From the NCBI GenBank assembly GCA_003117195.1, contig BDSI01000011.1, positions 410,901 to 474,900 of the forward strand: DNA of 64,000 nucleotides, read 5' to 3'. The notes beneath the pieces were generated by a model, which did not search any database, was not told the DNA's origin, and saw nothing but the letters and a program-made list of their open reading frames with translations. Source of the DNA: Eudorina sp. 2006-703-Eu-15. Its lineage: Eukaryota > Chlorophyta > Chlorophyceae > Chlamydomonadales > Volvocaceae. This document shows, in pieces, positions 1-64,000 of this stretch (the stretch's first letter is position 1; each line of letters begins with the position of its first letter). Both the position numbers and the translations under genes were made by a program.

Positions 1-519
1 TGGAGCCAAGTCGCTGCCCACGGTTGAGCGCGGAACTGTACTCCTGATCGGTTGCGTCGGGTGGGACGCCTTGGGTTTTTGAAGGATACCGTATGTGCGC
101 CTGCCCTTCGCCCGGCGCCGCCTCCGCATGGGCCAACACAGTCGCGCGGCCGGTCCTCTGAACTACCCCGCCTATGCCTGCACATCGACAAGCGCACTCA
201 CAGTTCCCGTGAGCATTATGCTGTAGACCATAGAATTAGGTGCACTACTTGTGAGGCGACGCCCTTCCCCCGGCCCAACAACTTCCCCACCAGTATACCG
301 TAACTTGACACCAGCGTCACGCCAACGACCGCGACCCTAACGTCTCCTGCCTCCATGCACTCGACTGCTCTACTATCACTTCTTCGGCTGAATTGCCTGC
401 TCTTGTGGGCTCTTTTCCAGTGCCGTAGCACCGTCGCGGCGCCAGAACCTCCCAGGACAAATCCCGCACTCGGTTGTCGTGGGTGCGACAGTTGCTTCCG
501 GTGTGGTTGGTCTTGGGCG

Positions 520-2213
520 CTACAGCTCCTCCTTTTCGCGCCCCAGGGTCTCCATCGACAGTCCGCCATGACGGCCACGCCGGGTCAGCGGCTCCGAGCC
601 GCTGCTGCCATCGCCACACGTCTCCTCCGCCGCCTGCGCCGCAGCTGTGACCACCGGCCTCGCATCGCCCGCATCAGCGATCGTTCCTGTGCGCGTGCCA
701 TCACCAGGCACCGGAGGAACCCGACCCCCGACCTCGCCCTCCTTGCTGGGGATCTTCAGTCCGCCGCTTTGCACACCCGGGGTTGACTGCTGGCCCCCGA
801 CTGTCGTGCCTTGTGGTGCAGCGCCGCTGGGCCCTGATGCCCTTCCTTCTTCATCAGCAGCAGGGGATCCGTCAACCCCAATCATCTTATCGTCCAGAAA
901 TGCTGCAGGGGTTGATTCTGTATCCGGCTTTTCGTACGCACCCGCCTGGACACGGGTGGCCGTCACGCTGGAGGTGGCGCCGGCCGGGCCCTCCCGCTGC
1001 ACGTCCTCACCGCCGCTGCTGGCGCCGCTATCCCGGTCCTGGGACAGCTGCTGTTGCTGCTGCTGCTGCTGTTGCTGCTGGCCCTTGTACTTGTCCAGCA
1101 TTTTGTGCAGGAATGGGACCATCAGGCCGACATGGTAAAAGTCCGCTTTGTAGGTTTCTACCGCCTGCGCGCAGATCGGAACGCGGCGGTTGCGGGCCCC
1201 GACGACGCGAATCGGCAAGAGAATACGGCAGAGTCCGAAGGTGAGAGTTACGCACCGAGCCGTTGACGAAGAGCTTGAGGGTTGGGGTGCGGTCAACGCC
1301 GAGACGTTCACAGAGGTCTTCGTTCTGCATGCAGTCAAACCTGCGCCGCAACGTGGGAGTAGCGGTGGGTCGCAGTCGGGAAGGAGGAGCATGTGCTGCC
1401 GCAGATGGCGGGGTTCCAGTTGAAAGAAGGACGACGGGGCGTGCCGGACATTGCCAACAATGAATGAATGAATGAATGAACGTTACAGCTGACCCCGAAA
1501 AGGGATCAACGGTGTACACCGGTGCAAGCGATGTCCGCCAGCGCGCCAGGGCATCCGTCCACACGCTTTTGATACGTAGCGACAAGCCTTGCCGGAGTGT
1601 GCATAGTCAGTGTTGCATCTATCCGGCAATGGTTGCACTGATGCTGAGCCAGGCGCAACCGCGTCGAGACGTCTGAATGGACATCAAGGAGTTGCAGGAG
1701 CTTCAGCATAAGCGATGGCGCTTTGTGACGTACCTGGCTACCACCAAGTCTGGGTTGGCCATGAAGGACTCCGCCAACTCGTCAAACTGGCCGACCATGC
1801 GCTTGCAGCCCCGGCACCAAGGGACATAGAACTGCACAAACCACAGCCTGCGACCGAGAAATTTGTGATGTTACCATGTGCATGTTCTTGATTGTATCGT
1901 ACGAAGTTGTCAAGCGGTTGGGCGCTGACCGGTCAGTGACCCATGGGTCAGCTTCATGGACAGTCGCAGAGAAAACATAAAGCAGCATTGCCGCGCCGAA
2001 GCGTAAGCATTACAATTCGAAGCTTTATGCATCCATGTTCTATACGATGCCATTCCAGCACCTGCCGTCTCCCACAGAGCCCGGAAATGTCCAAACGTTG
2101 AGCTCAACAACACTGGAACTAGGTGGCATCGTCGGAGGCTTCACAGCCTGACTTGTTTCCTCAGAATGACCATAGGGCAGTACCAAGACGAACATAATGA
2201 TAAGGGCTTTCAT
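520..2213 (-). CDS. Secreted/ER-type thioredoxin-domain (PDI-like) protein with polyQ tail
   Basis: Four exons read right to left: 2213-2062, 1847-1734, 1340-1256 and 1164-520. All introns are GT-AG and the phases (2, 2, 0) join into a 331-residue protein. The start at 2213 gives a hydrophobic signal peptide (MKALIIMFVLVLP, then a PYGHS cleavage-like region). A thioredoxin fold spans about residues 33-145. It has strand LWFVQFYVPW, redox site W-C-R-G-C (Cys62 and Cys65) and the cis-proline loop RTPT (Pro108). An 11-glutamine run (about 146-156) is followed by a Ser/Gly/Pro/Glu-rich low-complexity tail. No KDEL-type retention signal is present; the end is REKEEL. The WCRGC dipeptide departs from the PDI WCGHC, so a role in disulfide exchange in the secretory pathway is inferred from the family. 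It is transcribed divergently from the next gene. Confidence 0.8.
1459..1506 (-). mobile_element. Short LINE-like 3' tail insertion with ATTC repeats
   Basis: Inside intron 2 of the thioredoxin-domain gene, reading on the minus strand, a 28-base core (CCCTTTTCGGGG, then CAGCTGTAACGTT) is followed by a CATT/ATTC tetranucleotide tail. Almost the same core and tail lies at 40359-40398. GTTG flanks both sides and may be a short target duplication. The form suits a severely 5'-truncated non-LTR retrotransposon, but no parent element is in the window. Confidence 0.45.
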
Positions 2214-2276
2214 AATACCTAATATGCTCGAACTGCTTTGGAAAGATAATAGGAAAGGATAGATTCAATACCCCTT

Positions 2277-2282
2277 CTTATA
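2277..2282 (-). promoter_or_regulatory. TATA box of the PDI-like gene
   Basis: TATAAG on the minus strand, 64 bases upstream of the ATG at 2213. The spacing predicts a 5' UTR of roughly 30-40 bases. Confidence 0.5.
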
Positions 2283-2541
2283 GAGCAAGTCATAGCATCG
2301 GATGCCATTCTGCCATACAGCACCAACGAAATTGAATGAACGAAGGTTTCGGAGAAGTCATTGCTTTACAGTGCTGATGTGGCAGGTTATTTTTACGTCA
2401 AAACACTTAACCCATATTTTCCGTCCTGATTTCATGTGCTGAAGACACAGTGACGTTGCAGTTGCAGTGCAGTAGCCTAACGGACGTCTTTTATCATTGA
2501 GCGCGAACGTGGCTCTGTGCATTCTCAGAGGCGCTGCTTAG

Positions 2542-2549
2542 TATAAAAG
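2542..2549 (+). promoter_or_regulatory. TATA box of the f-type-like thioredoxin gene
   Basis: TATAAAAG on the plus strand, about 150 bases upstream of the chosen ATG at 2697. The 260 bases between this and the opposed TATA box at 2282 would hold the control sites of both genes. Confidence 0.6.
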
Positions 2550-2696
2550 CAGATTTGCGGCAAAGCGCACCTAAGCTTACGGCTACCGCAAGCAACGGTA
2601 CAGCGTTCTTCCAATCAAGTGTTTAGCTCCCTTCGCGGAAGCGCTTCGGGTTGTGTGGACGTCAGTGGGGCTATCCGTTTCCTTATTTTGTCAACC

Positions 2697-3670
2697 ATGG
2701 ACGCAGTCACCCGGCGGTCGGCATCGTCGCGGGGCAACGTCACAGGCCGGCAACACGCCCGCCAGTTGACGCCTGTTTACTCTCACCGGATAGCGCTGAT
2801 TGCGCATTCGCTCAACCCTACTGTGGCCACCGCGACGCCCATTGTGGAAGTTGCGAACACGAGCGGGGCTAAGAAGACCGGGCCCACGCTTCAATCGAAG
2901 ACTGAGAGCGGAGTGCACGAGCTTGACCCTAAGAGCTTTTACGACTTCATTTCCGGTGATGATCTATGCGTGGTTGACTATTACACGGGTGAGCCAAAAA
3001 CCCTGGATGTTGGCGCCTCGTGACCTGTTTTTTGGAATCAATTTCATGTGCGAGACGGCGCGACAAGTTGTACTTCAGACATACATGCTTAAGCCAAGTT
3101 GATGTTGCTTTCTGACCCCTTGGACTCTTGTCCGTGCCTTTCTTCGTCTCATGTCGACTGCCTATCTATCGCAGACTGGTGCGGCCCCTGCCAGATGATG
3201 CACAAGGAGCTGAGCAAAATGACGGCGGCCTTCCAGGTATGCAAAACGTTCCCCGCATGGTGCTCCGGCGGTAACCCCAAAAGACGAGGCCAGGCTGTGC
3301 GCGCACCCTCCCTCACTCCACAAAACGGACGTGCTCATGACCTGGCAGACGGCTTTCTGCACCGTGAACCCCGTGATGCCTGACCACGCGTGCAATGAGT
3401 TGGACTGAACCGCGCTGGCTATCTACGACTGACCTCGAACCTCCTTTCCTCTGTTCTACTGCGGTGGTGAATGATGCTGTGTAGCGGGTGCGGTTCGCTA
3501 AGCTGAACTGCGGCAACTGCCAGGACTTCAGCAGCCGTCAGCGCATCCGCGCGCTGCCCACCTTCCGCCTGTACTACAAGGGGACATGCTTGGACGAGAT
3601 CACCGGCGCCAAGCCGACGCAGCTGCGGCAGCTGCTCACCCACTACCTATGCATGACAACGATTTCTTGA
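2697..3670 (+). CDS. Chloroplast thioredoxin, f-type-like
   Basis: Exons 2697-2988, 3175-3236 and 3485-3670, with GT-AG introns of phase 1 and phase 0, give 179 residues. The ATG at 2697 has a good context (CAACCATGG). An in-frame ATG at 2619 would add 26 residues. About 70 residues rich in Ser, Arg, Ala and Thr precede the fold, as expected of a plastid transit peptide. The fold shows VVDYYT, then D-W-C-G-P-C (Cys100 and Cys103), the cis-proline loop RALPTF (Pro143) and the late ITGAKPTQL helix. The YT-WCGPC context and the TGAK motif resemble plant thioredoxin f, which reduces Calvin-cycle enzymes. The segment LNCGNC (Cys127 and Cys130) falls where thioredoxin f has its single extra regulatory cysteine, so this copy has two. 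Family assignment is good; the f subtype is inferred. Confidence 0.82.
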
Positions 3671-3920
3671 AGGGTGGTACGTCACGTCACGACCAGCAAC
3701 GTAAAATGGGCACCGCACAGCCCAGCGCCCAAATCTGTGATAGCAAGCTCTTATACAGTCCTGGTTGCTTCTTTTTGTTCTTGTTGATTGTTGTTCCCTT
3801 GGTAGTCATCTTCTTCGAAGCCACCATGTACTGCCGGGAGGGCAGCTAGGTATCCAGCGCGTCCTCTGCGCCGCTGTGCGTTGGCCTGAAGCTGTGTACG
3901 CCGCGCTCAGGCCGCGCGCT

Positions 3921-3925
3921 TGTAA
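3921..3925 (+). terminator. Poly(A) signal TGTAA
   Basis: TGTAA, the volvocine polyadenylation signal, 250 bases after the thioredoxin stop codon on the same strand. Confidence 0.5.
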
Positions 3926-6854
3926 TTTTCTGGGCGGCCAGTCGCTTTTCGCCGCGCGTTGACGGGTCGCCGTGTTCCTGCTGACACATGAGCGCGCTGC
4001 TTGGCTTCATCCAAGCCTCCGAGACAAACATACACCATGTGTACCTGTGGTGCCGTACGTGTGGTGCCGTACTTGTGCATGCTGCTGCCATGACGAGGGG
4101 TCGTGTGAACGCCCGTCCCGAGGTAGCCTGGCTGACGCACATGTGAGTCCGTGGCGTGGGTGGCCACTTGCCCCGTTGTATGACTCCATCCTAAGCCCTG
4201 CTGGATGTCGCTTTCGGCCCTCCGGTGCGACCGACGATGGCGACGGCGATGGCGACGCCGTGCTCCGTAGATCTGAAGGCGGGTCAAGAATTTTCCGCGC
4301 ATTTTTGCTGTGCCAGCGCTCCCCTGTGTCCGTGAATGTCCGTGAATCAATCTAATGAAATGTGCCCCGCCCCGTGTGCGCCCACACACACGTGCAAAGA
4401 CCATAAATGTGTATTGTTGCTGGTCGGATGACGTGTCGCGCCGTTCATTGGGTGAAACGTCATGAGGCGGCCAGCTCACCTGCCGCGAGTGCGCGCCGCC
4501 CCAAAGCTGGGCCGGGCAGAATCCGGCATGTGCGCGCGCGACTTCGCGACGCGGTCGTGGGAGCGGGTATGATAAGAGCGTGTTATAGCATCCCGCTTTG
4601 TATCTTAGGCTGCTTATCCAATAACCAGTAGTCCTACCTTCTTGGCGCCTGTTTAATGGGGAACGTGCACTTAGTATGCGGGTCAGGGCTTTGGGCTGTC
4701 GGTCGGTCGTCGTCCCGACGTCTGAGTTGAGGTCGGCCTGCAGATTACGGGTTGGGGTTGGGTCAGGTCAGGTTGACCGCCGGGGTTCGGGCCGGGTCGG
4801 TTCGGCATGCACGTTTGGTTTACTGGGTGCTGAAAGTCGGATACAGGTAAAATCACGTATCAGTGGTATGCATGCAGATGTTTATAAGGGTTTGGCGTTA
4901 TGGTAATGGTAGTGGTGGCGGTAGTGGTAGCAGCATGATCACGCGACGCCGAGGATGCGCCAATGTTCTCTTGGGGTGTAGCAGCAAGCCACTGGCCCGG
5001 CAATGTGACTCTTGTCCATCGGTCGGGGAGAAGGCGGGCGTTGTTGGGGGCGTATGTTGTCCCATCCGCACAGTCGAGAAGTGGCAAAGAGGGGAAGGTT
5101 GCTTTGCGCCCGCGCACCACGCGAATATCTGCGCCGGCTCCATTTGGGCCAGATGAGGGGTGTGGTTGCGGATGCCGAGAGATGTGACGTGGGCATAGCT
5201 GGGGGGTGACACCGGGTTCAGGTGCCCCCTTGCGGTGAAGAGGTAGGGGTTCGCATTCGTGCTATGGATGTGGAGCGGAGTGAGTGCGGATCGTGTATTT
5301 GGTTTTAATCGCAGTTTGGGCAACTCGCCGCGTCGGCGTGTTGCCTGTTGCTAGAGGGATGGGTTTAATGGCGGGCATTTACTTGTTGCCGCACGTGTAT
5401 GGGAAAATTTGTCAGAGCGAGATTGGGTCAAGAGAGGGTATGTCTCTGCAGGCGGCTTGTCCTGCATGTTGGAAGAAAAACATGGTTGAGAGGGACATGA
5501 GATGATGGCTGCTGTTGTTAACTAATTTGAGGATGTGTGGCGCAGTGGTAAGTTGGTGGCTGGTTGATGTGTTGGGTCTGTCGTTGTCGAGCGATGCAAA
5601 CGGTTGGTTGGGTTTGCACCTTTTCCGGTAGGTTTCTCCGTGCACGGTCGTGCACGGTAATGTCGACGCATGTCTGCGGCCGCCTCGCCTGCGTTTCAAC
5701 CCCCTGCTGGCACGCTGCCAGCTGCCAGGTCGTGAGAAAGAAATCTTTTGGGTGACGGTTTGAGGGGCGTCCCCGATATCATCGCCATTGGCACCGACCG
5801 TAATGGGGTTGATGGTCATCTCGTCTCCGGCCGCTGAGGGGTCCTACAGCTCAATAGTTGGGGGCTCGATCGCATATGGGCTCTGCCTTGCTTCACCCAT
5901 ATCTTTCGGGGTTTGGGGGATTGCAACGACGTCTAGCGCCAATCATGGATGAGTGTGCTGGACTGCTGGCGGGCAGTTTTAATTGTTTTTTGCCGAACGG
6001 GACAAGGGCGGCGTTTGCTGGTGGTTTATGTTGCTGCAGGATGTGCGGCGGCGTTGGACTGTAATATATCCGTAGCCTCAAAAGTGCTTTGGCTTCAATC
6101 CATATTTTCAGCTCAGCACTAGTGAACGGCTTGGAGTACAGCCCATTGTTAAAGGTTTATGACTGTGAAAGTACATGGGCAAAATGACGATGGGTCCACC
6201 CTGTAACGATGACGATGGAAGAAACCGGCGGACTTGCCTCGTCGCATTCCTATGACCCCATCTCGACGGATCTTTCTGCGGATCCGTCAGGCCTCCCGCC
6301 TGTTAGTTTGTCAAGAGTGTTTGCCTGTTTGGTGAGGAGGATGCGGCTGTCACCCAGGGTGGCTATCTTAAGATATGAATATATATTCGGCCCAAAAACT
6401 TGGAAAATTTTAGATACTTTTTCCCCGCAGAAAGTGGCAATATAAGAAGTTTTGATGCAACTAAATAGCCACGTATCTTTCCGTTGACAGAAACTTGGTA
6501 GGTCGACACACCCTCGAATATCTCCGGCCTGGGGTCGATTCTCATTGACATCAGTCGTTTTTGGAGATTGTGGGTACGGCGATCTACCCTTGTTTCGGCA
6601 GTACATAGCCGATGATGCGCCCTATCCGCCTGTCATGTATAGTTCCGGACATGACTATTGAACCCAAATCATACCTTTATTACTTATTGCAAAGGTGCTT
6701 TACGTTTGGACCACACATAGTGAACAGGCGCAGTACACAGTACCGAACGCTTTCGCACGTTCCTTAGTCTCCGTGCGCCTAGCAGAAACTTGTTCGTGTG
6801 CAGAGGTTGCTGTGAAAATAGCTGACAGGCTCTAGCAGTGCGCGAACGTTTCCA
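3926..6854. other. Stretch without a supported gene
   Basis: Open frames here lack paired splice sites and recognisable domains. The sequence holds GGT-rich simple sequence (4676-4930) and, at 6331-6355, a copy of the short motif GGTGAGGAGGATGCGGCTGT that recurs in variant form near 24482 and 28224. The words GGGTCCACC and TGTAAC near 6190-6206 recur near 14840 and 49470. These look like ends of dispersed elements. Confidence 0.4.
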
Positions 6855-7495
6855 ATGGTGGCGCGAAACGCACCTTCTGTTGCTCTCTTCGCGGGAATGT
6901 TTTGTCTTCTAGGCATAATCATGGAAAGATCAAAACTACGTCCACAGAGCTGCTATGTTACCAGCTTCGTCGCGAGTGGTCACACCTGGTGGCGTACCCG
7001 GTAGCCGCTACCGGGGGGCGGGGCGCTAGGGCCTACGTGCGCAGCTGCGCACACTGGAGATGGAATCATATGTGGATGGTGACACGGTACGCATCAGCCT
7101 TTCATGCTGGACAAGGACGCGAAGCGCGTTGTAGTGGTAGGCCCACGTGTGCACGTGTGCATACCGTACCGTGGGTCACCGGAATCCTATCCTCGGATGC
7201 TGGCGGCGCCTGTGCATCGTGCATGTCAGTCCTTGTTATGCCGCCTGGCCGCAGCCGACAGGAAGCAGCGACCGGACGCGCACCGCCAAGAATGCTTCAT
7301 TGCTTCTGCTCTTGTCATACCCCAACGTGTCCCATCACTGTGCCTAGTGCCCACCGCTCCCGCGTCCCTCCTGCGCTCTCCCTCGTCCCTTGCCTTCACC
7401 TTCAGAGCTGGGCGCCGAGCGACAAACACATGTGGCGAGCGCGTGCAGCCGGCAGCTTGGGCAGCGGAGAGAGACACGTAATGTGTTTTGCTGCG
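6855..7495 (+). other. Possible multi-exon gene fragment, unidentified
   Basis: An ATG at 6855 in good context opens a frame with a hydrophobic segment (VALFAGMFCLLGII), as in a signal anchor, ending near a possible GTAGCC donor at about 7008. A candidate acceptor precedes 7045. Another exon-like block, 7406-7495, has a strong pyrimidine-rich acceptor and a GTAGGT donor. The phases could not be joined into one convincing protein and no family is recognised. This may be a decayed gene or chance. Confidence 0.2.
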
Positions 7496-10216
7496 GTAGG
7501 TGAACTGTGCGCCGGGCGGTTTGATTGATGGGCGTAAAGGGGTGGTGATGGGTGTGATGGCGTGGTGTGTTATCACGCTGCACGGCGCCGCCGTCGGGCA
7601 TGTGGGCAAGCTGGCCAGACGGCTGGGGCCTCGCTGAAGGGTCCAAGGGTAAGGACGCAATGAGGTTTCAGGGCTTGGCGGCCTTTGGTTCCGAGCGGAG
7701 CCCTGGGAGGCCTAGGAAAGCCCGCACCTGACAAACCATCCTTCCGGGCACGTTGGGGATCCGTGGGTGCCCGAGCAGGGTCGGGCCAGATCAGTGGGTG
7801 TTGGCAGCGGGACTTGTAGGCGAGGGCCGCTTGCGCAGGGGATGGGTGTACGAAAGGGAAGCTTACTTGGTGATGTGCTGTCTTGTGCAAACCATAGCCC
7901 CATCATGGAGCGCCCGACTGCATACCCGGATCTGACGCGTGCGTGACGCTCTGGCTCAGCTGGGTGGGCAGGCCCGCCGGACGGTGCAACATTACCTAAT
8001 ACGATTACGTTGGGACGCGGGACCATGCCAGCTTTACCGCACCGGCAGGGCAGCGCCTCCGAGTTGCTGAGGAACGCGCCCTGGGTGCTGCAAGGACTTC
8101 ACGAGGTTGGACAGCGGGCTGCAAGGTGGGGGCACAGCTGTCACCGGTCCTCGGTAAAATGGTGATCAGGAGCGCGCCATTGGTTGAGAGTGAGGGGGCA
8201 GAGGTTCCTTACGCCCCTCTCCCTGTATCCTGGGGAGAGCGCTTCGGCGCTCCACCCGTCAGGCAGCGGTGGTTCGCCGGAGGGCCGCGGTTTTCCTCGC
8301 TCCGGGGCGGGGCGGGGCCCCCTTCGTGCAACAGTTCGCCCTTCCCCTCATCTCGCCCGCGCCTGCCCCTCGCCGCCTTGCACGCGCGTCCCGTCAGCCC
8401 CGCGCCATCCGTCCGCATGTGCTGGCACCGCCCACTGGGGCGGTGACTCGCCTCGATTTCACGGAGGAGGGGCTGGGACACGGGAGGGAGTGTAGGGCGG
8501 GGCGGCAGCGGCGGAGCCGCCGACACCCGAACCGGCAGCGGGCCAGCCGGCCGGGTTCACATAGCCTGAATCCAAACCTCCGCCCCTCTTGCGTCGTTCT
8601 TGGCCCTGCCGGTACTGCCCTTGCCCCTGCATGTATTGCTTCAGTCCGTACTGCCTGCACCTGCTGGTGATATCTGCCTAGCTCACACGATATTGTTTCC
8701 CACCACCTCCTGCACCTGGTAACCGGGAGTTGTTTTGCAGCATCCGTGACATTCCTCCTCTCTGTACTGGTTGACGATACTGACGCTTTCGTTTCGTCTG
8801 GTCCCGCCTCATACTCTGACCCGCTTCCGACGCTCCTGCACCGCATGGCCTCTGGGCATGCCCTCCTGGCGCAAAGACCTGTCGTGGTCCTCGGCGCGGA
8901 CTTCAGTGAACGTCGACGGCCGGGCCGGCGAGGAGCTGGAACGGGGGCAAGCATTTGAGCAGGCTTCGGCTGGCGTGTAGCGTTGTGCTAGGTTAGCTCA
9001 GGCGTAGGCTAATCGCGTTGGTGTATCGGGGTCTATACGCGCGGGCGCAGTGGCGGGGGCTCGCATTGTGTTCTTTCGGCAATGGGAATGGGTTCTGTTG
9101 TCGAGGATGGGTGTCGCAGTTGAGGCCAACACCAGGGTTGGTAGCGGCGGCGTTGTTTCGCATGGCGTCCCTATTGCGGACGGGGGCAAGTGGTGCAGGC
9201 GGCTATAAGACTGTGCTAATTCTGCGCTCGAGACATGACATGTGAATGAAGGGAGGTACGCTGCACGTTGGGGTAATGGAGCGGTCTGGAACACACAGAC
9301 GAGACGTAACACATTGTAACCGATGGCCAAACAAAGCCTCAACACTTGAAAGACCCCGGTGCAGAATCAGAACGACGTGCCACGTTCCTTGTGTGCCGAG
9401 CTGCCGACGCACCAATACCAGGGGTTGGACAAGGGAACGCAAGGCTCCTGAACAGCTGAAGACGCCAGGGAAATCGAAAAATGGCTCACAGCACTGCCAC
9501 CTTGGCTTGTGTCAACGCTCCATAAGCACAGAGGGATCCGTAACGGTATGAGCGTGCGAATGGGCGCTGTAAGCGAGCAAGCGGAGCCAGCGAGGGGACC
9601 AGGTAACGAAGCACGCCGCTCTGCTATTGTGCCCAGAAGAAGTGGGAAGGGGAACGGAGGAAAGGCGGGCCTCCTCAGTACAAGGATGTATGCGTGTTAT
9701 TACCTGCTAGGCCCTAAAGGCAAGGCTGCACAGGACGGAGGCGGGGACTGGTGCGCGAGTTCAACGGCAGTTGGAAAGGCGAAAGGTCGGTAGGTGGGGT
9801 TTGGTAACGGAGACCGGGGAAAGGGTGCACACAAAACCGTGACTTTTCCTACTCCTGTCTCCGCTGTTCTATGTGTCCTTTGCCCTACTACGGAATGCCT
9901 GTTACAGTGACATTCAAAAGGCAGCATGGGTATAGTAAGGAACATGTTGAGTCAGCGCCGGGTTGGGCCTCGGGTGGGTTTGGTAAGGGTACGCACGACG
10001 CGGACACGCCCAAGGTTTTTATCTGCAACGCACAAAACATGAATCAAGGAAATATTTTTTGTTCCTCTGACTGGTTAGCATGTGGTTTCCGTGTAGCCCG
10101 AGTGCCCGTAACCGAAGCCGACGAAAGCCCGCGAGAACTGCCACGTTCGTACGCCAATGGCTCTTTTATAAGCGTCATTTGGCTCGCAGTTTCACACTCT
10201 GCAAATCCATTTTAGC
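7496..10216. other. Stretch without a supported gene
   Basis: GC-rich sequence with long open frames on both strands that resemble shadows. A frame ending at 8980 with an acidic helical-looking tail (GRAGEELERGQAFEQ) could be a terminal exon, but no acceptor or upstream partner could be fixed. Confidence 0.3.
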
Positions 10217-10223
10217 TATAAAA
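10217..10223 (+). promoter_or_regulatory. TATA box of the hAT-derived gene
   Basis: TATAAAA 45 bases upstream of the ATG at 10268. Having its own promoter and poly(A) signal supports an expressed gene rather than a random fragment. Confidence 0.55.
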
Positions 10224-10267
10224 TCTCGGCAACTTCCGTCCTGGTTCATTTGTGTTTCTCTTCCGCA

Positions 10268-13200
10268 ATGGCTAACGCTAATGCCTCGGCTACCTACTTG
10301 GCTAAGGCCAAGGCATCTGACAACAACGCCGTGAAGTCTCCCGCCATCAAGAAGGCTCAGACCAAGAAGCAGAGCTCGCTCGGTGCGTTCGTGCGCAAGG
10401 TGCCCCTGCCCGCATCCTACACGGCCCGCTCGCCGCGGAGGCAGCAAGCTCCTACGAATCCTATCGAGATCATTGAAATTGATTCAAGCCCGGAGACTAT
10501 GCCGGTAAGTCTCAGTGATGACTGAGTAGGGTTCCAAAACTGTTGCTCTTTGCCGTGCGCCTTACTGGTTCATTGGGCACTCCCCGCATTTCCCATAGGT
10601 GCGCAAGGCGGCTACGAACTTCAATGGCACCAACCTCAATATCATCGAGCGTTTGGATGCTGCTGCGCCTCCGCGGACCGTGTCTGCATCACCCAAGGCC
10701 CCCAAGCCCGCCGCTACGCCCTCGCCCAACAAGCCCACCCCGTCAGCTGCCGCGCCCTCACCCAAGGCCCCCAAGCCCGCCGATACGCCCTCGCCCAACA
10801 AGCCCACCCCGTCGGCTGCCGCGCCCTCACCCAAGGCCCCAAGCCCGCCGATACGCCCTCGCCCAACAAGCCCACCCCGTCGGCTGCCGCGCCCTCACCC
10901 AAGGCCCCAAGCCCGCCGATACGCCCTCGCCCAACAAGCCCACCCCGTCGGCTGCAGCGCCTTCACCTTCGGCTCCCAAGCCCGCCGATACGCCCTCGCC
11001 CAACAAGCCCACCCCGTCGGCTGCAGCGCCTTCACCTTCGGCTCCCAAGACTTCGCCCAACAACCCCACCCCGTCGGCTGCCGCGCCTTCATCCTCACCC
11101 TCCCGGAAGAAGCCCACCCCCCCCTCGCCCTCATCACCTTCCCGCAGCAAGGGCTCGCCCCGCAGGGCGCTCCCAAAGGCTGGCGCGAAAGCTCGTGGCA
11201 CTGGGCAGCGAGGTAGGTAACTGATAGATATCTGGATGTGTGCTGTGCGGTTTGCTTGAGAGCGCTGCTTTTCCTGTCATGCGTTTTAACGGCTTCCTGT
11301 AAGTTGCCCAATGGATTGCTACTTGTCATTGCTATGACCCGCCCGCATCTTGCCCTGTTCTTTCCGTGTGTGCAGCCTGGGACTGCGAGAAGTACCGGCG
11401 TACGGTCGACGCCGACAACCAAAGCAGCGGGATTTTGGCGAAGTTTCTCTGGGTGATCCGCCTGCCCCAATGCACATACCAGTGCCGCATCTGCTTGGAT
11501 CAGAAGCTGAGGAACTCCTTCACCGCCAAAGACGGGACATCGGTACGCACGTCGGGGATACTTCACTTTGCCTATTGGGGACACCTGTGACATTCGGCGG
11601 ACTGTAAGGGGCAGTGCGTGAAATGCTATTATGCGTCTAAGGGCAGCATTGATGCGCATCATTGCTGCATTTGTGATTCCGCTCGCCAGGTCATCAGCCC
11701 ATCGGAGCTTGGCCGGCACACCTCCACCATGCAGCACAAGCAGGCGGAGCTGGCTGCGGCGCGGAAGATGAAGGGCGTTTTGGCCACCACCCTAAACGAA
11801 ATGTCGGCCATGGCCGACAAGGTGGCCGAGCCTGTGGTGGCCCAACTCATGCGCACTGTGTTCTACACGGCCAAGAAAAACCAGGTTCGTTGTCTCACCT
11901 GTTTAGGTCGGCCACTCACCCCATACGTGCTGTGTAGTGCTGGTTATCTTTGCGTGACAGGGCTTATTTGCAATGCCCGTGTACATGCATCTCTGCTTAA
12001 CTAGACAAATAACCTACCGTCCCTCCCCTGATCAACCTATCCATCGATTCTCGCCCCGCAGTCCCTGAGGAGCTATGTGGACCTTGCGGCCTTGCTTGCC
12101 GCCTCCGACGCGACGCACATCAAGATCGCAGGCCCCTACCAGTCTCGGCCTGCAGGCATGGAGATGCTGGACAGCCTTTCGGAGGTACGAAGGGGCATAT
12201 GGGGTCACACTATGTTGTGGCCAGGGTCGCCTAGCATGGCATGTTGCAGTTGTGAGTGACACCCTGCCTTTACACACACCGACCCTTCATGACAAACCTG
12301 GTGAATGTGTTTCTTCTGACTTGCTGAATTCCAGGTGATCGACAAGCAGGAGCTGAAGGCCATCGCGGACTCCGAGTTCCTGGCCATCACCATCGACGAG
12401 TCCACCGACCGGACTATCACCCACCACCTTGCCTTGTATGTGTCGTACTCCGACGAGATGGGCGAGGTCAACAACCGGTACCGGAAGCTGCTGCACATCA
12501 AGGGCAGTGCTAATGCGGCGGCGCTCTTCGACCTCGTAAAGGAGGCCCTGGAGGTACGTTCCCCGCGCAGTTGGGCACCTACAACTATCGGGATGGGCAC
12601 TGCGAATTGATGTGCATGGGCTGTACGGCTGTACCTATCCTACCTCACACACTCTGTAGCCTTGGCAGCGGTCCCTGGGAATCGGGTTTCATGCTGAGAG
12701 CCTGTATATTTGTCGTTGTCCCCTTGCCATCTTTGACCTTTCCAGGAGGACGGCATCGACATGGGCAAGGTTGTCGGCTTCACCAGCGACGGGGCCAGCG
12801 TCATGGTCGGCGAGCACAAGGGTGTTGCGGCACTCCTGAAGAAGGAGTGCCCCGACCTCTTGTCCTTCCACTGCGCCGCCCACAAGCTCGCGCTGTCTTG
12901 CGCGGACCTGTTCAAGGGTGACGAAGACCTGGTGCTGCTGGACACGATGATCTCGAAGATCTACGGCCACTTCAAGGTCTCCCCGCTGCGCAGGGATGAC
13001 CTGCGATCCCTTCAGGAGCTGCTCGGGGCCAAGGAGTACAAGCTCTTGAAGCCCCACACGTGAGTTGTCACCCAAGCAATGGAGACTTCGGCCGCAGCTG
13101 CGAAGTGTGGTAGTGTTGGAATTAACCTGGGCATTCGTTTCGTTTTTTCTCCACAGGGTGAGGTGGCTGTCCCGTTCTCGCTGCATCCGGCGGCTTAAGG

Positions 13201-14477
13201 AGCTGTACCCGGTCCTGCTGGAGTACTTCGAGCAGGAGACTGGTCCCGCCGCCGAAACCATCTACGGCTGGCTGAAGTAAGCAAACATGCATGCGCAGCG
13301 TCTCTCCTTTGTTGCTTTCGTGTTTGGGCTGGGCATGTTTGGTAGCGGCGCATCACGTTCCTGGAATGCTCTGTTCGATTGCTTGTGTGCTTGACTTGAA
13401 CAGTAGGCCTATCTCCCCCCCTTGATTACCAAATTGATTTCCCCACCCGGCGTGCCTTGCCACCAACATGGCTCTTGCCCCGACAGAAACGCAAACAACC
13501 TCATCCTGACGTACATCCTGGATGAGATTCTGGGTGTCACCGCTAAGGTCAGCTGCTGCTTTCAGTCGAGCCAGTTGGCGCTTGTGGATGTGGAGTCGTG
13601 GCTGGAGTCTGAGCTGCGCGCCCTCGAGATCAAGTTCACGTACCACAAGGTCAACGACAAGAGCAACGTGCCGCCCACCTTCAGCGCGGCCATCAATGAG
13701 CTGCTCGCGTCGCTGAAGGAGTCGAGTGGGCGGTGGCATGGGCACGACCTAGAGTTGGGCGCGGGTGGGGCAGTTTCCTGGGCTACGTTTGGGGCGGAGG
13801 TTTTCCGTAAGAAGAAGTACGTCAGCAATCTGTGCACCGATTTGATTGCGTTGATTAGGGACCGCTTCCCCGAAGAGGATCTGGGCCATGCCGCAAAGTT
13901 CCGGATTTTCAGTCCGGAGGTTTTGGCGGCCGTGAAGGAAGGCGCGGCCGAGTCATTTGGATCGGTGGAGATTAAGGCCCTGGGGAAGTGGTACGCAAAG
14001 CGTTTGGGGGGCAATGTCCACGAGGAGTGGAAGCTGCATGCGGTGCACAAGCTGGTCAAGCATGCTAAGCAGGCGAAGGCGCAAGCTCTGGGCAAGGTGC
14101 CATTGCTTGCACGAGAGTTTTACGTGATGGAGGGCGTGTGGCTGAAGCGGCTTGCTCCGTTGGTTTGGAAGCTGGTCCAGATCATGCTGGTCATGCAGCC
14201 AGCCAGCGCTGAGGTGGAGCGGGGTTTCAGCGCAATGAACGACATCAAGTCGTGGGAGCGCACCCAGCTCGACCTGAGCACGCTGGATAAGCTCATGCGC
14301 GTGAGGTTGTGCGGTCCGGAGATCCGGATCAAGCACCAGTCGGAGGACGACCCACCCTACAAGGAGTTCGATGAGCGCATCCTCCCGTTTGCGATGCAGC
14401 ACTGGCACAGCAAGAAGCGCTGTGCTGAGCGCAGCTGCCACGGCCCCCGGCCCAAGCGCGCGGCGAAGGGGGACTGA
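10268..14477 (+). CDS. hAT-family transposase-derived protein with BED-like finger
   Basis: Nine exons: 10268-10504, 10599-11212, 11376-11542, 11690-11884, 12062-12184, 12335-12553, 12746-13059, 13157-13276 and 13487-14477, all GT-AG and phase-compatible outside exon 2. The N-terminus has a basic KKAQTKKQSSLGAFV segment (PIP-box-like) and an acidic-hydrophobic PIEIIEIDSSPE (SUMO-interacting-motif-like). Exon 2 encodes Pro/Ala/Ser repeats. Exons 3-4 hold a BED-like finger (C-R-I-C, then H-T-S-T-M-Q-H). The RNase-H-like core shows TIDESTD, TSDGASVM and the FHCAAHKLAL insertion motif. The C-terminal hAT dimerisation region has SAEVERGFSAMND. Two 1-bp deletions in the repeats shift the frame by two, so about 993 residues are encoded only if these are sequencing errors or are bypassed. 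No terminal inverted repeats or 8-bp target duplication were found, so mobile and domesticated states are both possible. Confidence 0.8.
10692..11095 (+). repeat. Coding 69-bp minisatellite with two 68-bp units
   Basis: Unit starts fall at 10692, 10761, 10830, 10898, 10966 and 11035, so successive lengths are 69, 69, 68, 68 and 69, followed by a shorter degenerate unit. Each full unit encodes 23 residues of the type PKAPKPADTPSPNKPTPS plus AAAPS. The two short units have four Cs where the others have five (AAGGCCCCAAG against AAGGCCCCCAAG). Confidence 0.9.
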
Positions 14478-14600
14478 GTTCTTCCGTTGTGGTGGCGGGA
14501 AAGGAGACTTAGGGGACGTTAAGCATGCTTGCGACGCGAGGCAGGTATCATGCATTGGACTTTCTACTCATAACAACGGCTAACAGAACGGTCATATGAG

Positions 14601-14605
14601 TGTAA
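14601..14605 (+). terminator. Poly(A) signal TGTAA
   Basis: TGTAA 124 bases after the stop codon of the hAT-derived gene, in the same orientation. Confidence 0.5.
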
Positions 14606-14618
14606 CGGTATCCGCAGC

Positions 14619-14663
14619 CCGAGAGATATATATATCTCTCGGAGATATATATATATCTCTCGG
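14619..14663. repeat. Palindromic AT-core repeat
   Basis: A perfect 24-base palindrome (CCGAGAGATATA and its complement, 14619-14642) is followed at once by a second near-identical half (14643-14663). It could form a cruciform or mark the end of a small DNA element. Confidence 0.7.
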
Positions 14664-15151
14664 ACAGATAAAAACTTCTAATCAGGCAACTGCGAATCTC
14701 TGTAGATATGTCGGGCCGTTTCCAGCCGGCAGTATCTCCCCATTGACAGATACTTTCAGCGTTTCGGAGCCAGGTATATCTCTGGCCGTAGATACTCCCA
14801 AAAATAAGATAGCCACCCTGCTGTCACCGATGACCCGCGGGGTCCACTGTAACATCATCGATATCCGCAATCCGGATTGGAAAGGATAGCATGGACTTGT
14901 TCTTTGCGATTGCCCAGTTACAGGAATGTGCTCACATGATTAAGAATCGGCGTGGGTACAACCCCGCAACCGAGTATGTACGACATCCCCGCCACCCGTA
15001 CGGTACTACAGCCCTCCCTCGTCCAGAACTGAAGCCGCTTCACTCCTGGACGCCGCGTCTGAAGGCCGCGGTCGGAGATACGTACCGGGAGGGTGACCCT
15101 CGGGACATGGAAGAAGCCCTATCCACCCGCAGGGAGCGGCGCCGGTGCTAT

Positions 15152-15185
<34 letters not shown>

Positions 15186-17139
15186 ATAGGCCGGAGTTGA
15201 CCCACCCTCATGAGTTCGGCGGGGGATTAACTTCCGCAGCCCAACTAACAACGGTCAAATAACTAAACAACAACGCCTGTGTCCCCGGGGACGCCGAGAA
15301 GCGCTGCCCCACGAGGACACGGGTACGGCAAACACGGCCTGCTGTCCACGAGCGAGAGGCGGGCGCTATGACCCAAAGAATTCCCCAAGCAGCGGTGTTT
15401 CCGCCTAGTCGCGCCTAGTTCGCAGCCCATACGCGCAACGAACGCAGCACGCAAGAGTAAGTGACGCCCTGGCCACGCACGTGACCCCATCACTTCCCAG
15501 AGACCGGCCTACTAAATACACAAGAATCAGTGTCCAGAAACCAAATCGTCCGCAAGCGCCCCGTCTCTCGCCACCGACCCGCATCTATGCCCGCTTGAGC
15601 AATGTAAAAAATGAGCTGAAGCAGGCGCAGCAACTACTGTCGTCCCTTCGTCCTATGGTGTACGGAAGTTGCACGGCACATGTAGCACAGTGACGACCCG
15701 CCTGTGAGGCCTAGGGCTTGAAATTCAACGTGCCGTACACGTGCCGTACACCGTGCAAGACCACCCGTTGCCTCCGTCGCCTCCGTTTCCATATCACATA
15801 AAATATGTATTGCCGTACATACGTGTATCTCTACGGCAACCAGCTGTACCGCGAGGCCGATGTCGTGCCTGCAGACTGCAACGGCGGCGCCGTCTAGGAG
15901 AGCCAGGCACGCCGGGCGGTCCACGCACGCACGCACTCCCTGCCGCACAACGTCCACTTGATAATCATCACGGTTGAATCCAGACGTCTCAGAAAGCTCA
16001 GCTCAGCCAGGGTAGCGCAGCCAAAGAAATCGTCATGTAATGCAAGCACCAACATTTCAGAATCAACCGCACGGTCCTAACCAAGCTGGTCTGGAGATGA
16101 GGAGAAGGCGGCGCACCTGCCTAGTAGCTGCAACTACGTCAGAAAAGACATCAATACGGCAACGGGATTGCCAGCATGCGGGAGCCATGCGCAAAAACAC
16201 TCATGTACGTCACATGTACGGCAATGTACTGCTGCGCCCCCCATACATTCCGTAATAAATAGACAGCGGCGCGGCGCAAAAACGAGGCGCGTGCTCGAGA
16301 GAAGAAGGATAAAAAGAGAGAAGAGGGTTAAGTCACGCACACACACACATGCTTTTCGTATTCCATTTGTCATACCTCATCACAGCGAAACTTGTTTCGC
16401 TGTCTCCTTTATCGCTCTCTACGGGCCAGCAACGCCGCTGCACCTGAGTAAGTCTCCTCGCAGTGCCATCCTGCCCACACCCCACCTCACCCCTCACACC
16501 CACCACACCTCAGCGAAAGTTATTCACAGCCCACCACCGATTATTGATTGACTTGCCGTGCACCAAATCAAAAGCGCCCATGCCCATGCCCATGCAGGCG
16601 CGATGCATCCGCCCCCGCCGCCGCCCGACGCTTTGCTTTAAACGCGCTCGCGTGCTCATTTGGCCACCGCGCACGTGCACGATGCGTACGGTTGACCCTG
16701 TGGTTACTCGCGCTCTGCCTATGGGTTGCATGCGTCTTGCAACCCTCTCTATCTGCTGGTAGGCACTGAGGCCCGGAGGCCCAGACGACTCTTGATGCGT
16801 GGAGGCCCGGAGGCCCAGACTCCACAGTCACACGCCCGGCCGTCCGTGGTGTCCGCTGTTGACCTGATTGCCATGTACGGCCATGTACTGACCTGATTGC
16901 CATGTACGGTTTCATCCACTCGCCACATTTCCCCCGACTCGCCACATCTTGGAGGGCGACAGGAGGCCTGCCAAGAGGAGCCCTGATGGAAGGATACTCC
17001 GAAGCCTCGCAGCATAGCATCCATGTACCGATCCCCCTCACTTGATCGTCCGGGCTCGTGCACAACAGTTACCAACAACATTTACCAAGCACTGGGGGCG
17101 GGGGAGTGCCCGCATACCATCAACGTGGTCCGTACGACG
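14664..17139. other. Repeat-rich stretch without a supported gene
   Basis: The segment 14700-14870 carries TGTCACCGATGACCCGCGGG, shared with 28239-28258. A 123-residue open frame at 14891-15262 runs through a microsatellite and lacks recognisable domains. The rest is full of short GTAC/CGTACGGC-type words and GC-rich open frames without splice partners. Nothing convincing as a gene or RNA gene was seen. Confidence 0.4.
15154..15185 (+). repeat. CAT trinucleotide microsatellite
   Basis: About ten uninterrupted CAT units. Confidence 0.95.
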
Positions 17140-20100
17140 TTACGAGAAGTCACGGACGTACACCCACTGGCCTGGGCCGTACGTACTGCCGGACACGAGG
17201 AAGAGCATGTACGGGCCCGCCGGCGCGACGTTGGCGTTGGGCGGTCCGCGGACGGTGATGGTGTGGCCGTTCTCGCCGGCCTCGTGGTTGGGGTCCGTGT
17301 CGGTGGCGAGGATGCGCAGCGAGATGAGGCGCTGGTGCATGTTGAAGGTGTGGGTGTCGGACGGCGGCGCGACGAGCACGACGGAGGTGACGGTGGCGTT
17401 GGCGTCGGGGATGGTGTAGGCGACGGTGGTGATGTCCTCTGCGGTTCATCGAGGGGTAGGGAGGGGCCAGAAAGGGGTTCAAGCTTAAGGATCCAACGGC
17501 CCCAACCTGTAACGAGAGCGACGACAGGCACCTGATTGGCCCTGTAGAGCCCGCTGTTAACACTCACATCCATTCATTTGCAAAGCAAGCTGCGACATCT
17601 GGATAAGCGATTCGAGCTAGCTCCCAGGAATTGCGAAGCAGGCGCCGGATTGGCCTTGGCCCTATTTGTGGCTTTCGATACGTGCGGCAGCCTGCATGGG
17701 GCCTGGAGGCCCGGGGTCGGCACAGCGGCCTCTGAAAAACGACTGCCGGGCATGCGGCGAGCGCGTCTAAGGCGGACCGAGTGTCGGTACTCGGCAGCAG
17801 CCACTCACCGTAGCCGATGACGATGGGGAAGTTGGTGATGACGGGGCGGTGGTTGGTGTCGTACACGTACGGCGGGTTGAACAGCTCGACGCGGAACTCG
17901 GGGAAGCCGGTGGGGCTGGGGCTGTAGGTGTCGGTCGTCCAGAAGCGGCCGGAGCGGTCGCCGCCCGCAACCATGACGGTGCCGTTGAGGGTCAGGCCGG
18001 CGGTCGAGTGGAGCAGGCGGGCGATCTGGGAGCGGGCCAGCACGGTGAAGCGGCTGCCGGCCGGCGCGTTGGGGTCGTACAGCACCGGCCAGAAGTTGGG
18101 CTCGTTGAGCATGGCGACGCCGCCGGACGCGGCATCGCCCAGCAGGCCACGCTGCGAGGGATGCATGGGGTGGGGGCGGGTGGGAGCGGGTGCGGTCAAG
18201 ACACGTCAGCCTGCCGTGCTCGGTTCTGGATCTGGATCTGGATCCGGAAAGGTGCGGCCTGTCCACACATTCCATTCCAATCATCCAGTACTTTCCAGCA
18301 CTTGACACTCAGAGGAGAACGTATCTCACTACGGTGGCGGGGATACGTGTCCAGGATCCCGGCCCCCCCGGGCGCCCTGTCCGTACAGTGCAGCATGCCG
18401 TACAGCTATCGCACGTCCACAGCATCCCCGCCCACGCCATCCCACCGACCCGCGGGTCAGTACCGTATTCGTACATACCTTGGCGCCGTTAATGAGGAGG
18501 ACGTTGCCGTTGGGCAGCAGCACGCTGGAACCACTGACGCGGGGCAGCGGCATGCGCTCCACCTCCCACGTGCCGATGTCGTACGTGCCGTCGTCCAGGA
18601 TCTTGATCTTGAGCCGCGCACAAAGGTCAACGGCGGTGGTGTTGATCCAGCCCTTGGCCCACTGACCGCCAAACACACTGCAGGAGGGGAGGCGGGCGGG
18701 GCAGAGCACGCACGGGAATCGTGTCAAGGTCTGGAAACGCTGTCGGTAGCTCGGTACCGTATCTTTTCATTACTCCGATCTGCATGCACTTGTCCTGAAC
18801 TCGGCTGACCCGGACAGCCCTTTCCTGCTTTCAATCGCGCTCCGCAGCTCGTCGCATCGCATCGCACTATCCGGCAGCCAACAAGTCATACATATACGCA
18901 CCAGCTCGCCAGCCCAATACAGCCCTGCCGTATCCAGTCGTACAGTTCGTACGCATACATATATATACTCACGCGATCTCGGCGACCGTGTAGTTGTCCT
19001 CGGGGCGCAGCGGCAGCAGCACAGCGGTGCCGCTGAAGGGATACTGCGTGTTCATGCCCTTGGCCTCCGGGATGTCCTTCCAAGTGGGCAGCTCCAGCAC
19101 CGTCTTGCCCGTCAGGGGTTGGATGATCTGGCCGTACGTGTTGGACCACACGAAGAAGTCACCGGTGGGCAGCACGAAGACGAAGGGGTAGTAGAAGTAC
19201 CTGGCCGATCGAAGGGGTACGGGTTTCGGAAGGGTCGGGGGGAAAGGTTAGTCGGGGGAAGGAAGGAGCGTGTCGGGGGACGAGGTCAACGACTAGGTCA
19301 ACGTGCGTACTGCATCGCGGTACTGACGAGTCAGGGGCTTGCCTCCCAATTGGCGCTACCTGCCCAGGATACCCTCCGTTCCTGACGTACTTGGTGTACG
19401 ACAGGAAGATCTTGTCCATCGGGAAGACTTTGGTGGTGGCCGGGTTGGCGGGGTCCCACAGCTCGTAAAAGGGGTTCTGCAAACCGTCCTTGCGCGTGGG
19501 GCCCACGGGGGAGGGGCTGTCACTCATGATGGTGACCATGCCGTTGGGCAGTCGGGTGGCTGTGGCTAGCCAGTGGCCGTACTGCAGCTGCCCGACGCTG
19601 CGCAGCGCGAGGTCGTCGACGTTCAGGACTTGAACTCCCTGCAGGGCCAAGGGTTCAAGGGGCTGCGTTGGCGCCGGGGAGGGTGATGCCTGGTGATGAG
19701 TCCGGATGTGCGCCGGATGAGGACGGAGGTCCACGGAGAAGAGGACAACACTTTACAAAACAATTCTCGTGTCTTTTTTGAGGCTTTCGTCCCTATGGAC
19801 GAAAAGGGGTCACTTTCGCCCGTTTCGGAGTCCGAGAGCGGCTTCGTACGGGATCCAAGCTTCGAAAGGAAAAAACACAATTCACACAGCAAGGCAAGAG
19901 ATAACATCCTGTACCGTATTCGCGGCAGCGTTGTCGCCAGCTCTAAACGTAACGACAGAAAGCTCCGCGATATCGTACAAAGGATTCAAACTTAAAAACC
20001 TATCAGATGCGAGATGCAACTATTCTCATGCATTTGTCTTGCAGCATACGATACATAGATATATAATTATTGTTATTGATTTCTTCTGCCAGCTGCAGTT

Positions 20101-20834
20101 CCGTTCAGAGCACCTACCCGGCGGCCCTCTGGGTAGCTGCTCTGCGGCTTGTGGCCCGCGAGGACGGCGACGGTGCCGTTCTCCAGGAAAGTGTGGCCGC
20201 AGTTTTCCATGCTCAGCTTACAGGCGACGTTGCTGAACTTGCCGGTGACAGCGTCCATGAGGCCAGCGTTGTAGTGCTGGCGGTCTGGGTGCGGGGTGAC
20301 GGGACGCTCCATGAACAGGAACTTGTTGGTGTCTGCGAGGAAGGCGAGGACCGAGGGGCGCATACCGGACGAATGGGTTGCAGATACAAAGGCACTGTGC
20401 AGGCTGCTGGCTAGGTGCCTGAATTGGTTGGGAGGCTCCAAGCTTTTTCCACGCTGTGCGGAGGGAGGTGCTCAGGGCTGATACCCAATGGCGGACCTTT
20501 CTACGCGAGCGGATAGGCTTACCGGGCACAGCGACCATCTGCACACCGACACAGTTGGAGACTCCAAGTGGTTCGAATTTTCCATAGACGGCGGGGTCGG
20601 CGCTGCGGTGGCATCCGTTTCGTGCGGCGGCAAGAGAGTCTCAGTTCAGGATTGGACACGCGTGCAGAAAAGAAGACGCAATAAATAGTATGTCTGTTTC
20701 GTATTTTTAGAAGTTAACCTTGCACAGACGATAACGGTTGCCGGTACAGTACATGCCTGGTCGCCAACTTACTCCTCAGCTCGCACGCCGGCGCACAAGG
20801 CGCATATAATTGTCACAATTGCTACGCGACGCAT
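17140..20834 (-). CDS. Secreted glyoxal/galactose-oxidase-like protein, probably without copper-radical activity
   Basis: Eight exons, right to left: 20834-20773, 20602-20523, 20332-20118, 19638-19391, 19200-18973, 18677-18479, 18151-17809 and 17438-17140. Phases 2,1,0,2,2,0,1 agree throughout and give 557 residues. Exon 1 encodes a signal peptide (MRRVAIVTIICALCAGVRA). Kelch-like motifs follow, for example ENGTVAVLAGH, TRLPNGMV, VSGSSVLLPNGNVLLING and LNGTVMVAGGD. The last exon matches the C-terminal DUF1929 domain of glyoxal oxidases. Compared with the family active site, the cysteine (NCGHT, Cys92) and both histidines (RLLHS, His392; SDTHTF, His488) are kept, but the two copper-radical tyrosines fall at leucines (GHWLAT, Leu143; RLLH, Leu391). 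The fold assignment is firm; loss of oxidase chemistry is inferred from this motif alignment. Its likely site is the extracellular matrix or secretory pathway. Confidence 0.82.
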
Positions 20835-21918
20835 GTTTGGTGATCGCTATTTTACGACTTGATAAAAAGCTGTCGGACGCACGGGGTCGTTGCAACGGGT
20901 CAGCAACTTGTGCGATATACAGCAGCTTTCCTCACTAAATGTCAGCCGTTATGTTGGGTTGAAGATATGGCCGAAATACTAATTCGTGCGAGTAATGGGC
21001 AGGCAGTGGTTGGAGCTGCTTCCCAAAGTTCCGCACTGTCTTATGTGGTTAAGAGGAGCAAGTGTGGTGTTTGGCCAGTTTACAAACGCCATTTATACCT
21101 ATCAGGGCGACAACAGCTGCTGCGCAACTGGCCTGGCCGTCATACATTTGTCATCATCACGATGACGAACCGTCACCTGTACCGGCAGAGTCGGACGACG
21201 TTGTTGCGCGCGAAGCCTAACAAGCCAGAAACTGTTTTCCTGAAATCCTTTGTTGAGTTAGGTTGTCTCCGGAATATCTTTCACAATTTCCGTCACACTA
21301 CGTTGTTGGGTTGCAGCAACGCCCGGTACTCGTACAACGGCCTGCCTTTAGTACACCATCATCGCCGTTTGATTATTTCATGCAAGTAGTATTCAGAAAC
21401 ACCAAATATTTTCATTCTTTTGAGTGTTCTTCGTATGCGAAGATTTGCGCCCGGTGCCAGGCGGCGAAGTTCCTTTTGTGTCGGCGACGGACCCGATTTT
21501 CAGCTCACGAAACTGTTTCATATGCAAGTGATATCAGGTGATATGAATGTAATGCTTACTAATTATTTAATCAATGCAAGCTATGTCCCATGTCGAAACC
21601 AATATCGTCCGTCAACCGAGCCCGTCCGAGCCCGCCATTTCAGGACAGGACAGAGGACACCCTTGGTACAAGAGCCGTCCCTAGCCGTCCTTCCCATTGC
21701 GATGGACTGCACAAAAAATCAAAACCGAAAGCGTGGACACATGTTATAGTTTGGGTTACGGATAAATTGCTTAAAGGAGCCGTCGAGCCTCATCCCCGCC
21801 CACGCCCTGCCAGGGAGGGCATCTAAGTTGCTGATACGTGGTAACCAAATGATTACAAGTATATATAAGTACTTATAGGTTTAAGTACTTAGGCGCTAAC
21901 GGGTCGATGTATTATAAG
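20835..21918. other. Upstream region, no supported gene
   Basis: Comparatively AT-rich sequence upstream of the oxidase-like gene. Open frames such as 20859-21389 show no domain or splice evidence. Promoter elements for the minus-strand gene must lie here, but no clear TATA box was seen. Confidence 0.35.
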
Positions 21919-22275
21919 TACACTGACACAGGCACTTGTTAGACTAGCAATCCGATCTCGCATGGCGACGGCGCGGGCCTTGAGCCACACCACACTCCTT
22001 CTTGCCCGTCCCCACACAAGGCAACCCCCGCTCGGAAGCAATTAGGCCCCGCGACCGGCTGCCGCCGAGCTAGCCCCATCCCCGCCCGCGCCCTGCCAGG
22101 GATGCATTATGAGTACACTGACCACAGGCACTTGTCAGACTAGCAATCCGATCTCGCATGGCGACGGCGCGGGCCTCGAACCACATCACACTCCTCCTTG
22201 CCCGTCCCCACACAAGCCAACCCCCGCTCGGAAGCAATTAGGCCCCGCGGCCGGCCGCCGCCGAGCCTCATCCCT
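21919..22275 (+). repeat. Direct repeat, period about 196 bp
   Basis: AGACTAGCAATCCGATCTCG and its following sequence start at 21941 and again at 22137. The copies run through the shared GGAAGCAATTAGGCCCCGCG word with few differences. Confidence 0.8.
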
Positions 22276-22289
22276 GCCAGCGTGGATGC

Positions 22290-22690
22290 GTACACGGCAG
22301 TGCTGCTACGTGCCGTTGCGTACAAGATCGGGGACGTATTGCACAGCTAGTATCGGCGGGTGTGGCTGCTTGCACGACGGTGTTGCGTCGTTCCGTTGGG
22401 TGAAGTATCACGGACGGATCGCATTGCTTATATGGGCGGATGTAGATGCGCGCACGGCGGTGTTGCACCGTTCCGTTGCGCATTGGATCGGGGACGGTTC
22501 ACGTTGCTGATATGGGCGGGTGTGGCTGCGTGCACGACGGTGTTGCATCGTTCCGTTGCGTTTTATTTGGATCGAGGTCGGGTTTCATGGCTGATATGGG
22601 CGAGTGTGGCAGCCTGCACGGCGGTGTTGCATCGTTCCGTTGCGTTTTTGATCGGGGACGGATCGCAGTGCTGATATGGAGGGTGTTGCT
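22290..22690 (+). repeat. Tandem repeat of about 80 bp, roughly five units
   Basis: The word CGGTGTTGC recurs at about 22378, 22458, 22538 and 22621, each followed by a CGTTCCGTTGCG-type word, a GATCGGGGACGG-type word and CTGATATGGGCG. Units differ by substitutions and small indels. Confidence 0.8.
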
Positions 22691-23651
22691 GCCTCGTAAT
22701 GATGATGTGCAGCGACAATGGTCTCGTCCGGGCAGCTTTACGAATGGCTTGAAGTGGGATCGCACACAGAACCGCGGCGCACACACCTTTGTCCGTCCAT
22801 TTTATTTGTCGTTGCAACCTACTCTTGTCATTTGGCATTCCTGAAGAGCAATTGCGATACACATCACAGGCCATTCAAACCGTTTTGACGTTTTTGTGTT
22901 TCAAGCTTCTAGCTTGCAGTATAGCTTGTATGTACGGTCCAGACGAGCCAAGAGGTTCATGGACCGCCGAACTGGAAACAAGAACTTATAAAAAATTCAA
23001 ATACCACATAAAACAAGATTAATCCTATTATATTCAAACCAATGGCTGTCACAACTCGACGACCATGTACGACCCAAGGCTGAAAAGTCAACTTGGAAGA
23101 CGTCAACACACGCGCTTTGGGTCGCTCCGTCCACGGACGCGTAACCTGTGAAATTGTGAGATTCACGCCAGCGACTTGCTTGGTCTTCGGATAGAGTAAT
23201 TGTCGGGGTTATGCGTCCGTATGCAAGGGGTTCCGAGGGGTAATACGGTATCACCCTTATACCACCGTCCATAACATGTCTTTTAGCCGAGCGATGAAGT
23301 CCGTTGCTTCCGTGCAGGGCGGTACAACGAAGGATCCCTGGCCAGATCTGCCATCCGATGTGCGATGATGTTTTAGACGGTATTAGCGAACAAGAGGTAT
23401 ATACACCTTATGAACCACAGGGTTGACTGAAGCATACCGTTTAGAAGGGTTTACCCAACGGTCTAGCACGTTTATAGCACCACTTAACCAAACGTACAAA
23501 ACGATTATAGGCAAGCATGGTAAACGAACTGCCTGCATTGGTATGCCCACGGGCCCACACGGGTAGGCCGCGCTACATCTTGGCAGCAGCCTGCAGCAGG
23601 TAGCGAGTGCCCCTCAGGTTCCCACGTCAGTACGTCTTGCCCCTGCCGGGC

Positions 23652-23726
23652 CCGAGCCGTCATCGGGAACTTGACGGGGATGATGACACTGCATGGTGCG
23701 GCTGTCAGGGCCCGATGACGGCTCGG
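23652..23726. repeat. 16-bp perfect inverted repeat, small hairpin
   Basis: CCGAGCCGTCATCGGG at 23652-23667 has its exact complement at 23711-23726, with a 43-base loop. Pairing continues weakly inward (TGAC against GTCA). Confidence 0.7.
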
Positions 23727-23860
23727 CACATATCGAGACCCGGGAGCGTCCACCAGCTGTCGGTTGACGGCGCCACAGAATTGCCGTGCCGTCATCTGTG
23801 CACGACACGGCTGAGCAAGCAAGCCTGCCTCATGGTCCTGCCCCATGGGGGGACTCGAAA

Positions 23861-23955
23861 GGACGTTCCCGGCTGCCCCTCGCTGCCACCTGAGGTGCGC
23901 ATGAGCACCCGCCCAGGCAGGTGGCAGCGATGTGCAGCCGCGGGACGGAACGTCC
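23861..23955. repeat. Imperfect inverted repeat of about 35 bp arms
   Basis: GGACGTTCCCGGCTGC and CGCTGCCACCTG on the left pair with CAGGTGGCAGCG, GCAGCCGCGGGACG and GAACGTCC on the right, with small bulges. Confidence 0.65.
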
Positions 23956-25549
23956 TTCCCAGTCTCCCCAGCCATTCCCCCGCGCCCAGGTGGTCTCGCA
24001 TCCGATCACAGCGAGGGGCCCAAAGCAACCCAACACTGCGAGCGACCCGAAACTCTCGCTGCAATAATGTTAATGTAATAACAGTGTACGGAGGAGTGTA
24101 ATAATAGTGTACGGAGGAAGGCTGGCTGACTTGCTCCCGCCTGCGCGGTGGGTAAGGGTGGGGGCCCGGCTGCCGCCGAGGGCGCTCACTCGAGTTGGTC
24201 CGTGGTTGACTCAACAAGAGGGAGAGCTGCGCCCTGCGCGGCCTTGCACGGACCCCCACGTGGACCGCAGCTCATCAGGCGCCCCGTTGCCAGCAGGAGC
24301 TGGGAGGACGCTTATGGTGTGTGTGTGTGTGTGCGTTACGGACCCGTCGCGAGAGCGCTGGGCTGCTGTCAACCTGTCATTGCAGCGGGGGCTGTGAGCC
24401 CAGGGGCTGGGCCGAGCACACCTCGAACACTGCATCGCCGTGCAATGCATCGCCGTGCAATGCTGCTTACAGCGAGGTGGTGGTGGTGAGGCTGCGGATG
24501 TCACCGATGACCTAAAGGGCCCACAGCAACATCACTGGCTAGGTGACGTCACCACCGTAGCGCGCCAGAATACTGCTCTTTTACGGACCAACAACTTCAC
24601 AGGGTGAATAACTTCGCCGAGGACGACTGCTGACTCCGTACAGCAAAAGACCCCGACCTTTCAATACGGCAACGAAATAAATCAAGTACGACGATGAGAC
24701 ACAATGAAATAGAGCAAATGGAGAGCGAAACCACACAGCCACCTCACAAATCTCAGTTGTGCAGCCTAAGCCGACATCCTCCCTGTAAGGCCGCCCTCAA
24801 ACAACGTTGATTGCGGACGCAACGTGCGGGGCACGTTGTCACCACCTACCTGGGCCGGAAACGCCGTACCGTACGATTGAAACATGAACCTGACGGCGAG
24901 GAGCGAGGCAACCCCGACCTCGACTTCAACCTCCAGGGGGATGGGGCGGCGGCGGCGAATGAAGCGGTGGTACTCTCCCGAAGCGCGGCCTGGGTATCCC
25001 TACATGGGTGATAGGGTGACATACTACCGTACGCCGGTACCGTATGACCAGGGGCGAGATAGGATCGCTTTGGTTGCCTTGCCCTGCTCCGAAACCGCCA
25101 AGGGAGGGGCCCCGCGTTTTAGCACACCGGGTCCCGCCCGTGTCCGCCGGTGGCGACCGACCCCTCAGTCCGGGTACTCCAGGGGAACCATGTGCGAACC
25201 GCGTCGGGCGCAGCCCAAAGCCGTTCCCTCGCAACGCCTTAACGCGGGTGTCGTCCGCATGCGCAGAAACATCGCATGCGCAGAAACGTAAAACCAAGCA
25301 ACTGCGATAAGCACAGCGGCGGCGTGAAAGAACCACGCCGCCCAATCCTCCTGTCGAAACCACCAACCGCGTCAACGGATCCACATCCCCACACCCACAC
25401 ACGTCCTCCTCAAACACACACAGCTCCACCCGGTGTCAATCTGCAATCTGTTACGGCATCCGCGCACATCGATTGCCGCGCGCATCTGCCCCGCACTGCC
25501 ATGCCATTTTTGTAGCGCGGTGGAGCAAAGCCGCATGAGGCGCTCTCAC

Positions 25550-25719
25550 GGGACGAGGAAGTAAGCCCGAGCGCATCGACCCCGGGACGAGGAAGTAAGC
25601 CCGAGCGCATCGACCCCGGGACGAGGAAGTAAGCCCGAGCGCATCGACCCCGGGACGAGGAAGTAAGCCCGAGCGCATCGACCCCGGGACGAGGAAGTAA
25701 GCCCGAGCGCATCGACCCC
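25550..25719 (+). repeat. 34-bp tandem repeat, five copies
   Basis: Identical 34-base units beginning GGGACGAGGAAGTAAGCCCG start at 25550, 25584, 25618, 25652 and 25686. They are contiguous, with no spacers. Confidence 0.95.
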
Positions 25720-26377
25720 GGGACGCCGTATCCACCACAGGACGCCGTGCCTGCACAGGTGCACCCCGTTGAGCACTTGCACACGCAAACCCACATCCGT
25801 ACAAGTCGGCGTCGGTCCCAATCCGTACTTAAGTGGTTCGACTCGGCTCCGCGCCGCGGCCCCTGTCGCCTCACGGCGACAGCTTTACACGCGTGTCGTA
25901 CATACACGTCAGCAGAAGCGAGTTCCGGGGACACGCGCTCAAACCGCGTCGGGTAGCCGAGCCATCAAATTGCGTTCATTCCACTGCAGTTCGTACAGTA
26001 CATCAACACATCCACCCGCGACGCCCTTCATCAGTACTTGGTAACAGTATTACTGTACAGAGATTCGGTAAACGGTAATGGCCCCGTACTTCTTCAGGCG
26101 GCATGACCCGTGCACTTGCGGCCCACTCGCAGCCTGCACTCGCTTCTCGTGTACGGAAAGTTGCAGTTGCACGACAGTCAATGATGAAACCAAACCCCCC
26201 GGCCTCATAGGAGCACCATCACCTCGCCCAACCGCCAACGAATAAAACCGCATCTCTGAGCGGTGCAATGAAAAAAGTCATGTGTGCGGCCACTCTCCTG
26301 CCGCGCTCTCTCAACCAACTCAAAAATGCCATTTAGGCACGGCTTCATGAATGACCTCTCCAAGCCTTACCCGCCTG

Positions 26378-26382
26378 TTACA
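26378..26382 (-). terminator. Possible poly(A) signal of dioxygenase copy A
   Basis: TGTAA on the minus strand, 436 bases after the stop codon of the copy A dioxygenase. Confidence 0.35.
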
Positions 26383-26412
26383 ACTCCCCCGCGGGGCCCT
26401 CTCAAGCCCTCC

Positions 26413-26502
26413 TCCATGTAAAGGATTATCCATGTAAAGGATTATCCATGTAAAGGATTATCCATGTAAAGGATTATCCATTAAAGGATTATCCATGTAA
26501 AG
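26413..26502 (+). repeat. 16-bp tandem repeat
   Basis: About five to six copies of CCATGTAAAGGATTAT, one of them shortened. Confidence 0.9.
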
Positions 26503-26748
26503 AAACAAATGACGCAGCCGTGATCAGCTGCTGTCCTAGACCTAGTCGTTTCAACGAGCGACCACCGGTAACGCCCTGCACAGGCGCCCCATCCAGGTGC
26601 CCTCCCAGCTCCTACCCACGAGACGTGCAGTAAAACGACGAAACGCGCGAGGCGGGTGCATTAGTCGGCATCCCTCTCACACACACTAGACCCCTGGCTT
26701 GGGTCGGCCGAGAGCCGAAGGTGGGCACTGGGCTGCCCAAGTGCGCCT

Positions 26749-26833
26749 TGTCTGATGATCTCACACCTGTCTGATGATCTCACACCTGTCTGATGATCTC
26801 GCACCTGTCTGATGATCTCACATCTGTCTGATG
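26749..26833 (-). repeat. 19-bp tandem repeat over the stop codon of dioxygenase copy A
   Basis: On the minus strand the units read ATCAGACAG then GTGTGAGATC, repeated about four to five times. The first unit contains the last codons (IRQM) and stop of the dioxygenase. Copy B has only two such units near 44540-44575. Confidence 0.85.
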
Positions 26834-29800
26834 GTGCCCAGCTCCTGCCACTTGGGCCGCCCAGTGCCCACCTCCGCCTCGTCGGGGCCCGCGAAGGCGC
26901 CGTCCCAGCTGCCGTGCAGCCCCGCGGGCAGTCGGTGCGGCAGTCGGAGGGTGGCCAGGGGGCCGGAGGACAGGTCCTGGGGGCCGGGGAGGGGAGGGCG
27001 GCGGGGCAGGTGGAGAGGGGAGGAGGGGAAGTCGGTGGGAAGCGGGCAGGAGGGGGTATAGGAAATTGGTAGACATATTTCCTATATCCATAATTACTAT
27101 GTTGGCAGGAGGGGGAGCCTACTCGTGCGACCACCCAGGAGGCCTCTTCAGTGCGGTATGGGAGGGTCATGGCGGGGTTACGGCACCACTCGCGCAGGGT
27201 ACTGCAGATCGTCGCAGTGAAGGCCCCCTACCGCCCGACCACCGAGCTACCAACCCAGCAACCTGCCGCCACCCCGCCAACCACCACCCCAACCATCTCC
27301 CAGCCGCCCTCGCCTCCCTCCCCGGCCGCACCCTGGCATCCAGAATGACCAGCTCGCCCTTCTGCGTGGCGACGTCGTGTACGGCCACCAGCAGCCAGCC
27401 GTCCCCCTCCTCGCGGGACCCGGGCCGGGGAACGAACAACGGCTCACCCGTGTAGCGCCGCTCGCCCGCGTACCTGGGCGACGGGGGGGAGGGAGGACAG
27501 GAGGGGGGACGAACGGGGGGGGGGTCGAGAGTACGGGTTGGGCTGGGGTGCGGACAAGAGCATGTGTAAGTGCACCCCTGTCTGGTGTTGCTCCAAGTGA
27601 CCCTTGGTTCCCCGCCTACCCCTGTCCCGTCGCTCCAGGGACGGACACACGAACCACACAGTACCGCATCACACCGTGCCGCGCCACACTCTTGCGGCAC
27701 GCAGGATCTGGAAAAGACCACAGCACGCCGGCCAAGCGTGCTCCGAAACCCGACATCCCCCCCCAGGAGCCCCGAGGCGCACCACAGGTCCAGCTTGACT
27801 CCGGGAGGCACACCCTCCGGGCTTCGGAGCAGCGCCGCATCGGCGGCCGCGTCGTCGCCTTCGTCAACACCGCCGCCGCCGCCGCCGCCGGGCCGAAGGT
27901 GGGGTCCGCCCGGGAGGCCGAAGGTGGGGTCCACTTGCAGCCCTACAATGGCCTGATTAGGACCCCACAGTACGGGATCGTCCAGCATGTCAGCGCCCGC
28001 CCACATGTAGCGGTACGGCCGGGCGGTGTAGCGGGTGTCCACGGCGGGGAACTCGGCGGTGCGGCGCATCAGGCGGTGCGGCTGCACCGTGCCGGCGGCG
28101 GGGTCGCAGACGAAGCGAACCAGGTGGGACCGGGATCCACCTGCGTAAGCAGGACCCAAGAGATGTAGGTTTGAAGAGGTCTTCAAAGAGGCTTTCATAA
28201 CCGCGGTTTCGTTTTTGCAGTGTGTGGTGAGGAAGCTGCGGCTGTCACCGATGACCCGCGGGCTCCGCTGCGACATCATTAATGAAAAACCCAAGGCTAT
28301 CGTCTCTGGTGAAACACCTGGTCAGTATGCTTTGGAAAGGAAAGCATGTCCAACTGACGGGCAACAACCACGTTTTTTTGTGCCCGTTTGACTTTCACGT
28401 TTTGGTTGACGCCCTGAACGATAAGGACCAGGACTTGTCACAGCGCGGCCTGATTGGTTGAAACTTTGGGAAACGGGACCGCTGCACAGTCGAAGCCGCG
28501 TCCCCGACCCGACCTCTCCCCCAACCGAACCTCATCGTACCGTTGTAGTACTCGGGTCCGTACGTGTACTGATTGACGTCGAACGCGACCTCATCCAGAG
28601 CCACAGAGTCCAGCACCACCAGCGGCTCCCCCACCGGGCCCTCGCGCTCCACCTCGAACGCGTTGACGTGGTGGAACACGAAGCAGGGCCGCGTCTCCAG
28701 CACCTTGGCGGACAGCGCTGCGGGGGAGAGCGAGCGGGCCGCCAATCGGAGCAAGGGGCTGCGAGTTAGTTGGTCGCAGCGAGGGATTGAAAAAAGAATG
28801 TTTAGTTTTTACTTGGACTTTTATTTTAGGTTTTTATTTCTTAAATTTAAGTTTGAAGAAGATACTGATCTCGAGCACCCCGGCGGGCTGGGGGACAGCA
28901 CTGCTCCGAGGCGAAGACCCTTGGGGCCCCACACGGCTCCAGACGGTTGCAGCAGGAACACACCGGGGTCCAGGCAGGAGGGCAGGCAGCGGGCCACGGA
29001 TTGGAGACCTAGACGGATGGGGCTACCGTACATAGGCCCCGGCCGAGAGGGAGAGAGAGAGGAGATCGATGGCCAACGTGGCAACGCTCACCCTTGCCGC
29101 TGGGCCTGCCCGGCCGGGGCACCAACACCACCTTGGCCGGCTTGGCCCTGTTGTACACCAGGCACTCCGCGATGGAGCAGCGGCCCAGGACGTAGCGGGT
29201 GGCGAACTTGCCCGCATCGAACTCGGCGGGGCCGAGAACGATGATGTAGTAATGCTCCGAGACCAGCATGTCGTGGATCAACGAGAACGACACGCCCTGC
29301 ACACACACACACACACATGCTCGCAGGTGGGTTGACTCCGGGATCCGGGAAGCGAACCCGTACCGGCTGGCAGTCTTAATGACATGTGCCGACCTACGCA
29401 GCTCGTCATCCTTACTAAGTATCCTTCGTGATGCTTTCTGGTTGGGGCAGGGGCGGTTTGGTGGCATGAGGGCATTTCCCCCACAGGGCTTAGCTGCGCC
29501 CCCTGCAAGTCACGCACTCCCGCCCTGCCGGCCTGAGAACATACATACATACATACATGCGGCGCACGGCGACGCGAGGCACATCCACGCCAGGGTCATT
29601 GGGTGTCGGATGCTGGACTGCTGCAGCGCCGCTGCCAGGGTTGGACAAACACAGTCCCAGCCAAACCCACATGCCGCACCCATCACCCACATGCCGCACA
29701 TAGCACACAGTTACCGCCGTTGCATATGGCTTGCGGCAGGGCACGATATGCAGTGTGCAGAGCTGCAGGCAAGGCCGTCCCAAGGCCATGCCAGTTTCTA

Positions 29801-32488
29801 TCAGGCATGATGAATCACACTGTTATATGCGACCCACGAGCCCACGCGCACATACACACTCACCTTGAGCTCGTGCTTTGTCTCATGCAGCAGGGCGCCG
29901 TTCTCCGCGAACTCGTAGAAGGTGATGGCGGTGCTGCCCCAGCCGGCCTCATTGGAGAAGCCCACCCAGCGGCGGCTGCCGTCCGGCTCCGACGTCACCC
30001 GGTAGTGGGCCCCGAAGGACGAGCTCCGTACAGCGTCGCCGAGGCGGCTCTCGCCGAGGGTGTCGAGCGTCTTCGGGTCCATGGCGTACGGCAGACCGCC
30101 CTGTCAGGGAAGTGGGTTTCGGGGCAGGACCTGGTTTGCCGTACAGTGGCCTCGGACGGACCTGGTCCTGGGAAGGTGCATCTTAGCCATCCACTTAGCA
30201 GGGCAGGAGTAGAGCCTCAAGGTCGCAGCAGGTCGCGACAGTGGCATCGAGACAAGGCACGAAGGCAAATGGATGTGGTCATGCGGACCAGCACCTACCC
30301 AGCAGCTGAATATGATTGTTCGGGGCTGCGGGGCCTGGGGCCCACTGCAGGTCTCGGGCATGGGCCCCATGGCCGCCGTGATTGTGCTCCCTCGGAACCG
30401 TGTTGAAGACTTGGGAGTGTCCCGCCCCTGGAGCGCCCCCAGCAACGCCCCAACCCCCCCCTCGGTCACCTCTACCTGCCCCTCCCCGCCTCTTGCCCCG
30501 CCTCTTGCCCCGCCCCGCCTCTTGCCCCGCCCTGCCTCTTGCCCCGCCCTGCATCTGCCCGGCGGCCGCCTCACCTCCCACAGCGCGTACAGCTTGCCCG
30601 CCCAGGCGAACACGCCGGTGTTGGCCACGTTCTTGAAGGACAGGTCAAAGGGGTTGAAGAAGGGCGAGCCGTCCGCCGAGCCCCGCGTGAACGAGTTCCG
30701 GAACAGCAGCCGCCCCGCCTCCTGCGGGCCGCCGGCGATGGGGCACGGACCGGCTGGCTGCGGGCGCTCCAACAAATGCACGGTACACATGCCGTAATGA
30801 TGCACAAAAGCATGAGGCCATTAGGTGCTCAAATCGGACCAATCCGCCCGCCTGCCGCTCTCTCTGGTACCGCGAGCCCACGCATGCGCCCGCGCACCTG
30901 CTCCTTCACGAAGCCCTCCGTGCGCACGAAGCGGTTCCGGAAGTAGGCCTTGCCGTCGCGGAACGCCAGCGACAGCACCATGCCGTCGCCGTCGAAGGTG
31001 TGCCGCCGGTAGCGGGGATTGTCAACCTGCGGCGGGGATTGTCCACGCGCCGACGAGGGATTGAGGCTGGGTAGCGGTAACCGCACCGCGCGGCCCTGGC
31101 AGCCACAGACTCGGGGTGCAGAGGAGGTGCAGTGGCTACGGCGGCTTGATCGACGGTCGGCCATGAGGGGACGTGGGACACGTCCGATGCCAGCCTGCTG
31201 CGCCCTCTTCTCTCGCCGCCGTCAGTTCGGCGTGTGTGTATTCTTGTGTTTAGCGAAGAAACCCCGCCCGACCCATTTCGTGCGCACTTGTGTGTATTTC
31301 GCATTGTGACTGACCCAACACTGTGGCCCACGGGTCGGTGAGCTCTGGAACTGGGAATTAGTGATCCAAACGATGGGTCGGAGGGTGCCGCCGCAAGAAG
31401 CCTGGCGGCCCCGCAACGCTGCCATACTACAGTTCCCAGTTCCGGCCCCCTGGTCCAATATGAGCATATGACGCACCTGCAGTCCGGGACCGTTACGATA
31501 GTACGTGCCGTACAGCTCGGGCGGAATGGTGCCCGTGACCTGAAGGGCGGGCGACGGACGCCGTGCATGGGGTGGCCAATCCCAGCCCCCAACCAGCACG
31601 TCAACAACAAGGTTCAGAGTGACAAAGGACAAAGGACAAATTGTCACGCTCATGACCATGAACACGCTCTTGTTCTTAACGCAGAGCGAAACTATGTGGC
31701 ATCACGCTGTGGCACACGCGCTCCCAGCCAGGCTCACCCAGCTCTCGTCGACCTCATAGGCGTACTCCTTCAGGAGGGAGGAGAACAGCGTGTTGAAATC
31801 GCGAATGTCCTCAGCTGCGGGTGCCAAGCAATAGCAAGATGATCCAAGAGCAGCAGCACACGGATTTGCTCATGGAGGGCACCAATGATTGCTTTGCTGT
31901 AACATTCATTTCATCTTCAGTGAGTAGCTTCGGGCGTTCGCGGTGTCAAGCAAGTGGGAGTCTGATGCGGGGGCGCTGTTATCAGGCGGGTAGGAGGTCG
32001 GCTGGGAGTCGACACCGTTGTCTTAAGTTGCGTCCGGATCAGACAGTCAGTCACACAGGTGCCGTTGGACTGGCAGAGACGATAAATTAATTAAAGGTCG
32101 TGTAAAGAGAAGCCAGGGCCTGTGATGAACGACGCTGCATAAGTTTTGGTGCCTCCCTGACACGCGTCAACCACACCTGTCGTCGGTCCGCGACGCGCCA
32201 GCCGCCCACTGCTGTCACGCACGACGGCTAGATCCTCGTTGGTGCTAACAGTCGCTCTTGCAGAGGGTGATGCCACTCGGGCTGGTAGGATGACGCAAAC
32301 AGTGGGACGCACGAAAATGTCATAGTTTTCTTATCTTTGAAACTCCATGACAAGATTGCCTCAATTATTGGCTTTATCGCCATAGATAGCCACTCACCAA
32401 TAACGCGTGAAGGCGTTTCCCGAAGGCCAAGGTTCCGAGAACGCAAGCATGTCATCGACCCCGTGGCAGCTCCCTTTCCAGCGAGCAT
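26818..32488 (-). CDS. Carotenoid cleavage dioxygenase, copy A
   Basis: Twelve exons, right to left: 32488-32398, 32281-32177, 31814-31738, 31539-31477, 31026-30898, 30721-30575, 30100-29864, 29296-29092, 28717-28541, 28140-27783, 27473-27332 and 26976-26818. All splice phases agree; 629 residues. The first 65 residues are Ser/Arg-rich, like a plastid transit peptide. Family motifs are IPPELYGTYYRNGPG, HTFDGDGMVLSLAF and AYFRNRFVRTEGF. All four iron-binding histidines are present: FGAH (His236), IHDML (His291), VFHHVN (His367/368) and LHGSW (His598). The RPE65/CCD family is a seven-bladed propeller with non-heme iron that cleaves carotenoid or apocarotenoid double bonds; the FRNRFVRT style resembles bacterial-type apocarotenoid oxygenases. 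Substrate is unknown. It is paralogous, exon for exon, to the gene at 44560-50215. Confidence 0.88.
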
Positions 32489-32983
32489 GGTGCTGACAGC
32501 AGTTTTTACAAGTTGTCAAGCCAGGTACTTCCTTCGCGTCGCTCCGGGGCGCACAGGCCTTACGTTTTGGTGTGCTGTTCTCTGACCTACCCTAAACCCT
32601 GCAAAGAATACCCATCAGAGACCCACAAATAGAAACGTTTACACAGGTAATCTACTCCAGGGCAATGTCCTTCCTGCCATATTGTCTTCCTGCTCAATCT
32701 ACAGCAACTAAAATTCAGTACAGTCAGAATCCGTACGTTTTGCGGCTTGTACCGATTTTCCTGGTGTGGACACATAGTTGCCCTGCGCTTTGAACAAATT
32801 ATCAATGCTCCTTTCAAGGCTTTCAAGCCTTGGATGCATTCGCGCCTTCCTTGAGGACCGCATTGACCACCGTGGAATCAATTTTCGGCCCAATAATTCT
32901 GTGTAAGCCAATAACGTCAGCTAAAATCTTATTGAACCTTGTCGTACGGCTCACCTGCAGACGACAGCTGGAGACCGTACCCA

Positions 32984-35900
32984 ATGGCTGCGTCCTCTTG
33001 TCGCATGCGACCCCTGAGCAGAGTGTTCTGCGCAAGAACCTTGCCGGGGATGTCAGCGCCGCTCCAGTTTGTCGCCGGTGTACATCGACAAGCCCCGTCC
33101 CCTTCACACCCTGGGCACCCGTGCCCACCTCCTCAGCCGCATCCACATCTGCTGTCCCCCGCGTGTTCCAACACGTCCTGGTTGTGCGTCGGCTCCCCAC
33201 GTGCTCCACGACACCTCGCCACGGCCGCCGCATCTGGCGGCGGAGCCTGGGCACCGCCGCTGACGCTACGGAGCCTCACCCGCGCTGCTAGCGCCTCCTC
33301 GGCCGCCGCCGCCCCGCCATCTACGGCGCCCTCAGAGGCGGCGTCCAGGGAAGGTAACGTAACGGCAGTTGCTAAGGTATCACGTCAGATATCCAAGAGG
33401 CGGCGGCAGCAGCAGCCGGGCGTGCAGCACGCCGGGAAGGCGGACTCGGAGGACGCGGTCTTGCTCATCGGCTTCCACCCGGAAGAGGTCGATATCGTAC
33501 GGCAGCAGCTACCGGACGTCGTACACCTGGTGGACGACGCCGCAGGTGATGCTGGCGGCGGCTCCGCCGCCACCTCACTGGTGGATGTCACGTCGAATTC
33601 GTTGCCGTACACCGTCAGCGAGGTGCTTGAGCGCCGCCGTGCGGCGACCGCGGCGGCGGCGGCGGCGGTTGACGGCGCTGCTGCTGTGTCCGCTGGTCGG
33701 GTCGTGCTGCTGGTGGGGCCAGTGGCGCGAGCCCTGGGGGCACAACTGAACGATCTGTTGGCGGAGTGGGGCGTGGTGCCGGCGCTGATCGCCGCCTACC
33801 AGCCCGCGTGAGTGAACCCTGGGTCAACTACCTACTTTCTTGAATACCTACCTACCTACCTACCTAGAAGCTGTGACCGGAGTACGGCCGGAGGTGCCGA
33901 CCCCGGCGTCGGGGTAGGCACCCCGGTGGTGATCCGCCATCCGGGACGGGACAGGAGGAAGCGGGACGGGATGGGGCGCGAATTGGATTCTGTTGTACGG
34001 CCATCAATGCCCCCGACGCCTTCGGTCCTACGGCGGTCATGTTGTAGGGAGACACCCAACCTACCCCCGACCGAACTGCGGGAACAGGCCAGGGGAACGG
34101 CCGCCGTGAATCACATAAGCCTGTCAGAGAGTGTGGCCTCGTGCAATGCAAGGGCAAGTTCCGGCAGTTACGGCGTTACGACATTACGGCGTCACGGCAG
34201 CGCTGCGCCTGAATAGCTCGGACTCTTGAACATCCTTGATTTTTTGCCAAACTCATTCCGCCCGCTGCTCCCCTGGTGGTTGATGGTTGGTGGTTGACAA
34301 CACCAGGCAGCACGCAGGCATGCCGCTAGGCCAGCTGGTGACCTTCCTGCGGGACGCCCACGCTGCGTACTACAGCCTGCTACAGCCGGTCCTCGTGGAG
34401 CCGTTGCCCGAGGCGGCGGCCGCGGGAGACCACGCTGCCGCTACAGCAGCAGCAGCAGATGCTACTGCCTCTTCGTCGGAAGCGGCAGCGGACCACCTGC
34501 GCGTGTTGGAGGACGTCCGTGTCGTGATGAGTGTCGCCATGGACGCGGGGGAGGTCCCCTCCATACACGGTACGGCACGGCACGGCACGGCACTCCGAAA
34601 CCTAGGCGTCTACCCATTTGCAAGGACCCCCCTCTCGGTTTGTGTCATTATGTGAGGCGTTGCATGGCCCCATTCATTGCATCATGTGCCTCCCCACGCT
34701 TCCTCGTGCCCTCTCTCTTCGTTCGTTCCAACCTCGGGATGGTGGCGCCCTTCCCCGCCTTTCATGTGCGCGTCCGCAACACCGCAATTTGGGTATCCAC
34801 CGGCCTCCTAGCCAGCTGAACGCATCTACCCCTGAGCGCCAAAACCCATATCAGCCGGGCTGGGCGTGTCTGGGCTGTTTTTCTTTCCAACCCATATCAG
34901 CTCATGCCGCTCCCCAGTCATGGCTGGACCACCGCCGAAGCCTAGCCCTGCTGGAATCACCATCCTCATCCTCAGCAGCCCCGCTGTCCTGGTTGGTCGC
35001 CCCATCGGATTTCATCCTCAACAACCACCACCGTGGTGCTCCCCCACGCACACATCAGCCCAACCCGCCACCCGGTATCTCACCCCCAGCCCGGGTTCGT
35101 TTCGGGTTTCTTTCTTTTTTCAATTTCACCTTGTTTCTTTTTTTCGATTTCATCCCCTGCACCCGCATGTGCAGGCGAGTACCGACGGGATGCGGGCCAC
35201 GTGGTGGTGCTGGACGGGCTGTTGACGGAGGCGGAGCGGGGGCGGCTGCTGGACTGGCTGACGGCCCCGGGGCACTGCCACGCGGGGCCGCCGCCGGAGG
35301 ATAAGTGGGAGATGGTGTGCGTGGATCGGGAAGGTGGGGCCTGGGAGGGCGGGGCTGGGCGGGGGGCCGAGCCGGTCGGGTCGGCGGGTTGGGTGCGGTT
35401 AGGTCCATGATGTGTGTGTGGTCGATATCTGAGCCGCGAGGGACGAGGATTCCGAGGACTGCGCGTGTGGGTGTACTCGTGCAGGCAGGCAGAGCAGGTT
35501 TGCGTGTCATAGCAAGGAGCACAGCTAAGCCGGGGAAATGCCCGTACGCCACACGACATGACTGTGTCCGTGTGTGTGTGCGTGTGCGGGTGGGTTGTAT
35601 GTGTTTCAACGTGCAGGCGCAAGGCCCACCTGGGGGCTGCAGCCCCAGGTCCTGCAGGCGCTGCGCGACGACCCGCCGCCGCCCGTAGTGGCGCTGCAGA
35701 CCCGACTGGCGGCGCTCTACCCCGAGTACGACATCTGTCACATGCCGGCCGAGCACATCTCCGACGGGTACGGCAGCCGGGGTGCCGACGGCGACGGCGA
35801 CGACACGCCTCTGAGCCCCTTCGTAGGCAACGCGGTCATGGCCCAGGACCCCTGCGCCTGGCACTCTGACGCGGACCCCACCACCGTGCCGCCGCACTCG

Positions 35901-37043
35901 CCCTGGGTGCACAACTTCGGCTACTACCACAACCGCGAGCTGGGGCGCCCGCTGTTCGTCACCATGCTGCTGTACCTGAACGACGTCTGGCCCGAGGACT
36001 ACCACGGTACGGAACTGTACGACAAGGAGGGGAAGGCGGGGGCTCGCGCGTGTGCGTGTTTCAAAAGGGGGGAGGGAGAAGAGGTGTGTGAGCCCCTAGA
36101 CCCTAGACACCCTCCCCCTCGCCCGCCCGCACGTGTGCGCGCGAGTGTGTCCCACACCGTCTCAACGATGTGGCCGTGCGGTTCGACGACGTGTGTCCGT
36201 TGGCACGACGTCCCCCAGCACGGGTCCGTTCTTCGGGTTTATTTCTTTTTCTCAATTTATCCCCCAGCCCCTCGCGGACCACGCCCCTCACCCGTATCGC
36301 CTTTGGTGGTCGTTTCCCGGCTTTTTTCAATAAAGACAGCGAAATCCGTCTCGCCCCTCCCCCGCAGCTGAGACGCTGTTCCTGGACCCGGAGACGCAGC
36401 TGGGGCTGTTTGTGCGGCCGCAGCCGGGCAGGTGGGCCGCTGGCGGGGAAGAGGAAGGACGGGGCTCAAGGGCTGCTCATGCTGCACCCGGGTTGCTGTT
36501 ACCCGCCTGCCGTTGGGCCGTCGCACCAACGGTCCAACGCAACCCCCAAGAAACGCGCCGGCACATATCGATCGACACGCGCACTGCACCAGCCGTCGCA
36601 GGCTCGCGGCCCGCCCGTCTGCTCAACCGCCCGCCCGCCCGCCCGCCTGCTCCACCCGCAGAGTGGTCCTCATGGAGCAGGACCTGCCGCACCGCATCTC
36701 GGCGCCCTCCCTGGAAGCCCCCGGACCCCGGTACTCCCTGGTGTGGAAGCTGGTGCTGGTGCCCAGGCGCACGGGGCCCGCGGCCAATGACAGCGACTGT
36801 CGCCGCTATGGCGGCGACGGCAATGACGACCCGGGGCGCGAGAGCGGCAGCTCCGCTGGGCTGTCGCCCAGCCCCGCGGCCGACGGAGGTCGGGAGCGGT
36901 GGGGCGGCTGCGTGGCGCCGGGCGCGGAGTTCCAGAGCATTTGCCGGCCCGAGTGGGGCGAGCCGGTGCGGATCGGGACGGCCAACCGCCACTGCGGCGT
37001 GCCGGCGTTCCGTCGGGATCGCCAGGGGGCCCCCAGACTTTGA
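32984..37043 (+). CDS. 2-oxoglutarate/Fe(II) oxygenase with long N-terminal region
   Basis: Six exons: 32984-33807, 34307-34569, 35175-35333, 35617-36006, 36368-36431 and 36662-37043. Intron phases 2,1,1,1,2 agree; 693 residues. The start at 32984 gives MAASSCRMRPLSRV, typical of algal plastid transit peptides; the exon stays open further upstream, so the start is not certain. Residues from about 160 to 360 form an unrecognised alpha/beta-looking region (EDAVLLIGFHPEEVDIV, GRVVLLVGPVARALGAQLND) interrupted by Ala/Glu runs. The catalytic half carries the iron site W-H-S-D (His498 and Asp500), the distal histidine in DLPHRIS (His577) and the co-substrate arginine in PRYSLVWKL (Arg590). This is the double-stranded beta-helix dioxygenase fold. 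Substrate is unknown. It lies between the two genes of block A and has no counterpart in block B. Confidence 0.82.
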
Positions 37044-37137
37044 CGGGATGAAAGACAGACAGACGGACAAACAGACGACCGACGGGTGCGCCAAATGGAG
37101 CTGTGCCCCAGGTGCTGTTGGAGCCATCGTGTCGCTT

Positions 37138-37190
37138 GCCGGGGAGAGAAGCTGAGGGAAGCTGAGGGAAGCTGAGGGAAGCTGGGGGTG
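37138..37190 (+). repeat. 11-bp tandem repeat
   Basis: About four copies of AAGCTGAGGGA, downstream of the oxygenase stop codon. Confidence 0.85.
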
Positions 37191-37398
37191 CCTGGATGAC
37201 GTGGGAGGTCAGCGAGCGGCTGACGGCGCGGAGCCGACGGCGCCCTCCCGAACAACAAAGTCATTGGGAGTTGCTGGTGGCGGTGGTGACCCGCGGGTCA
37301 GCAATGGGTAGCTCGCGACCCGTCTGGCGCAGCCCGCCCCCTGATGGCGCTATGAAGGACAAAAAAAAGACTCGGCGGCGAGCGGCGCTACGGGGGTG

Positions 37399-37403
37399 TG
37401 TAA
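37399..37403 (+). terminator. Poly(A) signal TGTAA
   Basis: TGTAA 356 bases after the stop codon of the oxygenase gene, same strand. Confidence 0.45.
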
Positions 37404-39322
37404 CCCATGTCGAGCGTAGCAACGTGCGCGCCGTTGCGGCGAGGACCCGTCCCGACGAACCAACCGTGAAAGTGATGTTTAACGGACGTGCCGTCAGCAA
37501 GCGTTGCGTCGCCGACTGGTGCGCGCGGCTGCAGCTCGCGAGGGTGGTACATGTCTCCGTGTGAAAGCACATTTGCACGGAGGCACTCTCCGGGTCGCCC
37601 GAGGATCTCCGCGGGGGTCTGAGCGCTTTCCGCGGACGGGCGGGCGGGCGGGCTTGTGGGTGGGGCCGACCTGGTCTTGCCCTCGTTGCACGTTTGTTGA
37701 CCCGATCAAATGTGAAGGGCACCCGCTTGCTGCCTGCCCTGCACGTGCACATCCATCATGACAGGTCACCGAACAGGGTTGATGCGCCCGCCGCGCGTAA
37801 TTTTGCCATGGCTTTCAGGCCGGGCAGCTGCGACGCGCGAAGGCTGGCGCTGAGTCGTCACGGGGCGGCGCGCGAGGCGAAAACGCGCGTCTCAAACCCA
37901 AACCCAGCGGCCCGCACGCAGCCGCTAGCTGTTCGCCAGCTGTCCGCCGGCCTTTCTGCGGCCACCTCCATACCGTCAGCTCCGCCGCCAGCTGCACCCA
38001 AGAACCATGTGTAAATCATCCCTGGTCTTGGTCCATACCGTACATACTGAGTTACTGACCCTACAAGCTACAACCGGTCGGTCCGTGCCGCGTTCGCATG
38101 CTGGCACTCGCATGCTGGCACCGACGCAGCGTGTGCCGTCGTTTTGCAGGTCGTTGCAGGTCGTTGCAACCCGCGGCGGACCTCTGCACGTCGATGATCT
38201 TGTCACACCGCGCGCGCCGCTCCGTACATTATGTCGTGTCATGTATATACGTCGTAAAACGATCCAGCCGCGTCAACAGCAAAAGCCGCGGCAGTACGCA
38301 TGTGTGCGGGGAAACCTTGTACGGCAACCGGCACGGGTCCATAGGCATCCTGTTCCATCCAGTTCATCGTTGTCCTGCATGTATCAAACAAGTAAAAAAA
38401 ACACTGCATGGCGCAATCGCTGCGCCATTTCGGATTTGCTCCTGCGCCACATACCCCTGCTGCATGCAATGCATGTCTGCACCATGTCTGCGCGATGCGC
38501 TCGTGCGCAAACCCTGCGCCGTGCCTGCGCCATGCGCTCGTGCGCAACCCCTGCGCCGTGCCTGCGCCATGCGCTCGTGAGCAACCCCTGCGCCGAGCCT
38601 GCGCCATGCGGTCGTGAGCAACCCCTGCGCCGTTGCTGCGCCGTGCTCGCACACTCCCTGCTCATCGCCGAACCCACAAACCCTTGCTTGCCCATCTTCC
38701 ACACCTCCCACACACATACACACACACACCCCTTCACACACGTCCTAAAGAAGGATCGGAACGCAGGCCTCTGTCCTCAGAAACCCACTGCCCGCACCTC
38801 GGGTGCACGACATCCAACCGACCCTGCACCCGGGTGCAGGGTCCGCTACGCAATGCCAGTCAATGCCCGTCTTGGGCGTCACGTACAAGGCGACCTGGAT
38901 GCAGGTGTATATGTGTGAGTATGGTGATGCAAGCGGGCTCACAGTCCCTTGGAATGAAGACGCCCCAGCGCTTCACCGCCCCTGCGCGGACGATGGGCGG
39001 CTCCACGACGGCCGCATACCGGTATACCGCGGCAACGTCGCCAGTTCGCCCGGTGTGGGGTGAGTCCACATGGTGCGTCCGCTGTCTGCTGTTATTGTTA
39101 TCATTAAGGATGTCACAGCGGACCCCGTTGTTGTTGTTGTTCGGCTTCCGTGCGATCCGCACAGGTAGGTCTCAGGTAGAATACCCAAGGGGGCCACGTG
39201 CTCGTACATGTTCAAAGTGTTGGCGATGTTATTTTCCATGATCCGCGCGGCCGCCGCAGACCCCCGAGGCCCCTTCCGCCTTGCGTGCCTCTGACCGCAC
39301 CCACTGAGCGAACTGATGCTGC
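37404..39322. other. Intergenic stretch, minisatellite only
   Basis: No supported gene. The open frames over 38.0-38.9 kb arise from the 37-bp repeat. Confidence 0.4.
38491..38645 (+). repeat. 37-bp tandem repeat, about four copies
   Basis: ATGCGCTCGTGCGCAA-type units start at 38495, 38532, 38569 and 38606 (the last with GGTCGTGAG). Confidence 0.9.
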
Positions 39323-42300
39323 TCATGCCCAGTTGAAGAGGCTGTGCGGGGTGGCCACCACCATGGCTGGCTGGTCCGCGTCACGCATGTAGCTCTGGTG
39401 CACGAACTGCACGTCCACCACCTCCTCCTCCTTGGACCGGATGAAGTAGTCCGTGCACGTGGGCATCCCGCCGTAGCCGATGGTGTCAGTGGCACTGGTC
39501 CGGATCTTGGAGAAGTCCCAAACGACGGAGAACCGCCCGCAGCCCGCCACAATCCAGCGCTCCGAGTGGCCGCCCTCCGTGATCCAGGTGAACTTGCCCT
39601 TGGTGAACTTGGCACCCTGCAGGTAGGTCGGCCGTCGGCCGGCGAGCAGGTGGGCAACAAAACAGTAGGATCCTGAGGGAATGTTTCAGGGACAAGAACA
39701 GGTCATCGCTGCGGGGCACAAGCTCTTACTGATAATAATGAAGCTTATTGCTCGCTCCTGCCGTGATGCGTTACAGCAGAAGCAATCCAGGCGAGGCGAT
39801 GGCCGGCACTCCGATCCCGGCCATCCACAGCTCCAAGCCGGCACTCCGATCCCGGCGACCCCGCCAATGCTCCAAGCGATCCAGCGCCCAGCCCCCAAAG
39901 CGTAGTGGCCCCCCAACGCCAACCCGTTGTAAGTATGCACTAGTGGCCGATAGAGGTGACAGTACCCGTGTTGCACCGAAACAACCGGGGCCCCGCCCCG
40001 GTTACTCCCACCGGAAAACCCTGCACCCGGGGTGAAGAACGAAAAATCCCGGGCGCCAGGGCGCCGTATCCTCGACCGGCCCGCGCAGTGTGGGTGGGTC
40101 GGGGACTAGAGGCCACTGTCCCGGCAGAGGGACACGCCTCGTGGTAAGTCAGAATTACGGCAGTTCACAGAAAGGTGCGCATACGCGCCGCAATAGCCAG
40201 ACCTCCCGACGGTGCCGTACCCCGCCGTACACGGACGCCTCATGCGCCATGCTTCCACGCACCACGTCAGTTCGTTCGCAATAACTCTCCTATCTCTACG
40301 CTTCGCTTGAGAAGTCGAAGCTATTTAAAAACCCTCCAGCTGCCCGTGCGCAGTGCATCCCTTTTCGGGTTCCGCTGTAACGTTCATTCATTCATTCGGT
40401 GCATGTGTTGGACAATCCCACCTTCGTCTTAACCGTGTCCTCGGGCTTGAGCCGCAGAAGCCGCGGCACCGCGCCACGGCCGCCCATGCGGCTCTCGAAG
40501 CCGTTGGCGGCCTTGCCCTTATCGTCGACGTACGTGGTCTTGATCAGCATCAGGTACGCGTCAGTCGTGGCCAGCACCCATTTACCATCGTAGGTCACGT
40601 CGATGGACGTGATGGGCGCCCCAAGGCCGGGGATGGACGTCTTGGCCTGAGTGAGCACCCGACTGTTGTACAGGCGCACGCGGCCGTCCCGTGACCCGAC
40701 TGCCACGAAGCCATCGCCACTGGTGGCCATGCACGTGAAGTTGGTGCCCCGGCTGTAGTCCTTGCCAGCCACGTAGTCGAGGACGGGTGTCGACTGCTGC
40801 ACGACGCCCCGCTTATCGCGCAGGTCCCACCTGCACGCAGGGGTACGGTAGATAGTAAAGGGTTAGACAGCGGTGGAGCCACGCGCGCTGTGAGATAGCA
40901 AGGTGGCGGTATTCGCAAGCACATGTCCTCATGAATGGGGTAAAAAAGAAAGACGGCCCGGACACATCCAGCCCGGCAACAAATGGCGATTCGCCAACGG
41001 GTTGGGGGTTGGCCAGTGCGACAATCAACGGTGGGACGACGAGCTCTATCTGTGAGATAAGGTGGGGCCTTCCGCGCGCACCAGGCTTCCCGGTGGAAGA
41101 TCGACCAGGAACGGCGACGCAAGCAAGGCGGTGGAGGGAAGCGCGAGCGAGCGCGGTGTCCAGTGCCACTGGCTTCAGTTGCCACTGACGACCCACTGGG
41201 GTCCCCTGCCTACTGCCACTGACGACCCGCTGGGGTCCCCTGCCTACTGCCACCCGATCCATGTACCCACAGGTGGTTCCATGAGCATGTCTTACCGCTG
41301 CGCGTTGACACCTACGTCCGCGGATGCTTGCTTGTGAGACCCGGGTGCCTATCAGCCCTACCGGGGGGAACCTACCCGGAACCTGAACGGACCCGAACGG
41401 ACCTGAGCAGGTAGGGTACTTACCGACAGATGCGGTTCTGGTCCAGGCCCAGGAACTGCGAGTGCTCCTCCATCTGAGCCGCCTTGTAGTCAGACCTGAT
41501 GTCCATGATGGGCACGTCCACCGTGTCCTTCTGAAACGTGAACGTGCTGACGATCTTTTCGGCCCCGATGTCCGCATGGTACAGCGTGGTTGGGGTTTTG
41601 GGGGACAGGAGGTTCATGCGCCTCTCCCCCTGGGCCAGGAGCACCCGGGACGGCGTCAAGGCGGCCATGTCGGTTCCCGGCGACTGTGCGAGTGTGAAGG
41701 AGATGCCCTTGTCCTCAACTCCGCCGCCCTTGATATTGCGAAGGACATCGAACTTGCTGCCCCGCAGGAGGTAGTTGTTCTCGCCTGCACGCAGCAGGCG
41801 ATCGGGGTCGGCACCGCGATGGGTTCATCACCCATGTGCACGCGTGGCACGCGTGGTATTAACTCAGGTAACACGATTCACTCGAGGCTTTATGTGTGCA
41901 CGGGCCGGCGCACACTACCAACGCATCAAAGTCCATTGCGGAGGTCTTGAGGCAGCGGACATACCATGGCCGCATGCGCATCAGTTGTTGGATATTGAGG
42001 GGTTGGGGCGGAGGGAGCGGTTCCCGACGCGACGAGCGAGCCATGGAATGCGCGAGTATTCCCGGTCGGGTTCAACGGGGAGCAAGCCCTTATAAGCCTT
42101 GTTGGCAGCGCTGCTCGGCGCGTGCATGCGCATCGGCGCAGAAGATGGGGTCATGAAACATGCAGCGCGATGGGTTGCAGGAGAGCGCAAAGCCGTACGG
42201 TAGGCCTGGGAAGGCCTCTGGGCCCATCGCGCGGTCCCATACCTGAACCCATTACGATGGCCTTGATTGTATCTTCGTTCATGGCGGTCTTCTTCGCGTG

Positions 42301-42907
42301 CGTCTCCTCCAATGTCTCGGGGTTGTAAACCTTTTTGGCAGCTGCCGTTTCCTCCGTACAGGCATCCATTGGCTCGAACACCCGCTCCGCCCTGTCCTTA
42401 GTGAAGAGGACGCCCGCATAATCCTCCATCACCTTAGCACGGCTGGTTTCATCGTTCTCCATTCCATACTGGCTGTAGAAGACAGCGTCGTTCAGCTCAT
42501 CGACAAAAGCGCGACATTGCTCGCCGCTTGGGAATTTAAGGGCGTAGACGATATCCTTTGCGCTGAACGTTACACGGTGCTGCTTCACATCAGAGATGTA
42601 GTCCAGGTTGGCGTCTACGCGAACATCCACATCCCCCTGCCTTATCTCAAGGCAGAATTCTTTTTTCCCACGGCTGGAAGAATCTTCTTTTGCGTCGTAG
42701 AGACGAGGCTTTGCAATTGAACTGACAAGCTCCCAGGAGTCTTGCCTAGACGGGGCGTACTTGTAAAGTTTGATGCCTTCGCCGCCCTCCTGCAAAACCA
42801 TGAAAGAATTAAGTTACTTATAAAAGCTGTGCATGAGCAACCCAGGTGGCCCTGGTGCTCTGCACCACACTGCACCGAATGACACTTGCTTGTTGTGAAG
42901 TTGCCAT
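39323..42907 (-). CDS. VID27: VID27-like WD40/PH-domain protein, copy A, shortened N-terminus
   Basis: Exons right to left: 42907-42890, 42789-42243, 41784-41424, 40830-40422 and 39616-39323; 542 residues from the first in-frame ATG. Exon 1 aligns with the end of copy B exon 1 (NEMATSQQ against NEKATPQK), but the upstream part is decayed and an in-frame stop lies further 5'. The first intron begins GCAAGT, so it appears to be a GC-AG intron; the rest are GT-AG with the same phases as copy B. The N-terminal half (EGGEGIKLYKY, YDAKEDSSS, VTFSAKDIVYALKF) matches the VID27 PH-like region. The second half (ATSGDGFVAVGSRDGRVRLY, DVTYDGKWVLATT, ERWIVAGCGRFSVVWDFSKI) is the VID27 beta-propeller. Yeast VID27 is a cytoplasmic protein of poorly known function. 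Start choice is uncertain. Confidence 0.78.
39752..40352. other. Intron insertion of about 600 bp in VID27 copy A
   Basis: The last intron is 805 bases here but 197 in copy B. The flanks align (GGATCCTGAGGGAATGTTTC on the left, GTGCATGTGTT with GACAAT on the right), so the extra sequence entered copy A or was lost from B. It contains two copies of GGCACTCCGATCCCGGC and no coding sign. GAAGCT on both sides could be a target duplication. Confidence 0.4.
40359..40398 (+). mobile_element. Second short LINE-like tail insertion
   Basis: CCCTTTTCGGGTTCCGCTGT, then AACGTT and an ATTC-repeat tail, flanked by the 6-bp direct repeat GTGCAT (40353-40358 and 40399-40404). Copy B of the same intron has a single GTGCATGTG, so this is an insertion with target duplication. 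It is a near match to 1459-1506. Confidence 0.6.
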
Positions 42908-44559
42908 CTCGTTTGCGTCCAGTGTCCATACAGAATTTATACGGTAATTTGCAAGGAAGTCACAAAAGGGAACCTTCTACAATTCTTTTGGTACGGCACC
43001 TAAAATGCTGCAGCTAAGCGCGCGGCCCGGCGGCCGTGCCTATGTGATTGTCATGTATTGGATCACATCTTGAAGTACGAACGACATTTCCCTCTTTGGG
43101 TCCCTTACTTGACTTCTTGGAGCCTATCTTGGCAACGGCTCGCTAGCTAGTTGGCTCGGCCAGAAGAACTGGCCGACGTCGTGTCTTTTTCACACGCTAA
43201 CATGCTGTCTCGGTATTTTCTTGGAGTACAACGAAGCCATGCAATTCAAGCCAGAAAACGGTGGCGGTAGCGGCGGCAAGTCACATCTGTCTTGTCACAT
43301 TTGGTCACATCAGGACTTGACAGGATCCATGCGTTCAAATAACGCAGAGTCGGGTTATGGGGCAGACGCGATTTCGGACGGATAAACACGTGACATTTGG
43401 TGTTGGTCTAAGAGGTATGTCGACGCTTTTGCCTCGCGGAAAGCGATACGGTATGCCAACCGACGCGCCGCTATGTTTACTTTTTCATTCATCCTTCGAG
43501 ACCGTAGCGCCCAAAGCTACCGCAACTACGATGACTAAGCAACCGCACCGCAGACCTGCTAGGCCCCAACACGTCGGGCCGTGGACCGCAGCAAACGGCC
43601 CGGCCAGAAACCCGCAACCCTCCCAAACCTGCACATCAAACCTGCCCGTCAAGTCAAACCACCTGAAACAATAAACAACATAATCCGACGGCCGCCCGAA
43701 ACCTACCTCACATATCACATACATCACAAATGGTTCCTACACCACACCTTGCTGTACGGGGTCGCCAGGGCAGGCGCAGCCCGACCACTGGCGGTGCCTC
43801 TCCTATCCAACGGGGTCTACCGTAACGTGAATGATGAAAGAAGGCGACCTAGCTGCGACGCAGCTGCTGCTGCTGCTGCGTTCCCACTCCAGAGCACCTT
43901 CAGGCCTCCTCTCCTTGAGCTTCATCTGTTGGCGCAGTGGCCATCAGACCTAACCGCCACATGCAGCAGCGGGCCGCGCGTGGCCGCGCAGGGCACCTCG
44001 GCCCCCCTCCCCATCCGCCAGCAGATTCCCCTCTCCGACGTTGGCCTCGTTCAATCCACATCCGTCTGGCCGAGTAGAGCAAACCCATATCATTCGTACG
44101 ACCCAAAACCTATTTCTTCTTGCTTGAGAATGAATCACCAAATCAAGCCCATGAAATGAAACACATGACTTGAATATATCCTGAAGAATGCATATCCTGC
44201 CGTTCTGCATTCCGCCGCTCTCATCCCTCGCAGTCCTCGAACCCGCGCCCCTCAACTGTTCGGCCCCTCACTGTACGGCCACATCCTATACTGCACCCTG
44301 ACGCGCGGTTCTTATCCCTTGTCTCTCTCCTTGGCACTCTCCCTTTCCCTCTCCTCTCTCGCTCTCTCAGTCTGACACACCCTTGCACTCCCAAACTCTT
44401 CAGGTCCACGCACTCGCGATGTTCATAATGAACACCGTTCCATCTGTCGTACAGTACGGTACAACTTCATCCCCCACCGGCAAATCCCAGCGGCACCTCT
44501 AGAGGCAATAATACTATCAGCATTATCAGTGTGCCTGGTCTCACACCTGTCTGATGGTT
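42908..44559. other. Junction between duplicated blocks
   Basis: Decayed upstream part of VID27 copy A (about 42908-42990), then sequence without a supported gene up to the copy B dioxygenase stop codon. This is where the boundary of the tandem duplication should lie. Confidence 0.4.
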
Positions 44560-47500
44560 TCACACCTGTCTGATGGTGCCCAGCTCCTGCCACTTGGGCC
44601 GCCCAGTGCCCACCTCCGCCTCGTCGGGGCCCGCGAAGGCGCCGTCCCAGCTGCCGTGCAGCCCCGCGGGCAGTCGGTGCGGCAGTCGGAGGGTGGCCAG
44701 GGGCCCGGAGGACAGGTCCTGGGGGCCGGGGAGGGGAGGGCGGCGGGACAGGTGGAGAGGGGAGGAGGGGAAGTCGGTGGGAAGCGGGCAGGAGGGTGAC
44801 ATAGGAAGGGGGAGTCAGCAAAGAGTCTACCCAAGGGGGCAGCAGAGGGAGACTGCTGGTGCGACAACCAAGTACGATACTGCTGTGCCGTATGAATCTC
44901 GCAGAGTCCCGGCAGGATCACGACATACCACACCACGATATTGTACGACACCAAGGACTCGTAACATCCCACCACTCCCTCCCCGGCCGCACCCTGGCAT
45001 CCAGAATGACCAGCTCGCCCTTCTGCGTGGCGACGTCGTGTACGGCCACCAGCAGCCAGCCGTCCCCCTCCTCGCGGGACCCGGGCCGGGGAACGAACAT
45101 GGGCTCACCCGTGTAGCGCCGCTCGCCCGCGTACCTGGGCACAGGGGGTGGGGGACAGGAGGGGGGACGAACGGGGGGGAGAAGGGGAGAGTCGGTGGGG
45201 TCGAGAGCACGGGTTGGGCTGGGGTGCGGACAAGCGACCAAGCGAGAGCCCACTGGCGAGCAGGGGCGAAATCCAGGTTCGATACTTACGGCAAGCATGC
45301 GAAAATGCATCAGTGCGGCACCGGTAGGGCAAGTGAAGGCGAAGGTGTCCAGCATGTCAGCTCATGGGGGATGGGTGGGTTGGGAGTGCGTGGCCCGACC
45401 GCGCTGCGGGATGGACCGGAGCGCGCGATCCTTATATGACTAGATAACAGACTACGCGTGGGTACCTGGGTAAGCTTCATCAAGGCGTCCGCTTAGAGGG
45501 GGCTGTGAGACATAGCGTAGCGGCCATACGGGGTAAACCGCTGCCAATGAGCCGCCCCATCCCATTCATTCGTGCTCGCGCTAACACTCAACCGGACCAG
45601 AAGCTCCGAAACCCCATTTCCAACCTCACATTACCGTAAATGTAAGTGTTTGGGAGCCCTAGGGTGACCCACCACACGTCCGCCGCGACGCCCTCGGCCA
45701 CACCCTCCGGGCTTCGGAGCATCGCCTCCGTGGCCGCGTTGGCATCGCCGCCAGCTGGTGATGACGCAGCCCCCCGGCCCCCAGGGAGGAGGCCCAGTGC
45801 GGGGTCCACATCCAGTCGTACAATGGCCTGCTGGGGTCCCCACAGTACGGGATCGTCCAGCATGTCGCAGCCCACCCAGATGAACCGGTGGGGCCGCCCG
45901 ACGACCCGTGGGTCGTAGGTTGGGAACTCCGAAGTACGGCGCAGCAGGCGGTGGGCCTGTACGGCGCCGGAGGCGGGGTCACAGACCAGACGGAAGACGT
46001 GCGACCGGTAGCCACCTGTTGGGACGTGTCGGGGAAGGTAGGTGTTCATCAGGTGCTTCAGGAGGGGGGGCCGCAAATCCGGGTAGCGAGGCTGCGGGCT
46101 GCGAGGCTGGGCGCGGATAAAACAAAAGCCGGGGTAGAAAGGTCGGGGTCGGATCGTCGGAAGGCGCGCGCAGACCGCAGAGGCGTGCTGCCCGAGATAC
46201 GAGTAGGGACCCCCCATACGACTCCCTTAGACCCCCTACATCATCGTTTGAGCCCACTTCGATACTGCTCTCGGGCTGCCTCCGCCTCGCAGCGGTGTCG
46301 CACAATGGCCGAGGGCCCTTGGTGCGCGAGAGGGGCGTCCAGCGTAAAGCCGGATGCCGCGTGCCGGGTACTGTCAGGATTACGGCACCCCGGTGCTCCC
46401 TGGTAGGTAGGTTGCTTCGTGCTTCAAAGACGGGCACGAGACCGTACAAACCAGGCAACTAATCCCTTGGTGTGTCACAAGACAGGTGTTCTTGGTGTTC
46501 GTACCCTGGAAGTACTCCGGACCGTAGGTGTACTGGTTGGTGTCGAATGCGATGGAGTCGTGCAGTACGGTGTCCAGCACCACCAGCGGCTCCCCCACCG
46601 GCCCCTCGCGCTCCACCTCGAACGCGTTGACGTGGTGGAACACGAAGCAGGGCCGCGTCTCCAGCACCTTGGCGGACAGCGCTGCGGGGGAGAGCGGGGG
46701 CCACGGCAATACATCCCGGTGACAAGAGGCAGAGGAGACCATGGAGAGGGTCAGGTCGAATGATAAGGAATTCGAGGGAAGAGGTCGAGTGGTACATGAG
46801 ACGCGAGGACAGAGAAAGGAGCCCCTCCCCCTCCCCCGGGACTGGGGGAGCGTGGTGTGGCAGTGTTCAGTCAGGGGGTGGTGCCGCTCGCTGCGTAAGG
46901 GGTGCCGCCGCTCCTGACGGGGGCCCACTACCGTACCTGCCCCGCGCCCGGCCAGGCAGCAGCCTCCCGCAGCCGCCCACGTCGGCACCCGCCGGTCCTG
47001 TCTATATCACCCTCACAGCTCACGGCCCAGGTCCTCACCCCTGCCGCTGGGCCTGCCCGGCCGGGGCACCAGAATGACACGGGCGGGTTTGGATCCGTCG
47101 TACACCAGGCACTCCGCGATGGAGCAGCGGCCCAGGACGTAGCGGGTGGCGAACTTGGCCAGGTCGAAGTCCACCGTGCCCAGAACGATCACGTAGTAGT
47201 GCTCCGTAACCAGGATGTCGTGCACGAAGGCCTTGCTGTCGTTCTGTAAGGCAAATCAACCCACGGGCCCAGGAGGAGCGTGAGCATACGGAAGAGCACG
47301 CACGCCGTACATGAAATCTGGGATGGGAGGGGGCGCAGGGGTGATTCAGACATGTCGGCGCTGCTGCGACATGTCCCCCCAGAGGACCCCGACGCGGGGA
47401 CCCCACCCTCCCGTCCGCAGACGACACAACGCGAAAGCTGCCGGATCGGTAGCCCCCTGGGGCCGAGGGGGTACCGCACCCCTGGCGCTCTCCGCGGATG

Positions 47501-50215
47501 ACGCTCTGGCGCCTGGAGGCCTCATGGAGGCGTGCGCCAGGGCCAACTCAACGCGATCGGCTGCTTATAAAATAAAGCGTGAAACAGAATAACAAACAAG
47601 TTCCATTCTACTTCTAACTGAATACTTATTGCCTCCGTAAATACGAGCACGGGTCTCTTCAAACACACGCACACATTTCTAAACACACTCACCTTGAGCT
47701 CGTGCTTTGTCTCATGCAGCAGGGCGCCGTCCTCCGCGAACTCGTAGAAGGTGACGCAGCTGCCGCCGAACCCACCATCACTCGTGAAGCCCACCCAGCG
47801 GCGGCTGCCGTCCGGCTCCGACGTCACCCGGTAGTGGGCTCCGAAGGACGAGCTCCGTACAGCGTCGCCGAGGCGGCTCTCGCCGAGGGTGTCGAGCGTC
47901 TTCGGGTCCATGGCGTACGGCAGGCCGCCCTGTCAGGGAAGCGGGTTTCGGAGCAGGCGGTTATTAGTTGGTTGACGGCGCGCGGCGTAGGCAGGAAACG
48001 GCTTAGAGGCATGGGCGCCCCGAGGTAGTTCCAACTGAAACGCCCTGGCTGCCTCTGCCCGGTCACCTCCACTTGCCCCGACCCGCCTCTCTTGCCCCGC
48101 CCTGCCTGCCTCTGCCCGGCAGCAGCCTCACCTCCCACAGCGCGTACAGCTTGCCCGCCCAGGCGAACACGCCGGTGTTGGCCACGTTCTTGAGGTTGAG
48201 GTCGAAGGGGTTGAAGAAGGGCGACCCGTCTCCCGAGCCTCGCGTGAAGGCGGTGCGGAACAACGGCCGCCCCGCCTCCTGCGCGGACGCCGCGGTGGTT
48301 GAAAATCGAATATGCCAGGACCGGCCAGCAGCCGGGTGCGAGATGCCACCGCCCAAACTGGCAACACGCGCACCCAACGGACAGTGACCACATAACAGGC
48401 CACCTGGTGCCTCATGGATTCCTAATAATTATAGCGAGGGTGCGTACGGAATGCAAATGCAGTTTAACTGCAGTACAACTACTGCGTGCGGGCGTGCGCG
48501 GGGTGACAGGAAGTCGCACGAGGCCAAGAAGGACCCGGGCGCCATTCGGCACCGACCCATAACCGGACAAAACTCGATGGCAATCAGGTACCGTACGTGG
48601 CGGTCCCGCATGCCACATCCTCCGTGCAGTCGCGCGTCCCGTACCAGCCCGTTGTTGGGGCGGCAACAACGCTTCTGCGATATGCGCCCGCGCACCTGCT
48701 CCTTCACGAAGCCCTCCGTGCGCACGAAGCGGTTCCGGAAGTAGGCCTTGCCGTCGCGGAACGCCAGCGACAGCACCATGCCGTCGCCGTCGAAGGTGTG
48801 GCGCCCCGCTGCCTGGGGGAAGGTAATCGGAATGGGGGCACGCGGAAGGGATGGGCGGGCAGCGCCACCAGTGACTGACTGACGGACGGACGTGCATGAA
48901 CGCTGCCGGGCACACAAGAGGACGTCATCCTGCACGCGCCTTACATTGAGTCACAAGACGTTCGAGGCGAATGCCCATCAGGAAGACGTACTTGCAACAT
49001 GACCAGCAAGAGCATGCGGAAGCGGAAACATAAGAGGATGCCAGTGCACGGCGCCCTAGGCACCGCCGCAACCTTGTGTGGGTTTTGTGCGTTGCAGGAC
49101 TGGCACTGGCCCATGGGTCAGTGGCTCGTCGGGCCCCGGCCCCGGAGCGTCCGTTACGGCGACGCATCCGCAGTATGTGATGTATGATACCCAGGAATCG
49201 GGGCCGAGGAAACGGGCCAGCCCAGCGGGAGCGTGTCGTACCTGCAAGCCAGGCCCGTTGCGATAGTACGTGCCGTACAGCTCCGGCGGAATGGTGCCCG
49301 TGACCTTCGGGAAGTGGGTATGCAACGATAACATGGCGGGGGGAGGTGGGGTGGGCTTCACGGAGGTTGAGGGCGGGGCAAGGCTGACGTGCCCTCCCGT
49401 GCGGTGAGGCAGCCAACCAGTGGTTAGTTAGTGGCTTTGTCATATAACTAAACCTACAACCGAAAGCACTTGGGTCCACCTTGTAACGGTTGTGTAATTG
49501 CGTTTTGTCGAGTTTAGCTGGGTTCATCATGACATCATCAGGTCCTGTCGGACGGATGTCATCGGGCCGTCCTTCACCGGCTGCACCACCCCGCCGGGGG
49601 TAAAGCGCTAAGCAGGGGGCCGAGCTGACTCGTGCGTGCGTTTGGGATCCACAGGAAAGCCTAATCCTTACCCAGCTCTCGTCGACCTCATAGGCGTACT
49701 CCTTCAGAAGGGAGGAGAACAGCGTGTTGTATTCACGAATGTCCTCGGCTGCGCGTCAGGAACCACAACGGTGCCCGACACGACGGTGCACGACACGCGG
49801 GGGCGAAGCCGGGGGATGACGGGGGATGTGGGTGGCAGGCGGGGGTTGCCTTCACTGCCCCCAGAGCTCTCAGCAGACTGCGTCAGTCGCACCCACCTGT
49901 GATCTGCCCGCGTCTTTCAACCTTCCCGCTGCCACGACGTGCTGCCAGCGGCTCATCTACGAGTGTACTGGTAGTACTCGTCACCGTCGACGTAGACGGC
50001 ACGGCTGCCCGCACTGCGAACCGTACAGGTGATAGAAAGACGGAAGGGAATCGGAAATACAAGTCAGGGTCTTGTATTACATGCAGTGGGCATCGCCAAG
50101 GCTTCGAGGTGACTGTTCGCGACAACAAGTACCCACCAGACCGAGTCCCCGAGCAGCGGCGACGCGACGCAAAACCTGGCGCGTGCGTAAAGATGGTAAA
50201 ATTTTGGACAATCAT
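44560..50215 (-). CDS. Carotenoid cleavage dioxygenase, copy B
   Basis: Twelve exons, right to left: 50215-50137, 50013-49897, 49748-49672, 49304-49242, 48812-48696, 48278-48132, 47929-47693, 47243-47039, 46681-46505, 46015-45673, 45134-44993 and 44718-44560. Every intron has the position and phase of its copy A counterpart; 620 residues. The N-terminus (FASRRRCSGTRSVRAAVP) looks like a plastid transit peptide and is diverged from copy A, but both join at RRG(P/Q)(T/I)TAEDIR. Motifs and the four iron-binding histidines (FGAH, VHDIL, VFHHVN, LHGSW) are intact. Differences from A include loss of a DNPRY-like segment before HTFDGDG and a shorter loop in exon 10. Exon 11, exon 12 and part of their intron are nearly identical to copy A, while other introns are unrelated. 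Probably plastid; substrate unknown. Confidence 0.88.
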
Positions 50216-52133
50216 ACTGATTTAATGGTGACTTCCAATGGATTGCCCAACGTTGTCTACTATAGGTTCCTGTTAAAGTGGCCGTATATGGCGCAGTCTC
50301 CGTAATAACCGCAACACATAAATGTTTGGCAGTTCATTAAATTCAGATAATACGCTCACAAGTTGTTGTCATCTGGCCAGGCGCAATTGTACGATGCGCG
50401 CTGCGCCATTAACTTTTTACTAATGGACAGACCGACCAACAGACGCTGATACACTGAACTCCATGAAGGTCAGCATAGTTGCAGGTGTAAATTTAAATTG
50501 AATTATTTTATCCACATCTTCTGTGGTCTTGCGTCTCAAGTATATGGCGTCGACCTCAGTCGAACAGCTTCAACTACTTGCGCAGCTGGTTGAGACGTAA
50601 ACTTTCATTCCTTTCGTTGACATGAAGCTGACATGTAATAGACTTAGGTAGCATGTATGCTTCGTCCTGCGCGGAAATGCTTCGACCCTCTCTGACCGTT
50701 GGCAAAGCTTGTTTAAGGAGGCTCCTGAAAAGCCAATAAATGTTGATCATATTCAGGCTACAATAGCATACACCTGTCATTATCGGCCACATGTGCGCCG
50801 CATAGAGAATGCGCACGCGCACGTCAGGTCCAGTAAGTGTTACGGGGAAACTGCGCAAGCCTCAAGTCCCAACGCGGAGGATGGAGCCCATCAGCTTCTG
50901 AACGATGGAGCCAATCAGTTTGTAAGGCGCTGCATAATGTGTGCGAGTCAAGGGTTGGAATCCGCCGGAGAATGAGCGAAGGCTAGGGAAAGGATGACAT
51001 GCCATTACGGTTCTATGCGAAGGCCGCTTCATGAGGCTTTTGGGTGGGACATGCCATAGCTGTTGGAAGCCCTTGTCCTCCCGGGACTGAGCGGGCGGGT
51101 CAGTGCTGGGCCCTGCCGTGCATGTGGCGGTGTAAGGTCCTGGGTTCGAGTCCCAGGGTGACCCCCGACATTGTTCGGGAGCATGAGATTATGGCTAGCT
51201 GCTGAGATGTGGAGTTGAGATCACAGTTGATGGATTGAGATTCGCACGCTAGATTGGTGGCGATTGCTGAACCCTCTGTCTCTACGGATGTGCGGGTGAA
51301 TGGATGAGGTGGGATCCTTAGTTGGCAGGATCAACCGCCTTGGACCTTCGGTTCGTATGGCGTAGGTTCGGTGTGATGATGGTTGAAGGTGTCCTATAGC
51401 ATCATATAAAACCGCGGCATAAACCCTTAGACAGGGCCCGGAAGCCTATCCACACTGTAACGGTACTACTACATATGTCATCAGTGCAGTTCACTTTTGT
51501 ACGTAGGACCACACCGAAGCGAGGGACCTCACACAATCCGTGCGACAAGGCGAAATCCCCCACATGATAGTTACACGATATTTATCTGACCCGATTTAAA
51601 AACCGTGGCCCTCCATCAATTGCATCCCGTCAGGTTACTGCACCTCAAAGCTGAAACCCATGTCAGCCGACATCTGCACATAATTTCTTTAGTGTTTCTT
51701 GTACTCCTTACGCAAGCCTACATCGCAATGTGGCTGAAAATCCAATACAGGAGCGTGCCGCACCTCAGCTACCGAGCAGTTGTGGCAGCGCAATTAGGCA
51801 GGAACAACACGTCATCAGCTTCTTCATGAGCCAACAGAGACAGCTGCGATATGGTCACGCAACCTCACCCGTAACCACCCTGCTAAACAGTATGTACCGT
51901 TCCTCAGACGCTGCACAATCTGCCCACCATCATATCCCCCCGAAGACCTGCATGTCGGGTAACGTCTATGTGAATGTGCAAATGGGCATCGGTCGGCAGA
52001 AATTAGCGCCAAACTGCAATGTTGTATATCCGGCGGGTTAAGTCCGCCCACGGTCGTTCGATGTCGGCGCGGAGCCCTTCCGTTCCCAGATGACCTTCAA
52101 AAGCCAGGTAGGGTGTCAGGGTATCAACAGAGG
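50216..52133. other. Spacer between dioxygenase B and VID27 B
   Basis: AT-richer sequence holding a tRNA-derived element near 51.1 kb. No supported coding sequence. In block A the equivalent interval (32.5-39.3 kb) carries the oxygenase gene instead. Confidence 0.4.
51091..51170 (+). mobile_element. tRNA-derived SINE-like element (head)
   Basis: A perfect polymerase III B box, GGTTCGAGTCC (51143-51153), sits in a T-arm hairpin (CTGGG/CCCAG). An A-box-like GTCAGTGCTGGG lies about 44 bases upstream, the normal tRNA spacing. The acceptor stem does not pair and the anticodon loop is 8 bases, so this is a tRNA relic or SINE head rather than a working tRNA gene. The element's 3' end was not located. 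Confidence 0.45.
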
Positions 52134-52138
52134 TTACA
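52134..52138 (-). terminator. Poly(A) signal of VID27 copy B
   Basis: TGTAA on the minus strand, 41 bases after the stop codon at 52179. Confidence 0.5.
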
Positions 52139-52178
52139 CAACAAGCATCCGAGACTCGACGAACGTCCTGTAACGCGC

Positions 52179-54834
52179 TCATGCCAAGTTGAAGAGGCTG
52201 TGCGGCGTGGCCACCACCATGGCTGGCTGATCATCGTCACGCATGTAGCTCTGGTGCACGAACTGCACGTCCACCACCTCCTCCTCCTTGGATCGGATGA
52301 AGTAGTCCATGCACGTGGGCAAACCGCCGTAGCCGATGGTCTCGGTGGCGCCGGTCCGGATCTTGGAGAAGTCCCAAACGACGGAGAACCGCCCGCAGCC
52401 CGCCACAATCCAGCGCTCCGAGTGGCCGCCCTCCGTGATCCAGGTGAACTTGCCCTTGGTGAACTTGGCACCCTGCAGGTCGGTCGGCCGGCGAGGAGGT
52501 GGGCAACAAAACAGTAGGATCCTGAGGGAATGTTTCAGGGACAAGAACAGGTCGACGCTGCGGGGCACTAGCTCAACAATGAAGTTGCCCGTTCACAGTG
52601 CATGTGTTAGACAATGCTAAGCTGTGAAACGCAGAACCTCAACCCCCTTCTCTTCGTCTTCCCGCCCACCTTTGTCTTAACCGTGTCCTCGGGCTTGAGC
52701 CGCAGAAGCCGCGGCACCGCGCCACGGCCGCCCATGCGGCTCTCGAAGCCGTTGGCGTCCTTGCCCTTATCGTTCACGTACGTCGTCTTGACCAGCATCA
52801 GGTAAGAGTCGGTCGTTGCCAGCACCCATTTACCATCGTAGGTCACGTCGATGGACGTGATGGGCGCCCCAAGGCCGGGGATGGACGTCTTGGCCTGAGT
52901 GAGCACCCGACTGTTGTACAGGCGCACGCGGCCGTCCCGTGACCCGACTGCCACGAAGCCATCGCCACTGGTGGCCATGCACGTGAAGTTGGTGCCCCGG
53001 CTGTAGTCCTTGCCAGCCACGTAGTCAAGGACGGGTGTCGACTGCTGCACGATGCCCCGCTTATCGCGCAGGTCCCACCTGCACACAAGGTTATTAGGCG
53101 AAGGTGAAACCATGCGCGCTGTGAGATGATAAGGTGGCGGGACTTGCAAGCACAAACCATCGTAAATGCGTTCCTATCAATGGCGTGCGTGCCTAGTTGA
53201 TAAGGATGACCCGTCTCCGAAGCCCCTGTCGACCCATGCGAAGCCCCCGTTTACCCGAGCACAAGCAATTCTGCATTTTGGGTCCGAAAACCACAACCCT
53301 ATAAGTTCGGTGTTAACGCATCCATGGCTTGCTGCCTGAGCTTACCGACAGATGCGGTTCTGATCCAGGCCCAAGAACTGCGAGTGCTCCTCCATCTGAG
53401 CCGCCTTGTAGTCATTCGTGATTTCCACAATCGGGACGTCCACCGTGTCCTTCTGAAACGTGAAAGTGCTGACAATCTTGCCGACCTCGATGTCCGCATG
53501 GTGCAGCGTGCTTGGATTCTCTGGGGTGAGGAGGTTCATGCGCCGCTCGCCGTGAGTCAGGAGCACCCTTGATGGCGTAAAGGCGGCACTTGGGGCAATC
53601 GGGGTCGCCGCCGCCGCCGCACCGCGCGTCCGCCGCGTGCTTGCGGGCGCCATGGCGCTGGGCGGCGGTGTGAGCGTGAAGGAGATGCCCTTGTCCTCAA
53701 CTCCGCCACCCTCGATATTCCGCAGAACATCGAACTTGCTGCCCCGCAGGAGGTAGTTGTTTTCGCCTGCACAGAACACACAACCGCGGCTGGCACGATG
53801 GGTCATACGTGTATGAGGTGTAACCTTGCTCAATACAGCAAACAGAGTACGGTTGGATGTACTTCAAGATAACCAATGGACTGGAAATCTTGGGAGACGA
53901 ACTACCCAGTCCCTTCTAGGAACGTCGCGGCTTTGTGTAACACTTAAATAATTGCATAGTAGACTGGCCGTAAAGCGGCTCCACCCCAATCCCACGTCTG
54001 CCTGCCTTGTGCACGGCATGCCCCTGGGGTAGTCCGCCTGCGCCTGTACGGCGATCCAGCAGAGTTTCTGCTGGCCCTCTGTGTGCAAACGCATCCTGCA
54101 TACCTGCACCCATAACAATTGCGTTAATCTCGTCCTCGTCCTTGGCAGTCTCTTTGGCCTGCTTCTCCTTCATCTTCTCGGGGGTGAAGAAGGTGTCTGA
54201 AGTTCCGTCGTCCGCGCTGGTGTCCATGGGCTCGAACAACCGCTCCGTGTTGTCCTTTGCGAAGAGCATGCCCGCATAATCTTCCATCACCTTGGCGCGA
54301 CCGTCGTCGTCGTTCTCAAGCCCATACTGGTTGTAAAATATGGCATCGTTCAACTGCTCGCCAAATGCGCGGCACTGCTCGTCGCTCTTGAACTTCAGCG
54401 CGTAGATTGTGTTGTTTGCGCTGAAAGTAACCCGGCGCTGCTTCACATCGAAAACGTAGTCCAGGCTGGCGTCAACGTGAACATCAACGTCCCCCTGCTC
54501 GATTTCAAGAAAGAAGTCTTTTTTCCCGCTGCTGGTGGAATCCTCCTTAGCATCATAGAATCGAGGATGCGGATTGGAACTGGCAAGCTCCCAATTTCCG
54601 GCACCGGTGCTCGTTGCGACGTATTTGTAAAGCTTTATACCTCCGGCACCCTCCTGCGTGGTAATGAATTGCACAGAACTTTTGCTGTTGCACATTGTGA
54701 AATAATAATGTGAAAGGCGGGCCTCTCATCGTTAACCCCAAATACAAACTTACCTTCTGCGGAGTCGCCTTTTCGTTTGTGTCCACCTGATTTACAGCAT
54801 CCAGAACTTCTTCTGCACTTTGAGCCTGTCCCAT
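52179..54834 (-). CDS. VID27: VID27-like WD40/PH-domain protein, copy B
   Basis: Exons right to left: 54834-54754, 54653-54104, 53766-53346, 53078-52670 and 52472-52179; GT-AG introns with phases 0,1,2,0 give 584 residues. It starts MGQAQSAEEVLDAV; Gly2 and Ser6 fit an N-myristoylation signal. The PH-like N-terminal half has EGAGGIKLYKY, FYDAKEDST and VTFSANNTIYALKF. A middle region follows (YLLRGSKFDVL, QMEEHSQFLGLDQNRICRW). The C-terminal propeller has GDGFVAVGSRDGRVRLYNS, TSIDVTYDGKWVLATTD, ERWIVAGCGRFSVVWDFSKI and a final MVVATPHSLF. Family identification rests on the conserved VID27 propeller order. Exon 3 carries a short Ala/Thr-rich insert absent from copy A. This copy appears complete; a role in membrane-associated traffic or turnover is only inferred. 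Confidence 0.85.
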
Positions 54835-56202
54835 GGCTACTGAGCTCGGCAAATCCCGCTTCTAGCTTTCCTGCTCTTGCTTCGTGTATGCAGACGGCAA
54901 ATGTTGCCGGAGTGACGGGACGCAACGGGTATACTATATCATTGAGTAACTTAGAACTTATCTGTGGATGCCTGAAAAACGTTGAGGCACAAACTAAACA
55001 CTTTAAGTCCAGCTTTGGATTCAGCCCAACGGATATAACGACCTTCCCTTTGGGCCCGCGCAGGCCTGTGGAGGGCCTGGAAGCCTGTCCCGAAAATCTC
55101 GCTCAATATTGTAATTTGATCCACGTCCAGCTTGCACTGTATGACTGCGAGCCCGCAGTCATTGTGGCCGCATGGCGCGTTATTTCGGTCTATCAACAGC
55201 AAGTTATGATATGCATAACATGATCAACCGCCAAAATATCTATCTTTGATATCTAACTTAGAAGGATTAGCAACTTCGGCAGTCGAGCGCCGCCCGAACT
55301 ATTGTTAACAATGGAGCGAGGATCATGACATTAAACCATATTGCGACCATATCTGCCTTCCCGTATCTGCATCCGAGGGGGGTAGGACAGATGACCCTTG
55401 GGCCGTTCTATCGTACAAATCACTACCGTCACAAGAAGGCCATTTAAGTCATCACGATCTGGCCTCAAAGGGGCTACACCGAATCAAATCTCTGACTTCC
55501 AAAGTACACAAGGACGCAAGGCCGTCGGCCGAGGACTGACACGCGGGTCGGCCCCTTCACTTGCTTGGAAGGGCTTGGATAGCTCTTCTTTTCCCCCAAA
55601 AGGCCACAAAACACCACAAGGCAGGGCGCACAAGGCTCTTGATTCCCGGACCATCCCAGGCGAGCCGTTGAGACCGGCGCAGCTGCGCTGCCATTACCAG
55701 CCCTGCTGATCAAGAGCCCGGAACCGCGGGTGCCCGAAGTCCTCCCCATCACGTCGCGCAGCGCCGGCCAGCCACAGGCCCCGCCCTGCTTCCTCCAGCG
55801 CGCCCGCCGGTTTCAGGCTCCTTCCGTCCCATGAAGCACTCACAGGCAGCTTCCTAGGATGACAGGCACTCACTGACAGGCTCTGGATAGACTGCGTGGA
55901 CTGCGTGTGACTGACTGACCCGCATCGCGGTGAGGGGGCGCTGGCGCTTCAGGAACCCGATCCCGACCCCGTCCCACACAGACCAGCGATCGCAGCGACT
56001 AACCCGGCCTCTGCCAGGCCATCGCAGCTCCAGCCCCCCAATGGCTGGCGAGTAAGTGAGTCGGGTCCTAAACATCCGCTCTCCCGGCCAGCCATCTGGA
56101 AATTCTGGTTTCTCTGGATAGTCTGAAGACATACATCTAGAGTTCTAGTTACTCCCCTGACGTAGGGGCGGCACCCCGGCGTGCCCCCAAACGAAGGACA
56201 GA
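54835..56202. other. Intergenic stretch
   Basis: Upstream regions of VID27 B (minus) and the membrane-protein gene (plus). No clear TATA box and no supported gene. A 148-residue frame at 54777-55223 partly overlaps VID27 exon 1 on the other strand and is taken as a shadow. Confidence 0.4.
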
Positions 56203-59200
56203 ATGCCGCTGTCCGCGACAGCGCGGCGCAGCATCCAGGAGACTGTGCCAAGCAGCTTTCAAACCACTGGACGTGCAGGCCACGACTGCGGCAGCCGTGA
56301 GATGGCAATGGCCGCCGAAGGCGCCACACGCCGCAACGGCTGTAGCAGCAGCAGCAGTGGCGGCGGCGGCAGTGCCCTCCCCACCATCACCAACGCCGCC
56401 GCCGGCACCACCGCCACCACCAGCCGTTGCACCAGCGCAGGTCGCGGCCCCGTGGCCCCCGGCAGGTTGCGGCTGCTGCTGCTCCTCGCCTTCGTGCTTG
56501 TGGCTCTGTTCGGCGCCGCATACTGGGCGGGTTCGGATCCACAAGGCGACGAGGCGCCGCGACGGCGGTGGACACCGCAGACGGAGCAGCGGCAGCTGCG
56601 GGCGCGTGCAGGCGCCTCTAGGGTTCGCGGCGGCGGCACCGACGGCGGCCTCGAGCGCAGCGCCGACGGCCTCCAGGCCACGGCTCAAGCCCTGGCGCCG
56701 CCGGCAGCAGCCGCGACGGCGCCGCCGGCGACTGGTTGGGGCCCGGATCCGGTAGCGGCTGCCATTGCGGCGGCGACGGCGTCGCTGCTGCCGCCGGCGC
56801 CACCGTCCGCCGCCGCTGCGGCCCCAGCCCCAGCCCCATCCGCCGGGCCGCCGACCCGCGCTCCGCATCCCGCTGCTGACGTAGCCTCAACCGCCTCCCT
56901 GAGCCTCGGCTTCATCGTACCTGCCGTACAGGAGGCCATGGCACAGCTGTCCTCCGCTGCCGCATCGGCGCTCCGAACCGAACAGCAGAAGCAGAAGCAG
57001 AAGCATGCGGACGTGGCTGCGGCGCTGCTGCCCCAGATCCCGGTGTACCCCGGTCAACCCGCAGCCGGCTCCGACCCGTCGACCTCCCCGCTTCCGGAGC
57101 CGACGCCGCCAGTGGCTAAGCCCTCGCGCTGGTGCTCCGCGGCGGCGGCGGCGACGGGCGGCGGCGAGGATAAGGCCCCACAGTATCACCTGGTGATCCT
57201 GGCGTCGCCAAGGGTAGGTGCCGTACATGTCTGGGTCCCTCCCTTCCATAGCACCGCCCCGCCCGCGACTGGGCTGGGCTGGGGGCCTAGGGCTTAGGGT
57301 TTTAGGGTTTGGCAGGCAGGATGGGTCCAAGATACAGAACACACAGAGAGGGTTTGGTAAGAGGGCTTGATAGCCTCGGGGCTGCAATGTCATGAAGTCA
57401 TGATGGAAGCCGTTGGCGCACATGGCAAACCCACTCTTACCTTGAAACATAACGTTCTGCTCAAGTACGGTAATCACCAACCGATAACCGCCTCACCTGC
57501 AACCGCTGCAGCCCGAACAGGGTCGCTACATGGCAACCACTCTGGTCAGCATCGCCGCCGCCGAGGCCCGCCCCACGTCCCTCACGGTGTTGTGGACTCG
57601 GCATAAGAAGGACCATGAAAACGTCACCGCGGGCAGCAGCAGCGGCAGTAGTAGCGGCAGTAGTAGCGGCGGCATTAGTAGTAGCGGCGGCAGTAGCAGC
57701 AGGAGTGGCAGCGGCCGACGGCTGACCGCCGGCGGCAACGGCGCTGCAGATGGCAGTGCGGCCGCGGGGAGACTGGGCGGTAGGGTGAGGGCTACCCGCA
57801 GCGGCGCCGGCAGCGGCAGTGACGGCGGCGGCGATGGCGGAGACGGCGGCGGCGTAGAGGTGACGCTGGTGCAGCGGCTGGAGATGCCGACGCCGAAGCC
57901 CTCGCCGCCTCCGCCAAAGACCGACGGCGAAAACGACGAAATCGCGCAGAACGGCGATGCACAGAACGGCGAAAACGAATCAATTGCAGAAAACGGGGTC
58001 TTCAGCTTGCTTGCTGCGCTGGAGATGTACGACAGGCGCGCCGGTGTTGGTGGCGGCGGCAGCGGCGGCGGAGCCGCCGGCTCGGCCTCTTCCGCTGGTT
58101 TCGGCTGGCTGCGTGTGCGGTATCTCCCAGAAGAGGTCGAGGAGGGCGATATCTTGGCCAGCTACTACCAAACGCTTCGAGTGCCTGACCAGGTCGGGGG
58201 CCGGTGCGTTTAGAAACAGAACCCGCCGAACCAGCCCACTCGGGGACCGGTGTGTGTGTGTGTGTCGGGAATCCAACCGAAACCGGGAAAGTCCCCAGAA
58301 CCCGGGCCGGAGGCGAATGATCGACCGTCCCTCGGGAATGCTCGTCCAAGGGTGCCGCACGGGTGTTCGTCCGAGCCCCGGCAGAGTAACGGTTTTAGTG
58401 AAGCGGGATCACTTTGTGTTGTCGTACTGACGTACTGACGTACTGTTGTACTGCCACACTGCAAGGTGGCGGAGGAGACCGGTGACGCAGCGCTGCGGGT
58501 GCTGCCGCTGGTGGTCCTGGAGGTGTGCGGGGGCAGAACTTGGTCAGGGTGCTGCTTTGGCAGGAGGGCAGAACAGGAGCGCGTGACATGCAAAGGGCAT
58601 ACGGTAGCTACGCCCGTATTTTCGTCGTTTGTTCGAAGAAGGCCTGGGCGCCCAAACTGGGCGATTCCTGGACTACAATCGGACGGCCGTCTTCTCCTCC
58701 TACCTTGGTGGTTCGCCGCCTCTTCGAGGGGCCGCTGCGCCAGGGCCCCCCCTGGGGGGTAAACTGCCCGTCCGTCTGTCGCTGCCGCCCCGCTCCCCTC
58801 CCCTTCGCTCCCCTGCCCTCCCTCCCCTCCCTCGCTGCCTCCCGCCGCATTGCATCCCTCCCCGACTCCCCACCGCCCAGGCCGATGTGGTGCTGGCTCC
58901 GCGCTTCAGCGACCGACTGGCGTGCGTGCTGGGGATGATGCAGGTGCTGTGATGTGCTGTGCTGTGATATGTGAATGTCCTTTGTCACAGTATGGGGTGT
59001 GCGGTGGGGTTGGTTGCGGTGGGGCCGTGGGGTGCAAGGCTGCGCGTGCATCTCGCGTACGGGAGGACATGTATGAAGGTACGGCACAAACGACTCGGGC
59101 ACCAATCGCCCACCGGGCTCCCAGCACGAGCGGCTGCAGTGCTCCGTCCTGTCCGACCCCCCCGATGTCAATCGACCAAGGGACCCGCGAACCACGCCTG

Positions 59201-60867
59201 CCGCAATGTGACCTTCTATCTCGGCGTTTCTACCCTTATTCATTCCCGCCAATCACTACTTCACCTCCGACTCCACCTCCACCTCCATCGCTCATTGCCG
59301 ATACCAGCCTACCAGCCGGCACGGTGCCGCGCCCCCCCCACCACACACACACCTGCTGGGCCTGGGCGGTTCTGGGCGGGTTTCTCATCAAACACATCTG
59401 CGCACATGCCGGCGCTGCCATACCCAACAACTCCTCGGCCCCACCAGGATTTGGGGCACTCATCAGACCAAAGCCGCGGGACCAGCGGCGGCGGCGGCGG
59501 CGGCGGTGGTGGTGGTACTGATGGCGGTGGCGGCGGCAGCGCATCGCCGGATTTCGCCATCAGCCTGTACGGCCCGGGCATGGCCGCACTGGAGCTGCCC
59601 AAGGCCCTCCGTACGTACGGCGACGCGCCGGTACCCGGAGATGAGGTGCCGCGGGGCGGCGGCGGCGGGGACGTCTTCACGCGCCTTACTTTGGTGCCTA
59701 ACCTGTGGTCCTGGGGCACGCAGGTGGGGGCAAGGGTTTCAATTCTCTTATGCACACACACACGGGCTTCTCATTAAACCCTTCTCATTATACACACACA
59801 GACACACTATCTCTCCAGGTTGACTCGCTAAAATGTGCACACACACACACACGCGGGGGGGGGGGCAAGTGCCCAGGGTGCAGGTGCGACTGTGTACAGT
59901 TCGGGAGAGGCAGATGGCCCTCCGGGTGAAACGCGCGAAATTGTTGTTTGTAATCTGCACGGCACGGGTAGGTCCGCAATGGGTCTTCTAGGGGCCCCTG
60001 CATCGTGTTGGGCTCCTCCTTGTCTTCTCGGACCGTTGGCGCCTCATACTGCTCAACTCTGCTGTCGCTGGCGCGCGCCCACGTCGTTCCATCGCCGTGT
60101 TTCGCTGCTGCTGGCGGGCGCAGGGCGTGCTGTACTCGTACGGCGTTCGCATGAGCCTTATGCGCCACTACAGGGAGCTCCTGGCTGGATGTGTGCCGCA
60201 GGACGGACTGACGGACATCGAGCTGGTACGGCATCTTGGTCATCGTGTACGGATATAAAGATGCTACACGCTCCCTGTGATCTTTGTGTGAGGAAAGGGC
60301 TACAGGCCGGCCTGTAGCAGGGCAGCTCCTTGCTACTGGCCGCCGGCATCCAGCTACAGCCACAACTCTGCTCGATACGTTACCGTGTTCGGCCATTCTA
60401 GACACAACGCATCAACCCTATCAAAACCCCTCACCAACCACCCCTGACACCTACATCAACCACCCCTACACCGAACCACTGTTTACGTTTCCAACCACCT
60501 AATAAACAAGCGATCCTTTCGGGGCCCCTTCCCAGCACGACCACAACGGCTAACCGATTTATCCGCCTCGCAGGTGCGTCATATGGCGAACCGCCGCTGC
60601 TTCGGACCGCCGAAGCTGGGGACCGTGGCCGGCAAGCCCAAGATCCAGGGCCCCGCATGTGACCCACGGGTCGTCCACGGCAACATCACCCTAGGGGACC
60701 CAACGTCCGGGACGCCCTGCTACCTGTTCGTCGTACAGCCCAGCATGGTGCAGCACGTGGGATCCTCCAGCTCGCTGTTTGGGGCTGCGTCCAAGAGGTT
60801 TCATATGGCGACCGACTTCCCCCGCCGAGTTGCCGTACCCGGGCTGGACGCCCCGGGCAGCTGGTGA
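56203..60867 (+). CDS. Type II membrane protein, possible glycosyltransferase
   Basis: Eight exons, all joined in phase 0: 56203-57213, 57521-58192, 58466-58522, 58564-58758, 58881-58943, 59448-59723, 60124-60225 and 60574-60867; 889 residues. One hydrophobic segment (LRLLLLLAFVLVALFGAAYWAG, about residues 88-109) near the N-terminus suggests a Golgi-type signal anchor. A Pro/Ala-rich stem follows, then YHLVILASPRGRYMATTL, DVVLAPRFSDRL, PNLWSWGTQGVLYSYG and PSMVQHVGSSSSLFG. The last resembles the QHVG-SSL motif of MGAT4- and PGAP4-like glycosyltransferases, so an N-acetylhexosaminyl-transferase-like role is possible but unproven. Gly/Ser and Ala runs interrupt the domain. The intron between exons 3 and 4 is only 41 bases, so that junction is the weakest. 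The stop lies in AGCTGGTGAGG, which is also a good donor, so a further exon is possible. Confidence 0.6.
57294..57310 (+). repeat. Telomere-like TTTTAGGG motif
   Basis: TTAGGGTTTTAGGGTTT, about two units of the Chlamydomonas-type telomere repeat, in intron 1 of the membrane-protein gene. Confidence 0.6.
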
Positions 60868-62763
60868 GGCGATGAAAGCGGATGGGGGGGTGGGTGGGAG
60901 TCCGCTCGCGGGTAGTGGGGGTCGTTAAGGAGGGGTGGTTAGGGTGGAGTGGATGCAAAGTTACCAACCTGGCTGGGTGGCGTGTCGAAATGAATGATCC
61001 ACGTTACTGTGGGCCTCATGCCGTTATGGTGGCGACCAGAGTCCACCCGGGGGGCAGAGTGTACCCGGGGGGCAGAGTCCAACTGGGGCAGAGTCCCCCC
61101 GGGGGCAGAGAACTAAAAGAAGAGTACTCGGGGGTACAGTACGGCACACGTCGATGATGGCCGGGTATGAAGGCGTTAGGTGGTGGTGAGGTTTGTGACG
61201 AGGAGTGAGTCGGCGGATGCGAGGTCGGGCGTGTTAGCAGGGTTTCACGCCGTACATGCCGTACCGTGCGAGCGTCCGTCCCGAGGTGCCAACTGACAGG
61301 TGCGTGGCGGCAGCGGCCAGGGCGCGTGTGTTCAGGAATGCAACCGGCGCGTGTGCACGCTTGCCCGCGTTGGGCGCGCCACCAGGAGCGGACAGGGGTG
61401 CGGGACATGCAAGGGGCGCAACTGTGCCCGGGGAGTGCCCGGGGGCCGCACGACTGCCCCTGCCAAGCCCGGCCCAATCAGCTCCGCGCCTGGTGCGTGC
61501 GGCTGGAGTGCGCGGGGGCCGCCACCGGCGGTTGCCTTTGCCTCGGATGTTGTAGGCTGGGCGCTGGAGTGCAACCGCAGCTGGAACTGAAGTACCAAAG
61601 GGCATTGGTGCAGGCATCAACTGGGGATGGACCCGGGTCCGGGTCCCGACGGGAGAGATCCGGAGGGGGGAGGAACCCTTCAGCGGCCAGGACTGAGAGA
61701 CCAGGACTGACTGCTGAGGACTGCCCTGCCGCCAGCCCGAGGGATCCCTGCAGGCCTATACTGCGGAGGGAGGCTATTACAAATAATGTTGTTACAGGGT
61801 ACCCGGGTGACAAATATCATCAATGACGTTTCAATGACGTTTCCATCAGGCTTACGTTGTAAGGGGACGGACCAACAGCCACGTCGGCGGCTCGCCGCAC
61901 GAGCGCATTCGGACGGTTGATCCTCCGTCCCCGGCCCCCGCCCCAGGCGCGCGAGCCTCGAACAGCGGCACACGGCAGCGGGCCCCCCCCCCCCCACACA
62001 CACCGGTCTCAGAAGGTCCCAACTTCCCGCACAGAAAGGCTGTGCAGCTGGGGCCCCAAGTCACCGCATCAGCTCCTGCACTGGCCTGCGCCCGCGGCAC
62101 AGCGGGATCCCCGCCAGGCCCCGATCCGCGAGCCTGCTCTGCAGGGCAGGGCTAGCAACCTGCCGTACCTGCTATGCGGGCACGACAACCTGCTGTCCGT
62201 ACGATTCTGTACCGCACTTCACCGGCTTCACCTCCAGAAAAGCCCATACAGGATACCAACAGACCTGCCGTACATAGTCAAAACCTGCTACACCAAAACC
62301 TGCTACACCAAAGCCACACTCAAGAGGATACCTCTGGATTCCTGTCAACATCCACACACAAGTGTTACGTAGCCGAAGCACTTCCGATCAACAGCCACCA
62401 AAAGCTGCCCGATGCACTCCAGCAACCTCTGCGCCTGCATAAACTTACGAGCAAGGACAGTACGGACAACAGCCAGGCGGACCAACCGCCAACCACCTCT
62501 TATCGTACGGCGGGGGCCGTTGTGCGGGACAAGGGTGGCGCGGTTGCGTACCCCTGCAGGCCATGTGCTGCTGCAGGCGCTGCTCGGGTTAGAACCTTAG
62601 GAAGACAGGACAGACTCTGCTGGGGTGGCGGCCATTCTCGGTCCATTTCCCGCGGTACCCATCGTCATTTTGCGTCAGCCACGCAACAGGCTCCAGGGGC
62701 AGCACCATGACGCAAGATCGTGGATCCAGGATCCAGGTTAGGGCCTGCTACGCTGCTAGGATC
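60868..62763. other. Intergenic stretch with short repeats
   Basis: Contains a degenerate repeat of GGGGGGCAGAGT-type units (about 61047-61110). A possible continuation exon of the upstream gene could not be identified. No other supported gene. Confidence 0.35.
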
Positions 62764-62913
62764 TCAATCCCTGGGCCGCTGCTCCCTTGAGGCCGCGGCT
62801 GCGGCCGCCGCTGGGTTATGCGGCGCCCCGAGCAGCAGCCGCCTGGCTCGGTAGGCCTGCCCCAGGCTCCCCCCGGGCGTCCTGGCCTTGGCGGCCCGCA
62901 GCTTCTGGATCAC
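62764..62913 (-). CDS. Terminal exon of an unidentified minus-strand gene
   Basis: A GCAG acceptor with pyrimidine-rich lead precedes an open 50-codon exon that starts VIQKLRAAKARTPGG, continues SLGQAYRARRLLLGAPHNP into an alanine run, and ends at a TGA (62766-62764). The basic, helix-forming composition and clean acceptor favour real coding sequence. The upstream exons lie to the right, partly beyond the window. No family is recognised. Confidence 0.5.
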   Translation of the reverse strand: MIQKLRAAKARTPGGSLGQAYRARRLLLGAPHNPAAAAAAASREQRPRD

Positions 62914-63439
62914 CTGCGGGGGTGGTCAAAGCAGGCGGATGGGGGGAGGGGACGGGCGGACTGGGCAGATGGAGGCTGGAGGCTTTGGCCGGCGGACGGG
63001 GACGGCGGGACGCGGGACGCGCCCGCGGCTGTTTTGCCGCTCCAAGCCCGGACCAGCCCGTGCAGGTGAGGACCCCGCCACGCGGATCGCCTGCATCCGG
63101 AAGCTCAACTCATGGCAGGAGCACCAACCCGCCTCCAGAGCCGGGCCGGTTTCCTGGCTCCTGTGCGCTGACGGCTGTCTGTCGAGATGTGGTAACATCC
63201 CTGCCAAAATCCGTGCCAACATCCGAACACCCCGCTGTAGAACCAGTCTCAAGTCCTTGCGTCCATGCGGCCTTACCGGATCGGCTCCCCAGCGGCCCAC
63301 CGCGTAGGCCCTGGCCGCAGCCCTGCCCTGTCCCGCCCCGCCCCGTGCAGTCGCCAAACCCATGCACCCGAGTGGCCCACCGCCGCGACGTGTGACACCT
63401 AGGGCTGTATTGTGGGGTGAGGACTTCTACCCTTCACTG

Positions 63440-63638
63440 CACCCAGGGAATGGAACCCCCGCACCCACACCCAGTTGCCACGCGCGGTCCGTCCCCGTCG
63501 CTGCACCCACCCAACCCATCCGACGCACCCTCTCCGCCGCCTCCTCCGCGCCCCTCTCCACATCCGCATCCGTCTCCACGTCCTCCGCCCGGGCCCTCCC
63601 CAGCAGCAGGTCACCCACCAGCGCACCGCCCAGCGCCC
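63440..63638 (-). CDS. Possible internal exon of the same minus-strand gene
   Basis: After a CCAG acceptor at 63639, the minus strand encodes GALGGALVGDLLLGRARAED, then VETDADVERGAEEAAERV, an amphipathic helix-like stretch unlike the low-complexity frames around it. The left boundary is uncertain (candidate donors GTGTGG and GTGCGG, 63457-63468) and its link to the terminal exon at 62913 is not proven; another small exon may lie near 63080-63110. Confidence 0.3.
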
Positions 63639-63675
63639 CTGGACCCGACAACGGGGATGGGGGGAGGTTCAGCCT

Positions 63676-63793
63676 GTGCGTGTTTGGAAAAGAAACCCGC
63701 CCGCCCGAACCCGGGTGTGTGTTTGGAAAAGAAACCCGCCCGCCCGAACCCGGGTGTGTGTTTGGAAAAGAAACCCGCCCGCCCGAGCCCAGG
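63676..63793 (+). repeat. 39-bp tandem repeat, three copies
   Basis: Three units of TGTGTGTTTGGAAAAGAAAC followed by CCGCCCGCCCGAACCCGGG, in what is probably an intron of the right-edge gene. Confidence 0.95.
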
Positions 63794-64000
63794 TGCAGCC
63801 AGTATGTGTGCTCGGTGCTAATGAGGTACCGAGTGCGCAAGCCCGTCTGTCCATGTGCGTGCCTCCAGCCGCATAGGAGGCCGCGGATGGGGACCACATG
63901 CTGCAGTGCTAAAACACGTGGCGGCAGGATGTGACACATCGCGATCTTGACCCACGGGACGGTGCGATCCGGACCCGGACACCCGACCAAACAGAACTCC

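What the first reader, a model, noticed from the sequence alone, without database searches (positions are those of the whole stretch)
26818..54834. Tandem duplication of a dioxygenase-VID27 gene pair
Two blocks in the same orientation each carry a twelve-exon carotenoid cleavage dioxygenase followed by a five-exon VID27-like gene. All intron positions and phases match. Retention of two full dioxygenases with diverged transit-peptide regions suggests either new substrates or different targeting. Why a carotenoid enzyme should be duplicated together with a VID27 gene is not explained by known biology.
Basis: partly seen in the sequence, partly recalled or inferred. Interest (0 to 1): 0.75.

Follow-up and report, generated by a model that had tools for sequence, protein, structure and literature searches.

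The report
Old tandem gene-pair duplication, patchily homogenised
In a colonial green alga, two neighbouring genes (a carotenoid-cutting enzyme and a VID27-type protein) were copied together side by side; stretches of the two copies have since been overwritten by each other, while one VID27 copy has lost its start region, so this is mostly an ordinary duplication with an unusually readable history.

Summary
The two blocks are real, but all four genes lie on the minus strand, so transcription order is VID27 then dioxygenase. Both dioxygenases have 12 exons with identical phases and all four iron histidines (629 and 620 aa); the nearest solved structure is Synechocystis apocarotenoid-15,15'-oxygenase (copy A). 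VID27 B has five exons. VID27 A has exons 2-5; of exon 1 only a probable remnant was found, without the MG-start of its relatives. Ks cannot date the event: dS runs 0.02-0.71 along the dioxygenase and 0.07-1.23 along VID27 (heterogeneity P 1.5e-9 and 3e-19). Five of 15 introns keep 75-92% stretches; 10 do not exceed shuffles. Best reading: an old tandem duplication followed by gene conversion. V. carteri carries an extra, diverged VID27 on that scaffold, with no second dioxygenase of this clade among the hits listed. Function of the copies is untested.

The parts
26818..32488 (-). Dioxygenase copy A (CCD_A), 12 exons: 32488-32398, 32281-32177, 31814-31738, 31539-31477, 31026-30898, 30721-30575, 30100-29864, 29296-29092, 28717-28541, 28140-27783, 27473-27332, 26976-26818; 629 aa
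   Evidence: Splice model and phases; PF03055 1.9e-118 on exons 3-12; tblastn with Pleodorina, Gonium, V. carteri proteins
44560..50215 (-). Dioxygenase copy B (CCD_B), 12 exons: 50215-50137, 50013-49897, 49748-49672, 49304-49242, 48812-48696, 48278-48132, 47929-47693, 47243-47039, 46681-46505, 46015-45673, 45134-44993, 44718-44560; 620 aa; exon 1/start codon is the least certain part
   Evidence: PF03055 4.5e-115 on exons 3-12
39323..42789 (-). VID27 copy A, exons 2-5 (42789-42243, 41784-41424, 40830-40422, 39616-39323), open frame, 536 codons
   Evidence: PF08553 1.4e-46 and PF23581 2e-10
42890..42907 (-). Last codons (MATSQQ) of the probable exon 1 remnant of VID27 A; no MG start, GT donor now GC
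   Evidence: local alignment to B exon 1, score reached by 1 of 500 shuffles; no ATG between the preceding in-frame stop and this codon. Against: profile scan shows nothing above background, wider upstream alignment not above shuffles
52179..54834 (-). VID27 copy B, exons 1-5 (54834-54754, 54653-54104, 53766-53346, 53078-52670, 52472-52179), 584 aa
   Evidence: PF08553 1e-46; 73-81% identity to the seven best full-length volvocine hits
54754..54834 (-). VID27 B exon 1, MGQAQS... start with the form of an N-myristoylation signal
   Evidence: same MGxxxS start in 9 of the 11 relatives aligned (8 volvocines and Haematococcus); the other two are a Pleodorina fragment and V. carteri 95403; the motif rule is recalled
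26794..27064 (.). Similar stretch: exon 12, 24 bp downstream and ~88 bp of intron 11; 96% to 44536-44807. The intron part also resembles many other places in the genome
   Evidence: blastn; dS exon 12 = 0.024; caveat
27314..27558 (.). Similar stretch: exon 11 and the end of intron 10; 90% to 44975-45234
   Evidence: dS exon 11 = 0.027; no other genomic match of the intron 10 part listed
30884..31007 (.). Similar stretch: most of exon 5 and its donor; 99% to 48682-48805
29854..30128 (.). Similar stretch: first 48 codons of exon 7 (2 silent differences) and the last 28 bp of intron 6, then an abrupt change inside the exon; 93% to 47683-47957
39321..39725 (.). Similar stretch: VID27 exon 5 and part of intron 4; 94% to 52177-52574
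   Evidence: no other genomic match of the intron part listed
40417..40923 (.). Similar stretch: VID27 exon 4 and the end of intron 3; 91% to 52665-53154
   Evidence: dS exon 4 = 0.071; no other genomic match listed
39745..40322 (.). Interspersed repeat of ~578 bp inserted in intron 4 of VID27 A, absent from B
   Evidence: dozens of genomic matches, the best 90-93% over the full length; intron 805 vs 197 bp

Best explanation
In the lineage of this volvocine alga (probably Eudorina), a chromosome segment with the neighbouring VID27 gene and an apocarotenoid-oxygenase-like dioxygenase gene was duplicated head to tail. Both dioxygenases and the complete VID27 (copy B) stayed under coding constraint. 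Copy A of VID27 lost the start of exon 1 and evolves about five-fold faster in its N-terminal half. Repeated gene conversion between the copies, in pieces of about 0.1 to 0.5 kb (perhaps up to 1 kb if neighbouring pieces belong together), reset parts of both gene pairs to near identity. Exons and introns outside those pieces kept the original, old divergence. Shown here: the arrangement, intact frames, patchy silent and intronic identity, and that no MG start was found for copy A. Inferred: that conversion rather than another exchange made the patches, that one event copied both genes, and that the copies differ in targeting or substrate.
For: Gene models with conserved phases. Heterogeneous silent divergence: dioxygenase exons 3-12 0.024-0.705, VID27 exons 2-5 0.071-1.23; chi-square over those 10 and 4 exons P=1.5e-9 and 3.1e-19; clustering of silent differences (sum of squared runs) P=0.0014 for the dioxygenase and 0 of 20000 shuffles for VID27. 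Introns: 5 of 15 (dioxygenase 6, 10, 11; VID27 3, 4) score well above 60 shuffles, 75-92% identical; in intron 10 and VID27 intron 3 the similar part lies at the end next to the low-dS exon; the other 10 do not exceed shuffles. The similar parts of intron 10 and VID27 introns 3 and 4 have no other genomic match listed. Neighbourhood in relatives: GPECTOR_9g595/9g597, HYH03_015527/015530, and V. carteri 95405/82851, with equal contig lengths. VID27 A and B are sisters in the diverged exons (exons 2+3: 98/95; exon 2 alone: 93-94/91), end branch 0.45 vs 0.083. All 4 VID27 matches in the genome assembly lie in these two genes.
Against: In dioxygenase exons 8+10 the copies do not form a clade in the best tree (difference 0.54 log units, p-AU 0.45), so the dioxygenase duplication could be older than the VID27 one. 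The longest-run statistic alone gave only P=0.09 for the dioxygenase. The similar part of intron 11 next to exon 12 also matches about 40 other places in the genome at 73-97% over short stretches, so it is partly repetitive and weaker evidence. The dioxygenase 'similar' and 'diverged' partitions were drawn after seeing the identity, so that tree contrast is partly circular. The direction of conversion could not be found. No DNA of relatives or populations was available.
Confidence: 0.8

Rival explanations
1. One fairly recent duplication without conversion; diverged exons simply evolved fast under relaxed or positive selection.
For: Pairwise dN is higher in the diverged exons (0.281 in dioxygenase exon 10, 0.206 in VID27 exon 2).
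Against: Silent sites differ with the exon too (dS 0.024 vs 0.705; 0.071 vs 1.23), and 10 of 15 introns are not alignable above shuffles while five keep 75-92% stretches. Selection on the protein does not explain this.
Confidence: 0.08
2. The two genes were duplicated in separate events: an older dioxygenase duplication and a younger VID27 duplication.
For: Dioxygenase exons 8+10 do not group A with B; V. carteri has an extra VID27 without an extra dioxygenase of this clade among the listed hits.
Against: Same order and orientation in both blocks and an ancestral neighbourhood make one segment duplication simplest. A+B of the dioxygenase is not rejected (p-AU 0.45), and all columns of exons 3-12 together give 100/100, though conversion inflates that.
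Confidence: 0.2
3. Assembly artefact: two haplotypes laid end to end.
For: None found. The dioxygenase copies lie about 17.7 kb and the VID27 copies about 12 kb apart on one 1.73-Mb contig.
Against: dS up to 1.23, introns not alignable, different flanks and an insertion in one copy only are far beyond what I would expect of alleles.
Confidence: 0.02

Closest known systems
Carotenoid cleavage oxygenases, apocarotenoid-15,15'-oxygenase type (Synechocystis ACO, PDB 2biw; PF03055)
   Same: Best solved relative of copy A (E 9.9e-85, 288 bits); four iron histidines and three second-shell glutamates in both copies (their roles are recalled)
   Different: Eukaryotic, intron-rich, with N-terminal extensions; activity unknown; copy B is four residues shorter where relatives have NPRY or NPKY
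VID27 / DEM / CYPRO4 proteins (PF08553 with PF23581)
   Same: Both domains in both copies; B has an MGxxxS start. Plant DEM proteins usually have a predicted N-myristoylation site, and DEM1 binds RAN1 (PMC8158957, passages)
   Different: No MGxxxS start found for copy A, and its N-terminal half evolves fast
Tandem duplicates homogenised by gene conversion
   Same: Mosaic silent identity with edges inside exons and in introns
   Different: Nothing fundamental; here two unrelated genes in one unit are both mosaics

Membership tests
Carotenoid cleavage oxygenase (PF03055) | Whole-length family profile match | tested here: met
   1.9e-118 and 4.5e-115 over profile 4-467 of 469
Carotenoid cleavage oxygenase (PF03055) | Four iron-binding histidines and the second-shell glutamates | tested here: met
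   Conserved in CCD_A and CCD_B and in all 12 relatives aligned; which residues are ligands is recalled
Carotenoid cleavage oxygenase (PF03055) | Oxidative cleavage of a carotenoid or apocarotenoid | not testable with these tools
   Needs enzyme assay
VID27/DEM | VID27 C-terminal WD40-like domain | tested here: met
   1.4e-46 (A) and 1e-46 (B)
VID27/DEM | N-terminal myristoylation-type start in copy B (usual in plant DEM proteins, not universal) | tested here: met
   MGQAQS. That it is myristoylated was not tested
VID27/DEM | The same start in copy A | tested here: not met
   No MGxxxS exon found in 42790-44560 by profile scan; the probable remnant lacks it
Gene conversion between tandem copies | Silent divergence clustered along the gene | tested here: met
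   the longest-run statistic for the dioxygenase alone was not significant (P=0.09)
Gene conversion between tandem copies | Non-coding sequence next to the similar exons also homogenised | tested here: met
   5 of 15 introns; one of these, intron 11, is partly repetitive
Gene conversion between tandem copies | Direction and donor of each tract | not testable with these tools
   No DNA of related species held

The most novel reading that the evidence does not exclude
The VID27 gene next to this dioxygenase repeatedly gives rise, in volvocine algae, to a second VID27 without the myristoylated start: VID27 A here and VOLCADRAFT_95403 in V. carteri. Each would make a soluble or retargeted partner of the membrane-anchored protein, kept as a working gene beside a retinal-type dioxygenase.
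Probability: 0.25. Interest if true: 0.5.

Novelty: new member of a known kind. Interest (0 to 1): 0.32.

Why it matters
It shows that whole-gene Ks can mislead for tandem copies in a volvocine genome. It also offers a natural pair for asking what the N-terminal lipid anchor of VID27/DEM proteins does. The dioxygenases belong to a clade whose nearest solved relative makes retinal; a 2016 review (PMC5133782, passages) noted that ACO-like proteins were reported in the Chlamydomonas eyespot proteome but that its phylogenetic analysis of algal sequences found only CCD7 and CCD8 homologues. The algal clade here, with a Chlamydomonas reinhardtii member (P0008), is a candidate to test.

Tried and rejected
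Considered and dropped: a duplication breakpoint inside intron 1 of VID27, to explain the missing exon 1 of copy A. Dropped because a colinear probable exon 1 remnant is present; the evidence for that remnant is modest, so the breakpoint idea is not excluded.

VID27 A as orthologous to V. carteri 95403: not supported. 95403 is 48% identical to A and 52% to B in exon 3 and 24%/23% in exon 2, and has a very long branch. A search with it listed 51 proteins including itself, none an obvious ortholog. Its lacking exon 1 may be an annotation gap.

VID27 A as a pseudogene: disfavoured. Four exons are open with splice phases kept, and neutral simulation of exon 2 alone leaves no stop in a fraction 0.044, 0.003 and 0.002 of 2000 runs at 0.2, 0.4 and 0.6 substitutions per site. 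Expression is unknown.

Flanking genes: Pfam scans of 20 chosen ORFs of the many in the flanks and the gap between the genes of block A gave three weak hits, none over its cut-off. Paper searches for CCDs in Volvox/Chlamydomonas (5 listed), VID27 (3 listed), retinal synthesis (12 of 13 listed), gene conversion in volvocines (10 of 140 listed) and Eudorina genomes (7 listed) listed no paper whose title or abstract start describes this locus; only passages of four papers were seen.
Full report
What is there. The window is C11:410901-474900 of a 181.2-Mb, 3033-contig assembly. Size and contig number are close to the published Eudorina sp. female assembly (184.03 Mb, 3180 contigs; PMC6123790, passages), so the organism is probably Eudorina; this is inference. 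A self-comparison finds 16 similar pieces (15 in the same orientation) between 26.7-42.8 kb and 44.5-54.7 kb, besides the trivial overlap of the two pieces compared. Translation shows that the coding strand is minus, so each block reads VID27 then dioxygenase.

Gene models. Splicing by hand gives 12-exon dioxygenases A (32488-26818, 629 aa) and B (50215-44560, 620 aa) with identical phases. VID27 B has five exons (54834-52179) and VID27 A has exons 2-5 (42789-39323). Pfam gives RPE65/carotenoid oxygenase for both enzymes, and VID27 plus DUF7135 for both others. The nearest solved structure for A is Synechocystis apocarotenoid-15,15'-oxygenase (B was not searched). The four histidines and three glutamates are present in both copies and in all 12 relatives aligned. 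Copy B is four residues shorter at the 5' edge of exon 5, where relatives have NPRY or NPKY (the C. reinhardtii entry starts later).

Why these two genes. The search with dioxygenase A (797 proteins, best 120 listed) and with VID27 B (199 proteins, best 120 listed) returned Gonium GPECTOR_9g595 and 9g597 on contigs of equal length, Edaphochlamys HYH03_015527 and 015530 likewise, and V. carteri 95405 and 82851 likewise. Of six relatives with both genes in the lists, these three could be tested. For Pleodorina and V. africanus the hits carry different tag series and contig lengths, and for Chlamydomonas reinhardtii no contig is given for the dioxygenase. The pair is therefore probably an old neighbourhood in volvocines, and a segment duplication copies both genes.

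Age and conversion. Overall dS is 0.264 for the dioxygenases (553 aligned codons, exons 3-12) and 0.377 for VID27 exons 2-5 (535 codons), but by exon it runs 0.147, 0.477, 0.109, 0.254, 0.093, 0.358, 0.308, 0.705, 0.027, 0.024 (dioxygenase exons 3-12) and 1.230, 0.410, 0.071, 0.109 (VID27 exons 2-5). Heterogeneity is P=1.5e-9 and 3.1e-19. Sharp changes lie inside dioxygenase exons 7 and 9. For the dioxygenase the sum of squared runs of unchanged silent codons gives P=0.0014 but the longest run alone P=0.09; for VID27 neither was reached in 20000 shuffles. Introns give independent evidence: 5 of 15 have stretches well above 60 shuffles each, the other 10 do not exceed them. Against this, the similar end of intron 11 also matches about 40 other genomic places and is partly repetitive; the similar parts of intron 10 and of VID27 introns 3 and 4 have no other genomic match listed, and intron 6 was not tested that way. 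Gene conversion between the tandem copies is the simplest reading; the direction is unknown. A ~578-bp repeat with dozens of genomic matches sits in intron 4 of VID27 A only.

Trees. In the diverged exons VID27 A and B are sisters (exons 2+3: 98/95; exon 2 alone: 93-94/91, below the programme's star), A with a branch of 0.45 against 0.083, or 0.58 against 0.084 for exon 2 alone. In the diverged dioxygenase exons the two copies have similar branches (0.26 and 0.27 in exons 8+10) and their grouping is unresolved (p-AU 0.45). So a single event is likely but not proven.

VID27 A. Its exon 1 survives at most as a remnant: 6 of the last 11 residues match, the DNA alignment score was reached by 1 of 500 shuffles, but the profile scan and the wider upstream alignment were not above background. 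The MGxxxS start, present in VID27 B and in 9 of 11 relatives aligned (the others are a Pleodorina fragment and V. carteri 95403), was not found. Possible starts are MATSQQ (if a GC-AG intron is used) or MVLQ just before exon 2. Plant DEM proteins usually carry a predicted myristoylation site (PMC8158957, passages). Loss of membrane anchoring is the natural prediction, not a result. The dioxygenase N-terminus shows the opposite tendency: copy A scores higher than B against 6 of 6 relatives (Pleodorina 132 vs 68).

Other copies. The genome search finds 4 VID27 matches, all in these two genes. It finds dioxygenase-family matches on C104 and on C3, C4, C6, C26, C34 and C84. The C104 gene looks like the clade II ortholog: in 6 of 7 stretches it is nearer to the Gonium clade II protein than to the Gonium clade I protein.

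Noticed in passing
G000 C6:807169-807456 and 825309-825596 (L005, L004): Another pair of carotenoid-oxygenase-family genes about 18 kb apart on one strand, 94.6% identical over 2.2 kb, with relatives on C4 and C26.
   Followed up: partly
window 39745-40322: Interspersed repeat of ~578 bp in intron 4 of VID27 A, dozens of matches in the genome; no terminal inverted repeat longer than 7 bases found in its outer 80 bases.
   Followed up: partly
window 26979-27080: The part of intron 11 of dioxygenase A next to exon 12 resembles about 40 other places in the genome, so it is partly repetitive or low-complexity.
   Followed up: no
window 32489-39322: About 6.8 kb between the two genes of block A, with short stretches repeated elsewhere in the genome and a 37-bp tandem repeat; block B has only about 2 kb there.
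   Followed up: partly
window 13407-14474: ORF with a weak, below-cut-off match to the hAT transposase dimerisation region.
   Followed up: no
Volvox carteri VOLCADRAFT_95403 (P0211): A strongly diverged second VID27 on a contig of the same length as that of the orthologous dioxygenase, with no obvious ortholog among the 51 proteins listed.
   Followed up: partly
window 25549-25725, 22282-22679 and 10624-11114: Tandem repeats with 34-, 80- and 68/69-bp spacing.
   Followed up: no
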